Below, piece after piece: positions 1 through 64,000 of a stretch of DNA of 64,000 nt. The stretch's first letter is position 1; every line of letters begins with the position of its first letter. The stretch is from Streptomyces sp. SAI-127. Lineage in GTDB: Bacteria > Actinomycetota > Actinomycetes > Streptomycetales > Streptomycetaceae. The position numbers and the translations under genes were made by a program. Location: positions 8,204,501 to 8,268,500 of the forward strand of contig NZ_JARXYJ010000001.1 in the NCBI RefSeq assembly GCF_029894425.1, given 5' to 3'. Under the pieces are notes generated by a model. It had not been told where the DNA came from. It ran no database searches and saw only the letters and a program-made list of their open reading frames with translations.

Positions 1-1032
1 GCGATCGCCAGCGCGAGGACCACCAACCCCGCGATCAGGACGGCGGCCGTGCGGCGGTTGCGTTCCGGGGGCCCGGAGGTCGTGACGGGGGTGGAGGCCG
101 GCGTGGGCGCGGGACGGTATGGGCTCGTCGGCGGCTCCTGCGGGAAGGGCGCCGCCATGGTCGGTGCGTACGGCGCCCCCTGCACGGCGTCCGCCCGGGG
201 CGTGCCCCCGGCCCCGATGATCCGCAGCTCCTGCTCGGCCCGGTCGGCCGGCAGGCGCTCCGCCGGATCCTTGCGCAGCAGCCCCTCGATCACCGGGGTG
301 AGCGGGCCGGCCCGGTACGGCGGCGGCAGCTCCTCGTCCACGATCGCGCGCAGGGTGCTGAGCGGGGTGGTCTGCCGGAAGGGGGAGTTGCCCTCGACGG
401 CGGCGTACAGCAGCACGCCCAGCGACCACAGGTCGGACTCCGGCCCCGGAGTGCGCCCCAGCGCCCGCTCCGGGGCGAGGAACTCGGGCGAGCCGATGAC
501 CTCGCCGGTCATCGTCAGCGCCGAACTGCCCTCGACCTGGGCGATGCCGAAGTCGGTGAGCACCACGCGGCCGTCGTTCGACAGCAGTACGTTGGCGGGC
601 TTCACATCCCGGTGCAGCACCCCGGCCTCGTGCGCGGCCCGCAGCGCGGAGAGCACCTCGGCGCCGATGTGCGCCGTCCGCTGCGGGCTGAGGGGGCCCT
701 CCGCGTCCAGGAGCTCGGCGAGCGAGATGCCGCGCACCAGCTCCATGACGATCCACGGGCGGCCGTCCTGGGTGGCCACGTCGTACACCGTCACCACGTT
801 GCGGTTGGCGACCCGCGCAGCCGCCCACGCCTCGCGCTCGAGGCGGGCGTACAGCCGCTCGACCTCGGACGTCGCCAGTCCGTGCGGCGCGCGCACCTCC
901 TTGACGGCGACCTCGCGGTGCAGCACCTCGTCACGGGCGCGCCACACGGTTCCCATGCCGCCCTCGCCGAGCGGGGACAGGAGTCGGTAGCGGCCCGCGA
1001 TCAGTCGTTCACTGCCCGGTTCTTCGGACACG
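1..1032 (-). CDS. serine/threonine protein kinase (N-terminal part, cut by window edge)
   Basis: Hanks-type Ser/Thr kinase of the bacterial PknB class. The frame reads into the window edge, so only the first 344 codons are seen. Visible motifs in order: glycine loop GEGGMG (about residues 22-27), ATP-anchoring lysine in VAVKEV (K44), catalytic loop HRDVKPAN, metal-binding DFGIA, and the ESDLWSLG stretch of helix F. A Pro/Ser-rich juxtamembrane linker and the start of a hydrophobic membrane segment (TAAVLIAGLVVLALAI) are followed by the edge. The start is GTG, chosen because GGGGGA lies just upstream; a nearby ATG is out of frame and stops at once. The substrate is unknown; any sensor domain would lie outside the window. 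Confidence 0.93.
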
Positions 1033-1103
1033 GGCGTCCCCCATTCGCATCCGGGCGAAATCTCCGCTCCGCGTGATGTTGCACGATTCTGTACAAAAGT
1101 AGC

Positions 1104-2936
1104 TCAGCCGAGTGCGGATGCCGCCCCCTTGAGCACCAATCCTGCCCCGAGAGCCACCACGACGAACGCCGACATCAGGGGCGCGGTCCTGCGCACCAGG
1201 GCGGTCATCGGGCTCGCGGCCAGGCGGGGGCGCCTGTCCAGCAGCCGTGTGACTCCACTGCCCAGCCTGACGACGGCGAATCCGGCCGCGGTCAGGGTCA
1301 GGGCCAGTCCGACGCCGTACGCCACGACCAGCAGCAGACCGAACCAGGCCTGTCCGAGCGCGGCGGCACCGACGAGCACGACGACGGCGGAGGGGCTGGG
1401 CACGAGACCACCGGCGAAGCCGAGGAGGATCGTGCCGCGGAGGGTGGGGGCGACGGCGTGGGTGTGGGTGAAGCCGCCGTGCGTGTGTTCGACGGTGTGG
1501 GGGTGGGGATGGGGGTGCGGGTGGTCGTGGTGGTCGTGAGCGTGGGTGTGACCGTGCCCGTGCGGGTGGTCGTGGGTGTGGGCGGGCACGGGGGCGTGCG
1601 TCCGGGGCTGAGCCCCTGCCGTCGCCGGGACTGCCGTCGCCGGGGCGGTCTCCGTGTGGGCGGCGACCAGGACCAGGGAGCGCTCTTCGGGCTTCCCGGC
1701 GTCGTGCGTGTGGGTGTGTTCGTGAGTGTGCCCGTGCCCGTGCGGGTGGTCGTGGGTGTGGGCGGGTGCGGGTGCGTGCGTCCGGGGCTGGGCCCCTGCC
1801 GTCGCCGGGGCGGTCTCCGTGTGGGCGGCGACCAGGACCAAGGAGCGCTCCTCGGGCTTCCCGGCCTCGTGCGAGTGGTCGTGAGTGTGCCCGTGCTGGT
1901 GGGCGCGGGTGCGCAGGGCCCGGCGCAGGAGCGTGATGCCCGCCGCGGTCACCAGCACCCCGCTCGCGATGCCCAGCCAGGCGATCACCGAGGGGGCCGC
2001 CGCCGAGCCGGCCGTGACGAGGAGACCCAGCGCGACCACGCCCAGGGTGTGGGTGACGGTCACGGAGGCGGCCAGCGGCAGGACGTCCTTCATCCGGGCC
2101 TTGCCACCGCGAGCCGCCGCCACCGCGGCCATCAGGGTCTTGCCGTGCCCCGGGGCCAGTGCGTGCATCGCGCCGAGGACGACCGCGATGAGCAGGGCGA
2201 GCGCCGCGAAGCCGACGGTGAGGTCGTGCCGGGCGACCAGGGAGTCCAGGGCGCGGGTCCAGCGGTCGGCGCCGCGGGGCAGCACGGAGGCGGCGGGGGC
2301 GTCCGACTGCTCTTCCGTGAGGGCGGGACCGCCGGGCCGCACGCGCAGCGAGGCGGTCACGGTGTCGGCGGGGGAGGAGAGCAACTCCTGCGGGTAGGTG
2401 GTCAGTTCGTCCGAGACCGACTTCGTGGGCACGTCCGACTTCGTGAGCGTCGTCCGGTCGCCGCGCGCGGTGATCTCGCGCCAGCCGGGGCCGGAGTCGG
2501 TGCCCGCGCTGTGGAAGCCGAGAGAGACGGTGGCGTCCTCGGGCAGCGGGGCGGTCAGCCGGCACTCCACGCGGAGGGTGTCGAGGCCGGCCTGACCGGG
2601 ACGCACGCGCGCGTGGCCGGCCCGCACGGTCAGGGCGACCGTACGGCCGTCGACGGTGACCTTGCCGCCCTCCGCCGCCTTCCGGCAGCGCTGAGCGGCC
2701 CACTCGGTCATGCCGAGCCTCTCGATGTCCGGCTTGGCCTGGGTGGCCGGGATCTCGGCGAGGTCCTCGACATGGTCGACGTGGAGTACCCCGGGGCCGG
2801 CGACGAGACCGTCGTACCGATTGACGGTGAAGTTGCCGAGGGGGTGGGCGCTCGCGCTGCTGGAAGGGAGCAGCGCGAGCGCACAAGCCGCCGTCAGGAC
2901 GGCCGTGACGGACGCGAAGAGACGGCGGGGCCTCAC
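1104..2936 (-). CDS. NicO-type nickel/cobalt permease with His-rich loop
   Basis: Membrane protein of about 610 aa in the NicO/RcnA superfamily, which moves Ni/Co-type cations. It starts with a signal peptide (hydrophobic to about residue 30), then HPLGNFTVN and an extracytoplasmic domain, then membrane helices with the family motif MHALAPGHGKTL. A long histidine-rich loop separates the helices and carries a 55-residue internal duplication. The GTG start is preceded by AAGGAGG and overlaps the natural TGA of the upstream TPR gene (GTGA), the classic sign of translational coupling. In this sequence the upstream gene is frameshifted, so an uninterrupted frame joins both proteins (see findings). 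Direction of transport and exact metal cannot be read from sequence. Confidence 0.88.
   Translation of the reverse strand: MRPRRLFASVTAVLTAACALALLPSSSASAHPLGNFTVNRYDGLVAGPGVLHVDHVEDLAEIPATQAKPDIERLGMTEWAAQRCRKAAEGGKVTVDGRTVALTVRAGHARVRPGQAGLDTLRVECRLTAPLPEDATVSLGFHSAGTDSGPGWREITARGDRTTLTKSDVPTKSVSDELTTYPQELLSSPADTVTASLRVRPGGPALTEEQSDAPAASVLPRGADRWTRALDSLVARHDLTVGFAALALLIAVVLGAMHALAPGHGKTLMAAVAAARGGKARMKDVLPLAASVTVTHTLGVVALGLLVTAGSAAAPSVIAWLGIASGVLVTAAGITLLRRALRTRAHQHGHTHDHSHEAGKPEERSLVLVAAHTETAPATAGAQPRTHAPAPAHTHDHPHGHGHTHEHTHTHDAGKPEERSLVLVAAHTETAPATAVPATAGAQPRTHAPVPAHTHDHPHGHGHTHAHDHHDHPHPHPHPHTVEHTHGGFTHTHAVAPTLRGTILLGFAGGLVPSPSAVVVLVGAAALGQAWFGLLLVVAYGVGLALTLTAAGFAVVRLGSGVTRLLDRRPRLAASPMTALVRRTAPLMSAFVVVALGAGLVLKGAASALG
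1546..1875 (-). repeat. 165 bp tandem duplication in the His-rich loop of the permease
   Basis: Two adjacent copies, offset by 165 bp (for example CGGGCTTCCCGGC at 1688 and again at 1853), encode about 55 residues each. Each copy has the shared core GKPEERSLVLVAAHTETAP followed by HTHDHPHGHGHTH. The copies differ by a 15 bp VPATA-type insertion and a few substitutions. The repeat stays in frame and enlarges the putative metal-binding loop. Confidence 0.85.
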
Positions 2937-4388
2937 TTGGACGCCTCCTTGAGAACCTTGCGGGCCTCGCGGGCGCCGAGGGGAGAGAAAACCGGGGTTG
3001 AGCTTCAGGGCGGAGCCGAGATGACTCCTGCCTTCCTTCCGGTCGCCCGCGGCGAGTTCGATGATCCCGCGGTGGTAGAGGAAGGAGGCGTTGCGGTAGC
3101 CGGTGGCGGTGGCCTGCCGGGCGTACGGCAGGGCCTCCTTGTCGCGCCCGTTCACGTGCAGGGCCCAGGCGAGCGCGTCCGCGGTGTGCACGGTGTGCCG
3201 GCGCGCCCACTCGGCGCGGGCGGCGCGCAGGGCGGAGGCCTTGTCGCCGTGGTCGGCGGCGGCGAGCGCGGTGTCGAGGTCGGCGTTGACGCCGTTGGCC
3301 CGGGCGAGGGCCGTCCAGGCGTCCACGAGCGCGTACTGGTCCTTGGCCTTCGCCTCGTCGCCGTCGGCGCCCCGGTCCTCGTACAGTTCCCCGAGCCCGA
3401 CGAGCGGCCCGGGCAGCGGATACCGGGCCACGACGGCCTCCATGCCCTTGATCGCGGCGCTGCGGTCCCCGCTCGCGGCCTGGGCACGGGCCCGGCCCTC
3501 CAGAGCGGGAAGGTAGGCGTCGTCGGCGGCGAGGGCGCGCGCGTAGTCGGTCAGGGCGGTGTCGTAGTCGCCCTGGTTCCAGGCGAGCTGGCCCAGCGCG
3601 GTGGCCACGTAGGCGATGTCTCCCGGAGTGGTCGCGGTGGACAGGGCCCGCTCCAGGACCGTGCGGGCGGTACGGACGTCGCCGCGGAGCTCGTGGACGT
3701 ACGCGTAGCGGGTGAACACCGGGATGCCGGGCCGTCGTTCGTCGGCGAGGTCGGCGGCCTTCGACGCCTCGTCGTAGCGGCCGAGTTCGACGAGGGCGTC
3801 GATCCGGGAGGACAGGGCGCGCTCGCTGTAGGGGTTCTGCTTCAGCACCCGGTCGGCGTAGGCCAGGGCATCCTTGAAGTCGTGCCGGGCGGCGGCGAGT
3901 GCGGCGAGGCCGGCGAGCCCCTGCTCGTTGTCGGCCTTCAACTCGAGGGACTTCTTGAGCGCCTGCTGGGCCTGCGGATACCGGGAGGGATCACCCTTGG
4001 TCCGCGCCTGCTCGACATAGGCGAGTCCGAGGGTGGCCCAGCTGCCGAAGTCCTTGGGCTGACCGCGCAGATGGGCCTGAACGGCCCCGATGGCCGCGTC
4101 GAGGTCCCCACCGGCCATGAGTCCGGGCGAGACCGCCGACGACGAACTGGCCACGGTGGCGGTGCCACCGTCCCGCAGCGCCCCGAAGGCGATCGACCCA
4201 CCGGTCAGCGCGACCGCCAACAGAGCCGCACACCCGGCGAGTTGAACGGCCCGCCAGCGCCGCCCGGCCTCCGAGACCCGCCGCACGGCGGCGACCCTTT
4301 GATCCTCGGAGTCGGCAGAGGGCTCCACGGTCTCCGGCGATCCGCTGTGCTCGTTCTCGGGTGCGCTGTCGGTCGTAGACCCGGACAT
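2933..4388 (-). CDS. membrane-anchored tetratricopeptide repeat protein (one surplus base near its 3' end)
   Basis: The ATG start has GGAGAGGGC just before it. About 45 polar residues precede one membrane segment (AGCAALLAVALTGGSIAFGA), then TPR helices fill the rest, including GLAYVEQA, ALAYADRVLKQNPYSERAL and LGQLAWNQGDYDTALTDYARALAAD. It is probably a scaffold on the outer face. The span is 1456 bp, one base more than a multiple of three. Removing one T from a TTTT run (AAAA on + at 2988-2991) restores a C-terminus PGFSPLGAREARKVLKEASK and a TGA that overlaps the permease start. As given, the frame instead runs straight into the permease. It lies downstream of the DUF4331 gene on the same strand. 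Confidence 0.85.
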
Positions 4389-4422
4389 GCCCTCTCCTGA
4401 TTGGCTCGTGATCGTGTGGTGC

Positions 4423-4464
4423 GGCGCGGCCCGCACCGTGGGGGATGAGCGTGCGGGCCGCGCC
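4423..4464 (-). terminator. strong hairpin between DUF4331 and TPR genes
   Basis: Perfect 14 bp inverted repeat: GGCGCGGCCCGCAC at 4423-4436 pairs with 4451-4464 around a 14 nt loop. No T-tract follows, as is common in Streptomyces. It sits in the 111 bp gap after the DUF4331 stop, so it could terminate or attenuate read-through into the TPR/permease genes. Confidence 0.6.
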
Positions 4465-4499
4465 AGTGAAGGGGACTTGCAGGCTTTTCAGGGAGGCGC

Positions 4500-6035
4500 C
4501 TAGTACGCCCGTCGCCGCATCCGGCGCCACCACATCAGCGCGGCCCCGATGAGCAGGATCCCGGCCGCACCGGCGCCCGCGGAGCCCGCGATCAGGGTCA
4601 TGTCGTCCCCGGAGCCGGCGGCACCCGCCGGGGACAGCGCGTCCCCGAGCTGGTTGCGGACGTCGTTGCCCGAGGTCGTCCCCTTGGCGAGCGGCCCCCG
4701 GGAGCCCTCGGTCGGCAGGGCGACGTACGGGAAGGACTTCTCGAAGTCCTTGTCGTTCTTGTCGACGGCGTCACCGAGGTCGTTCTTGGACCCGACCAGC
4801 TCACCCTCGACGACCTGGAGCGACGCGTCGATCACGTCGTCCGTCAGCCGCCGTCCGTTCGGGAATCCGGCGTTGTCGCCATCAAGCACACCGAGCCGCT
4901 TCGGAGAATCGGTGGGCTTGATGGACGTGTTGAGGCGCAGTTCCTCCGCGGGGCGCACGTGGGGCGGCTGGTTCAGCCCCTTCACACCCTTGAGGAACAC
5001 GTCCACGAGGTCGTTGCGCGGCTCCTTCGGGGCGGGGATCTTGTAGATCGCCTCGATGAGCTTCGGCAGTTCGGGGTTGGTCACGTTCTTCAGGAACTGG
5101 GCGTCGTCCCACGGCGCGGACGCGTTGAACTTGTCCTTGTCCTTCAGCGGGTTGACGACCTCGTTGACGAGCGGGTTGCCCAGACGCGAGACCTGGGAGT
5201 AGTACCCCTGCGCGTTCTTGCGCTGGGTCGTCGACCAGATGCCCACGACCGGCTGGTGCGAGGACTCGGTGATCATGTCCGTCGGGACCTGCAGGGCGAT
5301 CGAGTTGACGTTGTAGCCCTTGAGCGTGTCGTTGCCGACCTCGGTGAGGTTCCCGCCGTACAGCAGGTCGAAGACGCGCAGGTCGGCGAAGAACGGGTCG
5401 TCGGCCTGGCCGGCGAACGACGTCGAGTCGTTGGGGAGCTTGTAGACCGCCTGGTCGCGCAGCTTCTCGTAGTTCGGCATGGAGGCCTTGCCGACGTTCG
5501 ACGGCGCCACCGGGATGTCGTCGGCGATCTTCGTCTTGTACTTGACCTTCTGGTTCTTCAGCTGGAACAGCTCGATGTCGTACGTCTGCGTGACGTTCAG
5601 GTCGGGGTCGTCGAGGCTCTCGACCGCGCCCGTGTTGTACAGGAACGACTTCTTGTTCTTGACGTGCGTCTTGAAGGTGAACCGGTACAGCAGCTCGCCC
5701 TGACCGTCACCGTTGTTGTCGATGTGGAGGTCGTACTGCGCGTCCTCGGCGAACTGGTAGAAGTTCGGGCCGCCGCCGGGCTCCTCGAAGGGGATCCAGT
5801 TGGCGACGATCGTCGTCGAGTCGGGCTTGTCGGGGCTGACGAACGCGTAGACGTCCGTGTTGTCGTACTGGGGGTCGCCCGAGATCAGCGGGGCCTCCCG
5901 GTGACTGGAGGCGGAGGCCGCCCCCGGTTCCAGCGTGGCCACACCGGCGGCTGCGAGCCCTCCGGCGGCCAGCGCAGCACATACGAGGGTCGCGAGACTC
6001 CTGCGTCCCGAGCCACTCCTGGAGATAGGTGTCAT
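4500..6035 (-). CDS. DUF4331 family secreted, membrane-anchored protein
   Basis: 511 aa. Signal peptide with a hydrophobic core (LATLVCAALAAGGLAAAGVA, about residues 14-33), then the family's opening motif SSHREAPLISGDPQYDNTDVYAFV, the DUF4331 domain over most of the length, and a C-terminal membrane helix with an Arg-rich tail (WWRRMRRRAY). It is therefore probably tethered to the outer face of the membrane. No LPXTG-like sorting signal is visible. The domain's function is unknown. It is divergent from the SigK-type sigma gene and preceded by a promoter resembling SigK-dependent promoters, so it is a likely SigK target. The ATG is preceded by GAGGACGG. Confidence 0.9.
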   Translation of the reverse strand: MTPISRSGSGRRSLATLVCAALAAGGLAAAGVATLEPGAASASSHREAPLISGDPQYDNTDVYAFVSPDKPDSTTIVANWIPFEEPGGGPNFYQFAEDAQYDLHIDNNGDGQGELLYRFTFKTHVKNKKSFLYNTGAVESLDDPDLNVTQTYDIELFQLKNQKVKYKTKIADDIPVAPSNVGKASMPNYEKLRDQAVYKLPNDSTSFAGQADDPFFADLRVFDLLYGGNLTEVGNDTLKGYNVNSIALQVPTDMITESSHQPVVGIWSTTQRKNAQGYYSQVSRLGNPLVNEVVNPLKDKDKFNASAPWDDAQFLKNVTNPELPKLIEAIYKIPAPKEPRNDLVDVFLKGVKGLNQPPHVRPAEELRLNTSIKPTDSPKRLGVLDGDNAGFPNGRRLTDDVIDASLQVVEGELVGSKNDLGDAVDKNDKDFEKSFPYVALPTEGSRGPLAKGTTSGNDVRNQLGDALSPAGAAGSGDDMTLIAGSAGAGAAGILLIGAALMWWRRMRRRAY

Positions 6036-6073
6036 GCCGTCCGTCCTCAGTCCAACTTGCCTGACGTCCGGTG

Positions 6074-6100
6074 ATTCGGAGTGGTGGTCGGGTCGGATTG
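6074..6100 (-). promoter_or_regulatory. candidate SigK-type ECF promoter for the DUF4331 gene
   Basis: On the minus strand CAATCC (6095-6100) and CCGAAT (6074-6079) are separated by 15 nt, about 38 nt upstream of the DUF4331 start. Mycobacterial SigK promoters have CCATCC and CCGAAT elements with 16-17 nt between them, so this is close but one or two bases short. The neighbouring SigK-type sigma gene supports the reading. Confidence 0.5.
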
Positions 6101-6182
6101 GTCGAATCTCAAAACTTCTTTTCTGCTGCTCGACCCGCGTTTTCGGCGTTCTGATCCGTAACCCCATCCGGAGGTGTGTTCG

Positions 6183-6785
6183 TTGCGAATACCTCGTGGG
6201 ACGGGACGGCCCAGGTGCGGCTTTGCGGGAGGGGGCGACGAGTTGGAAGCGGACGAGCTTCTGATGCTCGTGGCGGGCGGGGACCAGAAGGCATTCGAGG
6301 AGCTCTACGGGCTCGTGGCGGGGCCGGTGTTCGGGCTCGTACGGCGTGTGGTGCGTGATCCGGCGCAGTCGGAGGAGGTGTCGCAGGAGGTGCTGCTCGA
6401 ACTCTGGCGGTCCGCCGCACGCTTCGACCCGCGCCGGGGCAGCGCGCTGTCCTGGGTCCTCACCCTCGCGCACCGCCGCGCCGTCGACCGGGTGCGCAGC
6501 GCCCGCGCGGCCGGTGAGCGCGAGCAGCGCGAGGCACGCCGGTCCCACCACCCCGCCTTCGACCAGGTGACCGAGGAGGTCGAGGCGGGCCTCGAACGCG
6601 AGTGGGTGCGCCGGTGCCTGGAGCGGCTGACCGAACTCCAGCGCCAGTCCGTCACCCTCGCCTACTACGACGGCTACACGTACCGTGAAGTGGCCGAGCG
6701 GCTGTCACTGCCGCTGGGAACGGTGAAGACGCGGATGCGTGACGGACTGACCCGCTTGCGGGAGTGCCTGGGAGGTGTGGCATGA
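6183..6785 (+). CDS. sigK: ECF RNA polymerase sigma factor, SigK type
   Basis: About 200 aa. Region 2 (AFEELYGLVAGPVFGLV through LSWVLTLAHRRAVDRVRS) binds the -10 element, and region 4 (LTELQRQSVTLAYYDGYTY to LGTVKTRMRDGLTRLRE) is the HTH for the -35 element. The length is right for an ECF factor with no extra domain. The start is uncertain: TTG at 6183 has GGAGG eight bases upstream; TTG at 6243 also has a good site (GGGAGGGG) and would remove 20 weakly conserved residues. The stop overlaps the start of the anti-sigma gene (ATGA), so the two are translationally coupled. It is presumably held inactive by RskA. The gene symbol is by family and context. Confidence 0.88.
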   Translation: MRIPRGTGRPRCGFAGGGDELEADELLMLVAGGDQKAFEELYGLVAGPVFGLVRRVVRDPAQSEEVSQEVLLELWRSAARFDPRRGSALSWVLTLAHRRAVDRVRSARAAGEREQREARRSHHPAFDQVTEEVEAGLEREWVRRCLERLTELQRQSVTLAYYDGYTYREVAERLSLPLGTVKTRMRDGLTRLRECLGGVA

Positions 6786-7606
6786 GCCTCTTCCGCCGGG
6801 AAGATCTGCACTCCCTCGCGGCCCCGTACGCCCTCGACGCGCTGGAGCCCGCCGAGCGGGCCCGCTTCGAGAGGCACCTCAAGGACTGCGACAGCTGTGC
6901 GGCGGAAGTGCGTGCGCTGTCCGAGGACGCGGTACGGCTCGCGTGGTCGGCCGCCGCTCCGCCGCCGATGGCGATGCGCGACCGGGTGCTGGCCGCCGTA
7001 CGCACCATCCCGCAGGAGCCCGCCGTACAGCCGGAGCCGGCCCGAGCGCGGCCGGAGCCGGTGCGGGCCCGCAAGTCGCAGCTGCCGCCCCATGTCTGGG
7101 GCGCCCAGCCGCCGCCCAGGAAGCGTCAGAGGCGTCCCCTGTTCGTACCGTTCGCGACGGCCACCGCGGCCGCGGCTCTCGTCGTCGCCTCGCTGTTCGC
7201 CGTCCAGGCCAACCGGACACAGGACGAACTGGACGCGCAGAAGGCCCAGGCCAGTGAGATCGCCCACGTTCTCCAGGCCGCGGACGCAGCGGCGACCCGG
7301 GGGCAGGACGCACAGGGCCGAACGATCGGAGTGATCGCTTCCGTATCGGAGGGGCGCGCGGTCGTCACCCTGAGCGGATACAGCGCGCCCCCGAGCGGCC
7401 GCGTGCGCCAGCTATGGCTCATGCGCCCCAACGAGCAACCGCGCTCCCTCGGGCTCTTCGCCGCCGACACGCCCTTGGTCGCGACCGGACTCGACAAGTC
7501 CGCGACATCACTCGCTGTGACCGTCGAGCCCGACGGGGGCTCCCCGCAGCCCACTACCCAGCCAGTTGTCCAACTCGCCCTGAAATCGGTTGGATTCGGA
7601 GAGTAA
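6782..7606 (+). CDS. rskA: anti-sigma-K factor, RskA family
   Basis: 274 aa. The cytoplasmic N-terminus has the zinc-binding anti-sigma motif HLKDCDSC (H-x3-C-x2-C, about residues 33-40). A charged linker follows, then one membrane helix (TATAAAALVVASLFAVQA, about residues 125-142), a short coiled stretch (DELDAQKAQASEIAHVLQAA) and an extracytoplasmic RskA domain ending in QLALKSVGF. Family knowledge: such proteins sequester the sigma factor and release it after regulated proteolysis. Its 4 bp overlap with the sigma gene identifies the pair. The signal it senses is not evident. Confidence 0.92.
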   Translation: MSLFRREDLHSLAAPYALDALEPAERARFERHLKDCDSCAAEVRALSEDAVRLAWSAAAPPPMAMRDRVLAAVRTIPQEPAVQPEPARARPEPVRARKSQLPPHVWGAQPPPRKRQRRPLFVPFATATAAAALVVASLFAVQANRTQDELDAQKAQASEIAHVLQAADAAATRGQDAQGRTIGVIASVSEGRAVVTLSGYSAPPSGRVRQLWLMRPNEQPRSLGLFAADTPLVATGLDKSATSLAVTVEPDGGSPQPTTQPVVQLALKSVGFGE

Positions 7607-7732
7607 TCATGGAGGGGTCGTCAACACCCTTACGGGGAAGGTGAATCCTGTGACGCCGATACACGTGTGCCCCGACGGGGCGATAGGGTTACCCTGCCCG
7701 GGCCGGGTGGACTCGTACGGGTGGGGAGTGAC

Positions 7733-8002
7733 ATGGAACAGATAACAGTGCGCAGGGCGAGGGTCCCTGCGATCACCTGCGGGAGCAGCGCGACCAGTTC
7801 GCGCCTCGACCGCCATCTCTCGGTGCTGTCGGGACCTGCCGTCCCACAGCGAGAGGCGGCCGAGGCGACGTCACTGATGCGCGAGCTGACCGCGCGTGAC
7901 ACCGCCAAGCAGGAGCGCAGTGACAGGGGTGCGCGGGTGCGCCGCGTCTCGCTGTTCGCGCCTCTGCGCCGACTGCGCCGTTCGCTGTTCGGCGGGCGCT
8001 GA
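7733..8002 (+). CDS. small basic hypothetical protein
   Basis: 89 aa starting MEQITVRRARVPAITCGSSA and ending in an Arg-rich tail (RRVSLFAPLRRLRRSLFGGR). No domain recognised and no membrane segment. The ATG is preceded by GGGGAG. The tail could form an amphipathic membrane- or nucleic-acid-binding helix, but this is inference. A perfect AGGGT-T-ACCCT palindrome lies 38 bp upstream (7685-7695). Coding status rests on the start site, codon bias and a sensible length. Confidence 0.6.
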   Translation: MEQITVRRARVPAITCGSSATSSRLDRHLSVLSGPAVPQREAAEATSLMRELTARDTAKQERSDRGARVRRVSLFAPLRRLRRSLFGGR

Positions 8003-8246
8003 GCCGTACGGCTCGCCGGGCCCCCTGGGCTCGGACGTCCCGACCCGCGCTCGGCCGGTCGCACCACCCCGGCGTCGTGCTGCCCTCCCGTCCGTCATCC
8101 CCACGGCATGCAGCACGATCCAGGTGAGTTCGGTCGAGCGCGGGGTACGTCCCCACCTCAGTCCACAAGCACACCAGACGTGTCATGCACTCCGAGGTCG
8201 GCCCGGGCCCCGGCAGGGCCCGAACTCCCCTCCCGGCAAGAGGCGT

Positions 8247-9029
8247 TCAGCCCTCGCCGTGGGCGTAGCGCCGTACGGCAAGCGGCGCGAAGACCGCGAG
8301 CAGGACCGCACACCACATCAGTGACCCGGCGATCGGATGGGCCACCGGCCAGGCGGCGCCCTCCGGCACCGGGGCGTTGCCGAACAGGTCCCGCAAAGCC
8401 GTGGTCACCGCACTGATCGGGTTCCACTCGGCGAGGGTGCGCAGCCAGCCGGGCAGCCCCTCGGTGGGGATGTACGCGTTGGACAGCAGGGGCAGGACGA
8501 ACGTCGCACCGCCCAGCTGGCCGGCGGCCTCCTCGTTGCGGGTGAGCAGGCCGAGGAAGATGCCGATCCAGGTGGTCGCGAACCGGAACAGCAGCAACAG
8601 CCCCATGGCGCCCACCGCTTGCAGCGGGGACTTCTCGACGCGCCAGCCCACCGCGAGCCCCACCAGCAGGAACGGCACCATGCCGGCGGCGGTGACCATC
8701 ACGTCCGCGACCGACTGCCCCAGCGGTACGGCCGCCCGGCTGATCGGCAGGGTGCGCAGCCGGTCCGTCACGCCCCTATGGACGTCCTGGGCCGCCTGGA
8801 ACATCCCGGTCATGATGCCGTTCGCCGCCGTCGCCACCAGCAGGCCCGGCACCAGGAAGGACCGGTACTCCTCGCCCGGCATCGCCAGCGCGCTGCCGAA
8901 GACGTAGCCGAAGAACAGCAGCATGGTGATCGGCATGGTCTGGGTCAGGATCAGCAGCCCCGGGGTGTTCCGGACCCGTTGCAGCTGACGGCCCAGCATC
9001 GCGGTGCCGTCGTGGGCCAACGTGCTCAT
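8247..9029 (-). CDS. ABC-2 type transporter permease (DrrB-like)
   Basis: 260 aa integral membrane subunit with about six hydrophobic segments (for example MPITMLLFFGYVFGSAL, GLLVATAANGIMTGMF, LMWCAVLLAVFAPLAV) and the ABC-2 region motif FVLPLLSNAYIPTEGLPGWL. The start overlaps the ATPase stop by 4 bp (ATGA), so the pair forms one exporter. Family members export drugs such as daunorubicin or other hydrophobic compounds. The substrate here is unknown. Control is probably by the divergent TetR gene. Confidence 0.92.
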   Translation of the reverse strand: MSTLAHDGTAMLGRQLQRVRNTPGLLILTQTMPITMLLFFGYVFGSALAMPGEEYRSFLVPGLLVATAANGIMTGMFQAAQDVHRGVTDRLRTLPISRAAVPLGQSVADVMVTAAGMVPFLLVGLAVGWRVEKSPLQAVGAMGLLLLFRFATTWIGIFLGLLTRNEEAAGQLGGATFVLPLLSNAYIPTEGLPGWLRTLAEWNPISAVTTALRDLFGNAPVPEGAAWPVAHPIAGSLMWCAVLLAVFAPLAVRRYAHGEG

Positions 9030-9964
9030 GCCGCAACCTCCTTGGTGAGTCGCAGGAAGACGTCGTCGAGGGTCGGCGGCCGGATGCTCGCGTCGAGCAA
9101 CGGCACGCCCGCCGCGTCCAGTTCACGCACCAGCCTCGGCAGCGTGAGCGTGGTGTCCCGGGTGACCGCTCCGACCGAGTTCCGGACGAGGTCGAACGAC
9201 GGCTCCCCACCGGTGAGTTGGTCGAGCACACCGGCCGCCTTCGCCAGGACGCCCGCGTCCGCGACGACGATCTCGACGTGTGCCCCGATCAACGCCTTGA
9301 GCTGGGACGGCGAACCCGTGTGCGCGACCCGCCCCTTGTCCACCAGGGCGATGTCATGGGCGAGTTGGTCGGCCTCCTCCAGGTACTGCGTGGTCAGCAG
9401 CACGGTCGTGCCGTCCGCCGTGAGGTCGCGCACGGCGTCCCAGATGAGGTTGCGGCTGGCCGGGTCGAGGCCGGTCGTCGGTTCGTCGAGGAAGAGGATC
9501 TCGGGGCGGCGGATCAGGCTCGCCGCCAGGTCCAGACGGCGGCGCATACCCCCGGAGTAGGTGGACGCGGCCCGGTCGGCGGACTCGGTCAGCCCGAAGC
9601 GGTCGAGCAGCTCGGCGGCCCGCTCGGCCGGTCCCCGCACCCGGTGCAGCCGGGCGAACAGCCGGAGGTTCTGCCGCCCGGTGAGGTCCCCGTCGACCGA
9701 GGCGTACTGCCCGGTGACGGCGATGGCGCGCCGTACGGCCTCCGGTTCCCGGACGAGGTCGTGTCCGGCGACCCGCGCGGAGCCGGCGTCCGGCCGCAGC
9801 AGCGTGGTCAGCAGTCGTACGGCCGTGGTCTTGCCCGCGCCGTTGCTGCCGAGGATGCCGCAGACCGTGCCCGGAGCGACCGCGAGATCGAGACCGCGCA
9901 GGGCATGGACCTCCCCGAACCGCTTTTCCAGACCTTCACTAAGTACAGCGTACGTAGAAGTCAT
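9026..9964 (-). CDS. ABC transporter ATP-binding protein (DrrA-like)
   Basis: 312 aa. Walker A GSNGAGKTT, signature YSGGMRRRLDLA, Walker B EILFLDEPTTGLDP, then the C-terminal extension typical of DrrA-type ATPases (LPRLVRELDAAGVPL, PPTLDDVFLRLT). It energises the permease encoded next. The chosen ATG lacks a clear ribosome site; an in-frame ATG at 9982 would add six residues. Codons 3-8 overlap an operator-like palindrome (9942-9957), and a second copy lies 40 bp upstream, so a repressor could bind across the start region. Confidence 0.93.
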   Translation of the reverse strand: MTSTYAVLSEGLEKRFGEVHALRGLDLAVAPGTVCGILGSNGAGKTTAVRLLTTLLRPDAGSARVAGHDLVREPEAVRRAIAVTGQYASVDGDLTGRQNLRLFARLHRVRGPAERAAELLDRFGLTESADRAASTYSGGMRRRLDLAASLIRRPEILFLDEPTTGLDPASRNLIWDAVRDLTADGTTVLLTTQYLEEADQLAHDIALVDKGRVAHTGSPSQLKALIGAHVEIVVADAGVLAKAAGVLDQLTGGEPSFDLVRNSVGAVTRDTTLTLPRLVRELDAAGVPLLDASIRPPTLDDVFLRLTKEVAA

Positions 9965-9999
9965 GGCAGGACCATAGCGCACTACGTACGCTGTACGTA
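9942..9999. promoter_or_regulatory. paired palindromic operators between DrrAB-type exporter and TetR gene
   Basis: Site 1 at 9983-9999 is a perfect palindrome, TACGTAC-GCT-GTACGTA, about 28 bp upstream of the TetR start. Site 2 at 9942-9957 is the same sequence in inverted orientation (AAGTAC-AGC-GTACGT core, one mismatch) inside the first codons of the ATPase gene. The layout fits autoregulation plus repression of the exporter by the adjacent TetR protein. Confidence 0.75.
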
Positions 10000-10027
10000 A
10001 CTAGGATGGTGGCCGAGGTGATGATCG

Positions 10028-10741
10028 ATGGCGGGCCGAGCGGCCGTACCCGAAGTGATCTGGGCGCGCCCTGAGCGGACGGGGCGTGGGCCCAAACCCG
10101 CGTTCACCAGGGCGGACATCGCTGCCGCGGCGGTGCGGCTCGCGGATGCCGGGGGTCTGGACGCGGTGTCCATGCGGCATGTGGCGGCCGAACTGGGCTG
10201 CGGGACGATGTCGCTGTACAACTACGTCCCCCGTAAGGAGGACCTGTACGAGCTGATGGTGGACGCGGTCAGCGGAGAGCACGAGCTGTTCGAGCCGACC
10301 GGTGACTGGCGGGCCGACATGCTCCGCAACGCGCGCCAGACCAAGGCGCTCATGCACCGGCACGCCTGGATGGTGCGGCTGATGTCAGGGGTGTACGGCT
10401 TCAGCCCCAACGCCCTGCGCTACCTGGAGCACTGCCTCGCCTGCCTCGACCCGCTGGACGCCCCGAACGGCACGAAGATCGAGCTGGTCGCGATGCTCAA
10501 CGGGTGTGTGACGACGTACGTCGCGAACGAGCTGTCCACGGCCGAGCGGGTGCGGTCGCTGCCATGGTCGCAGGAGCAGGAGAACGCGGTGCGGATCGCG
10601 TATCTCGGCAGTCAGGTCGCCTCGGGGGCGTATCCGCGGCTGGCGGCGTCCTTCATGGAGGACGCGGGGCCGATCGATCTGGACGCGGTGTTCGAGCGGA
10701 TGCTGGAGCGGGTCCTGGACGGCTTCGCACCCAGAACCTAG
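10028..10741 (+). CDS. TetR/AcrR family regulator with TetR-type C-terminal domain
   Basis: 237 aa. The N-terminal HTH (about residues 30-75, ADIAAAAVRLADAGGLDAVS, LGCGTMSLYNYVPRKEDLYE) resembles TetR proper, and the C-terminal ligand domain resembles TetR_C proteins. The ATG is preceded by GAGGTGA. It is divergent from the DrrAB-type exporter with two matching palindromes between them, so it is likely the exporter's drug-responsive repressor. Its 3' end overlaps the convergent type ISP-like gene by 3 bp. The ligand is unknown. Confidence 0.92.
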   Translation: MAGRAAVPEVIWARPERTGRGPKPAFTRADIAAAAVRLADAGGLDAVSMRHVAAELGCGTMSLYNYVPRKEDLYELMVDAVSGEHELFEPTGDWRADMLRNARQTKALMHRHAWMVRLMSGVYGFSPNALRYLEHCLACLDPLDAPNGTKIELVAMLNGCVTTYVANELSTAERVRSLPWSQEQENAVRIAYLGSQVASGAYPRLAASFMEDAGPIDLDAVFERMLERVLDGFAPRT

Positions 10742-11892
10742 AGCAGGGCGAGCTGCCCCTCCGGCCCCTCCTCGTGCCCGTCCAGGACCGAGGCAGGCCT
10801 TCGTGCCGAGTCCGGGACGGGCAGTACCCCCGCCGCGCGCAGGTCGCTCGCCGTGATCCGGGGCGTCGGCTCGTCCTGGAAAGGCTGGAGATCCGCCAGC
10901 AGGGCCAGCACGGTGATCAGTTCGAGGAGCTCCGATGTCCACGGCTGCGGCCACGTCGCCGGACGGATCGCGGACAGCGTGCCCGGCTCCGGTTCCGTGA
11001 CCCGGGCCGTGAACCACTGCTCCAGGACCCGCACTCCGCCCGCCTCGAAGTCCCAGGCCTTCGGCGGTACCGGGGAGATGCGGCCCTCGTCCAGCAGCAG
11101 GGCCTCCTCGTCGCGGTCGTAGTCCAGGGTCAGGGGGCGGGACGGCAGGGGGGCGCGGACGTAGGGGCGGCGGCCTCCGGGCAGCTTCGGGCGGTCGCCG
11201 TCGCGGCGCATCAGCCAGAGGACGCGGTGGCCCGACTCCACACCGCGGGACCACAGTTCGGGGTCGTCGGTGAGCGGGACGGTGAGGTCCGGGCGGACCG
11301 CCGCCAGGATCCAGGCGAGGACGTCCAGGGGTTCCACCGCGATCCCCAGGCGCGACCGCAGGTGCTTCAGGAGCCCCGGGGTCAGGTTCGGCTCCGTGCC
11401 GCCCGGGCGGCGGTACAGGGGGCGGATCCGGCCGGGGCGGAGCAGGGGCAGGAGGGAGGTGGCCAGGAGCTGGGGGCCGTGACCGTCCGTGGGTGTCTCC
11501 ACCACGAACACCTGGGCCTCGTCCGCCACCCGCCAGAGCTCGGGCCGGGCCGCGTCGATCAGCCGGTGGTCCGGGATCAGCCACTGCTCGTCGAAGGGCG
11601 CGTGCAGGACCCGTACCGGCTCCGGGCAGGGACCGGTGGCGCGCGCGAGCCTCTCCGTGCCGCCCGTCCGCCCCGGCAGCTGCCCGACCGCCGAGCGCAG
11701 GGTGCGGGAGCGGGTGGGCTCGAACAGGGCTTCCCGGTCGGGTCCCTGAGCCTTCAGCAGGGCGTCCCAGCGGGCTTTCAGGGATGCCGCGTCGGGACCC
11801 GTCGGCCACCCCCGGCCGAGCCGCGGCGGTGCGACGGACCACGGCATGAGGTCCGCCAGCGGCGGAGCGTCGTCGTGCGTCACGCTGGGCAT
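10738..11892 (-). CDS. type ISP restriction/modification-like specificity protein
   Basis: 384 aa protein resembling the C-terminal DNA-specificity domain of type ISP restriction-modification enzymes (LlaBIII class). Visible family-like blocks: FEPTRSRTLRSAVGQLPG near residue 60, VLHAPFDEQWLIPDHRLIDA near 95, and the closing segment WTSELLELITVLALLADLQP. No Walker A/B helicase motifs and no methyltransferase NPPY are present, so this is not a complete enzyme. The ATG was chosen where homology-like sequence begins. It may be a domesticated target-recognition protein. It is downstream of the GntR gene on the same strand. The family call is from recall and moderately secure. Confidence 0.65.
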   Translation of the reverse strand: MPSVTHDDAPPLADLMPWSVAPPRLGRGWPTGPDAASLKARWDALLKAQGPDREALFEPTRSRTLRSAVGQLPGRTGGTERLARATGPCPEPVRVLHAPFDEQWLIPDHRLIDAARPELWRVADEAQVFVVETPTDGHGPQLLATSLLPLLRPGRIRPLYRRPGGTEPNLTPGLLKHLRSRLGIAVEPLDVLAWILAAVRPDLTVPLTDDPELWSRGVESGHRVLWLMRRDGDRPKLPGGRRPYVRAPLPSRPLTLDYDRDEEALLLDEGRISPVPPKAWDFEAGGVRVLEQWFTARVTEPEPGTLSAIRPATWPQPWTSELLELITVLALLADLQPFQDEPTPRITASDLRAAGVLPVPDSARRPASVLDGHEEGPEGQLALL

Positions 11893-11918
11893 CGTACGAC
11901 CTGTGACAGACAGTGCGG

Positions 11919-12668
11919 TCACGTGGCGTCCAGGGTGACGGTGAACGAGAACCGGTCGCCCCGGTAGTGGATCACCGCCGCGTCCAGCACCCGGCCGTCC
12001 GTGTCGTAGGTGACCCCCGTGTAGTGCAGGATCGGGCTGAGCAGCGGGACTTGGAGCAGCCGGGCGGTCTCCGGGTCCGCGAGCCGCGCCTCCACGGTGT
12101 CCGTGATGCGGCTGATGTCCGCCCCGACGACGTCTCGCAGCACCTTGGTCATCGGCCGGCGCGCCAGGTCCGACGGGTCGATGCGCGCGGCCAGTTCGGG
12201 GCGGACGTAGTTGCGGGCGTGGTTGGTCGGCTCGCCCGTCTGCTCGTCGCTGCGCAGTCGGTGGTATGCCGCCACCTCGTCCAAGTCCGGGAAGTACTCG
12301 GCGAGTTCGGGCGGCACGGGCGACTTGCCGTGCTCCAGCAGCTCGGTCGTCATGCCGGACTGCTGGGCTACGATCGCGTCCACCGAGCCGAGCAGCCGGA
12401 CCGGGGTGCCCCGGCGGGCGTCCGGCTCGATGAAGGTGCCCCGGCGGCGGTGGCGGCTGATCAGCCCCTCGTCCTCCAGCTCCTTCAGCGCCTGCCGCAT
12501 GGTCAGCACGCTCACGCCGTAGTGGCCGGCCAGCTGTTCCTCGGTGGGCAGGCGGAGCGGGTCCTGCGGTGAGCGGCCGAGTATCGAGGCGCGCAGGGAC
12601 TGCGACACCTGGTACCAGAGCGGCAGCTTGCGGTTCAGGACGATCGAGTCCGGGGCGAAGGAGGTCAC
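11919..12668 (-). CDS. GntR family transcriptional regulator (HutC/UTRA subfamily)
   Basis: 249 aa. The winged HTH (LWYQVSQSLRASILGRSP, LPTEEQLAGHYGVSVLTMRQ ALKELEDEGLI) is followed by a UTRA ligand domain ending ILHYTGVTYDTDGRVLDAAV. UTRA regulators usually sense a small metabolite of the pathway they control. The gene lies 27 bp downstream of homogentisate dioxygenase on the same strand, so it may regulate aromatic amino acid catabolism. This link is inferred from position only. Confidence 0.9.
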   Translation of the reverse strand: MTSFAPDSIVLNRKLPLWYQVSQSLRASILGRSPQDPLRLPTEEQLAGHYGVSVLTMRQALKELEDEGLISRHRRRGTFIEPDARRGTPVRLLGSVDAIVAQQSGMTTELLEHGKSPVPPELAEYFPDLDEVAAYHRLRSDEQTGEPTNHARNYVRPELAARIDPSDLARRPMTKVLRDVVGADISRITDTVEARLADPETARLLQVPLLSPILHYTGVTYDTDGRVLDAAVIHYRGDRFSFTVTLDAT

Positions 12669-12695
12669 GGGCTATCCGTACCTTCCGCGGATCGG

Positions 12696-14042
12696 TCAGT
12701 GCAACGGGCGGAAGTGACGTTCGAGGCCGCGCCACACGTCGTCGTAGTGCGGCTGGAGGTGATCCGCACGGGCCGCGTGCGCGGTGAGCGTCACCGGCCA
12801 GCGCGTCTCGAACATGAACGCGAGCCCGTCGTCGACCTTCTGCGGCCTCAGCTCGGCCGCGCTCGCCCGGTCGAACGTCTCCCGGTCCGGCCCGTGCGCC
12901 GACATCATGTTGTGCAGTGAGCCGCCGCCGGGCACGAAGCCCCCTTCTCCTGAGGCCTTCGCGTCGTAGGCGCCCTCGATCAGGCCCATGTACTCGCTCA
13001 TCACGTTCCGGTGGAAGTACGGCGGCCGGAAGGTGTCCTCGCCGACCAGCCAGCGCGGTGCGAACACGACGAAGTCGACGCCGGCCAGCCCGGGGGTGTC
13101 CGACGGGGACGTCAGCACGGTGAAGATCGACGGGTCGGGGTGGTCGTAGGAGATGCTGCCGATGACATTGAAGCGGCGCAGGTCGTAGACGTACGGCACA
13201 TGGTTGCCGTGCCAGGCGACCACGTCGAGCGGGGAGTGGTCGTAGGTCGCGGTCCAGAGGTTGCCGCAGAACTTGTTGACCACCTCGACCGGCCCCTCGA
13301 CGTCCTCGTAGGCGGCGACGGGGGCCCGGAAGTCGCGGGGGTTGGCCAGCCCGTTGGCGCCGATCGGGCCGAGGTCGGGGAGCTGGAAGGGCGCCCCATA
13401 GTTCTCGCACACATAACCCCGGGCTGACTCGTCCAGCAGCTCCACACGGAAGCGCACCCCACGAGGGATCAGCGCCACATGGCCCGGCTCCACATGCAGC
13501 AGTCCGAACTCCGTGCGCAGCAACAGCCCTCCGCGCTCCGGGACGATCAGCAGCTCGCCGTCGGCGTCGCTGAAGACGCGGTCCATGGAATCGGTGGCGT
13601 GGTAGAGGTGCACGGCCATACCGGCGCGCTGGGTGACGTCGCCGTTGCCGCCGAGGGTCCACAGACCGGCGAGGAAGTCGGTGCCTTCGGCCGGCTCCGG
13701 CAGGGGGTCCCAGCGCAGCCGGTTCGGGTCCGGGACCGACTCGGTGAAGGGGGCCGTACGGATCCGGCCGTTGTGGGTGTGGGTGAACGCCGGGTGCGCG
13801 GCGGACGGGCGGATCCGGTACAGCCAGGAGCGGCGGTTGTGGGCGCGGGGCTCGGTGAACGCCGTACCGCTGAGCTGCTCCGCGTACAGGCCGAGGGGGG
13901 CGCGCTGCGGGGCGTTGCGGCCCTCGGGCAGGGCGCCCGGGACGGCCTCCGACGCGTGCTCGTTGCCGAATCCGGAGAGGTGGGCCAGGCCCTCGGCGGC
14001 CTTGCGTGCGTCGCCGCGCGTGATCGCTGTGTCCCCGCTCAT
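12696..14042 (-). CDS. hmgA: homogentisate 1,2-dioxygenase
   Basis: 448 aa, normal length for the family. It opens the ring of homogentisate to maleylacetoacetate in tyrosine and phenylalanine breakdown, using a mononuclear Fe(II). Recognisable blocks: [20 protein letters not shown] at the N-terminus, [18 protein letters not shown], and the C-terminal iron-binding region with [17 protein letters not shown] (HRNxxSEYMG) and MSAHGPD. Start ATG is preceded by GGGAGCG. IclR-like boxes lie upstream (14064-14122), and a GntR gene follows directly. Confidence 0.96.
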
Positions 14043-14063
14043 GATCGCTCCCTTGCGCTCTGA

Positions 14064-14122
14064 TTCCTATGGAACACCGTAGGATTGCGTTTTCGTCGGC
14101 GCAAGAGGCCGTTCCGTGGAAC
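14064..14122. promoter_or_regulatory. two TTCC-N-GGAA boxes upstream of hmgA
   Basis: TTCCTATGGAA at 14064-14074 and GTTCCGTGGAAC at 14111-14122 are short palindromes of the type bound by IclR-family regulators, with 3 nt and 2 nt spacers respectively. They fall 22 and 69 bp upstream of the hmgA start. No IclR gene is in the window, so the binding protein is unknown. The differing spacers weaken the case. Confidence 0.4.
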
Positions 14123-14185
14123 CGATTTCCCCGCCGTGACCTCCTCAGGGAGGAGAGCGAGAACCAGACCCCAGGGGGATTCGCG

Positions 14186-14908
14186 GTGTCGGACCTGTGT
14201 TCTACGCTCCCCGGCATGTCGTGGACGCGGGGACTCATCGCCCTGCTCGCGGTCTGTGTCGTGCTGATGACCGGATCCGTGAGCTGTGGCGCCAGTGGGG
14301 CGCAGGAGCGCAAGGACGGACAGTCGGTCTCACCGGTGGGCAAGGTCCTCGACGACACCGATGAGGAGGGGCGGCACTACCGCGAGGTGGACAAGGACAA
14401 CGCCCCCGACGTGGGCATAGAGGTGCAGCCGAACAGCGACGACAGCTGGTCGGTGCGCCTGACCGTCGAGAACTTCACCTTCTCGCCCGCCGGGACGAGG
14501 GCGAAGGCGGTCTCCGGTCGCGGCGTCGCCGTCGTCTTCGTGGACGACCGTCCCGTCACCACCCTCCGTGCCCCGTCCTGCCGCCTCGCGGCCGCGTACG
14601 TCCCCCAGGGCACCCACAAGGTCACCGCCCGGCTGTACGCCGACGACGGCACCGTGTGGGCCGTGGACGGCGACCCGGTGGAGAGCACGGCGGACGTCAC
14701 GGCCTCGAAACCACGACCGACGGGGAACGGCGCGTCGAGCCCGCAGGCCGGGAGGGGCACGGACGGCGGCTCGGAATCAGGGGCCGGTACGAGTGCGGGC
14801 GGCGGTGCTTCCGGTTCGCGACCGATCATGAGCATGGCCGGCGGTGCCCCGGGACCGGAGGGTGGTGTGAGGGCTGGTGGTGCGGCTTCGGGTTGGTGGC
14901 GGCCATGA
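14186..14908 (+). CDS. exported hypothetical protein with repeat-rich, possibly frameshifted tail
   Basis: About 240 aa. A hydrophobic export segment (GLIALLAVCVVLMTGSVSCG, about residues 16-35) ends at a Cys that could be a lipobox, though the -3 residue (Ser) is atypical. The middle domain (NAPDVGIEVQPNSDDSWSVR, VENFTFSPAG, VDDRPVTTLRAPSCRL) looks like a beta-sandwich that could bind copper or carry an accessory role; this is inference. GTG 14186 was chosen for its AGGGGG site; ATG at 14216 is an alternative without one. The Gly-rich tail stops inside a 116-117 bp repeat. A one-base gain there would extend the protein to 15147. Confidence 0.7.
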   Translation: MSDLCSTLPGMSWTRGLIALLAVCVVLMTGSVSCGASGAQERKDGQSVSPVGKVLDDTDEEGRHYREVDKDNAPDVGIEVQPNSDDSWSVRLTVENFTFSPAGTRAKAVSGRGVAVVFVDDRPVTTLRAPSCRLAAAYVPQGTHKVTARLYADDGTVWAVDGDPVESTADVTASKPRPTGNGASSPQAGRGTDGGSESGAGTSAGGGASGSRPIMSMAGGAPGPEGGVRAGGAASGWWRP

Positions 14909-15110
14909 GTGCAAGTGAGGGTGCCTGGGGGGTGCGGGTCGTGGCGAGTGTGGTCGGCGGTGTCTTGGGACCGGAGGGTGGTGTGAGGGCTGGTGGTGCG
15001 GCTTCGGACTCGCGCCTCGTCACGGGTACGAGTGGAGGTGCCTGGGACGTGCAGGCCATGGCTACTGCGGCCGGCGGTGTCCCGGGACCGGAGGGCGGCG
15101 CGGCCTCCCA
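14840..15110 (+). repeat. three degenerate direct repeats, 116-117 bp apart
   Basis: The core GGACCGGAGGG recurs at 14852, 14968 and 15085, with the flank GGTGTGAGGGCTGGTGGTGC shared by copies 1 and 2. The second spacing (117 bp) is a multiple of three. The first (116 bp) is not, so copy 1 and copy 2 are read in different frames. Translation in matched frames gives similar text such as GGVLGPEGGVRAGGAAS and GGVPGPEGGAAS. Confidence 0.75.
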
Positions 15111-15211
15111 CGCGCGGCTCGCGACGAGCGTCGGCGGCGGCCGATGAGTGCCGCAGGCCCCCGGCCCCGTACCAGGTGGCAGGGTTCACCGGACCACGGC
15201 GGAAAGGCATC

Positions 15212-15832
15212 ATGAAGCCCGTGCCCCAAGCGACCTCGCTTCGCCGCGCCCCCGTGCAGCGGCGCAGCGCCGAACGGCTGACCAGAATCCTCGACGCCTG
15301 TGCCGACCTGCTCGACGAGGTCGGCTACGACGCCCTGAGCACGCGTGCCGTCGCCCAGCGCGCCGGCGTGCCCATCGGCTCCGTCTACCGCTTCTTCGGC
15401 AACAAGCGGCAGATGGTCGACGCGCTGGCCCAGCGCAACCTGGAGCGTTTCACGGAGGGCGTCACCGACCGCCTCAAGGAGTCGGGCGAGGAAGGAGGCT
15501 GGCGTACCGCGATGGACGTCGTCCTCGACGAGTACCTCGCCATGAAACGCACCGCCCCCGGCTTCTCCCTCGTCGACTTCGGCAACCAGATCCCCGTCGG
15601 CGCCCGCCACGCGGAACCCAACCACCGGGTCGCCGACCGCCTCACCGAGCTCCTCTCCGGCTACCTCTCCCGGGAACCGGACGACGACCTGCGCCGCACC
15701 TTCCTCATCGCCGTGGAGACCGCCGACACCCTGGTCCACCTGGCCTTCCGGATGGCCCCCGAGGGGGACGAGCGGATCATCCAGGAGGCCCGGGAGCTGC
15801 TGCGCGCCTATCTGGCGCGGGTTCTGGACTGA
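15212..15832 (+). CDS. TetR/AcrR family transcriptional regulator
   Basis: 206 aa. HTH at about residues 20-65 (RILDACADLLDEVGYDALST RAVAQRAGVPIGSVYRFFGN), followed by an all-helical ligand domain. The start ATG is preceded by GGAAAGG. Immediately downstream, between this gene and the molybdopterin oxidoreductase, lies a CATACCGACCGGTCGGTATG-like site (15854-15873), so this protein is one candidate for binding it. Ligand unknown. Confidence 0.9.
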   Translation: MKPVPQATSLRRAPVQRRSAERLTRILDACADLLDEVGYDALSTRAVAQRAGVPIGSVYRFFGNKRQMVDALAQRNLERFTEGVTDRLKESGEEGGWRTAMDVVLDEYLAMKRTAPGFSLVDFGNQIPVGARHAEPNHRVADRLTELLSGYLSREPDDDLRRTFLIAVETADTLVHLAFRMAPEGDERIIQEARELLRAYLARVLD

Positions 15833-15853
15833 CCGTCCACAACCCCTCCCCTC

Positions 15854-15873
15854 CATCCCTACCGGTCGGTATG
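15854..15873. promoter_or_regulatory. 20 bp palindrome-like operator, copy 1 of 4
   Basis: CATCCCTACCGGTCGGTATG matches CATACCGACCGGTCGGTATG at 18 of 20 positions. It lies 37 bp upstream of the molybdopterin oxidoreductase start. Other copies are at 27401, 42160 and 47571. Confidence 0.65.
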
Positions 15874-15909
15874 CTCACCTGGACAGGCACCGCTGCCCCG
15901 GGAGGACCC

Positions 15910-18147
15910 GTGTCCCGCACCGCTCTGCGTATCTGCCCCCTGTGCGAGGCCACCTGTGGTCTGACGCTCACCGTCGAGGGGACCCGGGTCACCGGCGCCC
16001 GCGGCGACCGTGACGACGTGTTCAGCAAGGGGTTCATCTGCCCGAAGGGGGCGTCCTTCGGGGCCGTCGACGGGGACCCCGACCGGCTGCGCACGCCCCT
16101 CGTCCGACGGGACGGCGAGCTGCGCGAGGCCACCTGGGAGGAGGCCTTCGACGCGGTCGCCGCCGGCATCCGGGGCGTCGTCGACCGGCACGGGGCGAAC
16201 TCCGTCGCGGTCGTCCTCGGCAACCCCAACGTGCACACCATGGCCGGCGCCCTCTACCCGCCGGTGCTGCTCGCCGGGCTCGGCACCCGGGGCGTCTTCA
16301 CCGCGTCCACGGTCGACCAGATGCCCAAGCACGTCTCCAGCGGGCTGCTGTACGGCGACGCCAACGCCATCCCCGTGCCCGACCTCGACCACACCGACCA
16401 TCTGCTGCTGATCGGCGCCAACCCACTGGAGTCCAACGGCAGTCTGTGCACCGCCCCCGACTTCCCCGGCAAGCTCAAGGCGCTCAAGGCCCGCGGCGGC
16501 ACCCTCACCGTCATCGACCCCCGCCGCACCCGCACCGCCAGGCTCGCCGACCGGCACATCGCCATCCGGCCCGGTGCGGATGCGCTGCTTCTCGCCGCCG
16601 TGGCGCACGTGCTCTTCGAGGAAGGCCTCGTGGACACGGGGCAGTTGACCTCACACCTCCAAGGGCTCGACGAACTCCGGGAAGCCGTACACGACTTCAC
16701 TCCCGAAGCCGTCGCCGACGCCTGTGACGTGGACGCCGGGGTGACGCGTGCCCTCGCCCGTGAACTGGCCGAAGCCCCGACGGCCGCCGTATACGGCCGC
16801 ATCGGCAGCTGCACCGTCCCGCACGGCACCCTGGCCAGCTGGCTCGTCGACGTGCTGAACATCCTCACCGGCAACCTCGACCAGCCCGGCGGCGCGCTCT
16901 TCCCGCAGGCGGCCACCGACCGCACGCCCCGGCCCGCGGGCCCCAGCCACGGATTCGCGCTCGGGCGCTGGCACTCCCGGGTGAGCCGGCACCCCGAGGC
17001 CAAGGGCGAGTTGCCGCTCTCCGCGCTCGCCGAGGAGATCGACACCGCGACCGCGGAGGGCGAGCCGGTCCGCGCGCTGATCGCCGTCGCCGCCAACCCC
17101 GTGCTGTCCGCCCCCGACGGCGACCGGCTCGACAAGGCCCTCGGCTCGCTCGACTTCATGGTCAGCGTGGACCCCTACCTGAACGAGACCTCGCGCCACG
17201 CCCACGTCGTGCTGCCGCCGCCCCCGCCCTCCCAGAGCCCGCACCACGACTTCGCGTTCAACACCCTCGCCGTGCGCAACCAGGTCCGCTACACCCGCCC
17301 CGCCGTCCCGCTGGAGCCCGGCCGGATGGCGGAGACCGAGATCCTCGCCCGGCTGATCCTCGCCGCGACCGGCATGCACGGCGCCGACCCGTCCGCCGTG
17401 GACGACCTGGTCATCGGCCAGACCCTCGGCAAGGCCGTCAAGGACGCCCACTCGCCCGTGCACGGCCGCGAGCCGGGCGAACTCAGCGCCGAACTCGCCG
17501 GCGACACCGGCCCCGAGCGGCGGCTCGACATGATGCTGCGCCTCGGCCCCTACGGCGACGGCTTCGGCGTACGACCCGACGGGCTGAGCCTCACCAAGCT
17601 GCTCGCGCATCCGCACGGCATCGACCTCGGACCGCTGCGTTCCCGGCTGCCGCAGCCGCTGAAGACCAGGAGCGGCAAGGTCGAACTGCTGCCGCAGCCC
17701 ATCGCGGACGACCTGCCCAGGCTGCGCGAGGCCCTGCGGCACCAGCCCGACGGGCTCGTCCTCGTCGGCCGCCGGCACCTGCGCTCCAACAACAGCTGGA
17801 TGCACAACGTCCCCGCCCTCACCGGCGGCACCAACCGCTGCACCCTGCACATCCACCCCGAGGACGCCGAGCGGCTCGGGCTGAAGGACGGTGCCGCGGT
17901 GCGGGTCAAGGGCGCCGGGGGAGAGGTGGTCACCGAGGCCGAGGTCACCGACGGCGTGCGCCCCGGCGTGGTCAGCCTGCCGCACGGCTGGGGCCACAAC
18001 CGGCCCGGCACCCGGCTAAGCCACGCCCTCAAGGACCCCGGCGTCAACGTCAACCAGCTCCTCGACGGCAGCCTGCTCGACCCGCTCTCGGGCAACGCGG
18101 TCCTCAACGGCGTACCGATAAAACTGGCCCCTGTAGCGGCCCTGTGA
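15910..18147 (+). CDS. molybdopterin-dependent oxidoreductase (bis-MGD, formate dehydrogenase/nitrate reductase type)
   Basis: 745 aa. The N-terminal 4Fe-4S site is CPLCEATCG followed by GFICPKG (C-x2-C-x3-C ... C). The molybdopterin oxidoreductase domain follows (LLLIGANPLESNG, VIDPRRTRTARLAD, NILTGNLDQPGGALFP), then a C-terminal dinucleotide-binding domain (NSWMHNVPALTGG, SLPHGWGH). No signal peptide, so it is cytoplasmic. Substrate and redox partner are unknown. GTG was chosen because GGGAGGA precedes it; an ATG at 15871 would add 13 residues and sits inside the operator. Likely repressed through that operator. Confidence 0.9.
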   Translation: MSRTALRICPLCEATCGLTLTVEGTRVTGARGDRDDVFSKGFICPKGASFGAVDGDPDRLRTPLVRRDGELREATWEEAFDAVAAGIRGVVDRHGANSVAVVLGNPNVHTMAGALYPPVLLAGLGTRGVFTASTVDQMPKHVSSGLLYGDANAIPVPDLDHTDHLLLIGANPLESNGSLCTAPDFPGKLKALKARGGTLTVIDPRRTRTARLADRHIAIRPGADALLLAAVAHVLFEEGLVDTGQLTSHLQGLDELREAVHDFTPEAVADACDVDAGVTRALARELAEAPTAAVYGRIGSCTVPHGTLASWLVDVLNILTGNLDQPGGALFPQAATDRTPRPAGPSHGFALGRWHSRVSRHPEAKGELPLSALAEEIDTATAEGEPVRALIAVAANPVLSAPDGDRLDKALGSLDFMVSVDPYLNETSRHAHVVLPPPPPSQSPHHDFAFNTLAVRNQVRYTRPAVPLEPGRMAETEILARLILAATGMHGADPSAVDDLVIGQTLGKAVKDAHSPVHGREPGELSAELAGDTGPERRLDMMLRLGPYGDGFGVRPDGLSLTKLLAHPHGIDLGPLRSRLPQPLKTRSGKVELLPQPIADDLPRLREALRHQPDGLVLVGRRHLRSNNSWMHNVPALTGGTNRCTLHIHPEDAERLGLKDGAAVRVKGAGGEVVTEAEVTDGVRPGVVSLPHGWGHNRPGTRLSHALKDPGVNVNQLLDGSLLDPLSGNAVLNGVPIKLAPVAAL

Positions 18148-18149
18148 GC

Positions 18150-18180
18150 AGCGCAAAGCTGTGACCAGCAGTTTTGCGCT
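18150..18180 (+). terminator. hairpin after the molybdopterin oxidoreductase gene
   Basis: AGCGCAAA (18150-18157) pairs with TTTGCGCT (18173-18180), with CTG/CAG extending the stem across one mismatch. It starts 3 bp after the stop and separates this gene from the citrate carrier gene. Confidence 0.55.
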
Positions 18181-18285
18181 TATTGCTCGCATGTCAACGT
18201 CTTGTTAACGCTGCTTGACGGGTCCTAACGTCATCGCACTGCCGACTCCGGTGGGAGTTCAAGGGCGAACGTTAGGTATCCACTC

Positions 18286-19725
18286 ATGCTGACCATCCTC
18301 GGCTTCGCCATGATCGCGACCTTCCTGGTCCTGATCATGATGAAAAAGATGTCGCCGATCGCGGCGCTCGTACTGATCCCGGCACTGTTCTGCGTCTTCG
18401 TCGGGAAGGGCGCCAAGCTCGGTGACTACGTCATCGACGGCGTCACCAGCCTCGCCCCCACCGCGGCGATGCTCATGTTCGCGATCGTCTACTTCGGCGT
18501 GATGATCGACGTCGGCCTCTTCGATCCGGTCGTCCGCGGAATCCTGAAATTCGCGAAGGCCGACCCGATGCGGATCGTCGTCGGCACGGCGATCCTCGCC
18601 GCGATCGTCTCCCTCGACGGCGACGGCTCGACCACCTTCATGATCACCGTCTCGGCGATGTACCCGCTGTACAAGCGCCTGAAGATGAGTCTGGTCGTGA
18701 TGACCGGTGTCGCCGCCATGGCCAACGGCGTGATGAACACCCTGCCGTGGGGCGGCCCGACGGCCCGCGCCGCCACCGCGCTGAAGCTCGACGCCAGCGA
18801 CATCTTCGTCCCGATGATCCCGGCCCTGGCCGTCGGCCTGCTGGGCGTCTTCATCCTCTCGTACGTGCTCGGCAAGCGTGAGCGCAAGCGGCTGGGCGTG
18901 CTCACCCTGGACGAGATCCTGGTGGACGAGAAGGCCGGGGAGAAGGTCGAGACGAAGGTCGAGGAGACCGAGACGGTACTCGTGGGTGCCGGCGGCTCGG
19001 GCTCCGGCTCCGGCTCGAAGACCCCCGTGGCCACCGGTGGCTCCGGCACCGACGCCGAGGACGAGGCCGGCGACGCGGAGCGCTTCCAGGTCCTCGACCC
19101 GAACCGGGCCACCCTGCGGCCCAAGCTCTACTGGTTCAACGCGCTGCTCACGCTCACCCTGCTCACCGCCATGATCATGGAGTGGCTGCCGATCCCGGTG
19201 CTGTTCCTGATCGGCGCCGCGCTCGCGCTCACCGTGAACTTCCCGCACATCCCGGACCAGAAGGCCCGCCTGGCCGCCCACGCCGACAACGTCCTCAACG
19301 TCTCCGGCATGGTCTTCGCCGCCGCCGTTTTCACCGGCGTCCTCCAGGGCACCGGCATGGTCGACCACATGGCCCGCTGGATGGTGGACGTCATCCCCGA
19401 CGGCATGGGCCCGCACATGGCCCTCGTCACCGGCATCCTGAGCCTCCCGCTCACCTACTTCATGTCGAACGACGGTTTCTACTTCGGCGTCCTCCCGGTC
19501 CTCGCCGAAGCCGGCGCGGCGCACGGTGTGACCCCGCTGGAGATGGCCCGCGCCTCCCTCGTCGGCCAGCCGCTGCACATGTCGAGCCCGCTCGTCCCGG
19601 CCGTGTACGTCCTGGTCGGCATGGCCAAGGTGGAGTTCGGCGACCACACCAGGTTCGTGGTCAAGTGGGCGGCGCTCACATGTCTGATCATCCTCGGGGC
19701 AGGCATCCTCTTCGGGATCATCTGA
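18286..19725 (+). CDS. CitMHS family citrate-metal:proton symporter
   Basis: 479 aa membrane carrier for citrate complexed with a divalent cation (Mg or Ca type). About twelve helices are visible, from LTILGFAMIATFLVLIMM at the N-terminus to LTCLIILGAGILFGII at the C-terminus. Family signatures include SLDGDGSTTFMITVSAMYPL, GVMNTLPWGGPTARAATALK and MSNDGFYFGVLPVL. A long charged and Gly/Ser-rich cytoplasmic loop (about residues 205-275) lies midway. No two-component citrate sensor is adjacent, so regulation is not obvious. Confidence 0.94.
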   Translation: MLTILGFAMIATFLVLIMMKKMSPIAALVLIPALFCVFVGKGAKLGDYVIDGVTSLAPTAAMLMFAIVYFGVMIDVGLFDPVVRGILKFAKADPMRIVVGTAILAAIVSLDGDGSTTFMITVSAMYPLYKRLKMSLVVMTGVAAMANGVMNTLPWGGPTARAATALKLDASDIFVPMIPALAVGLLGVFILSYVLGKRERKRLGVLTLDEILVDEKAGEKVETKVEETETVLVGAGGSGSGSGSKTPVATGGSGTDAEDEAGDAERFQVLDPNRATLRPKLYWFNALLTLTLLTAMIMEWLPIPVLFLIGAALALTVNFPHIPDQKARLAAHADNVLNVSGMVFAAAVFTGVLQGTGMVDHMARWMVDVIPDGMGPHMALVTGILSLPLTYFMSNDGFYFGVLPVLAEAGAAHGVTPLEMARASLVGQPLHMSSPLVPAVYVLVGMAKVEFGDHTRFVVKWAALTCLIILGAGILFGII

Positions 19726-19749
19726 CCTACTTCACGGAGGACTTGAACC

Positions 19750-20988
19750 ATGACGCCCGGTGGGAACCGCGGCTGGCTGCTCCGCCTCGTCATCGCCTTC
19801 AGCTTCGCGCAGGGGGCGGTGTCGATGGCCCGGCCCGCCGTCTCCTACCGGGCTCTCGCGCTGGGCGCGGACGAGCGGGCGGTCGGTGTCATCGCCGGTG
19901 TGTACGCGCTGCTCCCGCTGTTCGCGGCGGTCCCGCTGGGCCGCCGTACGGATCACGGGCGTTGTGCGCCGCTGCTGCCCGTCGGCGTGGTCCTGATATC
20001 CGGCGGCTGCGCGCTCAGCGGCCTCGCCGACTCGCTCTGGGCGATGGCGGTCTGGAGCGGGGTGATGGGCCTCGGCCACCTCTGCTTCGTCATCGGCGCC
20101 CAGTCGCTCGTCGCCCGCCAGTCCGCCCCGCACGAACAGGACCGCAACTTCGGCCACTTCACCATCGGCGCCTCCCTCGGCCAGCTGGTCGGCCCGATCG
20201 CGGCGGGCGCGCTGATCGGCGGCTCCGACATGGCGGGCACGAGTGCGCTGGCGCTGCTCGTCGCGGGCGCCGGGGCGGCGGTCGCGTGCACGTCGTTGTG
20301 GCGCATCGAGCACCGTGACACGGCGGCCAAGTCCCGTACCGGACAAGGCGACCGGGTTCCCGTCGGGCACATCCTGCGGTCCCGGGGCGTGCCCGGGGGC
20401 ATCTTCGTGAGCCTGTCCGTGCTGTCCGCCACGGACATCCTCACCGCGTACCTTCCGGTGGTCGGCGAACACCGGGGCATCGCCCCCTCGGTGATCGGCC
20501 TGCTGCTCAGCCTGCGCGCGGCCGCCACCATCGCCTGCCGTCTGGTGCTGACTCCTCTGCTACGGCTGCTGGGGCGCGCGTTGCTCCTCACCGTGACGTG
20601 TCTGCTGGCGGCCCTGCTGTGCGCGGGCATCGCGCTGCCGGTCCCGGTGTGGGCGCTGGCCGTCCTGCTCGCCGTGCTCGGCTTCTGCCTCGGCGTCGGA
20701 CAGCCGCTGTCCATGACGACGGTCGTCCAGGCCGCCCCCGACGGCGCCCGCTCCACCGCGCTCGCCCTGCGGCTGACCGGCAACCGCCTCGGTCAGGTCG
20801 CCGCACCGGCCACCGCGGGCCTGGTCGCGGGGGTCGCGGGCGTGGCGGCGCCGTTCGTGATGCTCGGGACGTTGCTGCTGCTGTCGGCGGGGGTGGCGCT
20901 GCGGTCGCCGGGACGGCCCGAAAAGACCGGACCGGACGCGGGAAAGCGGCCGAAACGCCCGGGATTGCGCCGCACGAGTGATATCTGA
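19750..20988 (+). CDS. MFS transporter
   Basis: 412 aa with about twelve helices. N-terminal SFAQGAVSMARPAVSYRALA and the loop motif PLGRRTDHGRCAPLLPVGV resemble the MFS motif A region between helices 2 and 3. The C-terminus is short and basic. It begins 24 bp after the citrate carrier with a GGAGGA site, so it may be co-transcribed. Substrate unknown; it could be an efflux or a metabolite carrier. Confidence 0.88.
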   Translation: MTPGGNRGWLLRLVIAFSFAQGAVSMARPAVSYRALALGADERAVGVIAGVYALLPLFAAVPLGRRTDHGRCAPLLPVGVVLISGGCALSGLADSLWAMAVWSGVMGLGHLCFVIGAQSLVARQSAPHEQDRNFGHFTIGASLGQLVGPIAAGALIGGSDMAGTSALALLVAGAGAAVACTSLWRIEHRDTAAKSRTGQGDRVPVGHILRSRGVPGGIFVSLSVLSATDILTAYLPVVGEHRGIAPSVIGLLLSLRAAATIACRLVLTPLLRLLGRALLLTVTCLLAALLCAGIALPVPVWALAVLLAVLGFCLGVGQPLSMTTVVQAAPDGARSTALALRLTGNRLGQVAAPATAGLVAGVAGVAAPFVMLGTLLLLSAGVALRSPGRPEKTGPDAGKRPKRPGLRRTSDI

Positions 20989-21051
20989 CGGCGCGCCGGG
21001 CGTCGATGCGCCCGACCGCTGCGCGCATAAAGGAGAGTCCTGCCGAAAGAG

Positions 21052-21069
21052 CGATTTGTATGTAAATCG
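21052..21069. promoter_or_regulatory. palindrome before the secreted protein/sortase pair
   Basis: CGATTT (21052-21057) and AAATCG (21064-21069) form a perfect 6 bp inverted repeat with a 6 nt spacer, 20 bp upstream of the start codon, in an unusually AT-rich patch. It could be an operator or part of the promoter. Confidence 0.4.
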
Positions 21070-21089
21070 TCTGAATCGGAGGAGCGCGC

Positions 21090-21749
21090 ATGCCCACCCT
21101 GACACTCCCACGTACCTTCCGCGTTCGCGCGGGCGCCACTGTCGTCCTCACCGCCCTCGCCGCGGCCGGCGCGTCCTGGGTGGCGGCGCCGACCGCGTCC
21201 GCCGTGGGCGAGAACGGCGACATCAGGATCCACCGCGTGGGCGTGCCTTTCGGCGTCTCGAAGGATGATCCCAAGGTCTGCAAGTTCTACCTGGATGCCG
21301 TCAACTTCGACATCCTCACCACCATCGCCTACACCATCACGCCCCAGCCTCCGCTGCCCAGCGCCGCCACCGTCACCGGCGCAATCCAGCTCGCGGGGGG
21401 CGCCGGGCACACCGACCCGCTGGGGATGGCGGACGGGCAGTACAAGATCACCTGGATCGTGGCGGGCGTCCCCAAGGAGAAGGTCTTCCGCGTCAACTGC
21501 CACGACGGCAGGCACGGCGGGGAGCGCCGGGCGGGTGACCAGATCGAGGACCGGCAGAGCGACGGCGCGGGCTGGGGCAGGAACGACCCCAACGGCCCGA
21601 AGGGCGGTGTGCACGCGGGCGGCGGCGGTCTCGTCGACACCGCGGCCGCGTTCGCGCCGGTGACCGCCGCGGGAGCCGTCGGCCTGGTGGCGGTCGGCGG
21701 TGTCGCGTACTTCCGGATGAACCGCCGTCGGCCCAATGGCGCCGCGTAG
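21090..21749 (+). CDS. secreted, membrane-anchored hypothetical protein paired with class F sortase
   Basis: 219 aa. Signal peptide (core AGATVVLTALAAAGASWVAA) cut after about residue 38. A beta-rich domain follows (DPKVCKFYLDAVNFDI, QYKITWIVAGVPKEKVFRVN with two cysteines that could form a disulfide). A Gly/Asp-rich linker and a C-terminal membrane helix (VTAAGAVGLVAVGGVAYF) with a short basic tail (RMNRRRPNGAA) complete it. That layout resembles a cell-surface protein, but no clear sorting pentapeptide is visible. A GGAGGAG site precedes the ATG. Its 3' end overlaps the sortase gene by 14 bp. Confidence 0.8.
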   Translation: MPTLTLPRTFRVRAGATVVLTALAAAGASWVAAPTASAVGENGDIRIHRVGVPFGVSKDDPKVCKFYLDAVNFDILTTIAYTITPQPPLPSAATVTGAIQLAGGAGHTDPLGMADGQYKITWIVAGVPKEKVFRVNCHDGRHGGERRAGDQIEDRQSDGAGWGRNDPNGPKGGVHAGGGGLVDTAAAFAPVTAAGAVGLVAVGGVAYFRMNRRRPNGAA

Positions 21750-22740
21750 GCGCAGACGCAGGCCCTGGTACCGGACCCGCGCCTACCGCCTCACCAGGAC
21801 GGCCCTGCTCACGGTCGTCCTGGTGACGGTGGGGGTCCGGTGCACGGGTGACCACAACCCGACCGCGCCGGGCGGGCCCTACGGTCCGGACACCGTGGCG
21901 GCCGCCGGGCCGGACGCCGATGTGGCTGCCGGTCCGGACGCCGATGCGACCCGTGGGTCGGACGCCGAGGGCACTCGTGGGCCGGGCGCCGATGCGACCC
22001 GTGGGTCGGACGCCGAGGGTACTCGTGGGCCGGGCGCCGATGTGGCCCGTGGGTCGGACGCCGAGGGTACTCGTGGGCCGGGCGCTGAGGTGGCCCGTGG
22101 GTCGGACGCCGAGGTGACCCGCGGTCCGGACACCGATGTGGCCCGTGGGCCGGGCGCTGAGGTGACCCGTGGGCCGGGCGTCGAGGTGACTCGTGGGCCG
22201 GCCCCCTCCGCCCGTCCCACGTCCACCCGCACGTCCCCGCTCCGCCAGTTGCCCCGGTCCCGGCCGACGTCCTTCCGTATCCCGTCCCTGGGCATCGACG
22301 CCCCCATCACGGGCCTCGGGCTCAACAGAGGACGGGAGTTGGCGACACCGCCGGTGGACAAACCGAAACTCGTGGGCTGGTACCAGGGCGGCCCCACGCC
22401 CGGCGAGCCCGGCACGGCGATCGCCGTCGGCCACCGCGACACCAGGACCGGCCCCGCCGTCTTCGCCGCGCTCGCCCAGGTGAAGCCCGGCAAAGTGATC
22501 GAGGCGGGGCGAGCGGACGGCCGTACCGCCGTCTACACCGTGGACCGGGTGAAGGTCTTCGACAAGGAGGGCTTCCCCGACAAGGAGGTCTACGGCCCGG
22601 CCCGGCGCCCGGAGCTCCGCGTGATCACCTGCGGTGGACTCTTCAAGTGGCGGACGGGCTACACCAGCAACGTCGTCGTGTTCGCCCATCTCACCCAGAC
22701 CCGTGAGCCGCGGCCGACGAAGAGCGCGACGGCCCGCTGA
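21736..22740 (+). CDS. class F sortase with repeat stalk
   Basis: 334 aa. A short basic N-terminus and one hydrophobic segment (ALLTVVLVTVGVR) anchor it. Twelve tandem 8-residue repeats follow (about residues 58-153), and then the sortase domain. The catalytic His is in AIAVGHRDTR and the catalytic Cys in RVITCGG; the C-terminal GYTSNVVVFAHL is typical of class F. It probably acts outside the membrane, joining or processing a surface protein. The adjacent gene, overlapping by 14 bp, encodes the most likely partner. Typical class F sortases are nearer 200-250 aa; the excess is the repeat stalk. Confidence 0.9.
   Translation: MAPRRRRRRPWYRTRAYRLTRTALLTVVLVTVGVRCTGDHNPTAPGGPYGPDTVAAAGPDADVAAGPDADATRGSDAEGTRGPGADATRGSDAEGTRGPGADVARGSDAEGTRGPGAEVARGSDAEVTRGPDTDVARGPGAEVTRGPGVEVTRGPAPSARPTSTRTSPLRQLPRSRPTSFRIPSLGIDAPITGLGLNRGRELATPPVDKPKLVGWYQGGPTPGEPGTAIAVGHRDTRTGPAVFAALAQVKPGKVIEAGRADGRTAVYTVDRVKVFDKEGFPDKEVYGPARRPELRVITCGGLFKWRTGYTSNVVVFAHLTQTREPRPTKSATAR
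21907..22194 (+). repeat. 12 exact-length tandem 24 bp units in the sortase stalk
   Basis: Each unit encodes eight residues, alternating types such as GSDAEGTR and GPGADVAR. All twelve are exactly 24 bp, so the frame is kept. Several 48 bp pairs are nearly identical, which points to recent expansion by slippage or unequal recombination. Confidence 0.9.
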
Positions 22741-22912
22741 ATCCGGCCGTCCGTTTTCTCACTGGCTGGACCGGAGCGCCCGATCCCGCCCAGTCTCTTC
22801 CCCCGACCGGGCGCATTCCGTTAACTTCCGTGACTCACAGCCCCGTACGACCCGCCCGGGGCCTCTCGACCGCGGAGCACCAGCGCCTGATTCAGCCCTC
22901 GGGGGCACCGTC

Positions 22913-24250
22913 ATGACACGCGCCATCTCCTTGCACGACGTGAGCAAGACCTACACCCGAGGAATCCGGGTGGTGGACCGGCTCTCGCTGGACATCGCGC
23001 CCGGCGAGTTCCTCGTCCTGCTCGGCCCCTCCGGCTGCGGAAAATCCACCGTGCTCAGGATGATCGCCGGTCTGGAGGAGATCACCGGGGGCGAGCTCCG
23101 ACTCGACGGCGAGTACGCCAACGACCTGCTGCCCGCCGAGCGGCGGATGGCGATGGTGTTCCAGAACTTCGCCCTCTACCCCAATATGACCAGCCGGGGG
23201 AACATCGGCTTCCCGCTGCGCATCGAGGCCCCCAACGAGGATCCCCGCGCACGCGTGGACGCCACCGCCCGCATGCTGGGCATCGAGGACCTCCTCGACC
23301 GCTACCCGGGCCAGCTCTCCGGCGGCGAACGCCAGCGGGTGGCAATGGGCCGGGCCATCTCCCGCCACCCCTCCGCCTTCCTGATGGACGAGCCGCTGTC
23401 CAACCTGGACGCCAAGCTCCGCAACCACCTGCGCGCCGAAATAGCCGGCCTCACCCGGGAGTTGGGCGTCACCACGGTCTACGTCACGCACGACCAGGCC
23501 GAGGCCATGTCGCTCGGCGACCGGGTCGCCGTGCTGCGCGGCGGAGTTCTCCAGCAGGTCGGCACCCCGCGCTCGGTGTACGCGCTGCCGCGCAACGTCT
23601 TCGTCGCCGCCTTCATCGGCACCCCGCGCATCAACCTGCTGCGCGGCCTGGTCCGGGCTCCGCTGGACGGCGCGATGACCATCAGCCTCGGCAAGCAGTA
23701 CCTGCGGCTGCCGGAACCCCTCTCCCTGGACCACCAGTTGCTCCGCGTCCAGCAGGGCCGCGAGGTGATCGTGGGCCTGCGCTCGGAGGCGATCCGCATC
23801 GCCAAGCGGACCTCCGCGCGTCCGGGCGAGATGCCGATCACCGGCCTGGTGGAGCACGTGGAGTTCCAGGGCCACGAGGTCCTCGTCCACTTCAACACCG
23901 GCTCCCGCCCGGCCCTCGTCCCGGACCTGGAGGCCCCGCGACCCGCTCCACGGCCGCCCCGGCGCCGCCGCCGCGACGGCACGGTCCTGGAGCGTCTGCG
24001 GGACCGCGCGGGCTCCCTGCGGGCGGGCCCGGTGGTGGTCCTGGAGGACCCGCCGGACGCCGGCCCCGAACCCACCCCGTCCGACGCCCGCCTCCCCGGC
24101 GACCTGGTGGTCCGCACCACCCCGGACCTCGACCTCCGCCGCGGCATGCAGGTCCCCCTCCTCGTCGACATCTCCCACCTCTTCGTCTTCGACCAGCACG
24201 GAGAACGAATCTGCCCGTCCCCGGACCACCTTCCGGACCTGGACGAGTGA
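22913..24250 (+). CDS. ABC transporter ATP-binding protein (MalK/UgpC type, orphan)
   Basis: 445 aa. Walker A GPSGCGKST, signature LSGGERQRVAMGRA, Walker B AFLMDEPLSNLD and H-loop VYVTHDQAEAMSLGD are all intact. A MalK-like C-terminal regulatory/TOBE region follows (FIGTPRINLLRGLV, EVIVGLRSEAIRIA), interrupted by about 65 Arg/Pro-rich, probably disordered residues (about 340-405). No permease or binding-protein gene is adjacent, so it probably serves transporters encoded elsewhere, as MsiK does for Streptomyces sugar importers. The insertion distinguishes it from standard MsiK. A better-supported upstream start was not found. Confidence 0.9.
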   Translation: MTRAISLHDVSKTYTRGIRVVDRLSLDIAPGEFLVLLGPSGCGKSTVLRMIAGLEEITGGELRLDGEYANDLLPAERRMAMVFQNFALYPNMTSRGNIGFPLRIEAPNEDPRARVDATARMLGIEDLLDRYPGQLSGGERQRVAMGRAISRHPSAFLMDEPLSNLDAKLRNHLRAEIAGLTRELGVTTVYVTHDQAEAMSLGDRVAVLRGGVLQQVGTPRSVYALPRNVFVAAFIGTPRINLLRGLVRAPLDGAMTISLGKQYLRLPEPLSLDHQLLRVQQGREVIVGLRSEAIRIAKRTSARPGEMPITGLVEHVEFQGHEVLVHFNTGSRPALVPDLEAPRPAPRPPRRRRRDGTVLERLRDRAGSLRAGPVVVLEDPPDAGPEPTPSDARLPGDLVVRTTPDLDLRRGMQVPLLVDISHLFVFDQHGERICPSPDHLPDLDE

Positions 24251-24330
24251 GGGGCCGGATGGGGGGGGCTGGTGCGGCTCGACATACGGCCCACAGCCGC
24301 TCCGCCTCCGCCCGCCGTCGCGCCGCCGCC

Positions 24331-24470
24331 CCGCGTCCGTCCGCCGCGGCCTTGACCGTCGCCGCTCTGTCACCCGGCCACCGTGCCCGGGCCCTGGTCG
24401 TCGTCTGCCGTGCCGCGTCCGTCCGCCGCGGCCCTGCCTGTCGTCGCTCTGCCGTCCGGCCGCCGTCTCC
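24331..24470 (+). repeat. direct repeat, 82 bp offset, in non-coding DNA
   Basis: CCGCGTCCGTCCGCCGCGGC occurs at 24331 and again at 24413, followed in both cases by a similar CTCTGTCACCCGGCCACCGT / CTCTGCCGTCCGGCCGCCGT segment. About 54 bp are alike. It lies between the ATPase gene and the DUF3574 remnant; I see no gene here. Confidence 0.55.
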
Positions 24471-24504
24471 TGGTCCCGCCTCCGTGCGCCCGGGCTTTGG
24501 CTGA

Positions 24505-24756
24505 GGTGGGTCTGCCCGCCCGTGTGTCACGCCCGGCTTCCCGGACGGTCTGACCGTGCAGGCCGGGCGTGGGCAGTGGCGGGACGTGAGCGGGAGGATC
24601 GAGACGGAGCGGTCGTACGAGCTGATCCTGCTGTATCCGGTGGGACAGGCCGCCGCGAGCGACCGGAGGATCGAGGAGATCCGGCGGGCGTACGAGAAGA
24701 CGTTCGGGCAGGAATCCGTGGGTCGGGTGGACGACCGGGCCCGCGCCGACTTCTGA
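24505..24756 (+). pseudogene. DUF3574 domain protein remnant, 5' half missing
   Basis: The reading frame encodes the C-terminal half of a DUF3574 protein: VTPGFPDGLTV, AGRGQWRD, GRIETERSYELILLYP, RIEEIRRAYEKTFGQESV and RVDDRARADF. The family's signal peptide and N-terminal strand region (a TRLFFG-like segment and the following helix) are absent. An in-frame stop (24502-24504) precedes the homologous part, and none of the three upstream frames restores it. Possible starts (GTG at 24526 or 24556) would give only a partial fold of 66-76 residues. It is most likely a decayed gene. Confidence 0.7.
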
Positions 24757-24792
24757 TGTCCGTGGACGGTCCGGTCCCGCTCTGGCGCGAAA

Positions 24793-24811
24793 AAACTATC
24801 GTCGCTAGTTT
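24793..24811. promoter_or_regulatory. AAACTA-N7-TAGTTT operator upstream of the aldehyde dehydrogenase
   Basis: A perfect 6 bp inverted repeat with a 7 nt spacer, 46 bp upstream of the aldehyde dehydrogenase start. The same arms and spacing recur at 31223-31241 between a TetR gene and an acyl-CoA dehydrogenase gene. The TetR at 30554-31195 is the likely binder at both. Confidence 0.7.
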
Positions 24812-24857
24812 ATGAGCCGGACGACAACACGCACGGCCCAGCCCGGGAGGACGCACC

Positions 24858-26246
24858 ATGAAGGCGCACGACGGCATGTACATCGACGGCGGGTGGCGCC
24901 CGGCCACCGGCCCGGACCTGATCGAGGTCGTGAACCCGGCCGACGAGCAGGTCGTCGGCAGGGTCCCGGCCGGTACCGCCGAGGACGTCGACCTCGCCGT
25001 ACGGGCCGCCCGCGCCGCCCTCCCGGCCTGGGCCGCGACCGCTCCCGTCGCGCGGGCCGCCCGCCTGGCCGCCCTCCGGGACGTCCTGGCCGCCCGCAAG
25101 GACGAGATCGCCGAGACCGTCACCGCCGAGCTCGGCTCGCCCCTGAAGTTCTCGCAGAACGTCCACGCCGCCGTCCCCGTCGCGGTCGCCGCCTCCTACG
25201 CGGAGCTCGCGGCCACGCACCCCTTCGAGGAGAAGGTCGGCAACTCCACCGTCCACCAGGAGCCGATCGGCGTGGTCGGCGCGATCACGCCCTGGAACTA
25301 CCCGCTGCACCAGATCGTCGCCAAGGTCGCCCCCGCCCTCGCCGCGGGCTGCACGGTCGTGCTCAAGCCCGCCGAGGACACCCCGCTGGTCGCCCAGCTC
25401 TTCGCCGAGGCGGTCCACGAGGCCGGCGTCCCGGCCGGCGTCTTCAACCTGGTCACCGGCCTCGGCCCGGTCGCGGGGCAGGCGCTCGCCGAGCACCCGG
25501 ACGTGGACCTCATCTCCTTCACCGGCTCCACCGCGGTCGGACGGCAGATCGGCGCGACCGCCGGAGCCGCCCTGAAGAAGGTCGCCCTGGAACTCGGCGG
25601 CAAGTCCGCCAATGTCATCCTGCCGAGCGCCGACCTCGCCAAGGCGGTCAACGTCGGCGTCGCCAACGTGATGTCCAACTCCGGCCAGACCTGCAGTGCC
25701 TGGACCCGGATGCTGGTGCACACCGAGCAGTACGACGAGGCCGTCGAACTCGCCGCCGCGGCCGCCGCGAAGTACGGCGAGCGCATCGGTCCCGTCGTCA
25801 GCGCCAAGCAGCAGGCACGGGTGCGCGGTTACATCGAGAAGGGCGTGGCCGAGGGCGCCCGGCTGGTCGCCGGCGGCGCCGAATCCCCGCGCGAACAGGG
25901 CTACTTCGTCAGCCCGACCGTCTTCGCCGACGTCACCCCCGACATGACGATCGCGCAGGAGGAGATCTTCGGCCCGGTCCTGTCCGTCCTGCGCTACGAG
26001 GACGAGGAGGACGCCCTGCGCATCGCCAACGGCACGGTCTACGGCCTCGCGGGCGCCGTCTGGGCCGGCGACGAGTCGGAGGCGGTGGCCTTCGCCCGGC
26101 GGATGGACACCGGCCAGGTCGACATCAACGGCGGCCGCTTCAACCCCCTTGCCCCCTTCGGCGGTTACAAGCAGTCCGGGGTGGGCCGCGAGCTCGGCTC
26201 GCACGGTCTCTCCGAGTACCTCCAGACCAAGTCCCTCCAGTTCTGA
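24858..26246 (+). CDS. aldehyde dehydrogenase family protein
   Basis: 462 aa NAD(P)-dependent aldehyde oxidation enzyme. Motifs: GVVGAITPWNYPLHQIVAKV, nucleotide-binding FTGSTAVGRQI, general base Glu in LELGGKSANVI, catalytic Cys in SNSGQTCSAWTRM, and EEIFGPVLSVLRY. No signal peptide. The ATG follows a GGAGGACG site. An alcohol dehydrogenase gene starts 11 bp downstream, so the pair could take an alcohol to an acid through an aldehyde. The promoter carries an operator shared with an acyl-CoA dehydrogenase gene, linking it to acyl or aldehyde catabolism. Confidence 0.94.
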   Translation: MKAHDGMYIDGGWRPATGPDLIEVVNPADEQVVGRVPAGTAEDVDLAVRAARAALPAWAATAPVARAARLAALRDVLAARKDEIAETVTAELGSPLKFSQNVHAAVPVAVAASYAELAATHPFEEKVGNSTVHQEPIGVVGAITPWNYPLHQIVAKVAPALAAGCTVVLKPAEDTPLVAQLFAEAVHEAGVPAGVFNLVTGLGPVAGQALAEHPDVDLISFTGSTAVGRQIGATAGAALKKVALELGGKSANVILPSADLAKAVNVGVANVMSNSGQTCSAWTRMLVHTEQYDEAVELAAAAAAKYGERIGPVVSAKQQARVRGYIEKGVAEGARLVAGGAESPREQGYFVSPTVFADVTPDMTIAQEEIFGPVLSVLRYEDEEDALRIANGTVYGLAGAVWAGDESEAVAFARRMDTGQVDINGGRFNPLAPFGGYKQSGVGRELGSHGLSEYLQTKSLQF

Positions 26247-26257
26247 GGAGCCTTCCC

Positions 26258-27337
26258 GTGGTTCGTGCCGCCGTTCTTCCCGCCGTGGGCGCTCCCCTCG
26301 AGGTCACCGACATCGACCTGCCGGACCCCGGCCCCGGCCGGGTCCGGGTCCGGCTCGCCGCGGCCGGGGTCTGCCACTCCGACCTGTCCCTGTCCAACGG
26401 CACCATGCGCGTCCCCGTCCCGGCCGTCCTCGGCCACGAGGGCGCGGGCACGGTCGTCGCCGTGGGGGAGGGGGTCACCGGGGTGGTGCCCGGCGCCGGG
26501 GTCGTCCTCAACTGGGCTCCTTCCTGCGGTAGTTGTCACGCCTGCTCGCTCGGCGAGGTCTGGCTGTGCGCCAACGCGCTCAACGGCGCCGCCGACGTCT
26601 ACGCCCACACCGCGGACGGCGCCGACCTCCACCCCGGCCTGAACGTCGCCGCGTTCGCCGAGGAGACGGTCGTCTCCGAGTCCTGCCTCCTGCCCCTCCC
26701 CGAGGGCATCCCGCTCACCGACGCGGCTCTGCTGGGCTGCGCGGTCCTCACCGGCTACGGAGCCGTCCACCACGCGGCCCGGGTCCGGGAGGGCGAGACG
26801 GTCGCGGTGTACGGAGTCGGAGGAGTGGGCCTGGCCGCGCTCCAGGCGGCCCGGATCGCGGGCGCCTCGCGGATCGTCGCCGTCGATGTCTCCCCGGAGA
26901 AGGAGGAGTTGGCACGCGCGGCCGGGGCCACCGACTACGTGATCGCCTCCGACAACACCGCCCGGGAGATCAGGGGTCTCACCGGCAAGCAGGGCGTCGA
27001 CGTCGCCGTGGAGTGCGTGGGCCGCGCGACGACCATCCGCACGGCCTGGGACTCCACCCGCCGCGGCGGCCGTACGACGGTCGTCGGCATCGGCGGAAAG
27101 GACCAGCAGGTCAGCTTCAACGCCCTGGAGATCTTCCACTGGGGCCGCACCCTCGCGGGCTGTGTCTACGGCAACTCGAACCCGGCCGAGGACCTCCCCG
27201 TGCTCGCCGAGCACGTACGGGCGGGCCGCCTGGACCTCGGCGCCCTGGTGACGGAACGGATCGCGCTGGACGGGATTCCGGCGGCGTTCGACAACATGCT
27301 GGCGGGCAAGGGCGGCCGGGCGCTGGTGGTGTTCTGA
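26258..27337 (+). CDS. zinc-dependent alcohol dehydrogenase (MDR family)
   Basis: 359 aa. Catalytic zinc ligands lie in GVCHSDLSLSNG and LGHEGAGTVVAVGEG. The structural zinc has four cysteines in CGSCHACSLGEVWLC. The Rossmann motif is YGVGGVGLAALQAARI, followed by VAVDVSPEKEELAR. The GTG start is preceded by GAGGAG overlapping the aldehyde dehydrogenase stop, so the genes form an operon. It probably interconverts an alcohol and the aldehyde used by its neighbour. A strong hairpin terminator follows. Confidence 0.94.
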   Translation: MVRAAVLPAVGAPLEVTDIDLPDPGPGRVRVRLAAAGVCHSDLSLSNGTMRVPVPAVLGHEGAGTVVAVGEGVTGVVPGAGVVLNWAPSCGSCHACSLGEVWLCANALNGAADVYAHTADGADLHPGLNVAAFAEETVVSESCLLPLPEGIPLTDAALLGCAVLTGYGAVHHAARVREGETVAVYGVGGVGLAALQAARIAGASRIVAVDVSPEKEELARAAGATDYVIASDNTAREIRGLTGKQGVDVAVECVGRATTIRTAWDSTRRGGRTTVVGIGGKDQQVSFNALEIFHWGRTLAGCVYGNSNPAEDLPVLAEHVRAGRLDLGALVTERIALDGIPAAFDNMLAGKGGRALVVF

Positions 27338-27342
27338 CCGAG

Positions 27343-27379
27343 GGTTGCCCGGACCCCACCTCGGGTGCTCCGGGCAACC
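27343..27379 (+). terminator. terminator of the aldehyde/alcohol dehydrogenase operon
   Basis: GGTTGCCCGGA (27343-27353) pairs perfectly with TCCGGGCAACC (27369-27379) around a 15 nt loop, starting 6 bp after the stop codon. A short TT follows. Confidence 0.75.
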
Positions 27380-27400
27380 TTCCCGCACAACCGTTGACCC

Positions 27401-27420
27401 CATACCGTCCGGTCAGTATG
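27401..27420. promoter_or_regulatory. 20 bp palindrome-like operator, copy 2 of 4
   Basis: CATACCGTCCGGTCAGTATG matches CATACCGACCGGTCGGTATG at 18 of 20 positions. It lies 45 bp upstream of the MHS transporter start. Confidence 0.7.
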
Positions 27421-27464
27421 TTCAGCCGCCAACGTCCCCACGCACCCACCGGAGTGTGCACAGC

Positions 27465-28793
27465 ATGGACACGGCCCCTTCCGCTCACCCCACTTCCGTA
27501 GCAGCGCCGGCGACTCCCCACCGCCGTCGCGTCGCGACCGCGGCCGCCCTGGCCTCCGCCGTCGAGTGGTACGACTACTTCGTCTTCGGCATAGCCGCCG
27601 CCCTCGTTCTCGGCGATCTGTACTTCCCGGCGGGCAGCTCCACCGCCGGCGTCCTCGCCGCCTTCGCCACCTTCGCCGTCGGCTTCCTCGCCCGCCCGAT
27701 CGGCGGCATCGTCGCCGGCCAGCTCGGCGACAAGCGCGGCCGCAAGCCGATGCTGGTCCTCGCGCTCACCCTCATGGGCGTCGCCACCACCGGCATCGGC
27801 CTGCTGCCGACGTACGACACGATCGGCGTCGCCGCCCCGATCCTGCTCGTCCTCCTCCGCGTCGTACAGGGCGTCGCGGTCGGCGCGCAGTGGGGCGGCG
27901 CGATGCTGCTGGCCACCGAGTACGCCCCCGAGGGCAAGCGCGGGCTCTACGGCAGCGTCGTCCAGCTCGGCGTCCCCATCGGCGTGGTGACCGCCAACAC
28001 GGTGTTCCTGCTGGCCGGGGCGTTCACCACGGACGCCGGGTTCGCGGCCTGGGGCTGGCGCGTCCCGTTCCTCATCGGCCTGTTCGTCCTCGCACTCGCC
28101 TGGTACATCCACGCCAAGGTCGAGGAGACCCCCGAATTCCGGCAGGCGGAACGGGAGTTGGCCGCGAAGGAGAAGAGCGGGCAGAACTCCCCGCTGCGCA
28201 CGATCCTGCGCCACCACCTCGGCACGGTGCTGCTCGCGGGCGGCTCCTTCGCCGTGAACACCGCGACCTTCTACATCATGATCACGGGCGTCCTCGACTA
28301 CACCACCCGCGAACTCGGCATGCAGCGCAGTGCCGTTCTCACCGTCTCGCTCTGCATCAGTCTCACCCAGCTGGTGCTGATCCCGGCCGCCGCGGCGCTC
28401 TCCGACCGCCTCGGCCGGATCCGGATCTACGGCCTCGGCGCGGTCGGCATCGCCCTGTGGGCGATACCGATGTTCCTGCTCATCGACACCGGGTCGCTGC
28501 TGTGGCTGGCGGTCTCCACATTCGTCGCCGGATGCTTCCTCAGCATCATGTACGGCCCTCAAGCCGCCCTGTTCGCCGAGCTGTTCACGCCGGAGATGCG
28601 GTACACCGGCGCCTCCCTCGGCTACCAGATCGCCGCGGTGCTCGGCGGTGGGCTCGCGCCCTTCCTGATGGTGCTGCTGCTGGAGACCACGGGCACGTCG
28701 ATGGCGGTGTCCGGGTACATCATCGGTCTCTCGGTGATCGCGCTGCTCTGCATCAAGGTGCTTGCGAGCAGGGCGCGTTCACGCGGGGTCTGA
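27465..28793 (+). CDS. MFS transporter, metabolite:H+ symporter (MHS) subfamily
   Basis: 442 aa, twelve helices. N-terminal VEWYDYFVFGIAAALVLGDL is the MHS family hallmark, followed by GFLARPIGGIVAGQLGDKRGRK (MFS loop motif). The C-terminal half includes FSIMYG-like SIMYGPQAALFAELFTPEMR YTGASLGYQIAAVLGGG. MHS proteins import organic acids such as shikimate, ketoglutarate, proline-betaine or citrate. The substrate here is unknown. The promoter has the 20 bp operator seen before acyl-CoA genes, so a carboxylic or fatty acid is a reasonable guess. Its last 15 bp overlap the convergent DMT gene. Confidence 0.92.
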   Translation: MDTAPSAHPTSVAAPATPHRRRVATAAALASAVEWYDYFVFGIAAALVLGDLYFPAGSSTAGVLAAFATFAVGFLARPIGGIVAGQLGDKRGRKPMLVLALTLMGVATTGIGLLPTYDTIGVAAPILLVLLRVVQGVAVGAQWGGAMLLATEYAPEGKRGLYGSVVQLGVPIGVVTANTVFLLAGAFTTDAGFAAWGWRVPFLIGLFVLALAWYIHAKVEETPEFRQAERELAAKEKSGQNSPLRTILRHHLGTVLLAGGSFAVNTATFYIMITGVLDYTTRELGMQRSAVLTVSLCISLTQLVLIPAAAALSDRLGRIRIYGLGAVGIALWAIPMFLLIDTGSLLWLAVSTFVAGCFLSIMYGPQAALFAELFTPEMRYTGASLGYQIAAVLGGGLAPFLMVLLLETTGTSMAVSGYIIGLSVIALLCIKVLASRARSRGV

Positions 28794-29732
28794 GGCGCTC
28801 TCGGGCTGCGGCTGCGGCTGCGGCTCCGGTGCGGTCACCGGGGCCGCGGCCGTCCGCCGCGCTCGGGAGCGGGACACCGCCACGCCTGCGAGGCACAGTG
28901 TCCCGCCCGCGAGCGTGAGCAGACCCGGGACCTCGCCGAGGGCCAGCCAGGACATCAGGACGACCAGGGCGGGAACCGCGTAGGTGGTCGCGCCCATGCG
29001 GCTGGCGGTCGTACGGGCGAGCGCGTAGGCCCAGGTGGTGAAGGCCAGGGCGGTCGGGAAGACGCCCAGGTAGACCATGTTGAGGGTCGCCGAGGCCGGG
29101 GCGTCGGCCGCCTCCGACACCAGTTGGCCGGCGAACGGGAGGCAGACGACGGCGCCGGTGAAGCAGCCGAACGTCGTCACCTGCAGCGGGGTGGCGGAGC
29201 CCAGTGCCGGCTTCTGCGCGACGACTCCGCCGGCGTAGGCGATCGCCGCGAGCAGGCACAGGATCACACCGAGTACCGAGGCGCCGCCGTCGTCCGACAT
29301 CGACAGGCCCACGGTGACCGCGCCGGCGAAGGAGACCGCCATTCCTGCCAGCAGGCGGGGCGGCATCGCGTCTCCGAGCAGCCGGGCGCCGAGCAGGGCG
29401 ATCAGGATCGGGCCGATGTTCACGACCAGGGCCGCGGTGCCCGCGTCCACCTGCTGCTCGCCCCAGTTCAGGACGACCATGTAGAAGCCGAACCACAGGA
29501 CGCCGGAGACGGCGATGCCGCGCCAGGCGGAGCGTGGGGGGAGACCCTCCCGGCGTATCAGGCAGATCACGCCCAGAGCGAGCGCGCCGGAGAGGAGTCG
29601 GCCCAGGGCCAGGGCGCCGGGGGAGTAGGCGGCGCCCGCGCTGCGAATCGAGACGAAGGCGGAGGCCCACAGGATGACGGTGACGGTGGCTGCGCCGGCT
29701 GCGAGGAGTTCGGTGCGGCGGTGGTTCATCAT
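28779..29732 (-). CDS. EamA/DMT family transporter
   Basis: About 317 aa with ten hydrophobic helices in two EamA repeats (VTVILWASAFVSIRSAGAAY at the N-terminus; GVVAQKPALGSATPLQVTTF in the second half). The C-terminal tail is a Gln/Pro run (PEPQPQPQPESASDPA). Two ATGs in tandem follow AGGAG; the second (29729) has better spacing. Likely exports a metabolite or amino acid. The ArsR gene upstream on the same strand may control it. Confidence 0.9.
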   Translation of the reverse strand: MMNHRRTELLAAGAATVTVILWASAFVSIRSAGAAYSPGALALGRLLSGALALGVICLIRREGLPPRSAWRGIAVSGVLWFGFYMVVLNWGEQQVDAGTAALVVNIGPILIALLGARLLGDAMPPRLLAGMAVSFAGAVTVGLSMSDDGGASVLGVILCLLAAIAYAGGVVAQKPALGSATPLQVTTFGCFTGAVVCLPFAGQLVSEAADAPASATLNMVYLGVFPTALAFTTWAYALARTTASRMGATTYAVPALVVLMSWLALGEVPGLLTLAGGTLCLAGVAVSRSRARRTAAAPVTAPEPQPQPQPESASDPA

Positions 29733-29799
29733 GCTCCTGAGGTTAGGTAGGGGAGGGTGCGGGGGCTCGCGGATTTCGGACGGGTTGTCCCTGGTGGCC

Positions 29800-30507
29800 T
29801 CAGCGCAGCGTCTCCGCGTCGATTCCCAGGAGATCGGTCAGCGCCCGTTCTCCTGTCGTTGTCACCTTCACCGCTCGCTCCGAGCCGATGCGTACGCACC
29901 AGCCCTCGGCCAGGGCGTGCCGGCACAGGGCCGCGCCCGCCACCCCTGCCAGGTGCGGGCGTCGTTCGGTCCAGTCCAGGCAGGCTCGGGCCAGGGGGCG
30001 CCGGCCTTTTCGGTCGAGAGGGATGCCCGTGGCCCCGAACCACGCCAGCCCCGCGTCCGTGAGGGCGAAACCCGTGTCCTGGCGCAGGAGTTGACGGGAC
30101 GTCAGCGCATCCGTCACCGCGATGCCCAGTCGCCCCGCCAAGTGGTCGTAGCACGTGCGTCCCCGGGCCATCGCCGAGCCCGCGCTCGACTCCCGCAGGT
30201 TCCGCGGGCGTGGGACCGCGTCCGGGGAGACCTGTGCCGCCAGGTCCTCCACCAGGTGGGCCACCCTCGCGTCGGCCAGCCGCACATACCGGTGGCGCCC
30301 CTGCCGCTCCTCCGTCAGCAGCCCGCCCGCGACCAGCTTGCCCAGGTGTTCACTCAGGGTGGAGGCTGCCACACCCGCGTGGCGGGCCAGCTCGCCCGCG
30401 GTCCAGGCCCGGCCGTCGAGCAGGGCCAGGAGACAGGCCGCCCGGGTCTCGTCGGCGATCAGTGCGGCGAGCCTCGCCAACTGAGGTGCCTGCGGGTCCT
30501 TGGTCAT
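29800..30507 (-). CDS. ArsR/SmtB family transcriptional regulator
   Basis: 235 aa. The winged HTH is at residues 10-85 (ARLAALIADETRAACLLALL, GELARHAGVAASTLSEHLGK LVAGGLL). It lacks a clear CxC metal site, so it probably does not sense heavy metals. A long C-terminal domain (LTSRQLLRQDTGFALTDAGL, LDWTERRPHLAGVAGAALCR) is common in Streptomyces ArsR-like proteins that sit beside DMT exporters. The ATG at 30507 is taken because the HTH follows directly. Confidence 0.88.
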   Translation of the reverse strand: MTKDPQAPQLARLAALIADETRAACLLALLDGRAWTAGELARHAGVAASTLSEHLGKLVAGGLLTEERQGRHRYVRLADARVAHLVEDLAAQVSPDAVPRPRNLRESSAGSAMARGRTCYDHLAGRLGIAVTDALTSRQLLRQDTGFALTDAGLAWFGATGIPLDRKGRRPLARACLDWTERRPHLAGVAGAALCRHALAEGWCVRIGSERAVKVTTTGERALTDLLGIDAETLR

Positions 30508-30553
30508 GGGTCCAGCATCGTGGACGGATACTTCGGCGCCCACCGAAATATGC

Positions 30554-31195
30554 CTACGCGGTCGGTCCGACCTGCTCGTACTGCTGGGCAAGGCCGTCCA
30601 GCAGTGCCCTGAGCCCCGTCTCGAACGCCCGCTCGTCGATCTTCTCCTGCTGTTCGGCGAGAAGGTGCGCCTGGCCGAGATGGGGATAGTCCGCGGGGTC
30701 GTAGGCGCTCTTGTCGTCGACGAATCCGCCCGCGAAGGAGCCGAGCGCCGAGCCCATGATGAAGTACCGCATCAGCGCGCCGATGGACGTGGCCTGCGCC
30801 GGCGGCCAGCCCGCGTCGACCATCGCGCCGTAGACCGCGTCGGCGAGCCGGAGGCCCGCGGGGCGGCGGCCGGGGCCCCGGGCCAGGACCGGGACGATGT
30901 TGGGGTGGTCGCGCAGGGCGGTGCGGTAGGAGACGGCCCAGTCGTGCAGCGCGGTCCGCCACGCGCGGCCGTCCTCGAACATCGACAGGTCGACCTGCGC
31001 GCTCACCGAGTCGGCGACCGCCTCCAGGATCTCGTCCTTGGTGCGGAAGTGGTTGTAGAGCGACGGGCCGCTGACGCCGAGTTCCGCCGCCAGCCGGCGC
31101 GTGGACAGTGCCGCGAGGCCTTCCGCGTCCACGAGCGCGCGGGCCGTCTCGACGATCCGGTCGGTGCTGAGGAGGGGCTTGCGCGGTCGGGCCAT
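30554..31195 (-). CDS. TetR/AcrR family regulator (TetR_C-like), divergent from acyl-CoA dehydrogenase
   Basis: About 213 aa. HTH: ALVDAEGLAALSTRRLAAEL GVSGPSLYNHFRTKDEILEA. The C-terminal domain resembles TetR_C proteins. No ribosome site is evident at ATG 31195 or at ATG 31204, so translation may be leaderless. The intergenic palindrome AAACTA-N7-TAATTT (31223-31241) also occurs at the aldehyde dehydrogenase promoter. It is thus a candidate local repressor of both. Ligand perhaps an acyl-CoA or aldehyde; this is inference. Confidence 0.9.
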   Translation of the reverse strand: MARPRKPLLSTDRIVETARALVDAEGLAALSTRRLAAELGVSGPSLYNHFRTKDEILEAVADSVSAQVDLSMFEDGRAWRTALHDWAVSYRTALRDHPNIVPVLARGPGRRPAGLRLADAVYGAMVDAGWPPAQATSIGALMRYFIMGSALGSFAGGFVDDKSAYDPADYPHLGQAHLLAEQQEKIDERAFETGLRALLDGLAQQYEQVGPTA

Positions 31196-31222
31196 GGCGC
31201 ACATAGTAGGGCTGCGGACCAG

Positions 31223-31241
31223 AAACTAGCAGTGCTAATTT
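31223..31241. promoter_or_regulatory. AAACTA-N7-TAATTT operator, second copy
   Basis: Same arms and 7 nt spacing as at 24793-24811, one mismatch in the right arm. It is centred between the TetR gene and the acyl-CoA dehydrogenase gene, so it can control both. Confidence 0.75.
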
Positions 31242-31271
31242 AAAGGCGCGGTTCTCAAGTGAGGTGATCTC

Positions 31272-32426
31272 GTGGTCGACCTGGGGTTGAGTGCGGAGCA
31301 GGCTGCCGTCCGGCGGCTGGCGCGGGAGTTCGTGGACCGTGAGATCGCCCCCCACGTCATCGCCTGGGATCGCGCCGAGGAGGTCGACCGGGCCATCGTC
31401 AAGAAGCTCGGCGGGGTCGGGTTCCTGGGGCTGACGATCGACGAGGAGTACGGCGGCTCGGGCGGCGACCATCTCGCGTACTGCCTGGTCACCGAGGAGC
31501 TCGGGCGCGGTGATTCGTCCGTGCGGGGCATCGTCTCCGTCTCGCTGGGGCTGGTGGCCAAGACGATCGCCGCACGGGGGAGCGAGGAGCAGAAGCGGCG
31601 GTGGCTGCCGGGCCTCACCTCCGGCGAGTACGTCGGTTGCTTCGGCCTCACCGAGCCCGGTACCGGGTCCGACGCGGGAAACCTCACCACGCGCGCGGTG
31701 CGGGACGGTGACGACTACGTCATCGACGGCACCAAGATGTTCATCACGAACGGGACGTGGGCCGACGTGGTGCTGCTGTTCGCCCGGTCGACCGAGGCTC
31801 CGGGGCACAAGGGTGTCTCCGCCTTCCTCGTGCCCACCGACACGCCGGGTCTGACCCGCCGCACCATCCACGGCAAGCTCGGCCTGCGGGGACAGGCCAC
31901 CGCCGAACTGGTGCTTGAGGGCGTGCGGGTGCCCGCCTCCGCGATGGTCGGTGAGGAGGGCAAGGGCTTCTCCGTCGCCATGTCCGCGCTGGCCAAGGGG
32001 CGGATGTCGGTGGCGGCGGGCTGTGTGGGGATCGCCCAGGCCGCGCTGGACGCGGCGGTCCGGTACGCCGGTGAACGCGAGCAGTTCGGCAAGCCGATCG
32101 CCGGGCACCAGCTCGTCCAGGAGCTGATCAGTGACATCGCCGTCGACGTGGACGCGGCCCGGCTGCTGACCTGGCGGGTGGCCGACCTGATAGACCGCGG
32201 GCTGCCCTTCGTCGTCGAGTCCTCCAAGGCCAAGCTCTTCGCCTCGGAAGCCGCCGTGCGGGCCGCGAACAACGCCCTCCAGGTCTTCGGGGGTTACGGC
32301 TACATCGACGAGTACCCGGCGGGCAAACTGCTGCGCGACGCCCGCGTGATGACCCTCTACGAGGGCACCAGCCAGATCCAGAAGCTGGTCATCGGGCGGG
32401 CGCTGACGGGCGTCTCGGCGTTCTGA
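31272..32426 (+). CDS. acyl-CoA dehydrogenase
   Basis: 384 aa FAD enzyme that introduces the alpha,beta double bond into acyl-CoA. Motifs: CFGLTEPGTGSDAGNLTT (FAD/substrate loop), IDGTKMFITNG, REQFGKPIAGHQLVQELISD and VFGGYGYIDEYPAGKLLRDA. The C-terminal LYEGTSQIQK contains the catalytic Glu in the position used by short/medium-chain enzymes. GTG start preceded by GAGGTGA. Regulated by the divergent TetR through the 31223 palindrome, by inference. Confidence 0.95.
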   Translation: MVDLGLSAEQAAVRRLAREFVDREIAPHVIAWDRAEEVDRAIVKKLGGVGFLGLTIDEEYGGSGGDHLAYCLVTEELGRGDSSVRGIVSVSLGLVAKTIAARGSEEQKRRWLPGLTSGEYVGCFGLTEPGTGSDAGNLTTRAVRDGDDYVIDGTKMFITNGTWADVVLLFARSTEAPGHKGVSAFLVPTDTPGLTRRTIHGKLGLRGQATAELVLEGVRVPASAMVGEEGKGFSVAMSALAKGRMSVAAGCVGIAQAALDAAVRYAGEREQFGKPIAGHQLVQELISDIAVDVDAARLLTWRVADLIDRGLPFVVESSKAKLFASEAAVRAANNALQVFGGYGYIDEYPAGKLLRDARVMTLYEGTSQIQKLVIGRALTGVSAF

Positions 32427-32485
32427 GTACCGTCTGAGTACCTGAGCGGATGTGGCCGGGGTCACGGACGGCCGAGACTCTGGCC

Positions 32486-32773
32486 ATGAGTGACACACCG
32501 GTCAAGCAGCAGAACACGGCCGCCTTCTACGGCCAGGCCGTCGCCTCCTTCGCCGTGGCCATGGCCGCCACGGCCGTCGGAATCTTCCGCCTGAACGCCG
32601 ACTCCTGGGTGCGCGGCTTCCTCGCGATCGCCGTCCTGTACCTCGTCACCTCGGCCTTCACCCTGGCCAAGGTGATCCGCGACCGCCAGGAGGCCGGCCA
32701 GATCGTCAGCCGCGTCGACCAGGCCCGCCTGGAAAAACTACTCGCCGAACACGACCCCTTCGAGAAGCTGTGA
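32486..32773 (+). CDS. YiaA/YiaB family inner membrane protein
   Basis: 95 aa. Two membrane helices (AFYGQAVASFAVAMAATAVGI and GFLAIAVLYLVTSAFTLAKV) separated by a short FRLNADSWVR turn, then a charged cytoplasmic tail with KVIRDRQE. This is the YiaA/B pattern. Function is unknown. The ATG lacks a strong ribosome site. Downstream DNA to 33163 has no gene. Confidence 0.85.
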   Translation: MSDTPVKQQNTAAFYGQAVASFAVAMAATAVGIFRLNADSWVRGFLAIAVLYLVTSAFTLAKVIRDRQEAGQIVSRVDQARLEKLLAEHDPFEKL

Positions 32774-33163
32774 CGGGGGCGGGCCGGGAGGGGGTTTGAC
32801 CTGGGGGTCGGCTTCGAGTGGCCGAGGGTGGGGGCGGTCCGGGGCCCACGCTTAGCTGCTCCGGCTTGCGGCTTGCGCCGCGCGGTCCGGCTCGCGCCCT
32901 GCGTCCGCTGTTCCGGCCCCCGCCTTGTGCCCCGCTGTTCGGCCCGCCCAGCACCCCCCTGTCCCGGCTCCGCGCACCAACCCGTGCTGCTCCAGCCCGC
33001 CCGACACCCCTCTGTCCCGGCCCCGCACACCAACCCCTGCTGCTACGGCTCATGTCCTGCGCCCCCGCTCGTGCCCGCCCCGCACCCCCGCTGCTCCGGC
33101 CCCCCGCCCCGCTGCTCAAGCACGCCCGTATCCCTCCGCTCCAGCCCGCGCAGCGCGGGGTGG
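32774..33163. other. 390 bp non-coding, C-rich tract with short direct repeats
   Basis: No convincing gene on either strand. A 40 bp segment starting CACCCCCCTGTCCCGG at 32952 is repeated with changes at 33005 (offset 53 bp), and variants of CTGTTCCGGCCCCCGC occur around it. The open frames here are Pro/Arg-rich low complexity and lack start sites. Confidence 0.6.
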
Positions 33164-33179
33164 CTAAGCGCTCGCTCAG
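33164..33179. promoter_or_regulatory. CTAAGC-N4-GCTCAG operator before a TetR gene
   Basis: Imperfect copy (11 of 12 arm bases) of the perfect palindrome at 34343-34358. It lies 46 bp upstream of the TetR gene at 33225, consistent with autoregulation. Confidence 0.65.
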
Positions 33180-33224
33180 GTTCGGCGGTATGGTGGGGGT
33201 TCTGACAGTGGAGAGGGGCGTGCG

Positions 33225-33851
33225 ATGACTACGGCGGAGGAGACGGCCGGCGGCGAGACGTCGGCGTGGGGCGAGGTCACGCCCGACGCGGCGCGGCGGC
33301 TGCTCATTGCCGCGGTGGAGGCGTTCGCCGAGCGCGGCTACCACGCCACCACGACCCGGGACATCGCGGGCCGGGCCGGCATGAGCCCCGCCGCGCTCTA
33401 CATCCACTACAAGACCAAGGAAGAGCTGCTCCACCGCATCAGCAGGATCGGCCACGCGAAGGCACTGGAGATCCTCCAGGTCGCCGCCCGCCGCGAAGCC
33501 AGCGCCACCGAGCGGCTCACGGACGCCGTGAGCTCCTTCGTCCGCTGGCACGCCGGCGGCCGCACCACCGCCCGGGTCGTCCAGTACGAACTGGACTCGC
33601 TCGGCCCTGACGCCCGCGCCGAGATCCTCGCGCTGCGCCGGCAGTGTGACGCCGAGATCCGCGGGATCATCGAGGACGGCGTGGCCTCCGGCGAGTTCGA
33701 CGTGCTCGACGTGCGGGGCACCACCCTCGCCGTCATGTCGCTCTGCATCGACGTGGCCCGCTGGTTCAACGTCGACGGCCCCTGGACGCCCGACGAGGTC
33801 GGCGCGCTCGACGCCGACCTCGTCCTGCGGATGGTGGGCGCGACCAAGTAG
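33225..33851 (+). CDS. TetR/AcrR family regulator, KstR-like
   Basis: 208 aa. HTH at about residues 25-70 (RLLIAAVEAFAERGYHATTT RDIAGRAGMSPAALYIHYKT KEEL). The C-terminal domain (RQCDAEIRGIIEDGVASGEF, CIDVARWFN) resembles regulators of acyl-CoA and steroid breakdown. Palindromes related by sequence lie before this gene and between MaoC and SoxR genes, so MaoC is its likely target. Convergent with MaoC, with a 4 bp gap. Confidence 0.9.
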   Translation: MTTAEETAGGETSAWGEVTPDAARRLLIAAVEAFAERGYHATTTRDIAGRAGMSPAALYIHYKTKEELLHRISRIGHAKALEILQVAARREASATERLTDAVSSFVRWHAGGRTTARVVQYELDSLGPDARAEILALRRQCDAEIRGIIEDGVASGEFDVLDVRGTTLAVMSLCIDVARWFNVDGPWTPDEVGALDADLVLRMVGATK

Positions 33852-33855
33852 CCGC

Positions 33856-34317
33856 CTACAGGTAGTACCGGGACACCGACTCCGCGACGCACACCGGCTT
33901 GTCGCCGCCCTCGCGCTCCACGCTGAACGCGACGGTGACCTGGACACCGCCCGCCACGTCGTCGACGCCGGTGATCTGCGCCGTGGCGCGCAGGCGGGAG
34001 CCCACGGGTACCGGTGCGGGGAAACGCACCTTGTTCGTCCCGTAGTTGACGCCCATCCTCACGCCCTCGACCTTGATCAGCTGCGGTCCGAACAGCGGCA
34101 GCAGGGAGAGGGTGAGATAGCCGTGCGCGATCGTGGTGCCGAAGGGACCCGCGGCGGCCTTCTCCGGGTCGACATGGATCCACTGGTGGTCGCCGGTGGC
34201 CCCCGCGAACAGATCGATGCGCTTCTGGTCGACCTCCAGCCAGTCGGTGTACCCCAACTGCTCGCCCACCGCCCCCCTCAGGTCGTCCGCGCCCGTGAAG
34301 ATCCTCGGCTCTGCCAT
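33856..34317 (-). CDS. MaoC family dehydratase ((R)-specific enoyl-CoA hydratase type)
   Basis: 153 aa hot-dog fold enzyme that hydrates enoyl-CoA to (R)-3-hydroxyacyl-CoA. The active-site Asp/His lie in [14 protein letters not shown] (D...H separated by four residues), followed by [19 protein letters not shown] preceded by GAGGAGG. A perfect CTAAGC-N4-GCTTAG palindrome lies 26 bp upstream. Probably repressed by the neighbouring TetR and linked to fatty-acid breakdown. Confidence 0.93.
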
Positions 34318-34342
34318 GTCCCGGCCTCCTCGCCACAAATGT

Positions 34343-34358
34343 CTAAGCGACTGCTTAG
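34343..34358. promoter_or_regulatory. perfect CTAAGC-N4-GCTTAG operator before maoC
   Basis: Six-base arms with a GACT spacer, between the divergent MaoC and SoxR genes. Matches the site at 33164-33179 that precedes the TetR gene. Confidence 0.7.
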
Positions 34359-34405
34359 CATGGTCGCCCGAGGACCCCCTGTCAACGGACCGCGAGGGTC
34401 ACGGC

Positions 34406-34945
34406 ATGGGTAGGGTTCGAGGGGTGCCCCAGATTCCCGAGAAGATCCATGAACTCACGGTCGGCCAGCTCGCCGCCCGCAGCGGTGCCGCCGTCTCCGC
34501 CCTGCACTTCTACGAGTCCAAGGGCCTGATCCACAGCCGCCGCACCACGGGCAACCAGCGCCGCTACTCCCGTGACGCGCTGCGCCGTGTCGCGTTCGTC
34601 CGGGCCGCCCAACGCGTCGGCATCCCGCTGGCCACGATCCGCGACGCCCTCTCCGAACTCCCCGAGGAACGCACCCCCACACGCGAGGACTGGGCCCGCC
34701 TCTCCGAGGCCTGGCGCTCCGAACTCGACGAACGCATCAAGCAGTTGAACCGCCTCCGCGACCACCTCACGGACTGTATCGGCTGCGGCTGTCTCTCCCT
34801 CGACACCTGTGTGCTGTCCAACCCGGACGATGTGTTCGGCGACCGGCTGACGGGGTCACGGCTGTTGGTGGAGCAGGGCGGTGGCCGACGGAACAACGGG
34901 CGCCGGGAGCCGGAGCCGCAGGAGACGACGGACAAGCGCTGCTGA
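34406..34945 (+). CDS. soxR: redox-sensitive transcriptional activator SoxR
   Basis: About 179 aa MerR-family dimer with an Fe-S redox switch. The HTH begins [29 protein letters not shown] dimerisation helix follows, then the [2Fe-2S] cysteine cluster [12 protein letters not shown] (C-x2-C-x-C-x5-C). In Streptomyces, SoxR responds to redox-active small molecules rather than running a soxS cascade. ATG at 34406 has GAGGG eight bases upstream; GTG at 34424 is an alternative that matches the start of many homologues. The C-terminal tail of about 25 polar residues is variable in the family. Confidence 0.95.
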
Positions 34946-35021
34946 GCCGTCGTACGGGCAGTGGGCCACCCGCCCGGCACACGGCACCGGCATCCCGGCA
35001 TGCCGAACTCCTCGGCCTGCC

Positions 35022-35744
35022 CTACGACGAGCGCTGGGCCCACTCGTACTGGACCAGTCCCTCGGCCACCAACTGAGCGTTGGACAGGGCTGGTCGGCCG
35101 TCCGGCAGGACCAGTGTGTCCTCCAGGCCCACTCGGGTCGCGAGGCCCAGCCGGCCTGCCAACCGCAGCACCGGCCAGGCGCCGGCGCCCTCGCCGTGCA
35201 GCAGCACGGGGCGGCCGTGCGACGGCCCGAGCTCGGCCAGGAGCGTGCGCGCGGACGCCTCCGCCGCCTGCGTGTCCGTCACCTCCGCGAGGACCCGCAG
35301 CACCTTCGGCCCGAGCGGCGACACCGTGAACCTCGCCGCCGCCTCCGTCGCCGACCAGATACCGGCCTCCACGCCGACCCCCAGGTCGATCAGCGCGGCG
35401 ACGATCTCCTCGGCACCCGGCTCGTGCCAGTTCACCGAGGCGTGGTCGGGCAGCACCGTCCAGTCCCGGACCCGGGCGAGCCGGGCCGCGGGGTCCGGTT
35501 CCGCCCAGGCGCCGGTGGTCACTCCGACCGGGACCGACACCCGTGCACGGATCGCCTCAAGTGTCGCCGCGACCACCCGCGGCGACAGACTGTCCCGCCC
35601 GCAAGGCGTCTTGGGGTGGACATGGATGTCCGTGGCGCCCGCAGCGACGGCCTCGGCCGCCGCCTGCGCCATGGACTCGGGGGTGAGCGGCACCGCCGTT
35701 CCGTCGGCGGCCCCGCGCGGGCCGTTGAGACACACCTGCACCAT
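35022..35744 (-). CDS. 3-keto-5-aminohexanoate cleavage protein (BKACE family)
   Basis: 240 aa TIM-barrel enzyme of the beta-keto acid cleavage family, which condenses a beta-keto acid with acetyl-CoA to give acetoacetate and an acyl-CoA. The metal-binding pair is in DIHVHPKT (HVH); a later Glu in RVGLEDTL completes the site. The N-terminus VQVCLNGPRG is typical. It is shorter than lysine-pathway Kce enzymes (about 270-310 aa), so the substrate is uncertain. A GGTGCC-N4-GGCACC palindrome lies 9 bp upstream (35753-35768). Confidence 0.9.
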   Translation of the reverse strand: MVQVCLNGPRGAADGTAVPLTPESMAQAAAEAVAAGATDIHVHPKTPCGRDSLSPRVVAATLEAIRARVSVPVGVTTGAWAEPDPAARLARVRDWTVLPDHASVNWHEPGAEEIVAALIDLGVGVEAGIWSATEAAARFTVSPLGPKVLRVLAEVTDTQAAEASARTLLAELGPSHGRPVLLHGEGAGAWPVLRLAGRLGLATRVGLEDTLVLPDGRPALSNAQLVAEGLVQYEWAQRSS

Positions 35745-35835
35745 TCCTCGATGGTGCCAGGCGGCACCGACGGTTCAAGCCCGTCAGAACAGGGGGTGCG
35801 GCATCCCCGGCGCACCCCCGGTGCGCTCACACGCT

Positions 35836-36438
35836 CTAGGCCGACATCAGCAACCGTCCGCGCCTGGCGTCCGCCAGGGCGTCGGGTGTGAGCACGGGCC
35901 GCGGCACCAGGATCCCGCAGTCCGTGCAGACCGGTCCGGTCGAGGGCTCGTGGTCCAGTTCGTACTTCCAGACGAGCCGCTCTCCGTCGCACACCGGGCA
36001 CACCGCGCCCGGTTCGCGCTCCAGCGCGGAGATCAGCCTGCGCAGCACCTCGGCCAGCGAGTCATCGGGATGCACCCGGGGATCGTCGCACCATGCGACT
36101 CCGAAACCGCCCCAGGTCAGCCGGTGCCAGTCGTCCACACTGCCCGGCCTGCGCAACCCGTCGTGCTTCTCCTTCTTGCGCCGCTCGGCGAACTCGACCT
36201 CGTAGGCCAGCCAGACCGAACGCGCCTCCTCCAACTCCTCCAGTGCGGCCACGAGCCGCACTGGGTCGGGGGAGCGGTCCTCGGGACCGAATCCCGCCCG
36301 GGAGCACAAGTGGTCCCAGGTCGCCCTGTGCCCGTAAGGAGCGAACCGCTCAAGGCACTTGCGCAGCGAGTAGCGCCGAAGCGCCAGATCGCACCGCGGG
36401 TCTCGCACCTGTCTCGCCAGACTCCGGAAACCGGCCAT
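35836..36438 (-). CDS. hypothetical zinc-ribbon protein
   Basis: 200 aa, no signal peptide. The C-terminus has two CxxC pairs (CPVCDG and CTDCG) 20 residues apart, a likely zinc ribbon. The N-terminal part is rich in Arg and aromatic residues (LRKCLERFAPYGHRATWDHL, LEELEEARSVWLAYEVEF). I do not recognise the family. Zinc ribbons often bind nucleic acid or protein, but no function can be assigned. Transcribed divergently from the penicillin acylase gene. Confidence 0.75.
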   Translation of the reverse strand: MAGFRSLARQVRDPRCDLALRRYSLRKCLERFAPYGHRATWDHLCSRAGFGPEDRSPDPVRLVAALEELEEARSVWLAYEVEFAERRKKEKHDGLRRPGSVDDWHRLTWGGFGVAWCDDPRVHPDDSLAEVLRRLISALEREPGAVCPVCDGERLVWKYELDHEPSTGPVCTDCGILVPRPVLTPDALADARRGRLLMSA

Positions 36439-36673
36439 CGCCCTGCACCTCCGTCACACCTGCACCTGTACTTCGGTCACTTCGGCGTCGTCGCCGTGCG
36501 GACTTCGCACGACGTTGCCGAATAGACGTATCGACAAGCGATTTGGCTCCATCCGATTTCCGATGCCCCCCATAAGCTCGAGAACCCCTGCCAAAACTTG
36601 ACACATGTTCATCTTCAATCTCGGGGATACCGGCGGTAACGTCCGGCCACACCCCCCGTCGGTTGGAGCTGCC

Positions 36674-39460
36674 ATGCCACGGCGCACCTCACGCACCGCA
36701 CTCGACAGACTGAGAACTCCCGGCAGACTCACCGGGTTCCTGAAGACCGCATCCATATGCGTCCTGATTGCCGGTCTTTTGTCCCCGCTCGCCCAGACGG
36801 CGTCGGCCGCCGAGGCCGCGGCGGCGAACGACTACTGCGGCGGCCAGTGTTCCGACATCCTGCCGCCCGGCGAGAACGGCAACGCGACCCTCGCGCAGGT
36901 CCTCCTCAACCAGGCCTTCGGTACCCAGCCCGACCACGCCGAGGACCAGCTCGGTCCCTACGCCAACCTGGCCAAGGGCTACCCGACGCTCACCAACTCC
37001 ACGATCAACACGTTCTTCAACGACGCCTCGTTCGGGGTCCCCTCCGACCAAGTCGCCTCCACTCTCAGTCCCGCGGGCCGCACCGACGTGAAGATCGTCC
37101 GTGACAAGAAGACGGGTGTGCCGCACATCACCGGTACCACCAGATACGGCACCGAGTTCGGCGCCGGCTATGCGGCGGCCCAGGACCGGCTGTGGCTCAT
37201 GGACGTCTTCCGGCACGTCGGCCGCGGCCGGCTCACCGCCTTCGCCGGCGGTGACCCCTCCAACCAGGGCCTGGAACAACAGTTCTGGCGCAACGCCCCC
37301 TACAGCGAGGCCGACCTCCAGGCGCAGATCGACAACGCCGTCGCGAACAACGGAGCCCGCGGCCAGCAGGCCCTCGCCGACGCCAACGCCTACCTCGCCG
37401 GCATCAACTCCTACATCGACGCCTCCGACAGCGGCCGTTACTTCCCCGGCGAGTACGTCCTGACCGGCCACAAGGACTCCGTCACCAACGCCGGCACCAT
37501 CGACCACTTCAAGATCACCGACCTGGTCGCGCTGGCCTCCGTCATCGGCGCCCTGTTCGGTTCCGGGGGCGGCGGCGAGGTCAACAACGCGATCTCGCTG
37601 CTGGCCGCCCAGGAGCACTACGGCGTGACGAAGGGCACCGAGGTCTGGGAGTCCTTCCGCGAGCGCAACGACCCCGAGGCCGTCCTCACCGTCCACAACG
37701 GCGAGAGCTTCCCGTACGCCGCCAAGCCCGCGAACGCGCAGGGCGAGGCGCTGCCCGACGCCGGTTCGGTGACCACCCAACCACTGGTCTACGACGCCAC
37801 GGGCACCGGAGGCGACCAGAGCGCGAGCGCGGCCTCCGCCACGGCGACCGCGAACGCGCTCACCTCGGCCAAGCGCGGCATGTCCAACGCCCTTGTCGTC
37901 AGCGGCAAGTACACGGCCAGCGGCCACCCGGTCGCCGTCTTCGGACCGCAGACCGGCTACTTCGCGCCCCAGCTCCTCATGCTCCAGGAGATCCAGGGCC
38001 CCGGCATCAGCGCCCGCGGCGCCTCCTTCGCGGGCCTGAGCATGTACGTCGAACTCGGCCGCGGCCAGGACTACTCGTGGTCCGCCACGACCTCCGGCCA
38101 GGACATCATCGACACCTACGCCGTCGAGCTGTGCCAGGACGACTACCACTACCTCTACCACGGCACCTGCACCGCCATGGAGAAGATCGAGCAGAAGAAC
38201 TCCTGGGCCCCGACCACGGCCGACGGCACCGCCGCGGGCTCGTACACCATGAGGGTCTGGCGCACGAAGTACGGTCCTGTCGAGTACCGGGCGACCGTCG
38301 GCGGCAAGAAGGTCGCCTACACCACCCTGCGCTCCTCCTACCTCCACGAGGCCGACTCGATCATCGGCTTCCAGATGCTGAACGACCCGGACTACGTCAA
38401 GAGCCCGCAGACCTTCCAGAGCGCGGTGCAGCACATCAACTACACCTTCAACTGGTTCTACGCCGACTCCACGCACACCGCGTACTACAACAGCGGGAAC
38501 AACCCGGTGCGCGCGTCCGGCGTCGACGCCGAGTTCCCGGTGTGGGCGCAGGCGGCGTACGAGTGGAGGAACTGGAACCCGACGACGAACACCGCCGACT
38601 ACACGCCTGCCTCCGCGCACCCCAACTCGCTCGACCAGGACTACTACATCTCCTGGAACAACAAGCAGGCGCTCGACTACGCGACGGCCTCCTGGGGCGA
38701 CGGGTCCGTGCATCGCGGCAATCTGCTGGAAGACCGCGTGAAGAAGCTGGTCGCCGCGGGCGGGGTCACCCGGGCCTCGCTGGTGAAGGCCATGGCGGAC
38801 GCGTCCCTCGCCGACCTGCGCGCGGAGGACGTCCTCCCGGATCTGCTCAAGGTGATCAACAGCTCGACGGTCACCGACTCCACGGCCGCGGCCGCGGTGA
38901 GCAAGCTCCAGGCGTGGCTGACGGCCGGCGGCAAGCGCACCGAGACGTCGGCGGGTTCGAAGAAGTACTCCGACGCCGACGCGATCCGCATCCTGGACGC
39001 ATGGTGGCCGCTGCTGGCACAGGGCATCTTCGAACCGGGCCTCGGCACCGGCCTGTACACCGCCTTCCAGGCCAACCTGCCCGTCGACGAATCCCCTTCG
39101 GCCGCGCACGGACCCACCGGCGCACACGCGGGCAGCTCCTTCCAGTACGGCTGGTGGAGCTACGTCGACAAGGACGTCCGCGCGGTGCTCGGTGAGAGCG
39201 TGCGGGGTCCGCTGGCCGACAAGTACTGCGGCGGCGGCAGCCTCGGCGCCTGCCGGGACATCCTGATCAGCACCCTGAAGACCGCGGCCGGCAAGACCGC
39301 GGCCCAGGTCTACCCCGGCGACGACCTGTGCTCGGCGGGCGACCAGTGGTGCGCCGACTCGATCGTGCAGCGCACCCTGGGAGGCATCAAGCACTACAAC
39401 ATCAGCTGGCAGAACCGTCCGACCTTCCAGCAGGTGGTGGAGTTCACTTCGCACCGTTAG
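36674..39460 (+). CDS. penicillin acylase family protein (secreted N-terminal nucleophile hydrolase)
   Basis: 928 aa. Signal peptide with a long hydrophobic core (TASICVLIAGLLSPLAQTAS, about residues 25-44). The alpha-chain region starts VKIVRDKKTGVPHI, with YAAAQDRLWLMDVFR. The processing site is GMSNALVVSG, where the Ser becomes the N-terminal nucleophile after autocleavage; most relatives have GSN here. The beta chain continues to the C-terminus. Likely acts outside the cell on N-acyl amides such as acyl-homoserine lactones, lipopeptides or beta-lactams. ATG was chosen for GGAGC upstream; an earlier ATG at 36605 would place the signal peptide too deep. A TTGACA lies at 36598. Confidence 0.93.
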   Translation: MPRRTSRTALDRLRTPGRLTGFLKTASICVLIAGLLSPLAQTASAAEAAAANDYCGGQCSDILPPGENGNATLAQVLLNQAFGTQPDHAEDQLGPYANLAKGYPTLTNSTINTFFNDASFGVPSDQVASTLSPAGRTDVKIVRDKKTGVPHITGTTRYGTEFGAGYAAAQDRLWLMDVFRHVGRGRLTAFAGGDPSNQGLEQQFWRNAPYSEADLQAQIDNAVANNGARGQQALADANAYLAGINSYIDASDSGRYFPGEYVLTGHKDSVTNAGTIDHFKITDLVALASVIGALFGSGGGGEVNNAISLLAAQEHYGVTKGTEVWESFRERNDPEAVLTVHNGESFPYAAKPANAQGEALPDAGSVTTQPLVYDATGTGGDQSASAASATATANALTSAKRGMSNALVVSGKYTASGHPVAVFGPQTGYFAPQLLMLQEIQGPGISARGASFAGLSMYVELGRGQDYSWSATTSGQDIIDTYAVELCQDDYHYLYHGTCTAMEKIEQKNSWAPTTADGTAAGSYTMRVWRTKYGPVEYRATVGGKKVAYTTLRSSYLHEADSIIGFQMLNDPDYVKSPQTFQSAVQHINYTFNWFYADSTHTAYYNSGNNPVRASGVDAEFPVWAQAAYEWRNWNPTTNTADYTPASAHPNSLDQDYYISWNNKQALDYATASWGDGSVHRGNLLEDRVKKLVAAGGVTRASLVKAMADASLADLRAEDVLPDLLKVINSSTVTDSTAAAAVSKLQAWLTAGGKRTETSAGSKKYSDADAIRILDAWWPLLAQGIFEPGLGTGLYTAFQANLPVDESPSAAHGPTGAHAGSSFQYGWWSYVDKDVRAVLGESVRGPLADKYCGGGSLGACRDILISTLKTAAGKTAAQVYPGDDLCSAGDQWCADSIVQRTLGGIKHYNISWQNRPTFQQVVEFTSHR

Positions 39461-39479
39461 GCCGACGGCCGGCGGCGGG

Positions 39480-40794
39480 TCAGCGGATACGGCCCGCCGC
39501 CAGCACCAGTTGGGCCAGTTCGCGGTGGCAGATGTCGCTGTGCGCGCCCGAGGGCGGACCGCCGCGCCTCACGACGGCCGCCGCGTCGACGTTCACGCAG
39601 CCCTTCGCGGGGAGCTTCCTGAGGGCGTCGGCCAGCTTGACGGACGGTGTGTCCGGCACCGCCTGCACGCCGTCGTGGCCCATCGCCCCCCACTTGGCGC
39701 CCAGGGTCCGGCCGAGGTCGAAGGCCGCCACGCCCTGGGCGTCACCCGCCATGCGCGAGGCCAGCGGATACAGGGTGCCGAGCGCCGAGTCATGGCCGGA
39801 GAAACAGCACACGAGCGGTCCGTCGACGCGGTTCTGCTGTCCCTGGAGCACACCTCCCGCGCGCGTGTCGTGCGGCAGCCGGGTCGCGAACGCGTAGTGC
39901 GAGAAGGCCCCTTGGAGCAGCGTGACGGACTTGACCGTCCGCACCCCCTCCGGGAGCCCGCGCAGTGCGAACGACACCAGCCGGCCCCCGAAGCTGTGCC
40001 CCACCAGGTGCACCCGCACCCCGGGCGCCGCCTTCGCGAGCTGCCCGATCACCCGGCCGAGCCCGCGCTCGCCCACCGTGCCCGCGCGCCGCTTCATCGC
40101 GTAGTACGTGCCCTGCCGCAGCAGTTCGTGCGCCCCGTCCCACGGGTTGGGAATCGTGAACCCCTCTACTCCGTCCGGGGATTCGAGATGGGCGAGGGCT
40201 CGCGCGAACTCCTCGCACACCGTCGCCGCGGACCCGGCGAAGATCACCGGCTCGTCCTGCGGCACCCCCTCGGCCAGCGTGTCCGCCGCGAACAACGCCT
40301 GCGGCCCAGGGGGCACGACGTCCACCAGCATCCGCACCAGCCGCCCGAACTCCTCCAGCTCGGCCTCCTCAGGAGGTTGCTGATCGAGGAGCCGGGACAA
40401 CTGGTCGATGACGGTGGCCCGGCCCGGGAAGGTCTCGAGCAGTGCGTGCCGGGTGTCCTTGTCGAGCACCGGACGCGGCGGCATCTCGCGCGGCCACGGA
40501 CCGCGGGAAGTCCGGGATCGGCTCGTCGGAGAACCGCATCGACGGCCATACGACCCCCACGTACCCGAGCCTCGCCGCCGGCGCGAGCTGCGGGAACGGG
40601 GCGAAGAAGCGGCTGTAGAGCCGGGTCGCCCCCGAGCGGTCGCTGTTCCAGCCGTGCGAGAAGACGACCACGTCCTTGACGCCCCGGTCCACCACCTCCG
40701 CGAGCAGCCGGTCCCGCCGGCCGGTGTCCGGGTCGCCGTCCGCGTCGAACGTCAGCTCCCAGTACGGCGTCACACTCATCGCCGGATCCGCCAT
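39480..40794 (-). pseudogene. alpha/beta hydrolase-fold protein, frameshifted
   Basis: Two overlapping frames hold the two halves of one hydrolase. The first (from ATG 40794, with GAGGGGG upstream) has the oxyanion-strand motif VVVFSHGWN. The second has the nucleophile elbow GHSFGG and runs to 39480. The span is 1315 bp, one base over a multiple of three. Near 40481-40490 (GCGCGAGATGCC on the minus strand), removing one base joins PDFPRSVAAR to the following MPPRPVLDKD in one frame. Neither half alone makes a working hydrolase. It could be a real mutation or a sequence error. No signal peptide; substrate unknown. Confidence 0.8.
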
Positions 40795-40866
40795 CGCCGA
40801 CCCCCTCGTCCCCCGTAGTGGTGCGCATCGTCCTACTACCGGGCGAAGTTGGCCATACTCCACGGC

Positions 40867-42099
40867 TCATCCGTAGAGGAGGTAATTTTTTCGAATCCGT
40901 CGGAAAGCCGTCAGCTCCTCCCGCCAGCCCGCCACGACCTCGTCGGCACCGGCGCCGGCGTCGATCATCGTGCGGACCCGGGTGGAGCCGGTGAGCTTGT
41001 CGATCCAGTTGTCCGCCCGCCAACCGAAGCCGGACCAGGCCTTCTTGGCGGTCACGAGCAGGGCGATGCCGGTGCGGACGGGGTCGTAGGCGGGCTGGTC
41101 GTGGACGTGGATCTGTACGCCGCCGACCGTCTTGCCCTGGAACTTGGAGAAGGTGGGGGCGAAGTAGGCCTCCCGGAAGTGCACGCCGGGCAGGCCGAGT
41201 TCGTTGGCGGCGGCGGCCCAGCGGCCGTCCAGGCCTTCCGCGCCCAGCAGTTCGAAGGGGCGGGTGGTGCCGCGGCCCTCCGAGAGGTTCGTGCCCTCGA
41301 AGAGACAGGTGCCGGAGTACACCAGGGCGGTGTCGGGGGTCGGCATGTTCGGGCTCGGGGGGACCCAGGGGAGGTTCCAGGCGTCGTAGAACTCCGAGCG
41401 CTTCCAGCCCGTCATCAGGACCGTGTCCAGGGCGACGGGCGAGGTGAGGAACTCACCGTTGAAGAGACGGGCCAGCTCCGCCACGGTCATTCCGTGTGCC
41501 TGGGAGATGGGCTGTCTGCCCACGAAGGTCGCGAACTCCTTGTGCAGGACCGGGCCCTGGGCCGCACGGCCGGTGACCGGGTTCGGGCGGTCCAGGACGA
41601 CGAAGCGCTTCCCCGCGAGCTGTGCCGCCTCCATGCAGTCGTACAGGGTCCAGATGTACGTGTAGAAGCGCGCGCCCACGTCCTGGATGTCGAAGACGAT
41701 CGTGTCCACGCCGGAGGCGGTGAAGATGTCGGCGAGGGGCCTGCCGCTCTTGAGGTACGTGTCGTAGACGGGGAGCCCGGTCGCCGGGTCGTCGTAGCGG
41801 CCCTCGGAGCCGCCCGCCTGCGCGGTGCCCCGGAAGCCGTGTTCGGGGCCGAAGACGGCGGTCAGGTCGACGCGGGGGTCGGCGTGCATCACGTCGACGA
41901 TGTGCTGGACGTCCCGGGTGACGCCGGTGGGGTTGGTGACGATGCCGATACGCTCGCCGCTGAGCTGTTCGTAGCCGGATGCGGCGAGGTTCTCGAAGCC
42001 GGTTCGCCTTCGGGGCTTGGCCGCGGAGGCGGGTGGCGCTGAGGTGAGTGAGGCTGCTGCCGTTGTCGCTGCGAGGAGAGCTCGTCTGGATAGGCGCAT
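40867..42099 (-). CDS. DUF1343 family exo-beta-N-acetylmuramidase (NamZ type)
   Basis: 410 aa. A twin-arginine-like signal (RLSRRALLAATTAAASLTSA) ends in APPASAA, so it is exported. Family signatures follow: IGIVTNPTGVTRDVQHIVDV, VFGPEHGFRG, FDIQDVGARFYTYIWTLYDC, VLDRPNP, SEGRGTTRPFELLGA and a DAGAGADE-like end. NamZ enzymes remove N-acetylmuramic acid from peptidoglycan fragments, so it probably recycles wall material. The start at 42099 is favoured because the Tat motif follows it at once; a longer frame opens at 42162 inside the operator. Confidence 0.9.
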   Translation of the reverse strand: MRLSRRALLAATTAAASLTSAPPASAAKPRRRTGFENLAASGYEQLSGERIGIVTNPTGVTRDVQHIVDVMHADPRVDLTAVFGPEHGFRGTAQAGGSEGRYDDPATGLPVYDTYLKSGRPLADIFTASGVDTIVFDIQDVGARFYTYIWTLYDCMEAAQLAGKRFVVLDRPNPVTGRAAQGPVLHKEFATFVGRQPISQAHGMTVAELARLFNGEFLTSPVALDTVLMTGWKRSEFYDAWNLPWVPPSPNMPTPDTALVYSGTCLFEGTNLSEGRGTTRPFELLGAEGLDGRWAAAANELGLPGVHFREAYFAPTFSKFQGKTVGGVQIHVHDQPAYDPVRTGIALLVTAKKAWSGFGWRADNWIDKLTGSTRVRTMIDAGAGADEVVAGWREELTAFRRIRKNYLLYG

Positions 42100-42159
42100 G
42101 AGGTGCACGGTAGGCGCTGCCGCGCGTTGTGGGGAGGTTTCCCTCACCCTTTCCTTCAA

Positions 42160-42179
42160 CATACCGACCGGTTAGTCTG
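42160..42179. promoter_or_regulatory. 20 bp palindrome-like operator, copy 3 of 4
   Basis: CATACCGACCGGTTAGTCTG matches CATACCGACCGGTCGGTATG at 17 of 20. It lies 34 bp before the SDR gene, in the gap shared with NamZ, so it may govern one or both. Confidence 0.7.
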
Positions 42180-42212
42180 GGCCCGCAGTCGAGCCGCAGT
42201 CGAAGGAGACCG

Positions 42213-42986
42213 ATGGTGGAAGCCCTGCAGGGTGCCGGAGTGGTTGTGACCGGAGCGGGAGGTGGCATCGGGGCCGCGCTGGCCCGGCGGTTTGCTGCGG
42301 AAGGGGCCCGGGTCGTCGTCAATGACCTCGACGCCGGCCGCGCGAAGGCCGTGGCCGAGGAGATCGGGGGCATCGCCGTCGCCGGGGACGCCTCCGCCGT
42401 CGTCTCCGACGCCCGCGACGCGCTCGGCGGCAACGTCGACGTGTACTGCGCCAACGCCGGTGTCGCCTTCGGCGGAGGGAATGCCGACGAGCCGCTCGAC
42501 GAGACCGGCTGGGCCACTTCCTGGGACGTGAACGTCATGGCGCACGTGCGGGCCGCCCACGCGCTGCTTCCGGGGTGGCTGGAGCGGGGGAGCGGGCGGT
42601 TCGTGTCGACCGTCTCCGCCGCGGGGCTGCTGACCATGATCGGGGCCGCTCCCTACGCCGTCACCAAGCACGGGGCGTACGCCTTCGCCGAGTACCTGTC
42701 GCTGACGTACCGGCACCGGGGGATCAAGGTGCACGCGATCTGTCCGCAGGGCGTGCGGACCGACATGCTCGCGGCCACCGGCACCGCCGGGGACCTGGTG
42801 CTCCAGCCGACCGCCGTCGAACCGGAGGATGTGGCCGAGGCGCTGTTCCGGGGGATCGAGGAGGACCGGTTCCTGATCCTGCCGCACCCGGAGGTCGCCG
42901 AGTACTACCAGGCGCGGGCCGCCGAGCCCGATCGCTGGCTGGCCGGCATGAACCACCTCCAGCGCAAGTGGGAGGAGGTCCGATGA
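42213..42986 (+). CDS. SDR family oxidoreductase
   Basis: 257 aa classical short-chain dehydrogenase. Cofactor motif TGAGGGIG (residues 13-20), NAG motif in YCANAGVAFGG, catalytic Ser in STVSAAG and YAVTKHG (Y-x3-K). The C-terminus is LAGMNHLQRKWEE. Start ATG preceded by AAGGAG. It is translationally coupled to the acyl-CoA synthetase (ATGA overlap). In context it probably oxidises a hydroxyacyl or related alcohol intermediate. Direct substrate evidence is lacking. Confidence 0.94.
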   Translation: MVEALQGAGVVVTGAGGGIGAALARRFAAEGARVVVNDLDAGRAKAVAEEIGGIAVAGDASAVVSDARDALGGNVDVYCANAGVAFGGGNADEPLDETGWATSWDVNVMAHVRAAHALLPGWLERGSGRFVSTVSAAGLLTMIGAAPYAVTKHGAYAFAEYLSLTYRHRGIKVHAICPQGVRTDMLAATGTAGDLVLQPTAVEPEDVAEALFRGIEEDRFLILPHPEVAEYYQARAAEPDRWLAGMNHLQRKWEEVR

Positions 42987-44650
42987 GCGAGTCCCGTTAC
43001 GCCGCCAAGCCCTGGCTGGCGCTGCTCAGCGAGGCCCAGCGCGGGCCGATCGAGCCCGACGACTCGCTCGTGCACACCCTGCGGCGGGCCGTCGCCGAGG
43101 CACCGGAGCGGCCCTTCCTCGCCTACTTCGACGGACGGCTCAGCTATCGCGAGGTCGACGAGCTGAGCGACTCCGTCGCCGGGCACCTCGCCGCGCGCGG
43201 TCTGGAGCGCGGGGACCGGGTGGCGGTCCTGCTCCAGAACTCCCCGCTGTTCGTGCTCGCGCTGCTCGGTGCCTGGAAGGCGGGCGCGGTCGTCGTGCCC
43301 GTCAACCCCATGTACAAGTCGGGGGAGGTCGGCCATGTCCTGCGGGACGGTGAGGTGACCGCGCTGATCTGCTCCGACCGGGCCTGGGAGTCGTATCTGC
43401 GCGAGACGGCGGCCGGCTCGGCGGTGCGGATCGTGCTGACCGGGTGCGAGTTGGATTTCCAGACCCGCGGGGACGCGCGCGTGCTCACCTTCGAGCGGTT
43501 GCCGCAGGCCGAGGACGCCGACGACCTGGTCGCCGTCGCCGGGGCCGGGCACAAGGCGCCCGAAGGACGGGACGTCACACCCTCCGACATCGCGCTCATC
43601 AGCTACACCTCGGGGACGAGCGGCACGCCCAAGGGCGCCACCAACACCCACGGCAACATCATGTACAACGCCGAGCGGCAGCGCACCGGGCTCGGCCTGC
43701 CCGAGGCGCCCGTGTACTTCGCGCTGGCGCCCCTGTTCCACATCACCGGGATGGTCTGCCAGCTCGGGGCGTGTCTGAACAGCGTGGGCACGCTCGTGCT
43801 GGCGTACCGCTTCGAGGCGGGTGTCGTCCTGGAGGCCTTCGCCGAGCACCGGCCGCACTACACGGTCGGCCCGTCGACCGCCTTCATGGCCCTGGCCGCC
43901 CACCCGGACGTCACCCGTGAGCACTTCTCGTCCTTCGTCAACATCTCCTCGGGCGGGGCGCCGCTGCCGCCCGCCCTGGTGGAGAAGTTCCGGGCCGGCT
44001 TCGGGCCGTACATCCGCAACGGCTACGGGCTGACCGAGTGCTCCGCGCCCTGCGCCTCCGTGCCGCCGGAGCGGGAGGCGCCCGTCGACCCGGTGTCCGG
44101 GACGCTCGCCGTGGGCGTGCCGGGGCCCGAGACGGTCGTACGGATCGTCGACGACAGCGGCGTCGAGGTGCCCTTCGGGGAGCAGGGCGAGATCGTCGTG
44201 CGCGGGCCGCAGGTGGTGCCAGGCTACTGGCGGCGGCCGGAGGCGACCGCCGAGACCTTCCCGGACGGCGAGCTGCGCACGGGTGACATCGGGTTCATGG
44301 ACCCCGAGGGCTGGCTGTACGTCGTGGACCGCAAGAAGGACATGATCAACGCGTCCGGCTTCAAGGTGTGGCCGCGCGAGGTCGAGGACGTGCTGTACAC
44401 GCATCCGGCGGTGCGCGAGGCGGCCGTCGTCGGGGTGCCCGACGGGTACCGCGGGGAGACCGTCAAGGCGTACATCAGCCTCCGTCCGGGTGCGGAAACC
44501 GACCCCGATGCGCTCGCCGCGTACTGCAAGGAGAGACTGGCGGCCTACAAATACCCGCGGCAGGTGGAGATCCTGCCCGACTTGCCGAAGACGGCCAGTG
44601 GGAAGATCCTCCGGCGGGAACTCCGTTCCCCACCGCACAACAGCGCATGA
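42983..44650 (+). CDS. fatty acyl-CoA synthetase / AMP-dependent ligase
   Basis: 555 aa adenylate-forming enzyme that activates a carboxylic acid to its CoA thioester. Motifs: P-loop ISYTSGTSGTPKGATNTHGN, YGLTECSAPC, core DxxR/hinge in GDIGFMDPEGWLYVVDRKKD, and the C-terminal catalytic lysine in LPKTASGKILRREL. Starts in the SDR stop. It supplies the acyl-CoA used by neighbouring acyl-CoA dehydrogenase and kinase genes. Chain length cannot be told from sequence. Confidence 0.94.
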   Translation: MSESRYAAKPWLALLSEAQRGPIEPDDSLVHTLRRAVAEAPERPFLAYFDGRLSYREVDELSDSVAGHLAARGLERGDRVAVLLQNSPLFVLALLGAWKAGAVVVPVNPMYKSGEVGHVLRDGEVTALICSDRAWESYLRETAAGSAVRIVLTGCELDFQTRGDARVLTFERLPQAEDADDLVAVAGAGHKAPEGRDVTPSDIALISYTSGTSGTPKGATNTHGNIMYNAERQRTGLGLPEAPVYFALAPLFHITGMVCQLGACLNSVGTLVLAYRFEAGVVLEAFAEHRPHYTVGPSTAFMALAAHPDVTREHFSSFVNISSGGAPLPPALVEKFRAGFGPYIRNGYGLTECSAPCASVPPEREAPVDPVSGTLAVGVPGPETVVRIVDDSGVEVPFGEQGEIVVRGPQVVPGYWRRPEATAETFPDGELRTGDIGFMDPEGWLYVVDRKKDMINASGFKVWPREVEDVLYTHPAVREAAVVGVPDGYRGETVKAYISLRPGAETDPDALAAYCKERLAAYKYPRQVEILPDLPKTASGKILRRELRSPPHNSA

Positions 44651-44676
44651 CCTCTCGGAAGGCAGGTGGCGGCACA

Positions 44677-45270
44677 GTGCCCAGGACGACGGACGGAGAC
44701 GGTACGCCCGTCCCGCAGCGGCTGCTGGCCGCCGCCACCCGGCTCTTCGCGGAGCAGGGCTACGACCGCACCTCCGTGCAGGAGATCGTCGAGGCGGCCG
44801 GCGTCACCAAGGGGGCGCTGTACCACTACTTCGGCTCCAAGGACGACCTCCTGCACGAGGTGTACGCGCGCGTGCTGCGCGTCCAGCAGGAACGCCTGGA
44901 CGCGCTCGCCAACGCCGACGAGCCGATCGAGAAGCGGCTGCGGGCGGCAGCCGCCGACGTCGTCGTCACCACGATCGAGAACCTCGACGACGCGATGATC
45001 TTCTTCCGCTCGATGCACCACCTGAGCCCCGAGAAGAACAAGCAGGTGCGCGCCGAGCGGCGGAAGTACCACGAACGCTTCCGCGCGCTCATCGAGGAGG
45101 GCCAGGAAGCGGGCGTCTTCTCGAAGGCGACCCCGGCCGATCTCGTCGTGGACTACCACTTCGGGTCCGTCCACCACCTGTCGACCTGGTACCGCCCGGA
45201 CGGCCCGATGGGCCCGCAGGAGGTCGCCGACCACCTGGCCGACCTCCTCCTGCGGTCCCTGCGCCCGTAG
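44677..45270 (+). CDS. TetR/AcrR family regulator of the acyl-CoA module
   Basis: 197 aa. HTH: RLLAAATRLFAEQGYDRTSV QEIVEAAGVTKGALYHYFGS KDDL. The C-terminal domain (RRKYHERFRALIEEGQEAGV) resembles regulators that sense acyl-CoA. GTG 44677 has AGGTGG upstream; an ATG at 44647 that overlaps the synthetase stop is an alternative. Last gene of the SDR-synthetase operon, so it is the best candidate to bind the CATACCGACCGGTCGGTATG sites at 42160 and 47571. Convergent with the acyl-CoA dehydrogenase gene, 8 bp apart. Confidence 0.92.
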   Translation: MPRTTDGDGTPVPQRLLAAATRLFAEQGYDRTSVQEIVEAAGVTKGALYHYFGSKDDLLHEVYARVLRVQQERLDALANADEPIEKRLRAAAADVVVTTIENLDDAMIFFRSMHHLSPEKNKQVRAERRKYHERFRALIEEGQEAGVFSKATPADLVVDYHFGSVHHLSTWYRPDGPMGPQEVADHLADLLLRSLRP

Positions 45271-45278
45271 AGCGCCTC

Positions 45279-46493
45279 CTAGAGGTATTTCTTCAGCTCC
45301 CGTCGCGCGAGCGAGCGCTGGTGCACCTCGTCCGGGCCGTCCGCGATCATCAGGGTGCGGGCGCCGGCGTACAGCTCGGCCAGCGGGAAGTCCTGGCTGA
45401 CTCCGCCCGCGCCGTGCAGCTGGATCGCCCGGTCGATGATGTCGACGACCGCGCGGGGCGTGGCGATCTTGATGGACTGGATCTCGGTGTGGGCGCCCCT
45501 GTTGCCGACCGTGTCCATCAGCCAGGCCGTCTTCAGGACCAGCAGGCGGAGCTGCTCGACGGTCACGCGCGCGTCGGCGATCCAGTTGTGGACCACGCCC
45601 TGCTGGGCCAGCGCCTTGCCGAAGGCGTCGCGGGAGACCGCGCGGCGGCACATCAGCTCGATCGCCCGCTCGGCCATGCCGATCAGCCGCATGCAGTGGT
45701 GGATCCGGCCGGGGCCGAGGCGGGCCTGGGCGATGGCGAAGCCGCCGCCCTCCTCGCCGATGAGGTTCGAGGCCGGCACGCGCGCGTGGTCGAAGATCAC
45801 CTCGGCGTGGCCGCCGTGGGAGTGGTCCTCGTAGCCGAAGACCTGCATCGCCCGCTTCACCGTGACGCCCGGTGTGTCCCGGGGGACCAGGATCATGGAC
45901 TGCTGGCGGCGGATGTCCTCGCCGTCCGGGTCCGTCTTGCCCATCACGATGAAGATCTTGCAGTCGGGGTTCATCGCCCCGGAGATGTACCACTTGCGGC
46001 CCGTGACGACGTACTCGTCGCCGTCCCGTTCGATGTGGGTGGTGATGTTCGTGGCATCGGAGGACGCGACCTCCGGCTCGGTCATCGCGAACGCCGAGCG
46101 GATCTCACCGGCCAGCAGCGGCTCCAGCCACTGCTTCTTCTGCTGCTCGTCGCCGAACTGCGAGAGCACCTCCATGTTGCCGGTGTCGGGCGCCGCGCAG
46201 TTCAGCGCGGTGGGCGCGAGCTGCGGGGAGCGGCCGGTGATCTCGGCGAGCGGGGCGTACTGGAGGTTGGTGAGGCCGGCGCCGTACTCGGCGTCGGGCA
46301 GGAAGAGGTTCCACAGGCCCTGCCCGCGCGCCTCCGCCTTGAGCTCCTCGACCACGGCCGGGGTGTCCCACGGCGATGCCAGCCGCTCGCGCTGCTCCTC
46401 GGCGACGGCCTCGGCGGGGTAGACGTACTCGTCCATGAAGGCGAGCAGCTTGGCGCGCAGCTCCTCGGTGCGTGCGTCGAACGCGAAGTCCAT
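45279..46493 (-). CDS. acyl-CoA dehydrogenase (ACAD10/11-like)
   Basis: 404 aa. FAD loop AMTEPEVASSDATNITT, GRKWYISGAMNPDCKIFIVM, GFAIAQARLGPGRIHHCMRL and the C-terminal IADGPDEVHQRSLARRELKK. This group is close to the ACAD10/11 C-terminal domain. In those proteins and in the Pseudomonas LvaA/LvaC pair, an APH-like kinase phosphorylates a 4-hydroxyacyl-CoA that the ACAD then processes. The kinase gene lies directly upstream here, 5 bp away, so they are co-transcribed. The usual simple alpha,beta dehydrogenation is an alternative role. Confidence 0.93.
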   Translation of the reverse strand: MDFAFDARTEELRAKLLAFMDEYVYPAEAVAEEQRERLASPWDTPAVVEELKAEARGQGLWNLFLPDAEYGAGLTNLQYAPLAEITGRSPQLAPTALNCAAPDTGNMEVLSQFGDEQQKKQWLEPLLAGEIRSAFAMTEPEVASSDATNITTHIERDGDEYVVTGRKWYISGAMNPDCKIFIVMGKTDPDGEDIRRQQSMILVPRDTPGVTVKRAMQVFGYEDHSHGGHAEVIFDHARVPASNLIGEEGGGFAIAQARLGPGRIHHCMRLIGMAERAIELMCRRAVSRDAFGKALAQQGVVHNWIADARVTVEQLRLLVLKTAWLMDTVGNRGAHTEIQSIKIATPRAVVDIIDRAIQLHGAGGVSQDFPLAELYAGARTLMIADGPDEVHQRSLARRELKKYL

Positions 46494-46498
46494 GCGGA

Positions 46499-47533
46499 TC
46501 AGCCTTCCTGGATGCCGTCTTGAAGCGTGGTCAGACCGTGCTGGATGAAGACCGGGACGAGGTCGCCGATGCGGTCGAAACCGCGGCCGACCGTCTGGCC
46601 CAGGGTGTAGCGGTAGTGGATGCCCTCCAGGATCACGGCGAGCTTGAACCAGGCGAACGCGGTGTACCAGGACACCGCGGAGACGTCCCGTCCGGAGCGC
46701 TCGGCGTACCGCGCGACCAGTTCGGCCGGATCCGGGTGGCCCGGGGCCTCGGCGGTCGTGGAGACGGGGGAGTCGGGCGCGCCCAGCGGCATGCTGTACA
46801 TGACCAGGAGGCCGAGGTCGGTGAGCGGGTCGCCGAGGGTCGACATCTCCCAGTCGAGGATCGCCCGGATCTCGTCGTCGTCGCCCATCAGGACGTTGTC
46901 GAGGCGGTAGTCGCCGTGGACGACCGTGGCCGCGGGGGACTGCGGGAGACGGCGGCCGAGGGTCGCGTGCAGCTCGTCGATGCCGGCCAGGTCGCGGTTG
47001 CGGGAGGCGTCCAGCTGCTTGCCCCAGCGGCGCAGCTGGCGGTCCAGGAAGCCCTCCGGGCGGCCGAAGTCCGCGAGGCCCACCTCGGCGGGGTCCACCG
47101 CGTGCAGCTCGACCAGGGTGTCGACGAGGGACAGCACGGCGTCGCGGGTGCGCTCGGGCCCGAGGGGGGCGAGCTGGTCGGCGGTGCGGTACGGGGTGCC
47201 CTCGACGAACTCCATGACGTAGAAGGGCGATCCGAGCACCTCCTCGTCCTCGCACAGCAGGACCGGCTTCGGCACCGGCACCTCCGTGGGGTGCAGGGCG
47301 CTGATGACCCGGTGTTCGCGCTTCATGTCGTGCGCGGTGGCCAGGACATGGCCCAGCGGGGGCCGTCGTACGACCCACTTCGACGTGCCGTCCGACACCG
47401 CGTAGGTGAGATTCGACCGTCCGCCCTCGATCAGCCGGCCGGTCAGGGGGCCGTGCACCAGGCCGGGCCGCTCACGGTCGAGCAGGCCGCGCAGCCGGTC
47501 GAGATCGAGTCCTGGTGGATGGTCGGGGCTCAT
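46499..47533 (-). CDS. phosphotransferase family protein (APH fold, ACAD10/11-like kinase)
   Basis: 344 aa aminoglycoside-phosphotransferase fold kinase. ATP-binding KWVVRRPPLGH, catalytic HGDYRLDNVL, and metal-binding ILDWEMSTLGDPLTDL (IDWE/D type). Encoded with an acyl-CoA dehydrogenase downstream, the arrangement of the fused mammalian ACAD10/11 and of bacterial LvaA/LvaC. It likely phosphorylates a hydroxyacyl-CoA rather than an aminoglycoside. The 20 bp operator lies 38 bp upstream. Confidence 0.92.
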   Translation of the reverse strand: MSPDHPPGLDLDRLRGLLDRERPGLVHGPLTGRLIEGGRSNLTYAVSDGTSKWVVRRPPLGHVLATAHDMKREHRVISALHPTEVPVPKPVLLCEDEEVLGSPFYVMEFVEGTPYRTADQLAPLGPERTRDAVLSLVDTLVELHAVDPAEVGLADFGRPEGFLDRQLRRWGKQLDASRNRDLAGIDELHATLGRRLPQSPAATVVHGDYRLDNVLMGDDDEIRAILDWEMSTLGDPLTDLGLLVMYSMPLGAPDSPVSTTAEAPGHPDPAELVARYAERSGRDVSAVSWYTAFAWFKLAVILEGIHYRYTLGQTVGRGFDRIGDLVPVFIQHGLTTLQDGIQEG

Positions 47534-47570
47534 CTGTGCTCCTTACGCGCGCGTGAACGGTCCCGACCAT

Positions 47571-47590
47571 CATGCCGACTGGTCGGTATG
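47571..47590. promoter_or_regulatory. 20 bp palindrome-like operator, copy 4 of 4
   Basis: CATGCCGACTGGTCGGTATG matches CATACCGACCGGTCGGTATG at 18 of 20 positions. It precedes the kinase/acyl-CoA dehydrogenase operon. Confidence 0.72.
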
Positions 47591-47631
47591 TCGTCCAGAG
47601 GGGGAGGGGAACGTGATCCGGACCACGATAG

Positions 47632-47671
47632 GCCGACAGCTCCCCGCGTGGTGCGTCGGGGAGCTGTCGGC
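47632..47671 (-). terminator. hairpin downstream of the His-rich protein gene
   Basis: Perfect 15 bp stem: GCCGACAGCTCCCCG at 47632-47646 pairs with 47657-47671 around a 10 nt loop. It begins 17 bp past the stop of the His-rich gene and also shields it from the kinase promoter region. Confidence 0.75.
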
Positions 47672-47688
47672 GGTGCTTTCCGGTCGGG

Positions 47689-47985
47689 TCAGTGGTCGTC
47701 CCAGTGGCCCTCGTGGGCGGCGTGCCGGTGGCCGTCGTGGACGTAGTCGACGTGGTCGCCGTGCAGGACGCTCTCGTGTCCGCAGTCCTGGCCGTGCCGG
47801 TGCTCGTGACCGTCGTGCGAGACATGTCCGCCGGGTTCGCACTCGTCCCAGTGGCCCTCGTGCTCGCGGTGCAGATGCCCGTCGTGCGCGTAATCGACGT
47901 GGTCCTCGTGCGGCACCTCGGTGTGTCCGCAGTCCGGTCCGTGGGTGTGCGCGTGCGAGGCGTGTTCATGGTGGAGGGTGGTCAT
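47689..47985 (-). CDS. small histidine-rich, probable metal-binding protein
   Basis: 98 aa, about one quarter His, with many Asp and Glu. Two related units repeat: DCGHTEVPHEDHVDYAHDGH and DCGHESVLHGDHVDYVHDGH, each followed by HEGHWD. Each unit has one Cys. No signal peptide or membrane helix, so it is probably a cytosolic zinc, nickel or copper buffer. ATG preceded by AAGGTGAG. A TATCCGGATA palindrome (about 48046-48055) lies roughly 60 bp upstream and could bind a metal-dependent repressor. Metal identity unknown. Confidence 0.82.
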   Translation of the reverse strand: MTTLHHEHASHAHTHGPDCGHTEVPHEDHVDYAHDGHLHREHEGHWDECEPGGHVSHDGHEHRHGQDCGHESVLHGDHVDYVHDGHRHAAHEGHWDDH

Positions 47986-48134
47986 GGTGCTCACCTTCGA
48001 AGCGACGGGCGATGACGTCGGACAGGCTGTCACGCGAAAGGTGCGTATCCGGATATTCGGGCCTGCGTGGCGTACGGGTACCCCGTAAGGCGGGGGTGGG
48101 CACGGCCGGGCCCGGGTGTGGGGCGCCGAGCCGC

Positions 48135-48458
48135 TCAGAACACCAGCGCCGCCCCGCACGCCGCCAGCGCCACCGTGCACAGGACCGCCGCCGTCGCGTG
48201 CCGCGGAGTGAGGGCCCTCGGGGTGTCCGACGACGTCAGGGTGCGGATGCGGTGGTGGGCGAGGTAGAGGAAGCCCAGCCAGAGGGCGCAGCACAGGGCG
48301 CAGGCGAGGAGTGTGCCGGGGGACGGGCCGCCGTGCAGGGCCGTCTTCACGGCGAGTACCGCGGAGACGGTGCCCGAGAGGGTGGTACGGCGCCAGGCGA
48401 GCCGGGTGCGTTCGGGCTGGAGCCCCGGGTCCCGCTCCGCGGCGGCGGCCTCGCTCAC
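48135..48458 (-). CDS. DUF202 family membrane protein (second of pair)
   Basis: 107 aa. An ERTRLAWRRTTL motif opens the domain, followed by three hydrophobic helices (VSAVLAVKTAL; LLACALCCALWLGFLYLA; ATAAVLCTVALAACGAALVF). The GTG start overlaps the upstream gene's TGA by 4 bp. Function unknown. The two DUF202 genes are probably expressed together and may form one complex. Confidence 0.85.
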   Translation of the reverse strand: MSEAAAAERDPGLQPERTRLAWRRTTLSGTVSAVLAVKTALHGGPSPGTLLACALCCALWLGFLYLAHHRIRTLTSSDTPRALTPRHATAAVLCTVALAACGAALVF

Positions 48459-48847
48459 CCCTCCCACCCGACGAGCACCACGACGACCATGGCCACGGCC
48501 ACCACCGCGACCACCAGGCTCAGCAGTGCCGGGAACCGGGACACCGGCAGATCCTCGCCCCGCCGCATCGCCCGCTCGCACCGCACCCAGTGATTGACCG
48601 CCCGCAACGAGCACAGCACGCCGGCCGCGAGCAGCACGAGTGCCAGGCCCACCCGCCAGCCCCAGCGCAGATCCGGCAGGAACTGGTCCACGGCGAAGCC
48701 GCCGCCGATCAGTGCGAGCGCGGTACGCAGCCAGGCCAGGAAGGTGCGTTCATTGGCCAGCGAGAACCGGTAGTCGGGGGTGCGGCCGTCCTGCCGGACC
48801 TCCTCGGGGGCGAACCAGACGCGGACGTTCCGTGCGAAATCGATCAC
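48455..48847 (-). CDS. YidH/DUF202 family membrane protein (first of pair)
   Basis: 130 aa. Typical N-terminus IDFARNVRVWFAPEEVRQDG, then RFSLANERTFLAWLRTALAL, the DUF202 hallmark, and three helices. GTG 48847 is taken as the start because the family begins near VIDFA; GTG 48853 would add two residues. No function is known for the family. Followed by the second DUF202 gene without a gap. Confidence 0.88.
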   Translation of the reverse strand: MIDFARNVRVWFAPEEVRQDGRTPDYRFSLANERTFLAWLRTALALIGGGFAVDQFLPDLRWGWRVGLALVLLAAGVLCSLRAVNHWVRCERAMRRGEDLPVSRFPALLSLVVAVVAVAMVVVVLVGWEG

Positions 48848-48896
48848 GCGCACGAGCCTATCCGCCGGGTTCCCGAACGACGTGGTGAGGGCCCGC

Positions 48897-49412
48897 TCAA
48901 CCCATCGACCGGTACGCCTTGAGCCGCTCGTGGGCGGCCAGCCCGTCCGGCACCCACTCCCAGTCCCGCAGGCGCAGCTCCACCTCGTCCTCCGGCAGGA
49001 AGTCGTGCCAGGCGACCTCCTCGGCCTGGGGGCTGACCGGGAGCTCGCAGCGGACCTCGTAGACCGCGGACCACCAGGTCCGGCCGGCCCCGTCGTCGTA
49101 CAGGAACTTGAAGAGGAACTCCGGGCGGGGCAGCCCGCTCACGCCGAGTTCCTCCTCGGCCTCGCGCAGGGCCGCGTCGTCGTAGGACTCGCCCGCGCCG
49201 ACCACGCCGCCGACGAACATGTCGTAGAGCGACGGGAAGACCAGTTTGGTCGGGGTGCGGCGGTGGACGAAGAGGCGGCCCTGGGCGTCCGTGGCCCGGA
49301 TGAAGACGCAGCGGTGGCGCAGCCCCTCGGCGTAGGCCTCGCCGCGGGGGGACTGGGCGACGACGTTGTCGTTCTCGTCGACGATGTCGAGGATCTCGTC
49401 AGCAGCGCTCAT
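48897..49412 (-). CDS. NUDIX hydrolase
   Basis: 171 aa. The Nudix box is GVVGAGESYDDAALREAEEELGV (the G-x5-E-x7-REAEEELG core, about residues 67-89). The region before it, LFVHRRTPTKLVFPSLYD, and the closing EVAWHDFLPEDEVELRL resemble the isopentenyl-diphosphate-isomerase-like and YfcD-like group. Substrate cannot be assigned. ATG preceded by GGGGGC. Follows the DMT gene after a hairpin. Confidence 0.93.
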   Translation of the reverse strand: MSAADEILDIVDENDNVVAQSPRGEAYAEGLRHRCVFIRATDAQGRLFVHRRTPTKLVFPSLYDMFVGGVVGAGESYDDAALREAEEELGVSGLPRPEFLFKFLYDDGAGRTWWSAVYEVRCELPVSPQAEEVAWHDFLPEDEVELRLRDWEWVPDGLAAHERLKAYRSMG

Positions 49413-49430
49413 GCCCCCATCCAAGCAGCA

Positions 49431-49459
49431 GCGCCCGGGCCGTCCGGCCCGGCGGGCGC
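49431..49459 (-). terminator. hairpin between DMT transporter and NUDIX genes
   Basis: GCGCCCGGGCC (49431-49441) pairs with GGCCCGGCGGGCGC (49446-49459) with a small bulge and a 4 nt loop. It lies 4 bp past the DMT stop and just before the NUDIX ribosome site, so it probably separates the two transcripts in part. Confidence 0.55.
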
Positions 49460-49462
49460 GGG

Positions 49463-50356
49463 TCAGCTCGGCTGGAGGTCGCGCGCGGGTTCCGGCCGGG
49501 CGGCCCCGCGCGGCATCGCCGGGTGCATCCCCAGCAGCACGATGCCCGCGACGACGGCCGCGAGCCCCAGCGCCTCCCAGGTCAGCGCGGCGGTGTCGGT
49601 GCGCAGTCGGTCTCCCAGGAAGCCCACCCCGCAGATGATCCCGGCGAGCGGCTGGGCCGCGGTCAGTGCGGGCAGTGACATCCGCAGGGGCGCGGTCTCG
49701 AACGCGCTCTGCACCAGGATCAGCCCGGTGACCCCCAGGGCCAGCACGGCGTACGGCTGCCAGGCGGTCAGCAGCTCGGCGAGGCCGCCCTCGGAGAAGC
49801 GCTGGCCGCTGACCCGGGTGAGGGCGTCCTGGACGCCGTACAGCAGACCGGCGGCCAGGGAGAGCAGGACCGGGCCCGAGCTGAGGCGGGAGCGTTTGGC
49901 GTAGGTCGTGAGCAGCAGGGCGAGGCCGATCATGGCGCCGATGATCAGCCAGTGGCGGAAGGGGTCGGTGACCGCCGTACCGCCGCTTGGCTCGCCCGCC
50001 ACGATGAACGCGGTCACCCCGCCCGCGAGCAGTGCGAGCCCCGCCCAGCCCTGGCGGCCCAGCGGCTGCTTCGTCTGCTTGCGGGAGAGGGCCAGGGCGA
50101 AGAGGAGGTTCGTGGCGAGGAGGGGTTCGACCAGGGAGACCTCGCCGTGGCCCAGCGCGATCGCGCCGAGGGCCATGCCGGCCACCATCAGGCCGATGCC
50201 GCCGAGCCAGCGCGGCACCTTCACCAGGTCGAGGAGGAGCCGGGGCGAGAGGAAGTCGCTCAGCGGGGCCTGACGGGCCGCGTTCTGCTGCAGCACAAAG
50301 CCGAAGCCCAGGCAGCAGGCAGCACTCACGGCGAGAATCAGAACCAGAACCGACAC
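49463..50356 (-). CDS. DMT family transporter
   Basis: 297 aa with nine or ten helices (VLVLILAVSAACCLGFGFVL at the N-terminus; GIGLMVAGMALGAIALGHGE; LIIGAMIGLALLLTTYA; TAAQPLAGIICGVGFLGDRL). The arrangement is that of the drug/metabolite transporter superfamily, close to the small EamA-like group. GTG start with GAGGTAC seven bases upstream. Substrate unknown. A long upstream region (50357-50827) separates it from the divergent hypothetical gene. Confidence 0.88.
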   Translation of the reverse strand: MSVLVLILAVSAACCLGFGFVLQQNAARQAPLSDFLSPRLLLDLVKVPRWLGGIGLMVAGMALGAIALGHGEVSLVEPLLATNLLFALALSRKQTKQPLGRQGWAGLALLAGGVTAFIVAGEPSGGTAVTDPFRHWLIIGAMIGLALLLTTYAKRSRLSSGPVLLSLAAGLLYGVQDALTRVSGQRFSEGGLAELLTAWQPYAVLALGVTGLILVQSAFETAPLRMSLPALTAAQPLAGIICGVGFLGDRLRTDTAALTWEALGLAAVVAGIVLLGMHPAMPRGAARPEPARDLQPS

Positions 50357-50827
50357 GCTGGGTACCTCGATCGTCCGGCCGGCGGCGGGGTGGTTGTCGC
50401 CGACTGTAGCGTCCCAGCGTCCGGCTTGCTCCTGGGAGTGCCCGTATCCGGGCTGTCGACTCGGCCGCCGAACTCTTCTCGGCGGCGGGGGTTCCTGCCA
50501 TGGTGCGGTGCGAGGAAGCGCGGCGCCATGGCGTACGCCACAGACGCGGGCCCTTGACCCGGTCCCACCAGCACCGCTTCGCCACAACTTCCTCTCAGGT
50601 ATGGAGAGTTGACGCGTGTAACGCGCCTTCGGCCCTTGACGCAAACCATTGGCGGGCGGTTGGCTGTCCGTGATCAGTCGATGGCGGTGCGAATCGGCCC
50701 GCCGACCTGCCCACATCGACGGTCGGCCTGCCCGCACCCGCCCAGGCGCCCCTTCCGCCCCACCCCCTTCGTCTCACCCTTCCGCCCCACCCGTCACGCG
50801 TCATGTTCCGTGAGGAAAACCCACACG
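50357..50827. other. 471 bp intergenic region without a gene
   Basis: I see no credible coding frame on either strand. It holds the divergent promoters, a short hairpin (GCCGCCGA at 50464-50471 pairing with TCGGCGGC at 50479-50486) and C-rich stretches near 50700-50800 with repeated CTTCCGCCCCACC. Confidence 0.55.
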
Positions 50828-51778
50828 GTGTCCCCGCCACCGCCATCCTTCGGCCGCAGTCGAAAACGCGCCGCCCAGGCCTTCGACGCGGCCCTCGACG
50901 ACGCCGAACTCATCGACGCGCGCGCCTCGTTGGCGCAGGGCAGGTGGCAGGCGGCGCGGGCGCTGCTTGCCCGGACGGGTGACGAGTGGGACCGGCGCGG
51001 CCACCGGATCACGGTTCTCGCGGCCGAGCCGTACAGCGACGCCTGGGCCAGGGACTGGCTGGTGGCCGAGCCGGACTCCGCGGACGCCGCTGTACTGCTC
51101 GCCCTCGCTCTGGTCCAGCGGGTGCGGCGGGGCAAGGGAAAGCCCGCCGAGGCCCGCGCGGCCTGCCGGGAAGCGGCCCGCCGCGCGCCCGCCGACCCCA
51201 CCCCCTGGCTCGGCCTGCTCCTGCTGGAGCGCGACCTCGGGGCGGCGGACGAGGTGGCCGACGTCTTCGGCGAGATCCGGCAGCGGCACGCCGACCACCA
51301 CCACGCCCACCATCTGATGGTCGCCCGGCTCGCCGAGCGCCGGGCCGACACGGGCCCCGACCCGCTGCACGAGGTCTACGACTTCGCGAACTGGGCCGCC
51401 GAGCAGGCCCCCGCCGACTCCCCGCTCGCGATCCTGCCGGTCATCGCGCACGCCGAGCGCTACCGGGCCCTGGCCGGCGCCGGGCATGAGCCGCGCGACC
51501 CCGCCGCCTCCGGCCACTGGACCGGACGCCGGGCCCGGCAGGTGATGAAGTCGGCCTTCGACTGGTGGCTGGAATGGGAGCACGAGGGCCACCCCCGCCG
51601 CCTGGTCGACCTCAACTTCCTCGCCCACGCGAAGGTCTGCGAGGGCCGCGGCGCCGAGGCCGCCGCCCTCTTCCACCGCATCGGCGAACGCCCCACCCCG
51701 GCCCCCTGGTCCTATCCGGACCACGAGCCGTACTCCGCCTTCCTTGCCGCCCGCGACAGCGCGCTCGGCACGGTGTAG
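50828..51778 (+). CDS. hypothetical helical-repeat protein
   Basis: 316 aa, no signal peptide or membrane helix. Alpha-helical, with TPR-like segments (ARASLAQGRWQAARALLARTG, AWARDWLVAEPDSADAAVLL, PWLGLLLLERDLGAADEVAD). I do not recognise the family. GTG 50828 has AGGAAAA ten bases upstream; an upstream in-frame GTG at 50810 lacks a site. A role in protein interaction is only a guess. Ends 29 bp before the APC permease gene, so the two may be co-transcribed. Confidence 0.7.
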   Translation: MSPPPPSFGRSRKRAAQAFDAALDDAELIDARASLAQGRWQAARALLARTGDEWDRRGHRITVLAAEPYSDAWARDWLVAEPDSADAAVLLALALVQRVRRGKGKPAEARAACREAARRAPADPTPWLGLLLLERDLGAADEVADVFGEIRQRHADHHHAHHLMVARLAERRADTGPDPLHEVYDFANWAAEQAPADSPLAILPVIAHAERYRALAGAGHEPRDPAASGHWTGRRARQVMKSAFDWWLEWEHEGHPRRLVDLNFLAHAKVCEGRGAEAAALFHRIGERPTPAPWSYPDHEPYSAFLAARDSALGTV

Positions 51779-51807
51779 CACCCCCGAACCCCAGAAGGAC
51801 GGTCCCC

Positions 51808-53340
51808 ATGGCCACCGAGAGTTCCAGCAAGAGCAGACCAGAGATCAGTACGTTCAAGGGGCAGGACCGCGCGCTGCGCGCCGGCCGCCTCGGCACCGGA
51901 GGCCTGCTGCTCTCCGTCCTCGCCGCGACCGCCCCCCTCATGGTCGTCGCGGGTGTCATGCCCACCACATTCGCGGTGATGGGGATCGTCGGCCAGCCCC
52001 TCCTCTACGTCGTCCTCGGCCTGGTCCTCGTCCTGTTCAGCGTCGGCTACGCCGAGATGAGCCGGCACGTCCACAACGCGGGCGCCTTCTACGCCTACAT
52101 CTCGCGCGGACTCGGTGGCACGGCCGGGGCGAGCGCGGCCCTCGTCGCCCTGGTCGCCTACAACGCCCTCCAGGTCGGCATCTACGGCATCTTCGGGTTC
52201 GAGGTCTCCGGGCTGTTCGCCACCTACGCCGACCTGTCGGTGGCCTGGTGGATACCGGCGCTGGTGGCCGCGCTGGTCGTGGGCGCGCTGGGCTGGCTGA
52301 AGATCGACGTCAACGCGCGCGTGCTCGGTGTCCTGCTCATCGTCGAGGTCGCCCTGGTCGTCATCTTCGACGTCGCCGCGGTCGCCGACCCCGCGGCCCA
52401 GGGCCTGTCCCTGCACGCCTTCAACCCGGACACCCTCAGCGGCGCCGGTGTCGGCACCGCCCTGTGCTTCTGCATCGCCGCCTTCCTCGGCTTCGAGCAG
52501 GCGCCCGTGTACGCCGAGGAGACCAGCCGGCCGCACATCCTGGTGCCGCGCGTGATGTTCCTGGCCGTCGGTGGCGTCGCCGTGTTCTTCGCGCTCAGCA
52601 GCTGGGCCCTCACCGTCGCCACCGGGCCCTCGGCGGTCGTCGCCGAGTCGCAGAAGCAGAGCGCCGGACTGCTCTTCGGGCTCACCGAGTCCCGCCTCGG
52701 CGGCACGTTCACCGACGTCCTGCACGTGCTGTTCGTGACCGGCATGTTCGCGGCCATGCTCAGCTTCCACAACGTGGTCGCCCGCTACGCCTTCGCGATG
52801 GGCCGCGAGGGCCTGCTGCCCGCCGCCTTCGGCCGCACGAACAGCGCGAGCGGCGCGCCCGGCACCGGCTCGCTGCTCCAGACCGCCGTGTCCGTGGTGG
52901 TCGTGGTCGTCTTCGCGATCGCCGACGACAAGCCCACCGGCGACCCGACCGTGCCGGTCCTGCACCTGTTCACCTGGTTCGGCAACATCGGCTCCCTCGG
53001 CGTGATCCTGCTGATGGCGGCCGCTTCCGCCTCCGTGATCGCCTTCTTCGTCCGGCGCGGCGCGGTGGGCGCCCAGGCCTGGCGGCTGGTCACCTCTGCC
53101 CTCGCGGGCATCGCCCTGCTGGTGATCGCCGTCTACACGGTCAAGGACTTCGACGTCCTGGTCGGGGCGGGCCCCGGTTCCTCGTTGAGCTGGCTGCTGC
53201 CCGGCATCATCGGGCTCGCCGTGGTGGTGGGCCTGGCGCAGGGACTGATCCTGCGGGCCCGCAGGCCCGAGGCGCACGCCCGGATCGGGCTCGGCAACGA
53301 GGCGTTCCAGCTGGAGAAGGCGGCGGAGGAGGCGTCGTAG
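51808..53340 (+). CDS. APC family permease (amino acid/polyamine type)
   Basis: 510 aa, twelve or more helices. Starts polar (MATESSSKSRPEIS), then the first helix GLLLSVLAATAPLMVVAGVM. Contains the APC region GFEQAPVYAEETSRP and MGREGLLPAAFGRTN, both conserved in actinobacterial APC permeases. Probably imports an amino acid or amine. Substrate unknown. ATG preceded by AGAAGGACGG. Confidence 0.93.
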   Translation: MATESSSKSRPEISTFKGQDRALRAGRLGTGGLLLSVLAATAPLMVVAGVMPTTFAVMGIVGQPLLYVVLGLVLVLFSVGYAEMSRHVHNAGAFYAYISRGLGGTAGASAALVALVAYNALQVGIYGIFGFEVSGLFATYADLSVAWWIPALVAALVVGALGWLKIDVNARVLGVLLIVEVALVVIFDVAAVADPAAQGLSLHAFNPDTLSGAGVGTALCFCIAAFLGFEQAPVYAEETSRPHILVPRVMFLAVGGVAVFFALSSWALTVATGPSAVVAESQKQSAGLLFGLTESRLGGTFTDVLHVLFVTGMFAAMLSFHNVVARYAFAMGREGLLPAAFGRTNSASGAPGTGSLLQTAVSVVVVVVFAIADDKPTGDPTVPVLHLFTWFGNIGSLGVILLMAAASASVIAFFVRRGAVGAQAWRLVTSALAGIALLVIAVYTVKDFDVLVGAGPGSSLSWLLPGIIGLAVVVGLAQGLILRARRPEAHARIGLGNEAFQLEKAAEEAS

Positions 53341-53451
53341 CCCTCCGCGAACCGGGGGCTCGCTGAGATGCGGGTGAGAAGTGGTTACGGAAGTCTGACG
53401 AGCACCCGCGATTCCTGGTCCCGCAGGCCTCGCGGGTGTTCGAATGAGTAC

Positions 53452-54180
53452 GTGAACTCCGAACAGCCCGAGGAGCAGCGCGGTACGCCGATCGGCCGCC
53501 GTGTCCTCCTCGGCACCCTCGGCCTGGGCGCGCTCGGCGTGGTCGCCGCGCCCACCCTGCAACGCGGCATGGAGGCCTTCCTCGGCAGCGCCGCCGACAA
53601 GGACCCCACCGGCCTGACGGGCCTGCTCCCCAACGGCGGCGGCTTCCGCTACTACTCGGTGACCTCGTCCGTGCCGCACAAGAACGCCGAGAACTACCAG
53701 CTCAAGATCGACGGTCTGGTCTCGCGCCCGCGGACGTACACCCTGGCCGACCTGCGGGCGATGCCCCAGACCCGGATGGTCAAGGACGTGCAGTGCGTGA
53801 CGGGCTGGCGGGTCCCGGACACGCCGTTCGAAGGCGTACGGCTGTCCCGGCTGCTGGACGCCGCCGGGGTGACCGCGAAGGCGGGCGCCGTCCGCTTCAC
53901 CTGCTTCGACGGGGCGTACTCCGAGAGCCTCACCCTCGACCAGGCCCGCCGCTCGGACGTCCTGGTGGCCCTGCGCATGCAGGACAAGGACATCGGCCAC
54001 TCCCACGGGGGCCCGGTCCGCCTCTACGTGGCCCCCATGTACTTCTACAAGTCGGCCAAGTGGCTGTCCGGCATCACCGTCACCGAGGACGTGGAGCCGG
54101 GTTACTGGGAGGACCGGGGCTACGACGTGGACGCCTGGGTGGGCCGATCGAACGGGCGGGACGATGAGCCTACGAGTTGA
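53452..54180 (+). CDS. molybdopterin-dependent sulfite-oxidase-fold protein (MsrP/YedY-like)
   Basis: 242 aa. A twin-arginine signal (GRRVLLGTLGLGALGVVAA) takes it out folded with its cofactor. The molybdenum-ligating Cys lies in KDVQCVTGW. The rest (YQLKIDGLVSRPRTYTLADL, HSHGGPVRLYVAPMYFYKSA KWL) is the SUOX domain. It resembles MsrP, which repairs oxidised methionines in exported proteins, with the next gene encoding its heme partner. Repair is the probable but unproven role. GTG 53452 was chosen because the Tat motif follows; its ribosome site is weak. It overlaps the next gene by 17 bp. Confidence 0.9.
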   Translation: MNSEQPEEQRGTPIGRRVLLGTLGLGALGVVAAPTLQRGMEAFLGSAADKDPTGLTGLLPNGGGFRYYSVTSSVPHKNAENYQLKIDGLVSRPRTYTLADLRAMPQTRMVKDVQCVTGWRVPDTPFEGVRLSRLLDAAGVTAKAGAVRFTCFDGAYSESLTLDQARRSDVLVALRMQDKDIGHSHGGPVRLYVAPMYFYKSAKWLSGITVTEDVEPGYWEDRGYDVDAWVGRSNGRDDEPTS

Positions 54181-54784
54181 CGCCCCACCGCAGGCACGTG
54201 TCCGGCGTTTCGGCCGCAGCCAGAAGTGGGTCCACCGCGCGACCGCCGCACTGATGGGTATCTGCGTGGTGACGGCCGCCTGTCTCTACCTCCCCCAGCT
54301 CGCCGAACTCGTCGGCCGCCGTGAGCTGGTGGTCCGCGTCCACGAATGGGCGGGCCTGGCCCTGCCGGTACCGGCCCTGGTGGGCCTGGTCTCCCGTGCC
54401 TTCCGCGCCGACCTGGGCTTCCTGAACCGCTTCGGCCCGCACGACCGGGTCTGGCTGCGTGCCGCGTGGCACCGCGACAAGCGCCGCGCGTCCCGTCCCG
54501 CGGGCAAGTTCAACGCGGGTCAGAAGGTCTACGCCGCCTGGATCGCGGGCGCGAGCCTCGTCATGCTCGGCACGGGCCTGCTGATGTGGTTCACCCACCT
54601 CACTCCGATCCAGTGGCGCACCAGCGCGACCTTCGTCCACGACTGGCTGGCCCTCACGATCGGCATCGTCCTCGCGGGCCACATCGGCATGGCGCTGGGC
54701 GACCCGGAGGCGAGGAGAGGCCTCAGGACCGGGGACGTGAGCCGGGAGTGGGCGGAACGCGAACACCCCCTGTGGCGGCCTTAG
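54164..54784 (+). CDS. cytochrome b/b6-domain membrane protein (MsrQ-like partner)
   Basis: 206 aa with four helices (WVHRATAALMGICVVTAACL; LVVRVHEWAGLALPVPALVG; AGQKVYAAWIAGASLVMLGT; ATFVHDWLALTIGIVLAGHI). His residues in WVHRA, VHEWAG, VHDWLA and GHIGMA are likely heme ligands. It would pass electrons from the quinol pool to the MsrP-like protein. Its TAG stop is made by the first three bases of the MITE at 54782, so the native C-terminus may have been slightly different. Confidence 0.9.
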   Translation: MSLRVDAPPQARVRRFGRSQKWVHRATAALMGICVVTAACLYLPQLAELVGRRELVVRVHEWAGLALPVPALVGLVSRAFRADLGFLNRFGPHDRVWLRAAWHRDKRRASRPAGKFNAGQKVYAAWIAGASLVMLGTGLLMWFTHLTPIQWRTSATFVHDWLALTIGIVLAGHIGMALGDPEARRGLRTGDVSREWAEREHPLWRP

Positions 54785-54970
54785 GGCCTGTCCGGCGGAT
54801 CATGCCGACGTCGCGGGGTCTGGTGCGCGCATCTGCGGCGTTGTCGTCACTCGCCGACGCTCCGCGTCGACTCCCTCCTCCGCCTTGCAGCTGCACGCAC
54901 CAGACCCCGCTCACCCGCACTGATCAGGCACCCTTGCTTAAAGTCGGCCTGATCCGCCGGACAGGCCCTA
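54782..54970. mobile_element. MITE-like element, 189 bp, 20-21 bp terminal inverted repeats
   Basis: AGGGCCTGTCCGGCGGATCA at 54783-54802 is repeated in inverted form at 54950-54969 without mismatch, with a flanking TA at each end (target-like TA duplication). The interior has no frame that could encode a transposase. Such ends occur on several Streptomyces insertion sequences, so it is probably a non-autonomous derivative mobilised in trans. It sits between the MsrQ-like and gntP genes. Confidence 0.75.
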
Positions 54971-55002
54971 GGCCGACAGGGGGCGCCGCAGCCGCCGTAC
55001 GC

Positions 55003-56400
55003 CTAGATGACCAGCGAGAGCAGCAGGACCAGGCCGCCCGCGACCACCGAGATGATCGTCTCCATGATCGACCAGGTCTTGATGGTCTGGCCGACGTCCA
55101 GGCCGAAGTACTCCTTGACCAGCCAGAACCCGGCGTCGTTGACATGGCTGAAGAAGAGGGAGCCGGCGCCGATGGCGAGGACGAGCAGGGCCGTGTGGGT
55201 CGTCGACATGTTCGCGGCGAGCGGCGCGACCAGGCCGGCCGCGGAGACCGTGGCCACCGTCGCGGAGCCGGTCGCCAGACGGATCGCGACCGCGATCAGC
55301 CAGGCGAGGAGCAGGGCCGGGATGGACCAGTCCTCGGAGATCTCCAGGATCATCTGACCCACACCGGAGTCGATCAGGGTCTGCTTGAAGCCGCCGCCGG
55401 CGCCGACGATCAGCAGGATGCCGGCGATGGGCGCGAGGCCCTTCTCGATGAGCGGGGTGAGGCGCTCCTTGCCGAAGCCGGCCGGGCGAAGCAGCGTGAA
55501 GATGCCCACGAGCACCGAGGCCAGCAGAGCGATCAACGGGGAGCCGACGACGTCGAAGACGCGCTGCACGGAGTGGTCGGGGTCGTCGATCACGATGTCG
55601 ACCAGCGCCTTGGAGAGCATCAGGACGACCGGAAGGAGGATCGTGGCCAGGGTGGCACCGAAGCCCGGGCGCTTCTCCAAGTCCTCCGAGGCACGCTGCG
55701 GGATCATCCGGTCGGGCGCCGGGACGTCCACCCAGCGGGCCGCGACCTTCGAGAACAGCGGACCGGCGACGATCACCGTCGGTATGGCCACCAGCACGCC
55801 GAGCGCGAGCGTCACACCGAGGTTGGCCTTCACCGCGTCGATCGCGACCAGGGGGCCGGGGTGCGGCGGGACCAGGCCGTGCATCACGGAGAGACCGGCG
55901 AGGGCCGGGATGCCGATGCGCATCAGGGAGTAGTTGCCGCGCTTGGCGACCATCAGCACGACCGGGATCAGCAGCACGACGCCGACCTCGAAGAACAGCG
56001 GCAGACCGATGACGGAGGCGATCAGAACCATCGCCCACGGCATCGAACGGCCGCCCGCCTTCGCGAGGATCGTGTCGACTATCTGGTCGGCCCCGCCCGA
56101 GTCGGCGAGCATCTTGCCGAGGATCGCACCGAGGGCGATCAGTACACCGACGCCGGCGACCGTGGTGCCGAGACCGGTGGTGAAGCTGGTGATGGCCTTG
56201 TCGAGCGGCGCTCCGGCGACCGCGCCGAGCACGAGCGTGCCCAGGGTCAGCGCCAGGAAGGCGTGGAGCCTGAACTTGGTGATGAGCAGAACGATGACGG
56301 CGATGCCCGCCAGTACGGCGATGCCCAGCTGAGCGTGACCGGCCGAGGTGATCGGCTCCGGTGCGTCCGCTGCCAGCATCTCGACGCTGAGTCTGGTCAC
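55003..56400 (-). CDS. gntP: gluconate permease, GntP family
   Basis: 465 aa, twelve or more helices. The family core is visible in GGADQIVDTILAKAGGRSMP, MHGLVPPHPGPLVAIDAV and HVNDAGFWLVKEYFGLDVGQ. Imports gluconate (or a similar sugar acid) with protons. Placed after gluconokinase on the same strand with a 56 bp gap, so substrate uptake and phosphorylation are encoded together. GTG 56400 follows AAGGGA. Likely repressed by the divergent GntR at 57122. Confidence 0.95.
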   Translation of the reverse strand: MTRLSVEMLAADAPEPITSAGHAQLGIAVLAGIAVIVLLITKFRLHAFLALTLGTLVLGAVAGAPLDKAITSFTTGLGTTVAGVGVLIALGAILGKMLADSGGADQIVDTILAKAGGRSMPWAMVLIASVIGLPLFFEVGVVLLIPVVLMVAKRGNYSLMRIGIPALAGLSVMHGLVPPHPGPLVAIDAVKANLGVTLALGVLVAIPTVIVAGPLFSKVAARWVDVPAPDRMIPQRASEDLEKRPGFGATLATILLPVVLMLSKALVDIVIDDPDHSVQRVFDVVGSPLIALLASVLVGIFTLLRPAGFGKERLTPLIEKGLAPIAGILLIVGAGGGFKQTLIDSGVGQMILEISEDWSIPALLLAWLIAVAIRLATGSATVATVSAAGLVAPLAANMSTTHTALLVLAIGAGSLFFSHVNDAGFWLVKEYFGLDVGQTIKTWSIMETIISVVAGGLVLLLSLVI

Positions 56401-56456
56401 GGGGGTCCCTTGCAGGTACGGGGGATGTTCTTCGGAAAGAGGATGAAAAAGGGGTG

Positions 56457-56963
56457 TTACGGGAGTTCGGCGAGCGCCTTCGCGGCCCGCCCGGTGATCT
56501 CCTCCGGGCTGCCGGACACGTTCACCACGACCCCGGCCTCGTCCTCCTGGAGGGGCTGGAGCGTGGCGAACTGCGAGTCCAGCAGCGCGGTGGGCATGAA
56601 GTGGCCCTGCCGGTGCGACATCCGGTCCTCGATGAGGGAACGGTCGCCCGCCAGGTGCACGAAGACGACCCCGGGCGCCTCGGCCCGCAGCCGGTCGCGG
56701 TACGACCGCTTCAGCGCCGAGCAGCTGACCACCCCGCCGAGCGCCGCCCGCCCGTGCGCCCAGGAGCCGATGGCGTCCAGCCAGGGCCACCGGTCCTCGT
56801 CGGTGAGCGGGGTGCCGGCCGACATCTTGGCGATGTTGGCCGGCGGGTGGAAGTCGTCGCCCTCGGCGTAGGGAACGCCGAGCCGGGCCGCGAGCAGGGG
56901 ACCGATGGTGGTCTTCCCGGTGCCCGCGACGCCCATGACCACGACGACCTTCGGGGTACTCAT
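56457..56963 (-). CDS. gntK: gluconokinase
   Basis: 168 aa, standard for GntK/IdnK. P-loop GVAGTGKTT (residues 11-19). Substrate site EGDDFHPPANIAKMSAGTPL and TDEDRWPWL. SCSALKRSYRDRLR and HFMPTALLDSQFATLQPL complete the pattern. Phosphorylates gluconate to 6-phosphogluconate for the pentose phosphate pathway. It starts opposite the GntR gene, 158 bp apart. Confidence 0.96.
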   Translation of the reverse strand: MSTPKVVVVMGVAGTGKTTIGPLLAARLGVPYAEGDDFHPPANIAKMSAGTPLTDEDRWPWLDAIGSWAHGRAALGGVVSCSALKRSYRDRLRAEAPGVVFVHLAGDRSLIEDRMSHRQGHFMPTALLDSQFATLQPLQEDEAGVVVNVSGSPEEITGRAAKALAELP

Positions 56964-57121
56964 CGCTGCCTCACTGTCTGCGTGTCGTCCACGACATCTG
57001 ATGCCGACTCATGCCGACTGATGCACACGCAACTGAAACCGATTAGGTACGACGAATTCAAGAGTCTGTGATGAATAAGTCTGACTTTTTCTTGGTGTGA
57101 CACGCCCCGTACTCTGAGTGC

Positions 57122-57823
57122 ATGAGCACACCGGGCAGGGGGCTGCACGGCCGCGTACTGGAAACCCTCGGCCCCGCCATCACAGCGGGCGACTACCCGC
57201 CGGGCAGCGTTTTGCGCACGGACGAACTGGCGCAGCGTTTCGACGTCTCACGCTCGGTGATGCGCGAGGCGGTCCGGGTCCTGGAGTCGATGCACCTGGT
57301 CGAGTCCCGCCGTCGCGTGGGCGTGACGGTCCGCCCCAAGGCCGAGTGGAACGTCTACGACCCCCAGGTCATCCGCTGGCGGCTGGCCGGCGCCGACCGG
57401 CCGCACCAACTGCGCTCACTGACCGTGCTGCGCTCGGCGATCGAGCCGGTGGCGGCGGGCCTGGCCGCGAAGCACGCGACCGCCGAGCAGTGCGCCGAAC
57501 TCACCGAGCGCGCCCTCGGCATGGTCGCCAACTCCAAGGGCCACCGCCTCGAGGGCTACCTCCTCCACGACATCGCCTTCCACCGCGTCATCCTCAACGC
57601 CTCCGGCAACGAGATGTTCGCCCGCCTCGGTGACGTGGTCGCCGAGGTCCTCACCGGCCGCACCCGCCACGAGGTCATGTTCGAGGACCCCGACCCGGCC
57701 GCCGTCACCCTCCATGTCCGGCTCGCCGAGGCGATCCGCGAGGGCGACGCGGGTCACGCGGAGGAGCTGACCCGCGAGATCGCCGAGGGCGCCCTCCAGG
57801 AACTCGACATCCTCGCGCCGTAG
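57122..57823 (+). CDS. FadR-type GntR regulator, likely gluconate repressor
   Basis: 233 aa. Winged HTH (GDYPPGSVLRTDELAQRFDV SRSVMREAVRVLESMHLVES) followed by an FCD ligand domain with HDIAFHRVILNASGNEMF, which contains the metal-binding His/Asp positions. Divergent from gntK-gntP, so it is the probable gluconate-responsive repressor. The intergenic ATTAGGTACGACGAAT stretch is a possible operator but is not a clear palindrome. Convergent with the YchJ gene, 1 bp apart. Confidence 0.93.
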   Translation: MSTPGRGLHGRVLETLGPAITAGDYPPGSVLRTDELAQRFDVSRSVMREAVRVLESMHLVESRRRVGVTVRPKAEWNVYDPQVIRWRLAGADRPHQLRSLTVLRSAIEPVAAGLAAKHATAEQCAELTERALGMVANSKGHRLEGYLLHDIAFHRVILNASGNEMFARLGDVVAEVLTGRTRHEVMFEDPDPAAVTLHVRLAEAIREGDAGHAEELTREIAEGALQELDILAP

Positions 57824-57824
57824 G

Positions 57825-58217
57825 TCAGTCGAGGAACTCCCCGTCGACGTACACCCAGGCTCCCCCGACGCGCTCGAAACGGCTGCGCTCGTGCAGGGAG
57901 CCACCCTTGAACGAGGCGCGGAACGTCACCGTGCCCGTGCCGTGGAACGCCGAGCCGTCGGTCGTGCCGAGGATCTCCAGGCCCGTCCAGCGCATGCCGG
58001 GATCGAGATCGACGCCCGGCGGCCGGGTCCGCGGGTGCCACGTGCGCAACAGATACGCCTCGTCGCGCTTCACGAAAGCGCAGTAGCGCGAACGCATCAG
58101 CGCTTCGGCGGTGGGCGCAGCCGACTCACCCCGGTGGTAGCGCCCGCAGCAGTTGTCGTACGTCTCCTCGAGGCCGCAAGGACAGGGGGGCCGTTGCCGG
58201 GAGACACGCCGGGTCAC
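57825..58217 (-). CDS. YchJ family protein
   Basis: 130 aa. A Cys-rich N-terminus (PCPCGLEETYDNCCGRYH) resembles SEC-C zinc motifs, then the YchJ domain (ALMRSRYCAFVKRDEAYLLR TWHPRTRPPG; GSLHERSRFERVGGAWVYVD GEFL). Function unknown; SEC-C proteins often contact ribosome or nucleic acids. The GTG start overlaps the M1 peptidase stop (GTGA), so it is the third gene of that operon. Confidence 0.9.
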   Translation of the reverse strand: MTRRVSRQRPPCPCGLEETYDNCCGRYHRGESAAPTAEALMRSRYCAFVKRDEAYLLRTWHPRTRPPGVDLDPGMRWTGLEILGTTDGSAFHGTGTVTFRASFKGGSLHERSRFERVGGAWVYVDGEFLD

Positions 58218-59680
58218 GGCTGCACCGTGCCGGTGTTGGTGGGCGGATGCGCCGGCCGGGCCGGAATCACCGTCGGCAACGACGGCAGCGCCGTCCCGTG
58301 CACCCACGCCTCGAACAGGCCGTTCAGCGGCTCGTCCGCGAACCGGTTGACATGGGCTGTGAACGTCGCCGTGGTCACGGCCCCGCCCCGGTGCAGCCCG
58401 GCCCAGCCGCGCAGCATCCGGAAGAACGCCTCGTCACCCATCGCGCAGCGCACCGCGTGCACGGTGAGCCCGCCGCGTTCGTAGAGCCGGTCGTCGAACA
58501 TCGACTTGCGGCCCGGGTCGGCCAGGCGCAGGTCCTGGGGGAGCGAGGACAGCAACCGGTGTGCCGCGGCGGCCAGTTGCTGGGCCGTGCGGCCCCCCGA
58601 GCGCTCCGACCACAGCCACTCGGCGTACTTGGCGAACCCCTCGTTCAGCCAGATGTGCCGCCAGTCCGCGATGGAGACACTGTTGCCGAACCACTGGTGC
58701 GCCAGCTCGTGCGCGACCAGCCGCTCCCAACCCCGGGCGCCGTCCACGTGGTTGGCGCCGAACAGCGACAACCCCTGGGCCTCCACGGGCACATCGAGCT
58801 CCTCCTCCGTGACGACGACCGCGTACTCGTCGAACGGATACGGCCCGAACAGCTCCTGGAACAGCTCCATCATCTGCGGCTGCCGCGCGAAGTCCCGGGA
58901 GAACTCCGGCAGCAGATGCGCCGGGATGTGCCCGTGCTGCGGCACCCCGCCCGGCCCCGGGTCACCGAGCAGCACCGTCTGGTACTTGCCGATCGACAGC
59001 CCGACGAGATAGCTGGACGTGGGCGCGGCCTGCTCGTACACCCAGGTCGTCGTGGACGCCTTGGTCGTACGGGTCAGCAGCCTGCCGCCCGCCACCACCG
59101 CGTACGCGGACGGCGTGGTGACCGAGATCTGGTACGACGCCTTGTCCGCGGGCCGGTCGTTGCACGGGTACCAGGACGGCGCCCCGATCGGCTGGCTCGC
59201 GACCAGCGCACCGTCCTCCAGTTCCTCCCAGCCGAGCCCGCCCCAGGGGCTGCCGACCGGCTTGGGATTGCCCGACCAGTGCACCTCGACGGTGAACGCG
59301 GCCCCGGGCCGCACCGGCTTCGCCGGCCGGACCCGCAGCTTCCCGCCCCGGTGCGTGTAGTGCGCCTGCCGGCCGTCCACCCGCACCCGGCCGATCTTGA
59401 AGTCGGACAGGTTGAGCATGAACTCGGCGAGCGGCGAGCGCCCCGCTATGGCGTTGATCCGGGCGCTCCCGGCCAGGCGGTTCGGGCCCGGGCGGTAGTC
59501 CAGGGCGAGCTCGTAGCGGTGCACCCGGTACCGGGCGTCACCGTGGTCCGGGAAGTACGGGTCCGAACCCGCCGCCTGCTGAACTGCCACTGCCGCTTCT
59601 GCTCCCTGCGCTGCGTTCCCACTCGGATCCACCGGTACACCGCTCACCGTCTCCGAGTGGCCCGCGTTCAGGGCCGCCAT
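58214..59680 (-). CDS. M1 family metallopeptidase (aminopeptidase N-like)
   Basis: 488 aa. Zinc motif HELAHQWFGN with the third ligand Glu in WLNEGFAKYAEW. The N-terminal beta domain starts YRVHRYELALDYRPGPNRLA. It lacks the long C-terminal helical domain of PepN, so it is a short M1 form. ATG 59680 overlaps the NRPS stop by 13 bp with a poor ribosome site; GTG 59647 with GGAG upstream is an alternative. No signal peptide seen. Its operon with Pls/PosA suggests it may trim or degrade the polymer or a precursor; this is inference. Confidence 0.93.
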   Translation of the reverse strand: MAALNAGHSETVSGVPVDPSGNAAQGAEAAVAVQQAAGSDPYFPDHGDARYRVHRYELALDYRPGPNRLAGSARINAIAGRSPLAEFMLNLSDFKIGRVRVDGRQAHYTHRGGKLRVRPAKPVRPGAAFTVEVHWSGNPKPVGSPWGGLGWEELEDGALVASQPIGAPSWYPCNDRPADKASYQISVTTPSAYAVVAGGRLLTRTTKASTTTWVYEQAAPTSSYLVGLSIGKYQTVLLGDPGPGGVPQHGHIPAHLLPEFSRDFARQPQMMELFQELFGPYPFDEYAVVVTEEELDVPVEAQGLSLFGANHVDGARGWERLVAHELAHQWFGNSVSIADWRHIWLNEGFAKYAEWLWSERSGGRTAQQLAAAAHRLLSSLPQDLRLADPGRKSMFDDRLYERGGLTVHAVRCAMGDEAFFRMLRGWAGLHRGGAVTTATFTAHVNRFADEPLNGLFEAWVHGTALPSLPTVIPARPAHPPTNTGTVQP

Positions 59681-62600
59681 GCCTCGATCGGGTTGCCGAG
59701 CCAGCGGGTGTCGTCCGGGACGGACTCCGCGGCCATGACGAGCGACGCGGGGCCCAGCGTGGTGCGGGCCCCGATCGTGCTGCCGGGCAGCACGATCCCG
59801 CCAGGGCCCAGCGTGGCACCCTCACGGAGCACCACAGTATCCGTCCGCAAGATCCGGTCGTGGAAGAGGTGGGTCTGGAGCACACAGCCGCGGTTCACGG
59901 TCGCCGCGTCCTCCAGCGTCACCAGATCGGTCTCCGGCAGCCAGTAGCTCTCCACCCAGACGCCCTTGCCGATCCGCGCGCCGAGCCCCCTGAGCCACGC
60001 CGTCAGCACCGGCGTTCCGGGCACGGAGCCCGCCAGCCACGGCACCGCGAGCACCTCGACGAAGGTGTCCGCGAGCTCGTTGCGCCACACGAAGCCGCTC
60101 CACAGCGGGTGCTCCCCCCTGCGGTGCCGCCCCACGAGCAGCCACTTCGCGACCATCGACACCAGCCCCGCCGCCGCACCGGCCGCGAGCAGCACCGCTC
60201 CCGCCAGCAGCCAGGCCCACGGCCCGAGCACACACAGCGCGGCCACCGTCAGCACGGCCAGCCAGGCCGAGCAGAACACGGGCACGATCCGGCACAGCTC
60301 CACCAGACCGCGCGCCCACAGCAGCCCCGCCGAGGGCTCGTACGTCCGGCTCTGGTCGCTGTCGGCCGCACTGCGCGGCAGCTTCACCGGCGGCAGGCCC
60401 AGATACGACGTGTCCTTCTTCGCCTTCTTCGGCGTGGCCGACAGCACGCCCACCAGCCCGCCGTCCGGCACGGTGCGCCCCGGCGCGGTCATCCCGGAGT
60501 TCCCGAGGAACGCCCGCCGCCCGATCTCCGCGCGCCCGACCCTGACCCAGCCGCCACCCAGCTCGTACGGCGCGGTCAGCGTGTCGTCGGCCAGGAACGC
60601 GCCCTCGCCGACCGTCGTCAGGCTCGGCAGCGCGAGCACCGTCGACACCTCCGCACCGCGCCCGATCCGCATCCCGAGCAGCCGCAGCCACACCGGGGTG
60701 ACCAGCCCGGCGTACAGCGGGAACAGCGTCTCGCGCGAGCGGTCCATCAGCTGGGTGACGGTCCACGCCTGCCACCCGACCCGGCTGTGCGTCGGATACG
60801 TCCCCTCGCGCAGCCCCAGGCTCAGCAGTCGTACGGCGACCAGGATCAGCAGCGCGTACGCCAGCCCGAAGGCGAGCGTGGCCGGGACGAGGGCCAGGGC
60901 GGCGCCCTTCAGGGGCGCGTAGGCGGCGAGGAACGGACGGGCGACGAGGAAGGCCGCGCCACCCGCCAGTACCGGGAGCATGCTCATGGAAGAGACCGGC
61001 CAGGCCGTACATCACCCGCCAGTACGTCCCCCGCGCCGGCCGCTCCTTCGGCCAGTTGCGCTTGGCCTTGCCCAGCTTGACCGCGGGCGCGCCCGCCCAG
61101 CGCTGACCGGTCGGGATCTGCCCGGTGACCGCCGAACCCGGCGCCACCTCGGCCCGCTTGCCGACCCGGGCGCCGGGGAAGAGGATGCTGCGCGTGCCGA
61201 CGACGGCGTGCGCACCGACCTTGACCTGGCCGATCTCCAGCCGGTCGCCGTCCAGCCACCAGCCGGACAGGTCCACCTCGGACTCGACGGCGGCGCCCCG
61301 GCCCAGCTTGAGCATGCCGGTGACCGGCGGCAGCGAGTGCAGGTCCACGTCCGGGCCGATCCTGGCGCCCAGCGCCCGCGCGTACCGCTCCAGCCAGGAG
61401 CCGGTCAGCGAGGTCGCTCCGGTGAACTCGGCGAGTCGCTCGGCCGTCCACAGCCGCAGGTGGACGCCGCCACCGCGCGGATAGCGGCCGGGCTGCACCG
61501 TGCGCAGCAGCACGCGCGCCCCGCCCGCAGCGATCGCCAGCCGTCCGGGCGGGCTGAACAGCAGCAGGGCACCGGCCCCGACCAGCCACCACGAGGTGCT
61601 CGGCAGCCAGGAGTACGGCAGGACGTTCCCGAGCGCGGCGAGCGGCACCAGCCAGCGCAGTCCGAGCAGCGTGAACAGGGGGAGCAGGACGAGGGTTTGG
61701 ATCACCTGGGCCTTGAGCGGCACCGGTGCGATGACCCGCGCGGACCCGTCGTCCTGCGCGGACTTCTCCAGGTGGCGGGCCAACTTCCGCAGCGTGGGCT
61801 GCTGGTAGATGTCGAGGACGGCCGCGCTCGGGTAGCGGGTGCGCAGCCGGGTGGTCAACTGGGCGGCGGCCAGGCTGCTGCCGCCGATCGCGAAGAAGTC
61901 GTCGCGGGCACTGGAGACCGGGATGCCGAGGACTTCCGCCCACTGCTCGGCGAGCCAGGCCTCGGTGCCGTACAACTCCTCCGCGGGGCCGCCGGTTTCG
62001 AGCCCCTCGAGCGGCCAGGGCAGCGCGTTGCGGTCCACCTTGCCGGAGGTCCGCGTCGGCAGGTCGCCGACGGGAGCGATCAACGGCACGAGCGCGGCGG
62101 GCAGTTCGGCCCGCAGCTTCTCCACGGCCGCGGCGTGGTCCCAGCCGTCCTGCGTGACGACGTACCCGACGAGAAGCTGGTTGCCGCTGCGGGCGGTGCG
62201 GACGGCGGCGGCCGCTCCCGCGACCCCGGGCAGCGCCTGGAGAGCCGCGTCGACCTCACCCAGCTCGATCCGCCGGCCCCCGAGCTTGATCTGCTCGTCG
62301 GCCCGGCCGAGGAAGACGAGCCCCTCGGGCTCCGCCTTCACGAGGTCACCGCTGCGGTACGCCCGCTCCCAGCCCAGCGACTTCAGCGGCGCGTACTTCT
62401 CCGCGTCCTTGTCGGCGTCCAGGTACCGGGCCAGGCCGACCCCGCCGATCACCAGCTGCCCGCTCGCGCCCATCGGCACGGGCTCGCCGGCCTCGTCGAC
62501 GACGGCCAGCTCCCAGCCGTCCAGCGGCAGCCCGATCCGGATCGGCTCCTCGCCGCTCATCAACGAGGCACAGGCCACCACGGTCGCCTCGGTGGGCCCG

Positions 62601-63532
62601 TAGGTGTTCCACACCTCGCGCCCCTCCGTCACCAGCCGCTGCGTCAGCTCGGGCGGACAGGCCTCACCGCCGAAGATCAGCAGCCGTACGTCGTTGAGGG
62701 TCTCGGGCTCCCACAGCGCGGCGAGCGTCGGCACCGTGGAGACGACGGTGATCTCCTGCTCGACCAGCCAGGGCCCGAGATCGGCCCCGCTCCTGACCTG
62801 CGAACGCGGCACCGGCACCAGACAGGCCCCGTACCGCCAGGCCAGCCACATCTCCTCGCAGGACGCGTCGAAGGCGACCGACAGCCCCGCCATGACCCTG
62901 TCAGCGGGACCGATGGGATCGTCGGTGAGGAACAGGGCGGCCTCGGCGTCCACGAAGGCGGCCGCGCTGCGGTGCGAGACGGCGACGCCCTTGGGCTTGC
63001 CGGTGGAGCCGGAGGTGAAGATGATCCACGCGTCGTGCTCGATGCCGGGCCGGGCGGCGGGGGAGTCGCAGCGCCCGTGGACGGTCAGCTCGTGCCCGGC
63101 GCCGACCACGGCCCGGACCTCCGCCTCCCCGAACACCAGCTCGGCCCGCTCGTCGGGGTCCTCGGCGTCGACGGGGACGTACGCGGCGCCCGCCGCCAGC
63201 ACGGCGAGGATCGCGACGTACAGGTCATTGGTGCCGGACGGGACCCGGATGCCGACCCGGTCGCCGAGTCCGACCCCGGCCCCGGCGAGCCGCCGCCGCA
63301 GCCGCTCCACCTCGACGGCCAGCGCACGGTAGGTGAGCCGGGTGGTCCCGTCGTCCAGGGCGAGCTCGTCGGGGTAGGACCGCACGGACGCGTCGAAGAC
63401 GTCGACGAGCGTGCGTGGGGAGGCGGCCGGGCCCCCGGAAAAACGGGCGGTGTCGCCGAACTGTTCGCGGATCTCTGCGCTGAGCTCTTCGTTGAGCAGG
63501 CCGAGAGCACTGCTCTCGTGTATCGCTGCCAT
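59668..63532 (-). pseudogene. Pls/PosA family non-ribosomal peptide synthetase, frameshifted
   Basis: About 1288 aa if intact. Order: adenylation domain (residues about 40-520; FTSGSTGKPKGVA, FDASCEEMWLAW, NTYGPTEATV, SGKVDRNALP), carrier domain with the phosphopantetheine Ser in DDFFAIGGSSL (about 590), then membrane helices with intervening left-handed beta-helix acyltransferase-like domains to the C-terminus. This is the layout of poly-epsilon-lysine synthetase (Pls), which links one amino acid repeatedly. The span of 3865 bp is one base over. Near 60985-60995, CTCTTCC should be CTCTCC to read GLSMSMLPVLAG. As given, the enzyme is split into two frames. ATG 63532 has GAGGACCG upstream. Confidence 0.88.
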
Positions 63533-63778
63533 CGGTCCTCGCGTCTCGATCCCGGAGCCCTCCGGGGCGCTGGCGGGCCGCAGGTCTGCCTGGGGTTGTC
63601 CGGCTCCAGCTCGTAACAAGCCGGAAATTTTAGTACGACGCTAGGTTCGACCCCCCGAAACGGCCACTGGGGACGGCTGTTCGAGGGGTGCGGCAGCTCC
63701 GCCGCGCGCCTCTGACCTGGTGATCTTTACACCGAGCGAGAGATGCCCCACATACAGCGAACGAGGGGTCGTATACGA

Positions 63779-63815
63779 CGAATCCCCCCGGCCGCTGAGC
63801 GGCCGGGGGGATTCG
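63779..63815 (-). terminator. strong terminator of the tRNA-Leu gene
   Basis: Perfect 17 bp stem (CGAATCCCCCCGGCCGC at 63779-63795, partner 63799-63815) with a 3 nt loop. It starts 2 bp beyond the tRNA 3' end on the minus strand. No T-run. Confidence 0.85.
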
Positions 63816-63817
63816 GC

Positions 63818-63905
63818 TGGTGTCCGAGGGGGGACTTGAACCCCCACGCCCGATAAAGGGCACTAGCACCTCAAGCTAGCGCGTCTGCCATTCCGCCACC
63901 CGGAC
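63818..63905 (-). tRNA. tRNA-Leu (GAG)
   Basis: On the minus strand a class II tRNA folds: acceptor GTCCGGG pairs with CTCGGAC (one G-U), D-loop TGGCAGAC, anticodon stem CTAGC / GCTAG with loop TTGAGGT (anticodon GAG, reads CUC/CUU), a long variable arm TGCCCTTTATCGGGCG and T-loop GTTCAAG (T-arm GGGGGTTCAAGTCCCCC). CCA is encoded at 63818-63820. Discriminator base A. A strong hairpin follows. Confidence 0.96.
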
Positions 63906-64000
63906 AAGGTGTCTGTCGCGCGGGGTTCCCCTCGCGGCGACGAAGGAAACATTACCAGGCTTTCGAAGGACCCCGATCACCCCCCGTCGCCTTCCCCGGC

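Follow-up and report, generated by a model that had tools for sequence, protein, structure and literature searches.

A 20-bp palindrome as the predicted operator of a PfmR-like TetR repressor in Streptomyces, with a probable role in 4-hydroxyacyl-CoA catabolism

The 20-bp palindrome CATACCGACCGGTCGGTATG precedes four transcription units in the window, by which we mean the whole 64-kb stretch of DNA analysed, and three more elsewhere in the chromosome. Comparative genomics strongly supports a real regulon with a shared predicted operator, spanning at least seven conserved promoters. We propose, with a probability of about 0.65, that the palindrome is the operator of TetR2, a PfmR-like regulator that would also act on its own operon, would be released by the acyl-CoA of a hydroxy or oxo acid, and would govern the breakdown of 4-hydroxyacyl-CoA.

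Predicted operator sites and their target genes

A sequence-only reading of this DNA had reported four sites matching a palindromic consensus at 18, 18, 17 and 18 of 20 positions, 34-45 bp ahead of start codons. A scan of the window at ≤3 mismatches reproduced exactly these four near-copies of CATACCGACCGGTCGGTATG (2, 2, 3 and 2 mismatches), the consensus is by inspection a perfect palindrome, and the offsets, measured between each start codon and the site edge facing it, come to 37, 45, 34 and 38 bp. Pfam matches (Molybdopterin, MFS_1, adh_short, TetR_N, APH, Acyl-CoA_dh, AMP-binding) bear out the genes named downstream.

15212..15832, + strand: TetR1, the alternative binder of the sequence-only reading; disfavoured
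15854..15873, + strand: predicted operator site 1, 18/20, before the Mo enzyme; 37 bp to start codon 15910
15910..18147, + strand: molybdopterin oxidoreductase (Mo enzyme), 745 aa; Pfam PF00384, PF01568, PF04879
18286..19725, + strand: CitMHS-type transporter; Pfam PF03600; directly 3´ of the Mo enzyme and probably co-transcribed with it
27401..27420, + strand: predicted operator site 2, 18/20, before the MHS transporter; 45 bp to start codon 27465
27465..28793, + strand: MHS-type MFS symporter; Pfam PF07690, PF00083
33225..33851, + strand: TetR3, second TetR_C_24 regulator; alternative candidate binder
42160..42179, + strand: predicted operator site 3, 17/20, before the SDR/acyl-CoA synthetase/TetR operon; 34 bp to start codon 42213
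42213..42986, + strand: short-chain dehydrogenase/reductase (SDR); Pfam PF00106
42983..44650, + strand: acyl-CoA synthetase (AMP-binding); Pfam PF00501, PF13193
44677..45270, + strand: TetR2, proposed repressor (PfmR-like); Pfam TetR_N, TetR_C_24
45279..46499, - strand: ACAD11/LvaC-like dehydrogenase-fold enzyme; ACAD11 8v3u, E 3e-140
46499..47533, - strand: kinase of APH type, resembling LvaA and the kinase domain of ACAD11; Pfam PF01636; ACAD11 8v3v, E 1e-49
47571..47590, - strand: predicted operator site 4, 18/20, before the kinase/dehydrogenase operon; 38 bp to start codon 47533

Two promoter boxes that we named by eye, TTGACC (27394-27399) and TATGTT (27417-27422), stand 17 bp apart, and site 2 takes up the space between them; at site 1 only one half of the palindrome is well kept. 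The best NCBIfam match of the MHS transporter is the metabolite/H+ symporter subfamily TIGR00883, below the curated cut-off (384 vs 443 bits).

Given a GC content of 71%, chance palindromes might be suspected, but shuffled windows gave a mean of 0.00 matches at ≤3 mismatches (100 shuffles) and the reversed control gave none in the 10.72-Mb genome, so we reject this reading, the chance of which is negligible. The sites are also conserved ahead of orthologous genes. A genome-wide search with the 20-mer found seven places at ≤3 mismatches, four of them inside the window; the binomial chance of at least three of the other six sharing the same 64 kb is ~4e-6. The three outside it (G000:C1:5881643, 6036736 and 9438858) stand ahead of an LLM flavoenzyme gene, an operon for a DUF485-SSF permease and a serine hydrolase gene, and sites recur before these genes in other species.

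Conservation across the genus is extensive. The site is present at ≥16/20 before the SDR in 35 of 35 loci and before the kinase in 36 of 36, and, own genome included, before the MHS transporter in all 10 loci scored and before the Mo enzyme in 29 of 30 at ≥15/20; 13/20 was the ceiling in three of the four control gene sets. This conservation and the three further places go beyond what had been noted before. Because the sites recur before orthologous genes, three of them outside the window, the regulon appears real and wider than the "local TetR regulon" first described: comparative genomics lends strong support to a shared predicted operator that would join a transporter, the Mo enzyme and acyl-CoA genes, and the word "local" gives way to at least three more conserved promoters elsewhere in the chromosome.

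Matches occur in other settings too. Ten of the 35 loci taken at site matches in other genomes (L276-L282, L285, L287 and L288) precede no named target gene, and an attempt to tie one recurrent site among them, CATACCGTCCGGGCGGAATG (L276-L282), to the pathway did not succeed. The reversed pattern matched at 11 places, against 179 for the forward pattern, in 61 genomes; by a hand count it also hit about 45 of the 295 genomes.

The candidate regulator

TetR2 belongs to the TetR family by both of its domains (PF00440, 81.2 bits against a cut-off of 24; PF17932, 111.9 bits against 26.4). Its nearest solved chain, ranked within the PDB only, is 3vpr (E 4e-27, best of 182 PDB sequences), which is TTHB023 (PfmR), 100% identical over the 182 residues used; TetR2 and PfmR share 34.4% identity (E 3e-31). 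The operator core ACCGACCGGTCGGT of PfmR is found at the promoter of the operon that holds TetR2 (site 42160, 35/35 genus loci). With a site at its own operon, and with a Thermus relative, PfmR, that binds this core, TetR2 is the best candidate binder, in agreement with the choice made from the window alone. In one genome (G018) a 16/20 site stands directly before TetR2, with no SDR or synthetase in the 16 kb examined.

Of 295 genus genomes, 281 have both TetR2 and the site, 3 have TetR2 only, 1 has the site only and 10 have neither. A phylum search with TetR2 matched 16 of 396 genomes at E 1e-30, only four of them outside the genus: two genomes of another family (L248 and L249) hold relatives 46-49% identical to TetR2 with sites of 15-17/20 nearby, and the other two (L250 and L251) have no site at 15/20. 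Every organism named among the 120 of 2979 matches listed from a search of 5.8 billion proteins is a Streptomyces, and that search thus yielded no distant relatives. The 73 matches to TetR2 in this genome at E 0.001 or better count against singling it out. We also looked for target genes kept where the regulator is lost, in 11 genomes without TetR2 and 3 others without the site. The Mo gene was found in 0 of 14 at E 1e-150, although in a separate search this query found matches in 32 of 41 genomes, and a kinase match appeared in only 4 of 14 at E 1e-60: three of these were 39-50% identical, and the remaining one (G050, 74%) sat at the start of a contig; with the Mo gene absent too, the comparison had no usable outcome.

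The regulon could be real and yet be bound by another TetR, most plausibly TetR3, which lies between the targets, or one elsewhere in the genome. TetR3 shares the C-terminal family TetR_C_24 with TetR2, is 33.5% identical to PfmR, and tracks the site across genomes nearly as well as TetR2 (280 both, 4 TetR3 only, 2 site only, 9 neither, in 295 genomes), so that co-occurrence is not decisive for TetR2. We nevertheless consider a different binder improbable: the best match ahead of TetR3 in this genome is 11/20, against a site at the TetR2 operon in 35/35 loci; by eye, its recognition-helix stretch SPAALYIHYKTK is further from SKAALYHHFGSK of PfmR than is TKGALYHYFGSK of TetR2; and the TetRs beside the sites in L248 and L249 are 47-49% identical to TetR2 but 24-28% to TetR3. 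TetR1, which the sequence-only reading had offered as a second choice, adjoins site 1, and most Mo loci keep it next to the Mo gene. It is a very improbable binder all the same, for no site precedes it in the 23 loci scored (maximum 13/20), its match to PfmR is limited to the helix-turn-helix region, and at E 1e-50 it is missing from 46 of 282 site-bearing genomes, against one for TetR2, though this threshold also overlooks some true orthologues, such as those next to Mo in G004 and G015 at 52% identity. One genome (G034) keeps a 16/20 Mo site without TetR1 at E 1e-50.

An ACAD10/11-type kinase and dehydrogenase pair

The kinase and dehydrogenase genes lie end to end without an intervening gene and match the two halves of ACAD11. 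Aligned to 8v3u, the dehydrogenase keeps R626, H634 and R637 (HCMR motif) and the catalytic D753 of ACAD11, where the residue numbers of the ACAD11 paper are assumed to run one ahead of the chain index; this places the enzyme with LvaC and ACAD10/ACAD11; these specific residues are absent from the other dehydrogenase of the window, at 31272. The kinase (PF01636, 199 bits) shows the catalytic HGD in the alignment, as HGDYRLDN, which places it with the kinases of the LvaA and ACAD10/ACAD11 type; among PDB chains, 9o56 and 3dxp (named phosphotransferase and putative acyl-CoA dehydrogenase) score higher than 8v3v. Because the pair matches ACAD11 and keeps its specific active-site residues, the regulon probably feeds 4-hydroxyacyl-CoA catabolism. 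The substrate is argued here from enzyme type only.

TetR2 might instead control these genes for another acyl-CoA route, branched, aromatic or phenylacetate-like. The related PaaR operator controls phenylacetate genes (PMC2770484), the name of PfmR refers to phenylacetate and fatty acid metabolism (PMC7022988), and the Mo enzyme, the LLM enzyme and the Thermus operon partners are unneeded for the lva route as described. Against this stand the residues kept in both enzymes, which the ACAD11 paper ties to 4-phosphoacyl-CoA, and we regard a different substrate as unlikely, if a serious contender.

Comparison with known systems

The closest parallel is the PfmR regulon of Thermus thermophilus HB8, with its TetR regulator (34% identity to TetR2) and operator core ACCGACCGGTCGGT. 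PfmR sites are TACCGACCGGTCGG-like, are bound at 0.3-7.4 nM and typically overlap -35, -10 or +1, according to PMC7022988. The HB8 operon likewise encodes an SDR, an AMP-binding protein, an ACAD10/11-type enzyme (TTHB015), a phosphotransferase (TTHB014) and a serine hydrolase; TTHB015 carries the same specific residues as the window dehydrogenase, and both TTHB015 and TTHB014 rise on pfmR deletion (log2 1.68 and 1.86; PMC7022988). Here, in contrast, the targets lie behind at least seven separate promoters, with the Mo enzyme, the MHS and DUF485-SSF permeases and the LLM enzyme among them, and the outer arms of the 20-bp site (CAT...ATG) are longer. In a core scan covering L168-L199 of 80 loci, all 12 loci L168-L179 had a perfect ACCGACCGGTCGGT immediately ahead of the PfmR-type gene, and three of the 20 others reached 12/14, none better. 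Eight other Thermus loci gave no kinase match in the DNA examined.

PaaR of Burkholderia cenocepacia, compared at the level of its operator, is a TetR-type repressor with the repeat ACCGACCGGTCGGT, which lies between -35 and -10 and is required for repression (PMC2770484). It controls the paa phenylacetate genes, whereas the seven target promoters here precede other genes. Among PMC open papers, ACCGACCGGTCGGT together with TetR leads to work on PaaR and phenylacetate, longer forms of the motif only to work unrelated by title, and no TetR regulator of an lva or ACAD10/11-type pathway in Streptomyces appeared in the titles and abstract starts of the matches listed.

The lva pathway of Pseudomonas putida and mammalian ACAD10/ACAD11, of which ACAD11 was compared, share with this regulon a kinase and an ACAD-type enzyme with the specific residues, alongside a synthetase in the same regulon. 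Kinase and dehydrogenase are fused in ACAD10/11 and separate genes here. The lva regulator also differs from the TetR type proposed here: LvaR of P. putida is a sigma54-type activator.

Proposed mechanism and significance

We suggest that one or two TetR2 dimers occupy the core promoter at every target and prevent its transcription, the SDR/synthetase/TetR operon that encodes TetR2 included. When acyl-CoA formed from an incoming hydroxy or oxo acid accumulates, the repressor would let go. Uptake could fall to the MHS transporter and, elsewhere, to the DUF485-SSF permease; the serine hydrolase might open an ester or lactone, the synthetase would activate the acid with CoA, and the SDR may carry out redox chemistry at the carbon chain. 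The LvaA-like kinase would then phosphorylate the 4-hydroxyl of 4-hydroxyacyl-CoA, and the LvaC-like ACAD10/11-type enzyme would eliminate the phosphate to give an enoyl-CoA for beta-oxidation. More tentatively, the ACAD10/11-type 4-hydroxyacyl-CoA pathway may, from Thermus to Streptomyces, be under an ancient common control by PfmR-type TetRs, with 4-hydroxy- or 4-phosphoacyl-CoA as inducer and the Mo enzyme and LLM flavoenzyme as unrecognised steps.

For one catabolic regulon, a candidate regulator and a predicted operator can now be named, together with no fewer than seven conserved target promoters; this regulator and site co-occur in most of the genus as sampled. The PfmR/PaaR operator class is thereby linked to the recently solved ACAD10/11 chemistry of 4-hydroxy acids, which suggests a new reading of the HB8 PfmR operon, and TetR2 with its site could possibly serve as a sensor for hydroxy acids.

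Operator sites and the genes they precede

The sequence-only reading had proposed a local TetR regulon built on one operator, CATACCGACCGGTCGGTATG, and the window scan found its four near-copies at the following positions:

15854, site 1, 2 mismatches: before a gene for a molybdopterin oxidoreductase (Mo enzyme, 745 aa)
27401, site 2, 2 mismatches: before a gene for an MHS-type MFS symporter
42160, site 3, 3 mismatches: before an SDR / AMP-binding synthetase / TetR operon
47571, site 4, 2 mismatches: before minus-strand genes for an APH-type kinase, then an acyl-CoA-dehydrogenase-fold enzyme

The gene families named for these promoters held, as did the spacing of 34-45 bp between site and start codon at all four. 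There was no match to CATACCGACCGGTCGGTATG in 100 dinucleotide shuffles of the window. Nor did the genome scan point to random placement: seven places carried at most 3 mismatches in the 10.72-Mb genome, against none for the reversed control, and the three outside the window also precede genes (an LLM, or luciferase-like, flavoenzyme; a DUF485 + SSF permease operon; a serine hydrolase). The binomial chance of finding at least three of the other six places within the same 64 kb is ~4e-6. The regulon is wider than "local". Genes for an aldehyde dehydrogenase and a zinc alcohol dehydrogenase (24858-27337) lie directly upstream of the MHS site on the same strand; none of the matches with 3 or fewer mismatches belongs to them. 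A minus-strand ORF at 35022-35774 resembles, by eye, what we take to be a beta-keto acid cleavage enzyme (DUF849).

Conservation across the genus

Neighbourhoods of the TetR gene at 44677 (TetR2) were taken from 39 other genomes, 10 MHS and 30 Mo loci were added with our own genome counted in, and the best 20-mer within 250 bp upstream was scored; genes below 55% identity (SDR exempt) or with under 100 bp of upstream DNA were left out before counting. The site scored at least 16/20 in 35/35 SDR upstreams and was found in 36/36 kinase and 10/10 MHS upstreams, the MHS gene itself turning up, at E 1e-150, in no more than 10 of 41 genomes. Mo upstreams reached at least 15/20 in 29 of 30 cases (the exception, locus L137, scored 13), and control upstreams (30 acyl-CoA synthetase, 37 acyl-CoA dehydrogenase, 23 from TetR1, the TetR gene at 15212) never exceeded 13/20. 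Among 39 TetR2 upstreams, likewise scored as controls, one reached 14 and one 16; the latter is from genome G018, whose site stands directly before TetR2 and whose fetched 16 kb showed neither SDR nor synthetase. Each site class has a distinct spelling, which is kept: the SDR site is CATACCGAC.GGTTAGTCTG, and the Mo site is conserved mainly in its right half, TACCGGTCGGTATG. In genome-wide scans of 61 genus genomes, 58 had at least one match, and forward places outnumbered those of the reversed control by 179 to 11.

Since the sites recur before orthologous genes, the proposal that a shared operator ties transporter, Mo enzyme and acyl-CoA genes into one regulon is strongly supported. As judged from sequence, this is a real TetR regulon that spans the genus and belongs to a known class of operator, and it is probably autoregulated; what would be new here is a testable pathway assignment.

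In many species (15854-15873 here; L121-L149) the Mo site reads GCATACCGGTCGGTATG, its CATACCG half standing in a shifted register, so that the 20-bp frame contains a near-palindrome of 16 bp.

The probable repressor

TetR2 has 73 matches in the genome at E 0.001, and further TetRs of the window were noticed by eye near 10025 and 30554; from among all these paralogues our comparison of binders covered TetR1, TetR2 and TetR3 (33225). Among the best 120 of 2979 matches, TetR2 homologues came from Streptomyces wherever an organism was named. TetR2's nearest solved relative, 3vpr, is PfmR (TTHB023) of Thermus thermophilus HB8: all 182 residues compared agree with the protein encoded at that locus on pTT27. 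According to PMC7022988, PfmR binds TACCGACCGGTCGG-like sites at 0.3-7.4 nM, and these typically overlap core promoter elements. In a core scan of the first 32 of 80 loci found with PfmR, a perfect ACCGACCGGTCGGT stood just before the TetR gene in 12/12 loci (L168-L179; 11 Thermus, one Bipolaricaulota MAG), and the core never exceeded 12/14 in the next 20. In locus L174 (Thermus caliditerrae) an additional site, CATACCTACCAGTAGGTATG (17/20), stands at 3122 next to a further TetR2-like fragment. TetR2 relatives (46-49% identity) are also encoded in two genomes from a different actinobacterial family, with 15-17/20 sites nearby that precede an ABC transporter gene and an SDR-TetR operon (genes named partly by eye); for two relatives more distant again, no such site was found nearby.

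We scanned 295 genus genomes for CATACCGACYGGTYRGTMTG with at most 2 mismatches (the reversed control matched in ~45 of 295). Of these, 282 had the site and 284 had TetR2 (both 281, TetR2 only 3, site only 1, neither 10; Fisher p ~3e-15, shared descent ignored), the sole site-only genome, G079, being 78% complete. That TetR3 binds the operator instead would fit such counts almost as well (both 280, TetR3 only 4, site only 2, neither 9), and co-occurrence does not separate the two because both lie in one conserved region. The two relatives from the other actinobacterial family, at loci L248 and L249, share 47-49% identity with TetR2 but 24-28% with TetR3, and recognition helix and own operator also favour TetR2. 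We therefore prefer TetR2 as the putative binder, in keeping with the earlier choice of this gene as best candidate, which its own operator, its helix and its kinship with PfmR all suggest.

TetR1, offered earlier as the alternative, is disfavoured: it has no operator of its own, its helix is unlike, and it is missing from 46 site-bearing genomes (both 236, TetR1 only 1, neither 12), absences being inferred from listed presences at an E 1e-50 threshold that loses some orthologues.

Promoter architecture

The MHS operator occupies the 17-bp gap from TTGACC to TATGTT (boxes by eye), a placement that would fit simple occlusion. In place of the MHS-type TTGACC, the SDR and Mo promoters have a common conserved C-rich box upstream of the site, perhaps a second promoter class. 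These boxes, at 42135-42159 and 15840-15853, are CCCTTCC-like (CCCTCCCC) and kept across the genus.

A candidate pathway

Kinase and dehydrogenase resemble the two halves of ACAD11, a mammalian kinase-dehydrogenase fusion. On alignment the dehydrogenase retains R626, H634, R637 and D753, which PMC12440821 ties to 4-phosphoacyl-CoA handling; the dehydrogenase at 31272, the other one in the window, lacks the HCMR motif. LvaA (kinase) and LvaC (dehydrogenase) of P. putida carry out such chemistry for 4-hydroxyvalerate (PMC11342911, PMC12440821).

The HB8 PfmR operon likewise encodes SDRs, an AMP-binding protein, a serine hydrolase, the dehydrogenase TTHB015 (41% identical to that of the window, with Arg, HCMR motif and Asp kept) and the phosphotransferase TTHB014 (27% identical to the kinase). 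In pfmR deletion, TTHB015 and TTHB014 rose by log2 1.68 and 1.86 (adjusted p ~0.02; PMC7022988). The Thermus link rests on HB8, because DNA fetched for eight other Thermus loci gave no kinase match at E 1e-4. In Chloroflexi MAG loci L181 and L182 a TetR lies close to a kinase, an SDR and an ACAD11-type enzyme (58%, with the motif), but the site core was not found at 12/14.

The Mo gene was found in 0/14 genomes without TetR2 or site, a pattern in keeping with a common pathway, though it may simply come from the loss of one region. It would be guesswork to name an inducer or to give roles to the SDR, the serine hydrolase and the Mo and LLM enzymes.

Further members of the regulon

Among the matches listed in other genomes, we fetched 35 stretches; the counts indicate which genes lie behind recurrent sites and are no measure of the share of each gene's copies that carry one. 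Orthologues 3' of the site were DUF485-SSF in five (L256-L260), LLM in seven (L261-L265, L275, L291) and serine hydrolase in nine (L266-L274); a second DUF485-SSF copy accounted for four (L283, L284, L286, L289), and ten had none of these three (L276-L282, L285, L287, L288). A recurrent 17/20 site, CATACCGTCCGGGCGGAATG, with near variants, was seen in seven genus genomes (L276-L282, position ~2050-2090; L052:1501). In L052 the site is only two bases away from the ATG of a minus-strand gene that it precedes, and a conserved gene on the plus strand adjoins it; neither gene is clearly tied to the pathway. In L285 and L287 (genomes G024 and G211) the site precedes, by eye, an apparent acetyl-CoA acetyltransferase (thiolase), so that in some species the regulon may include such genes too.
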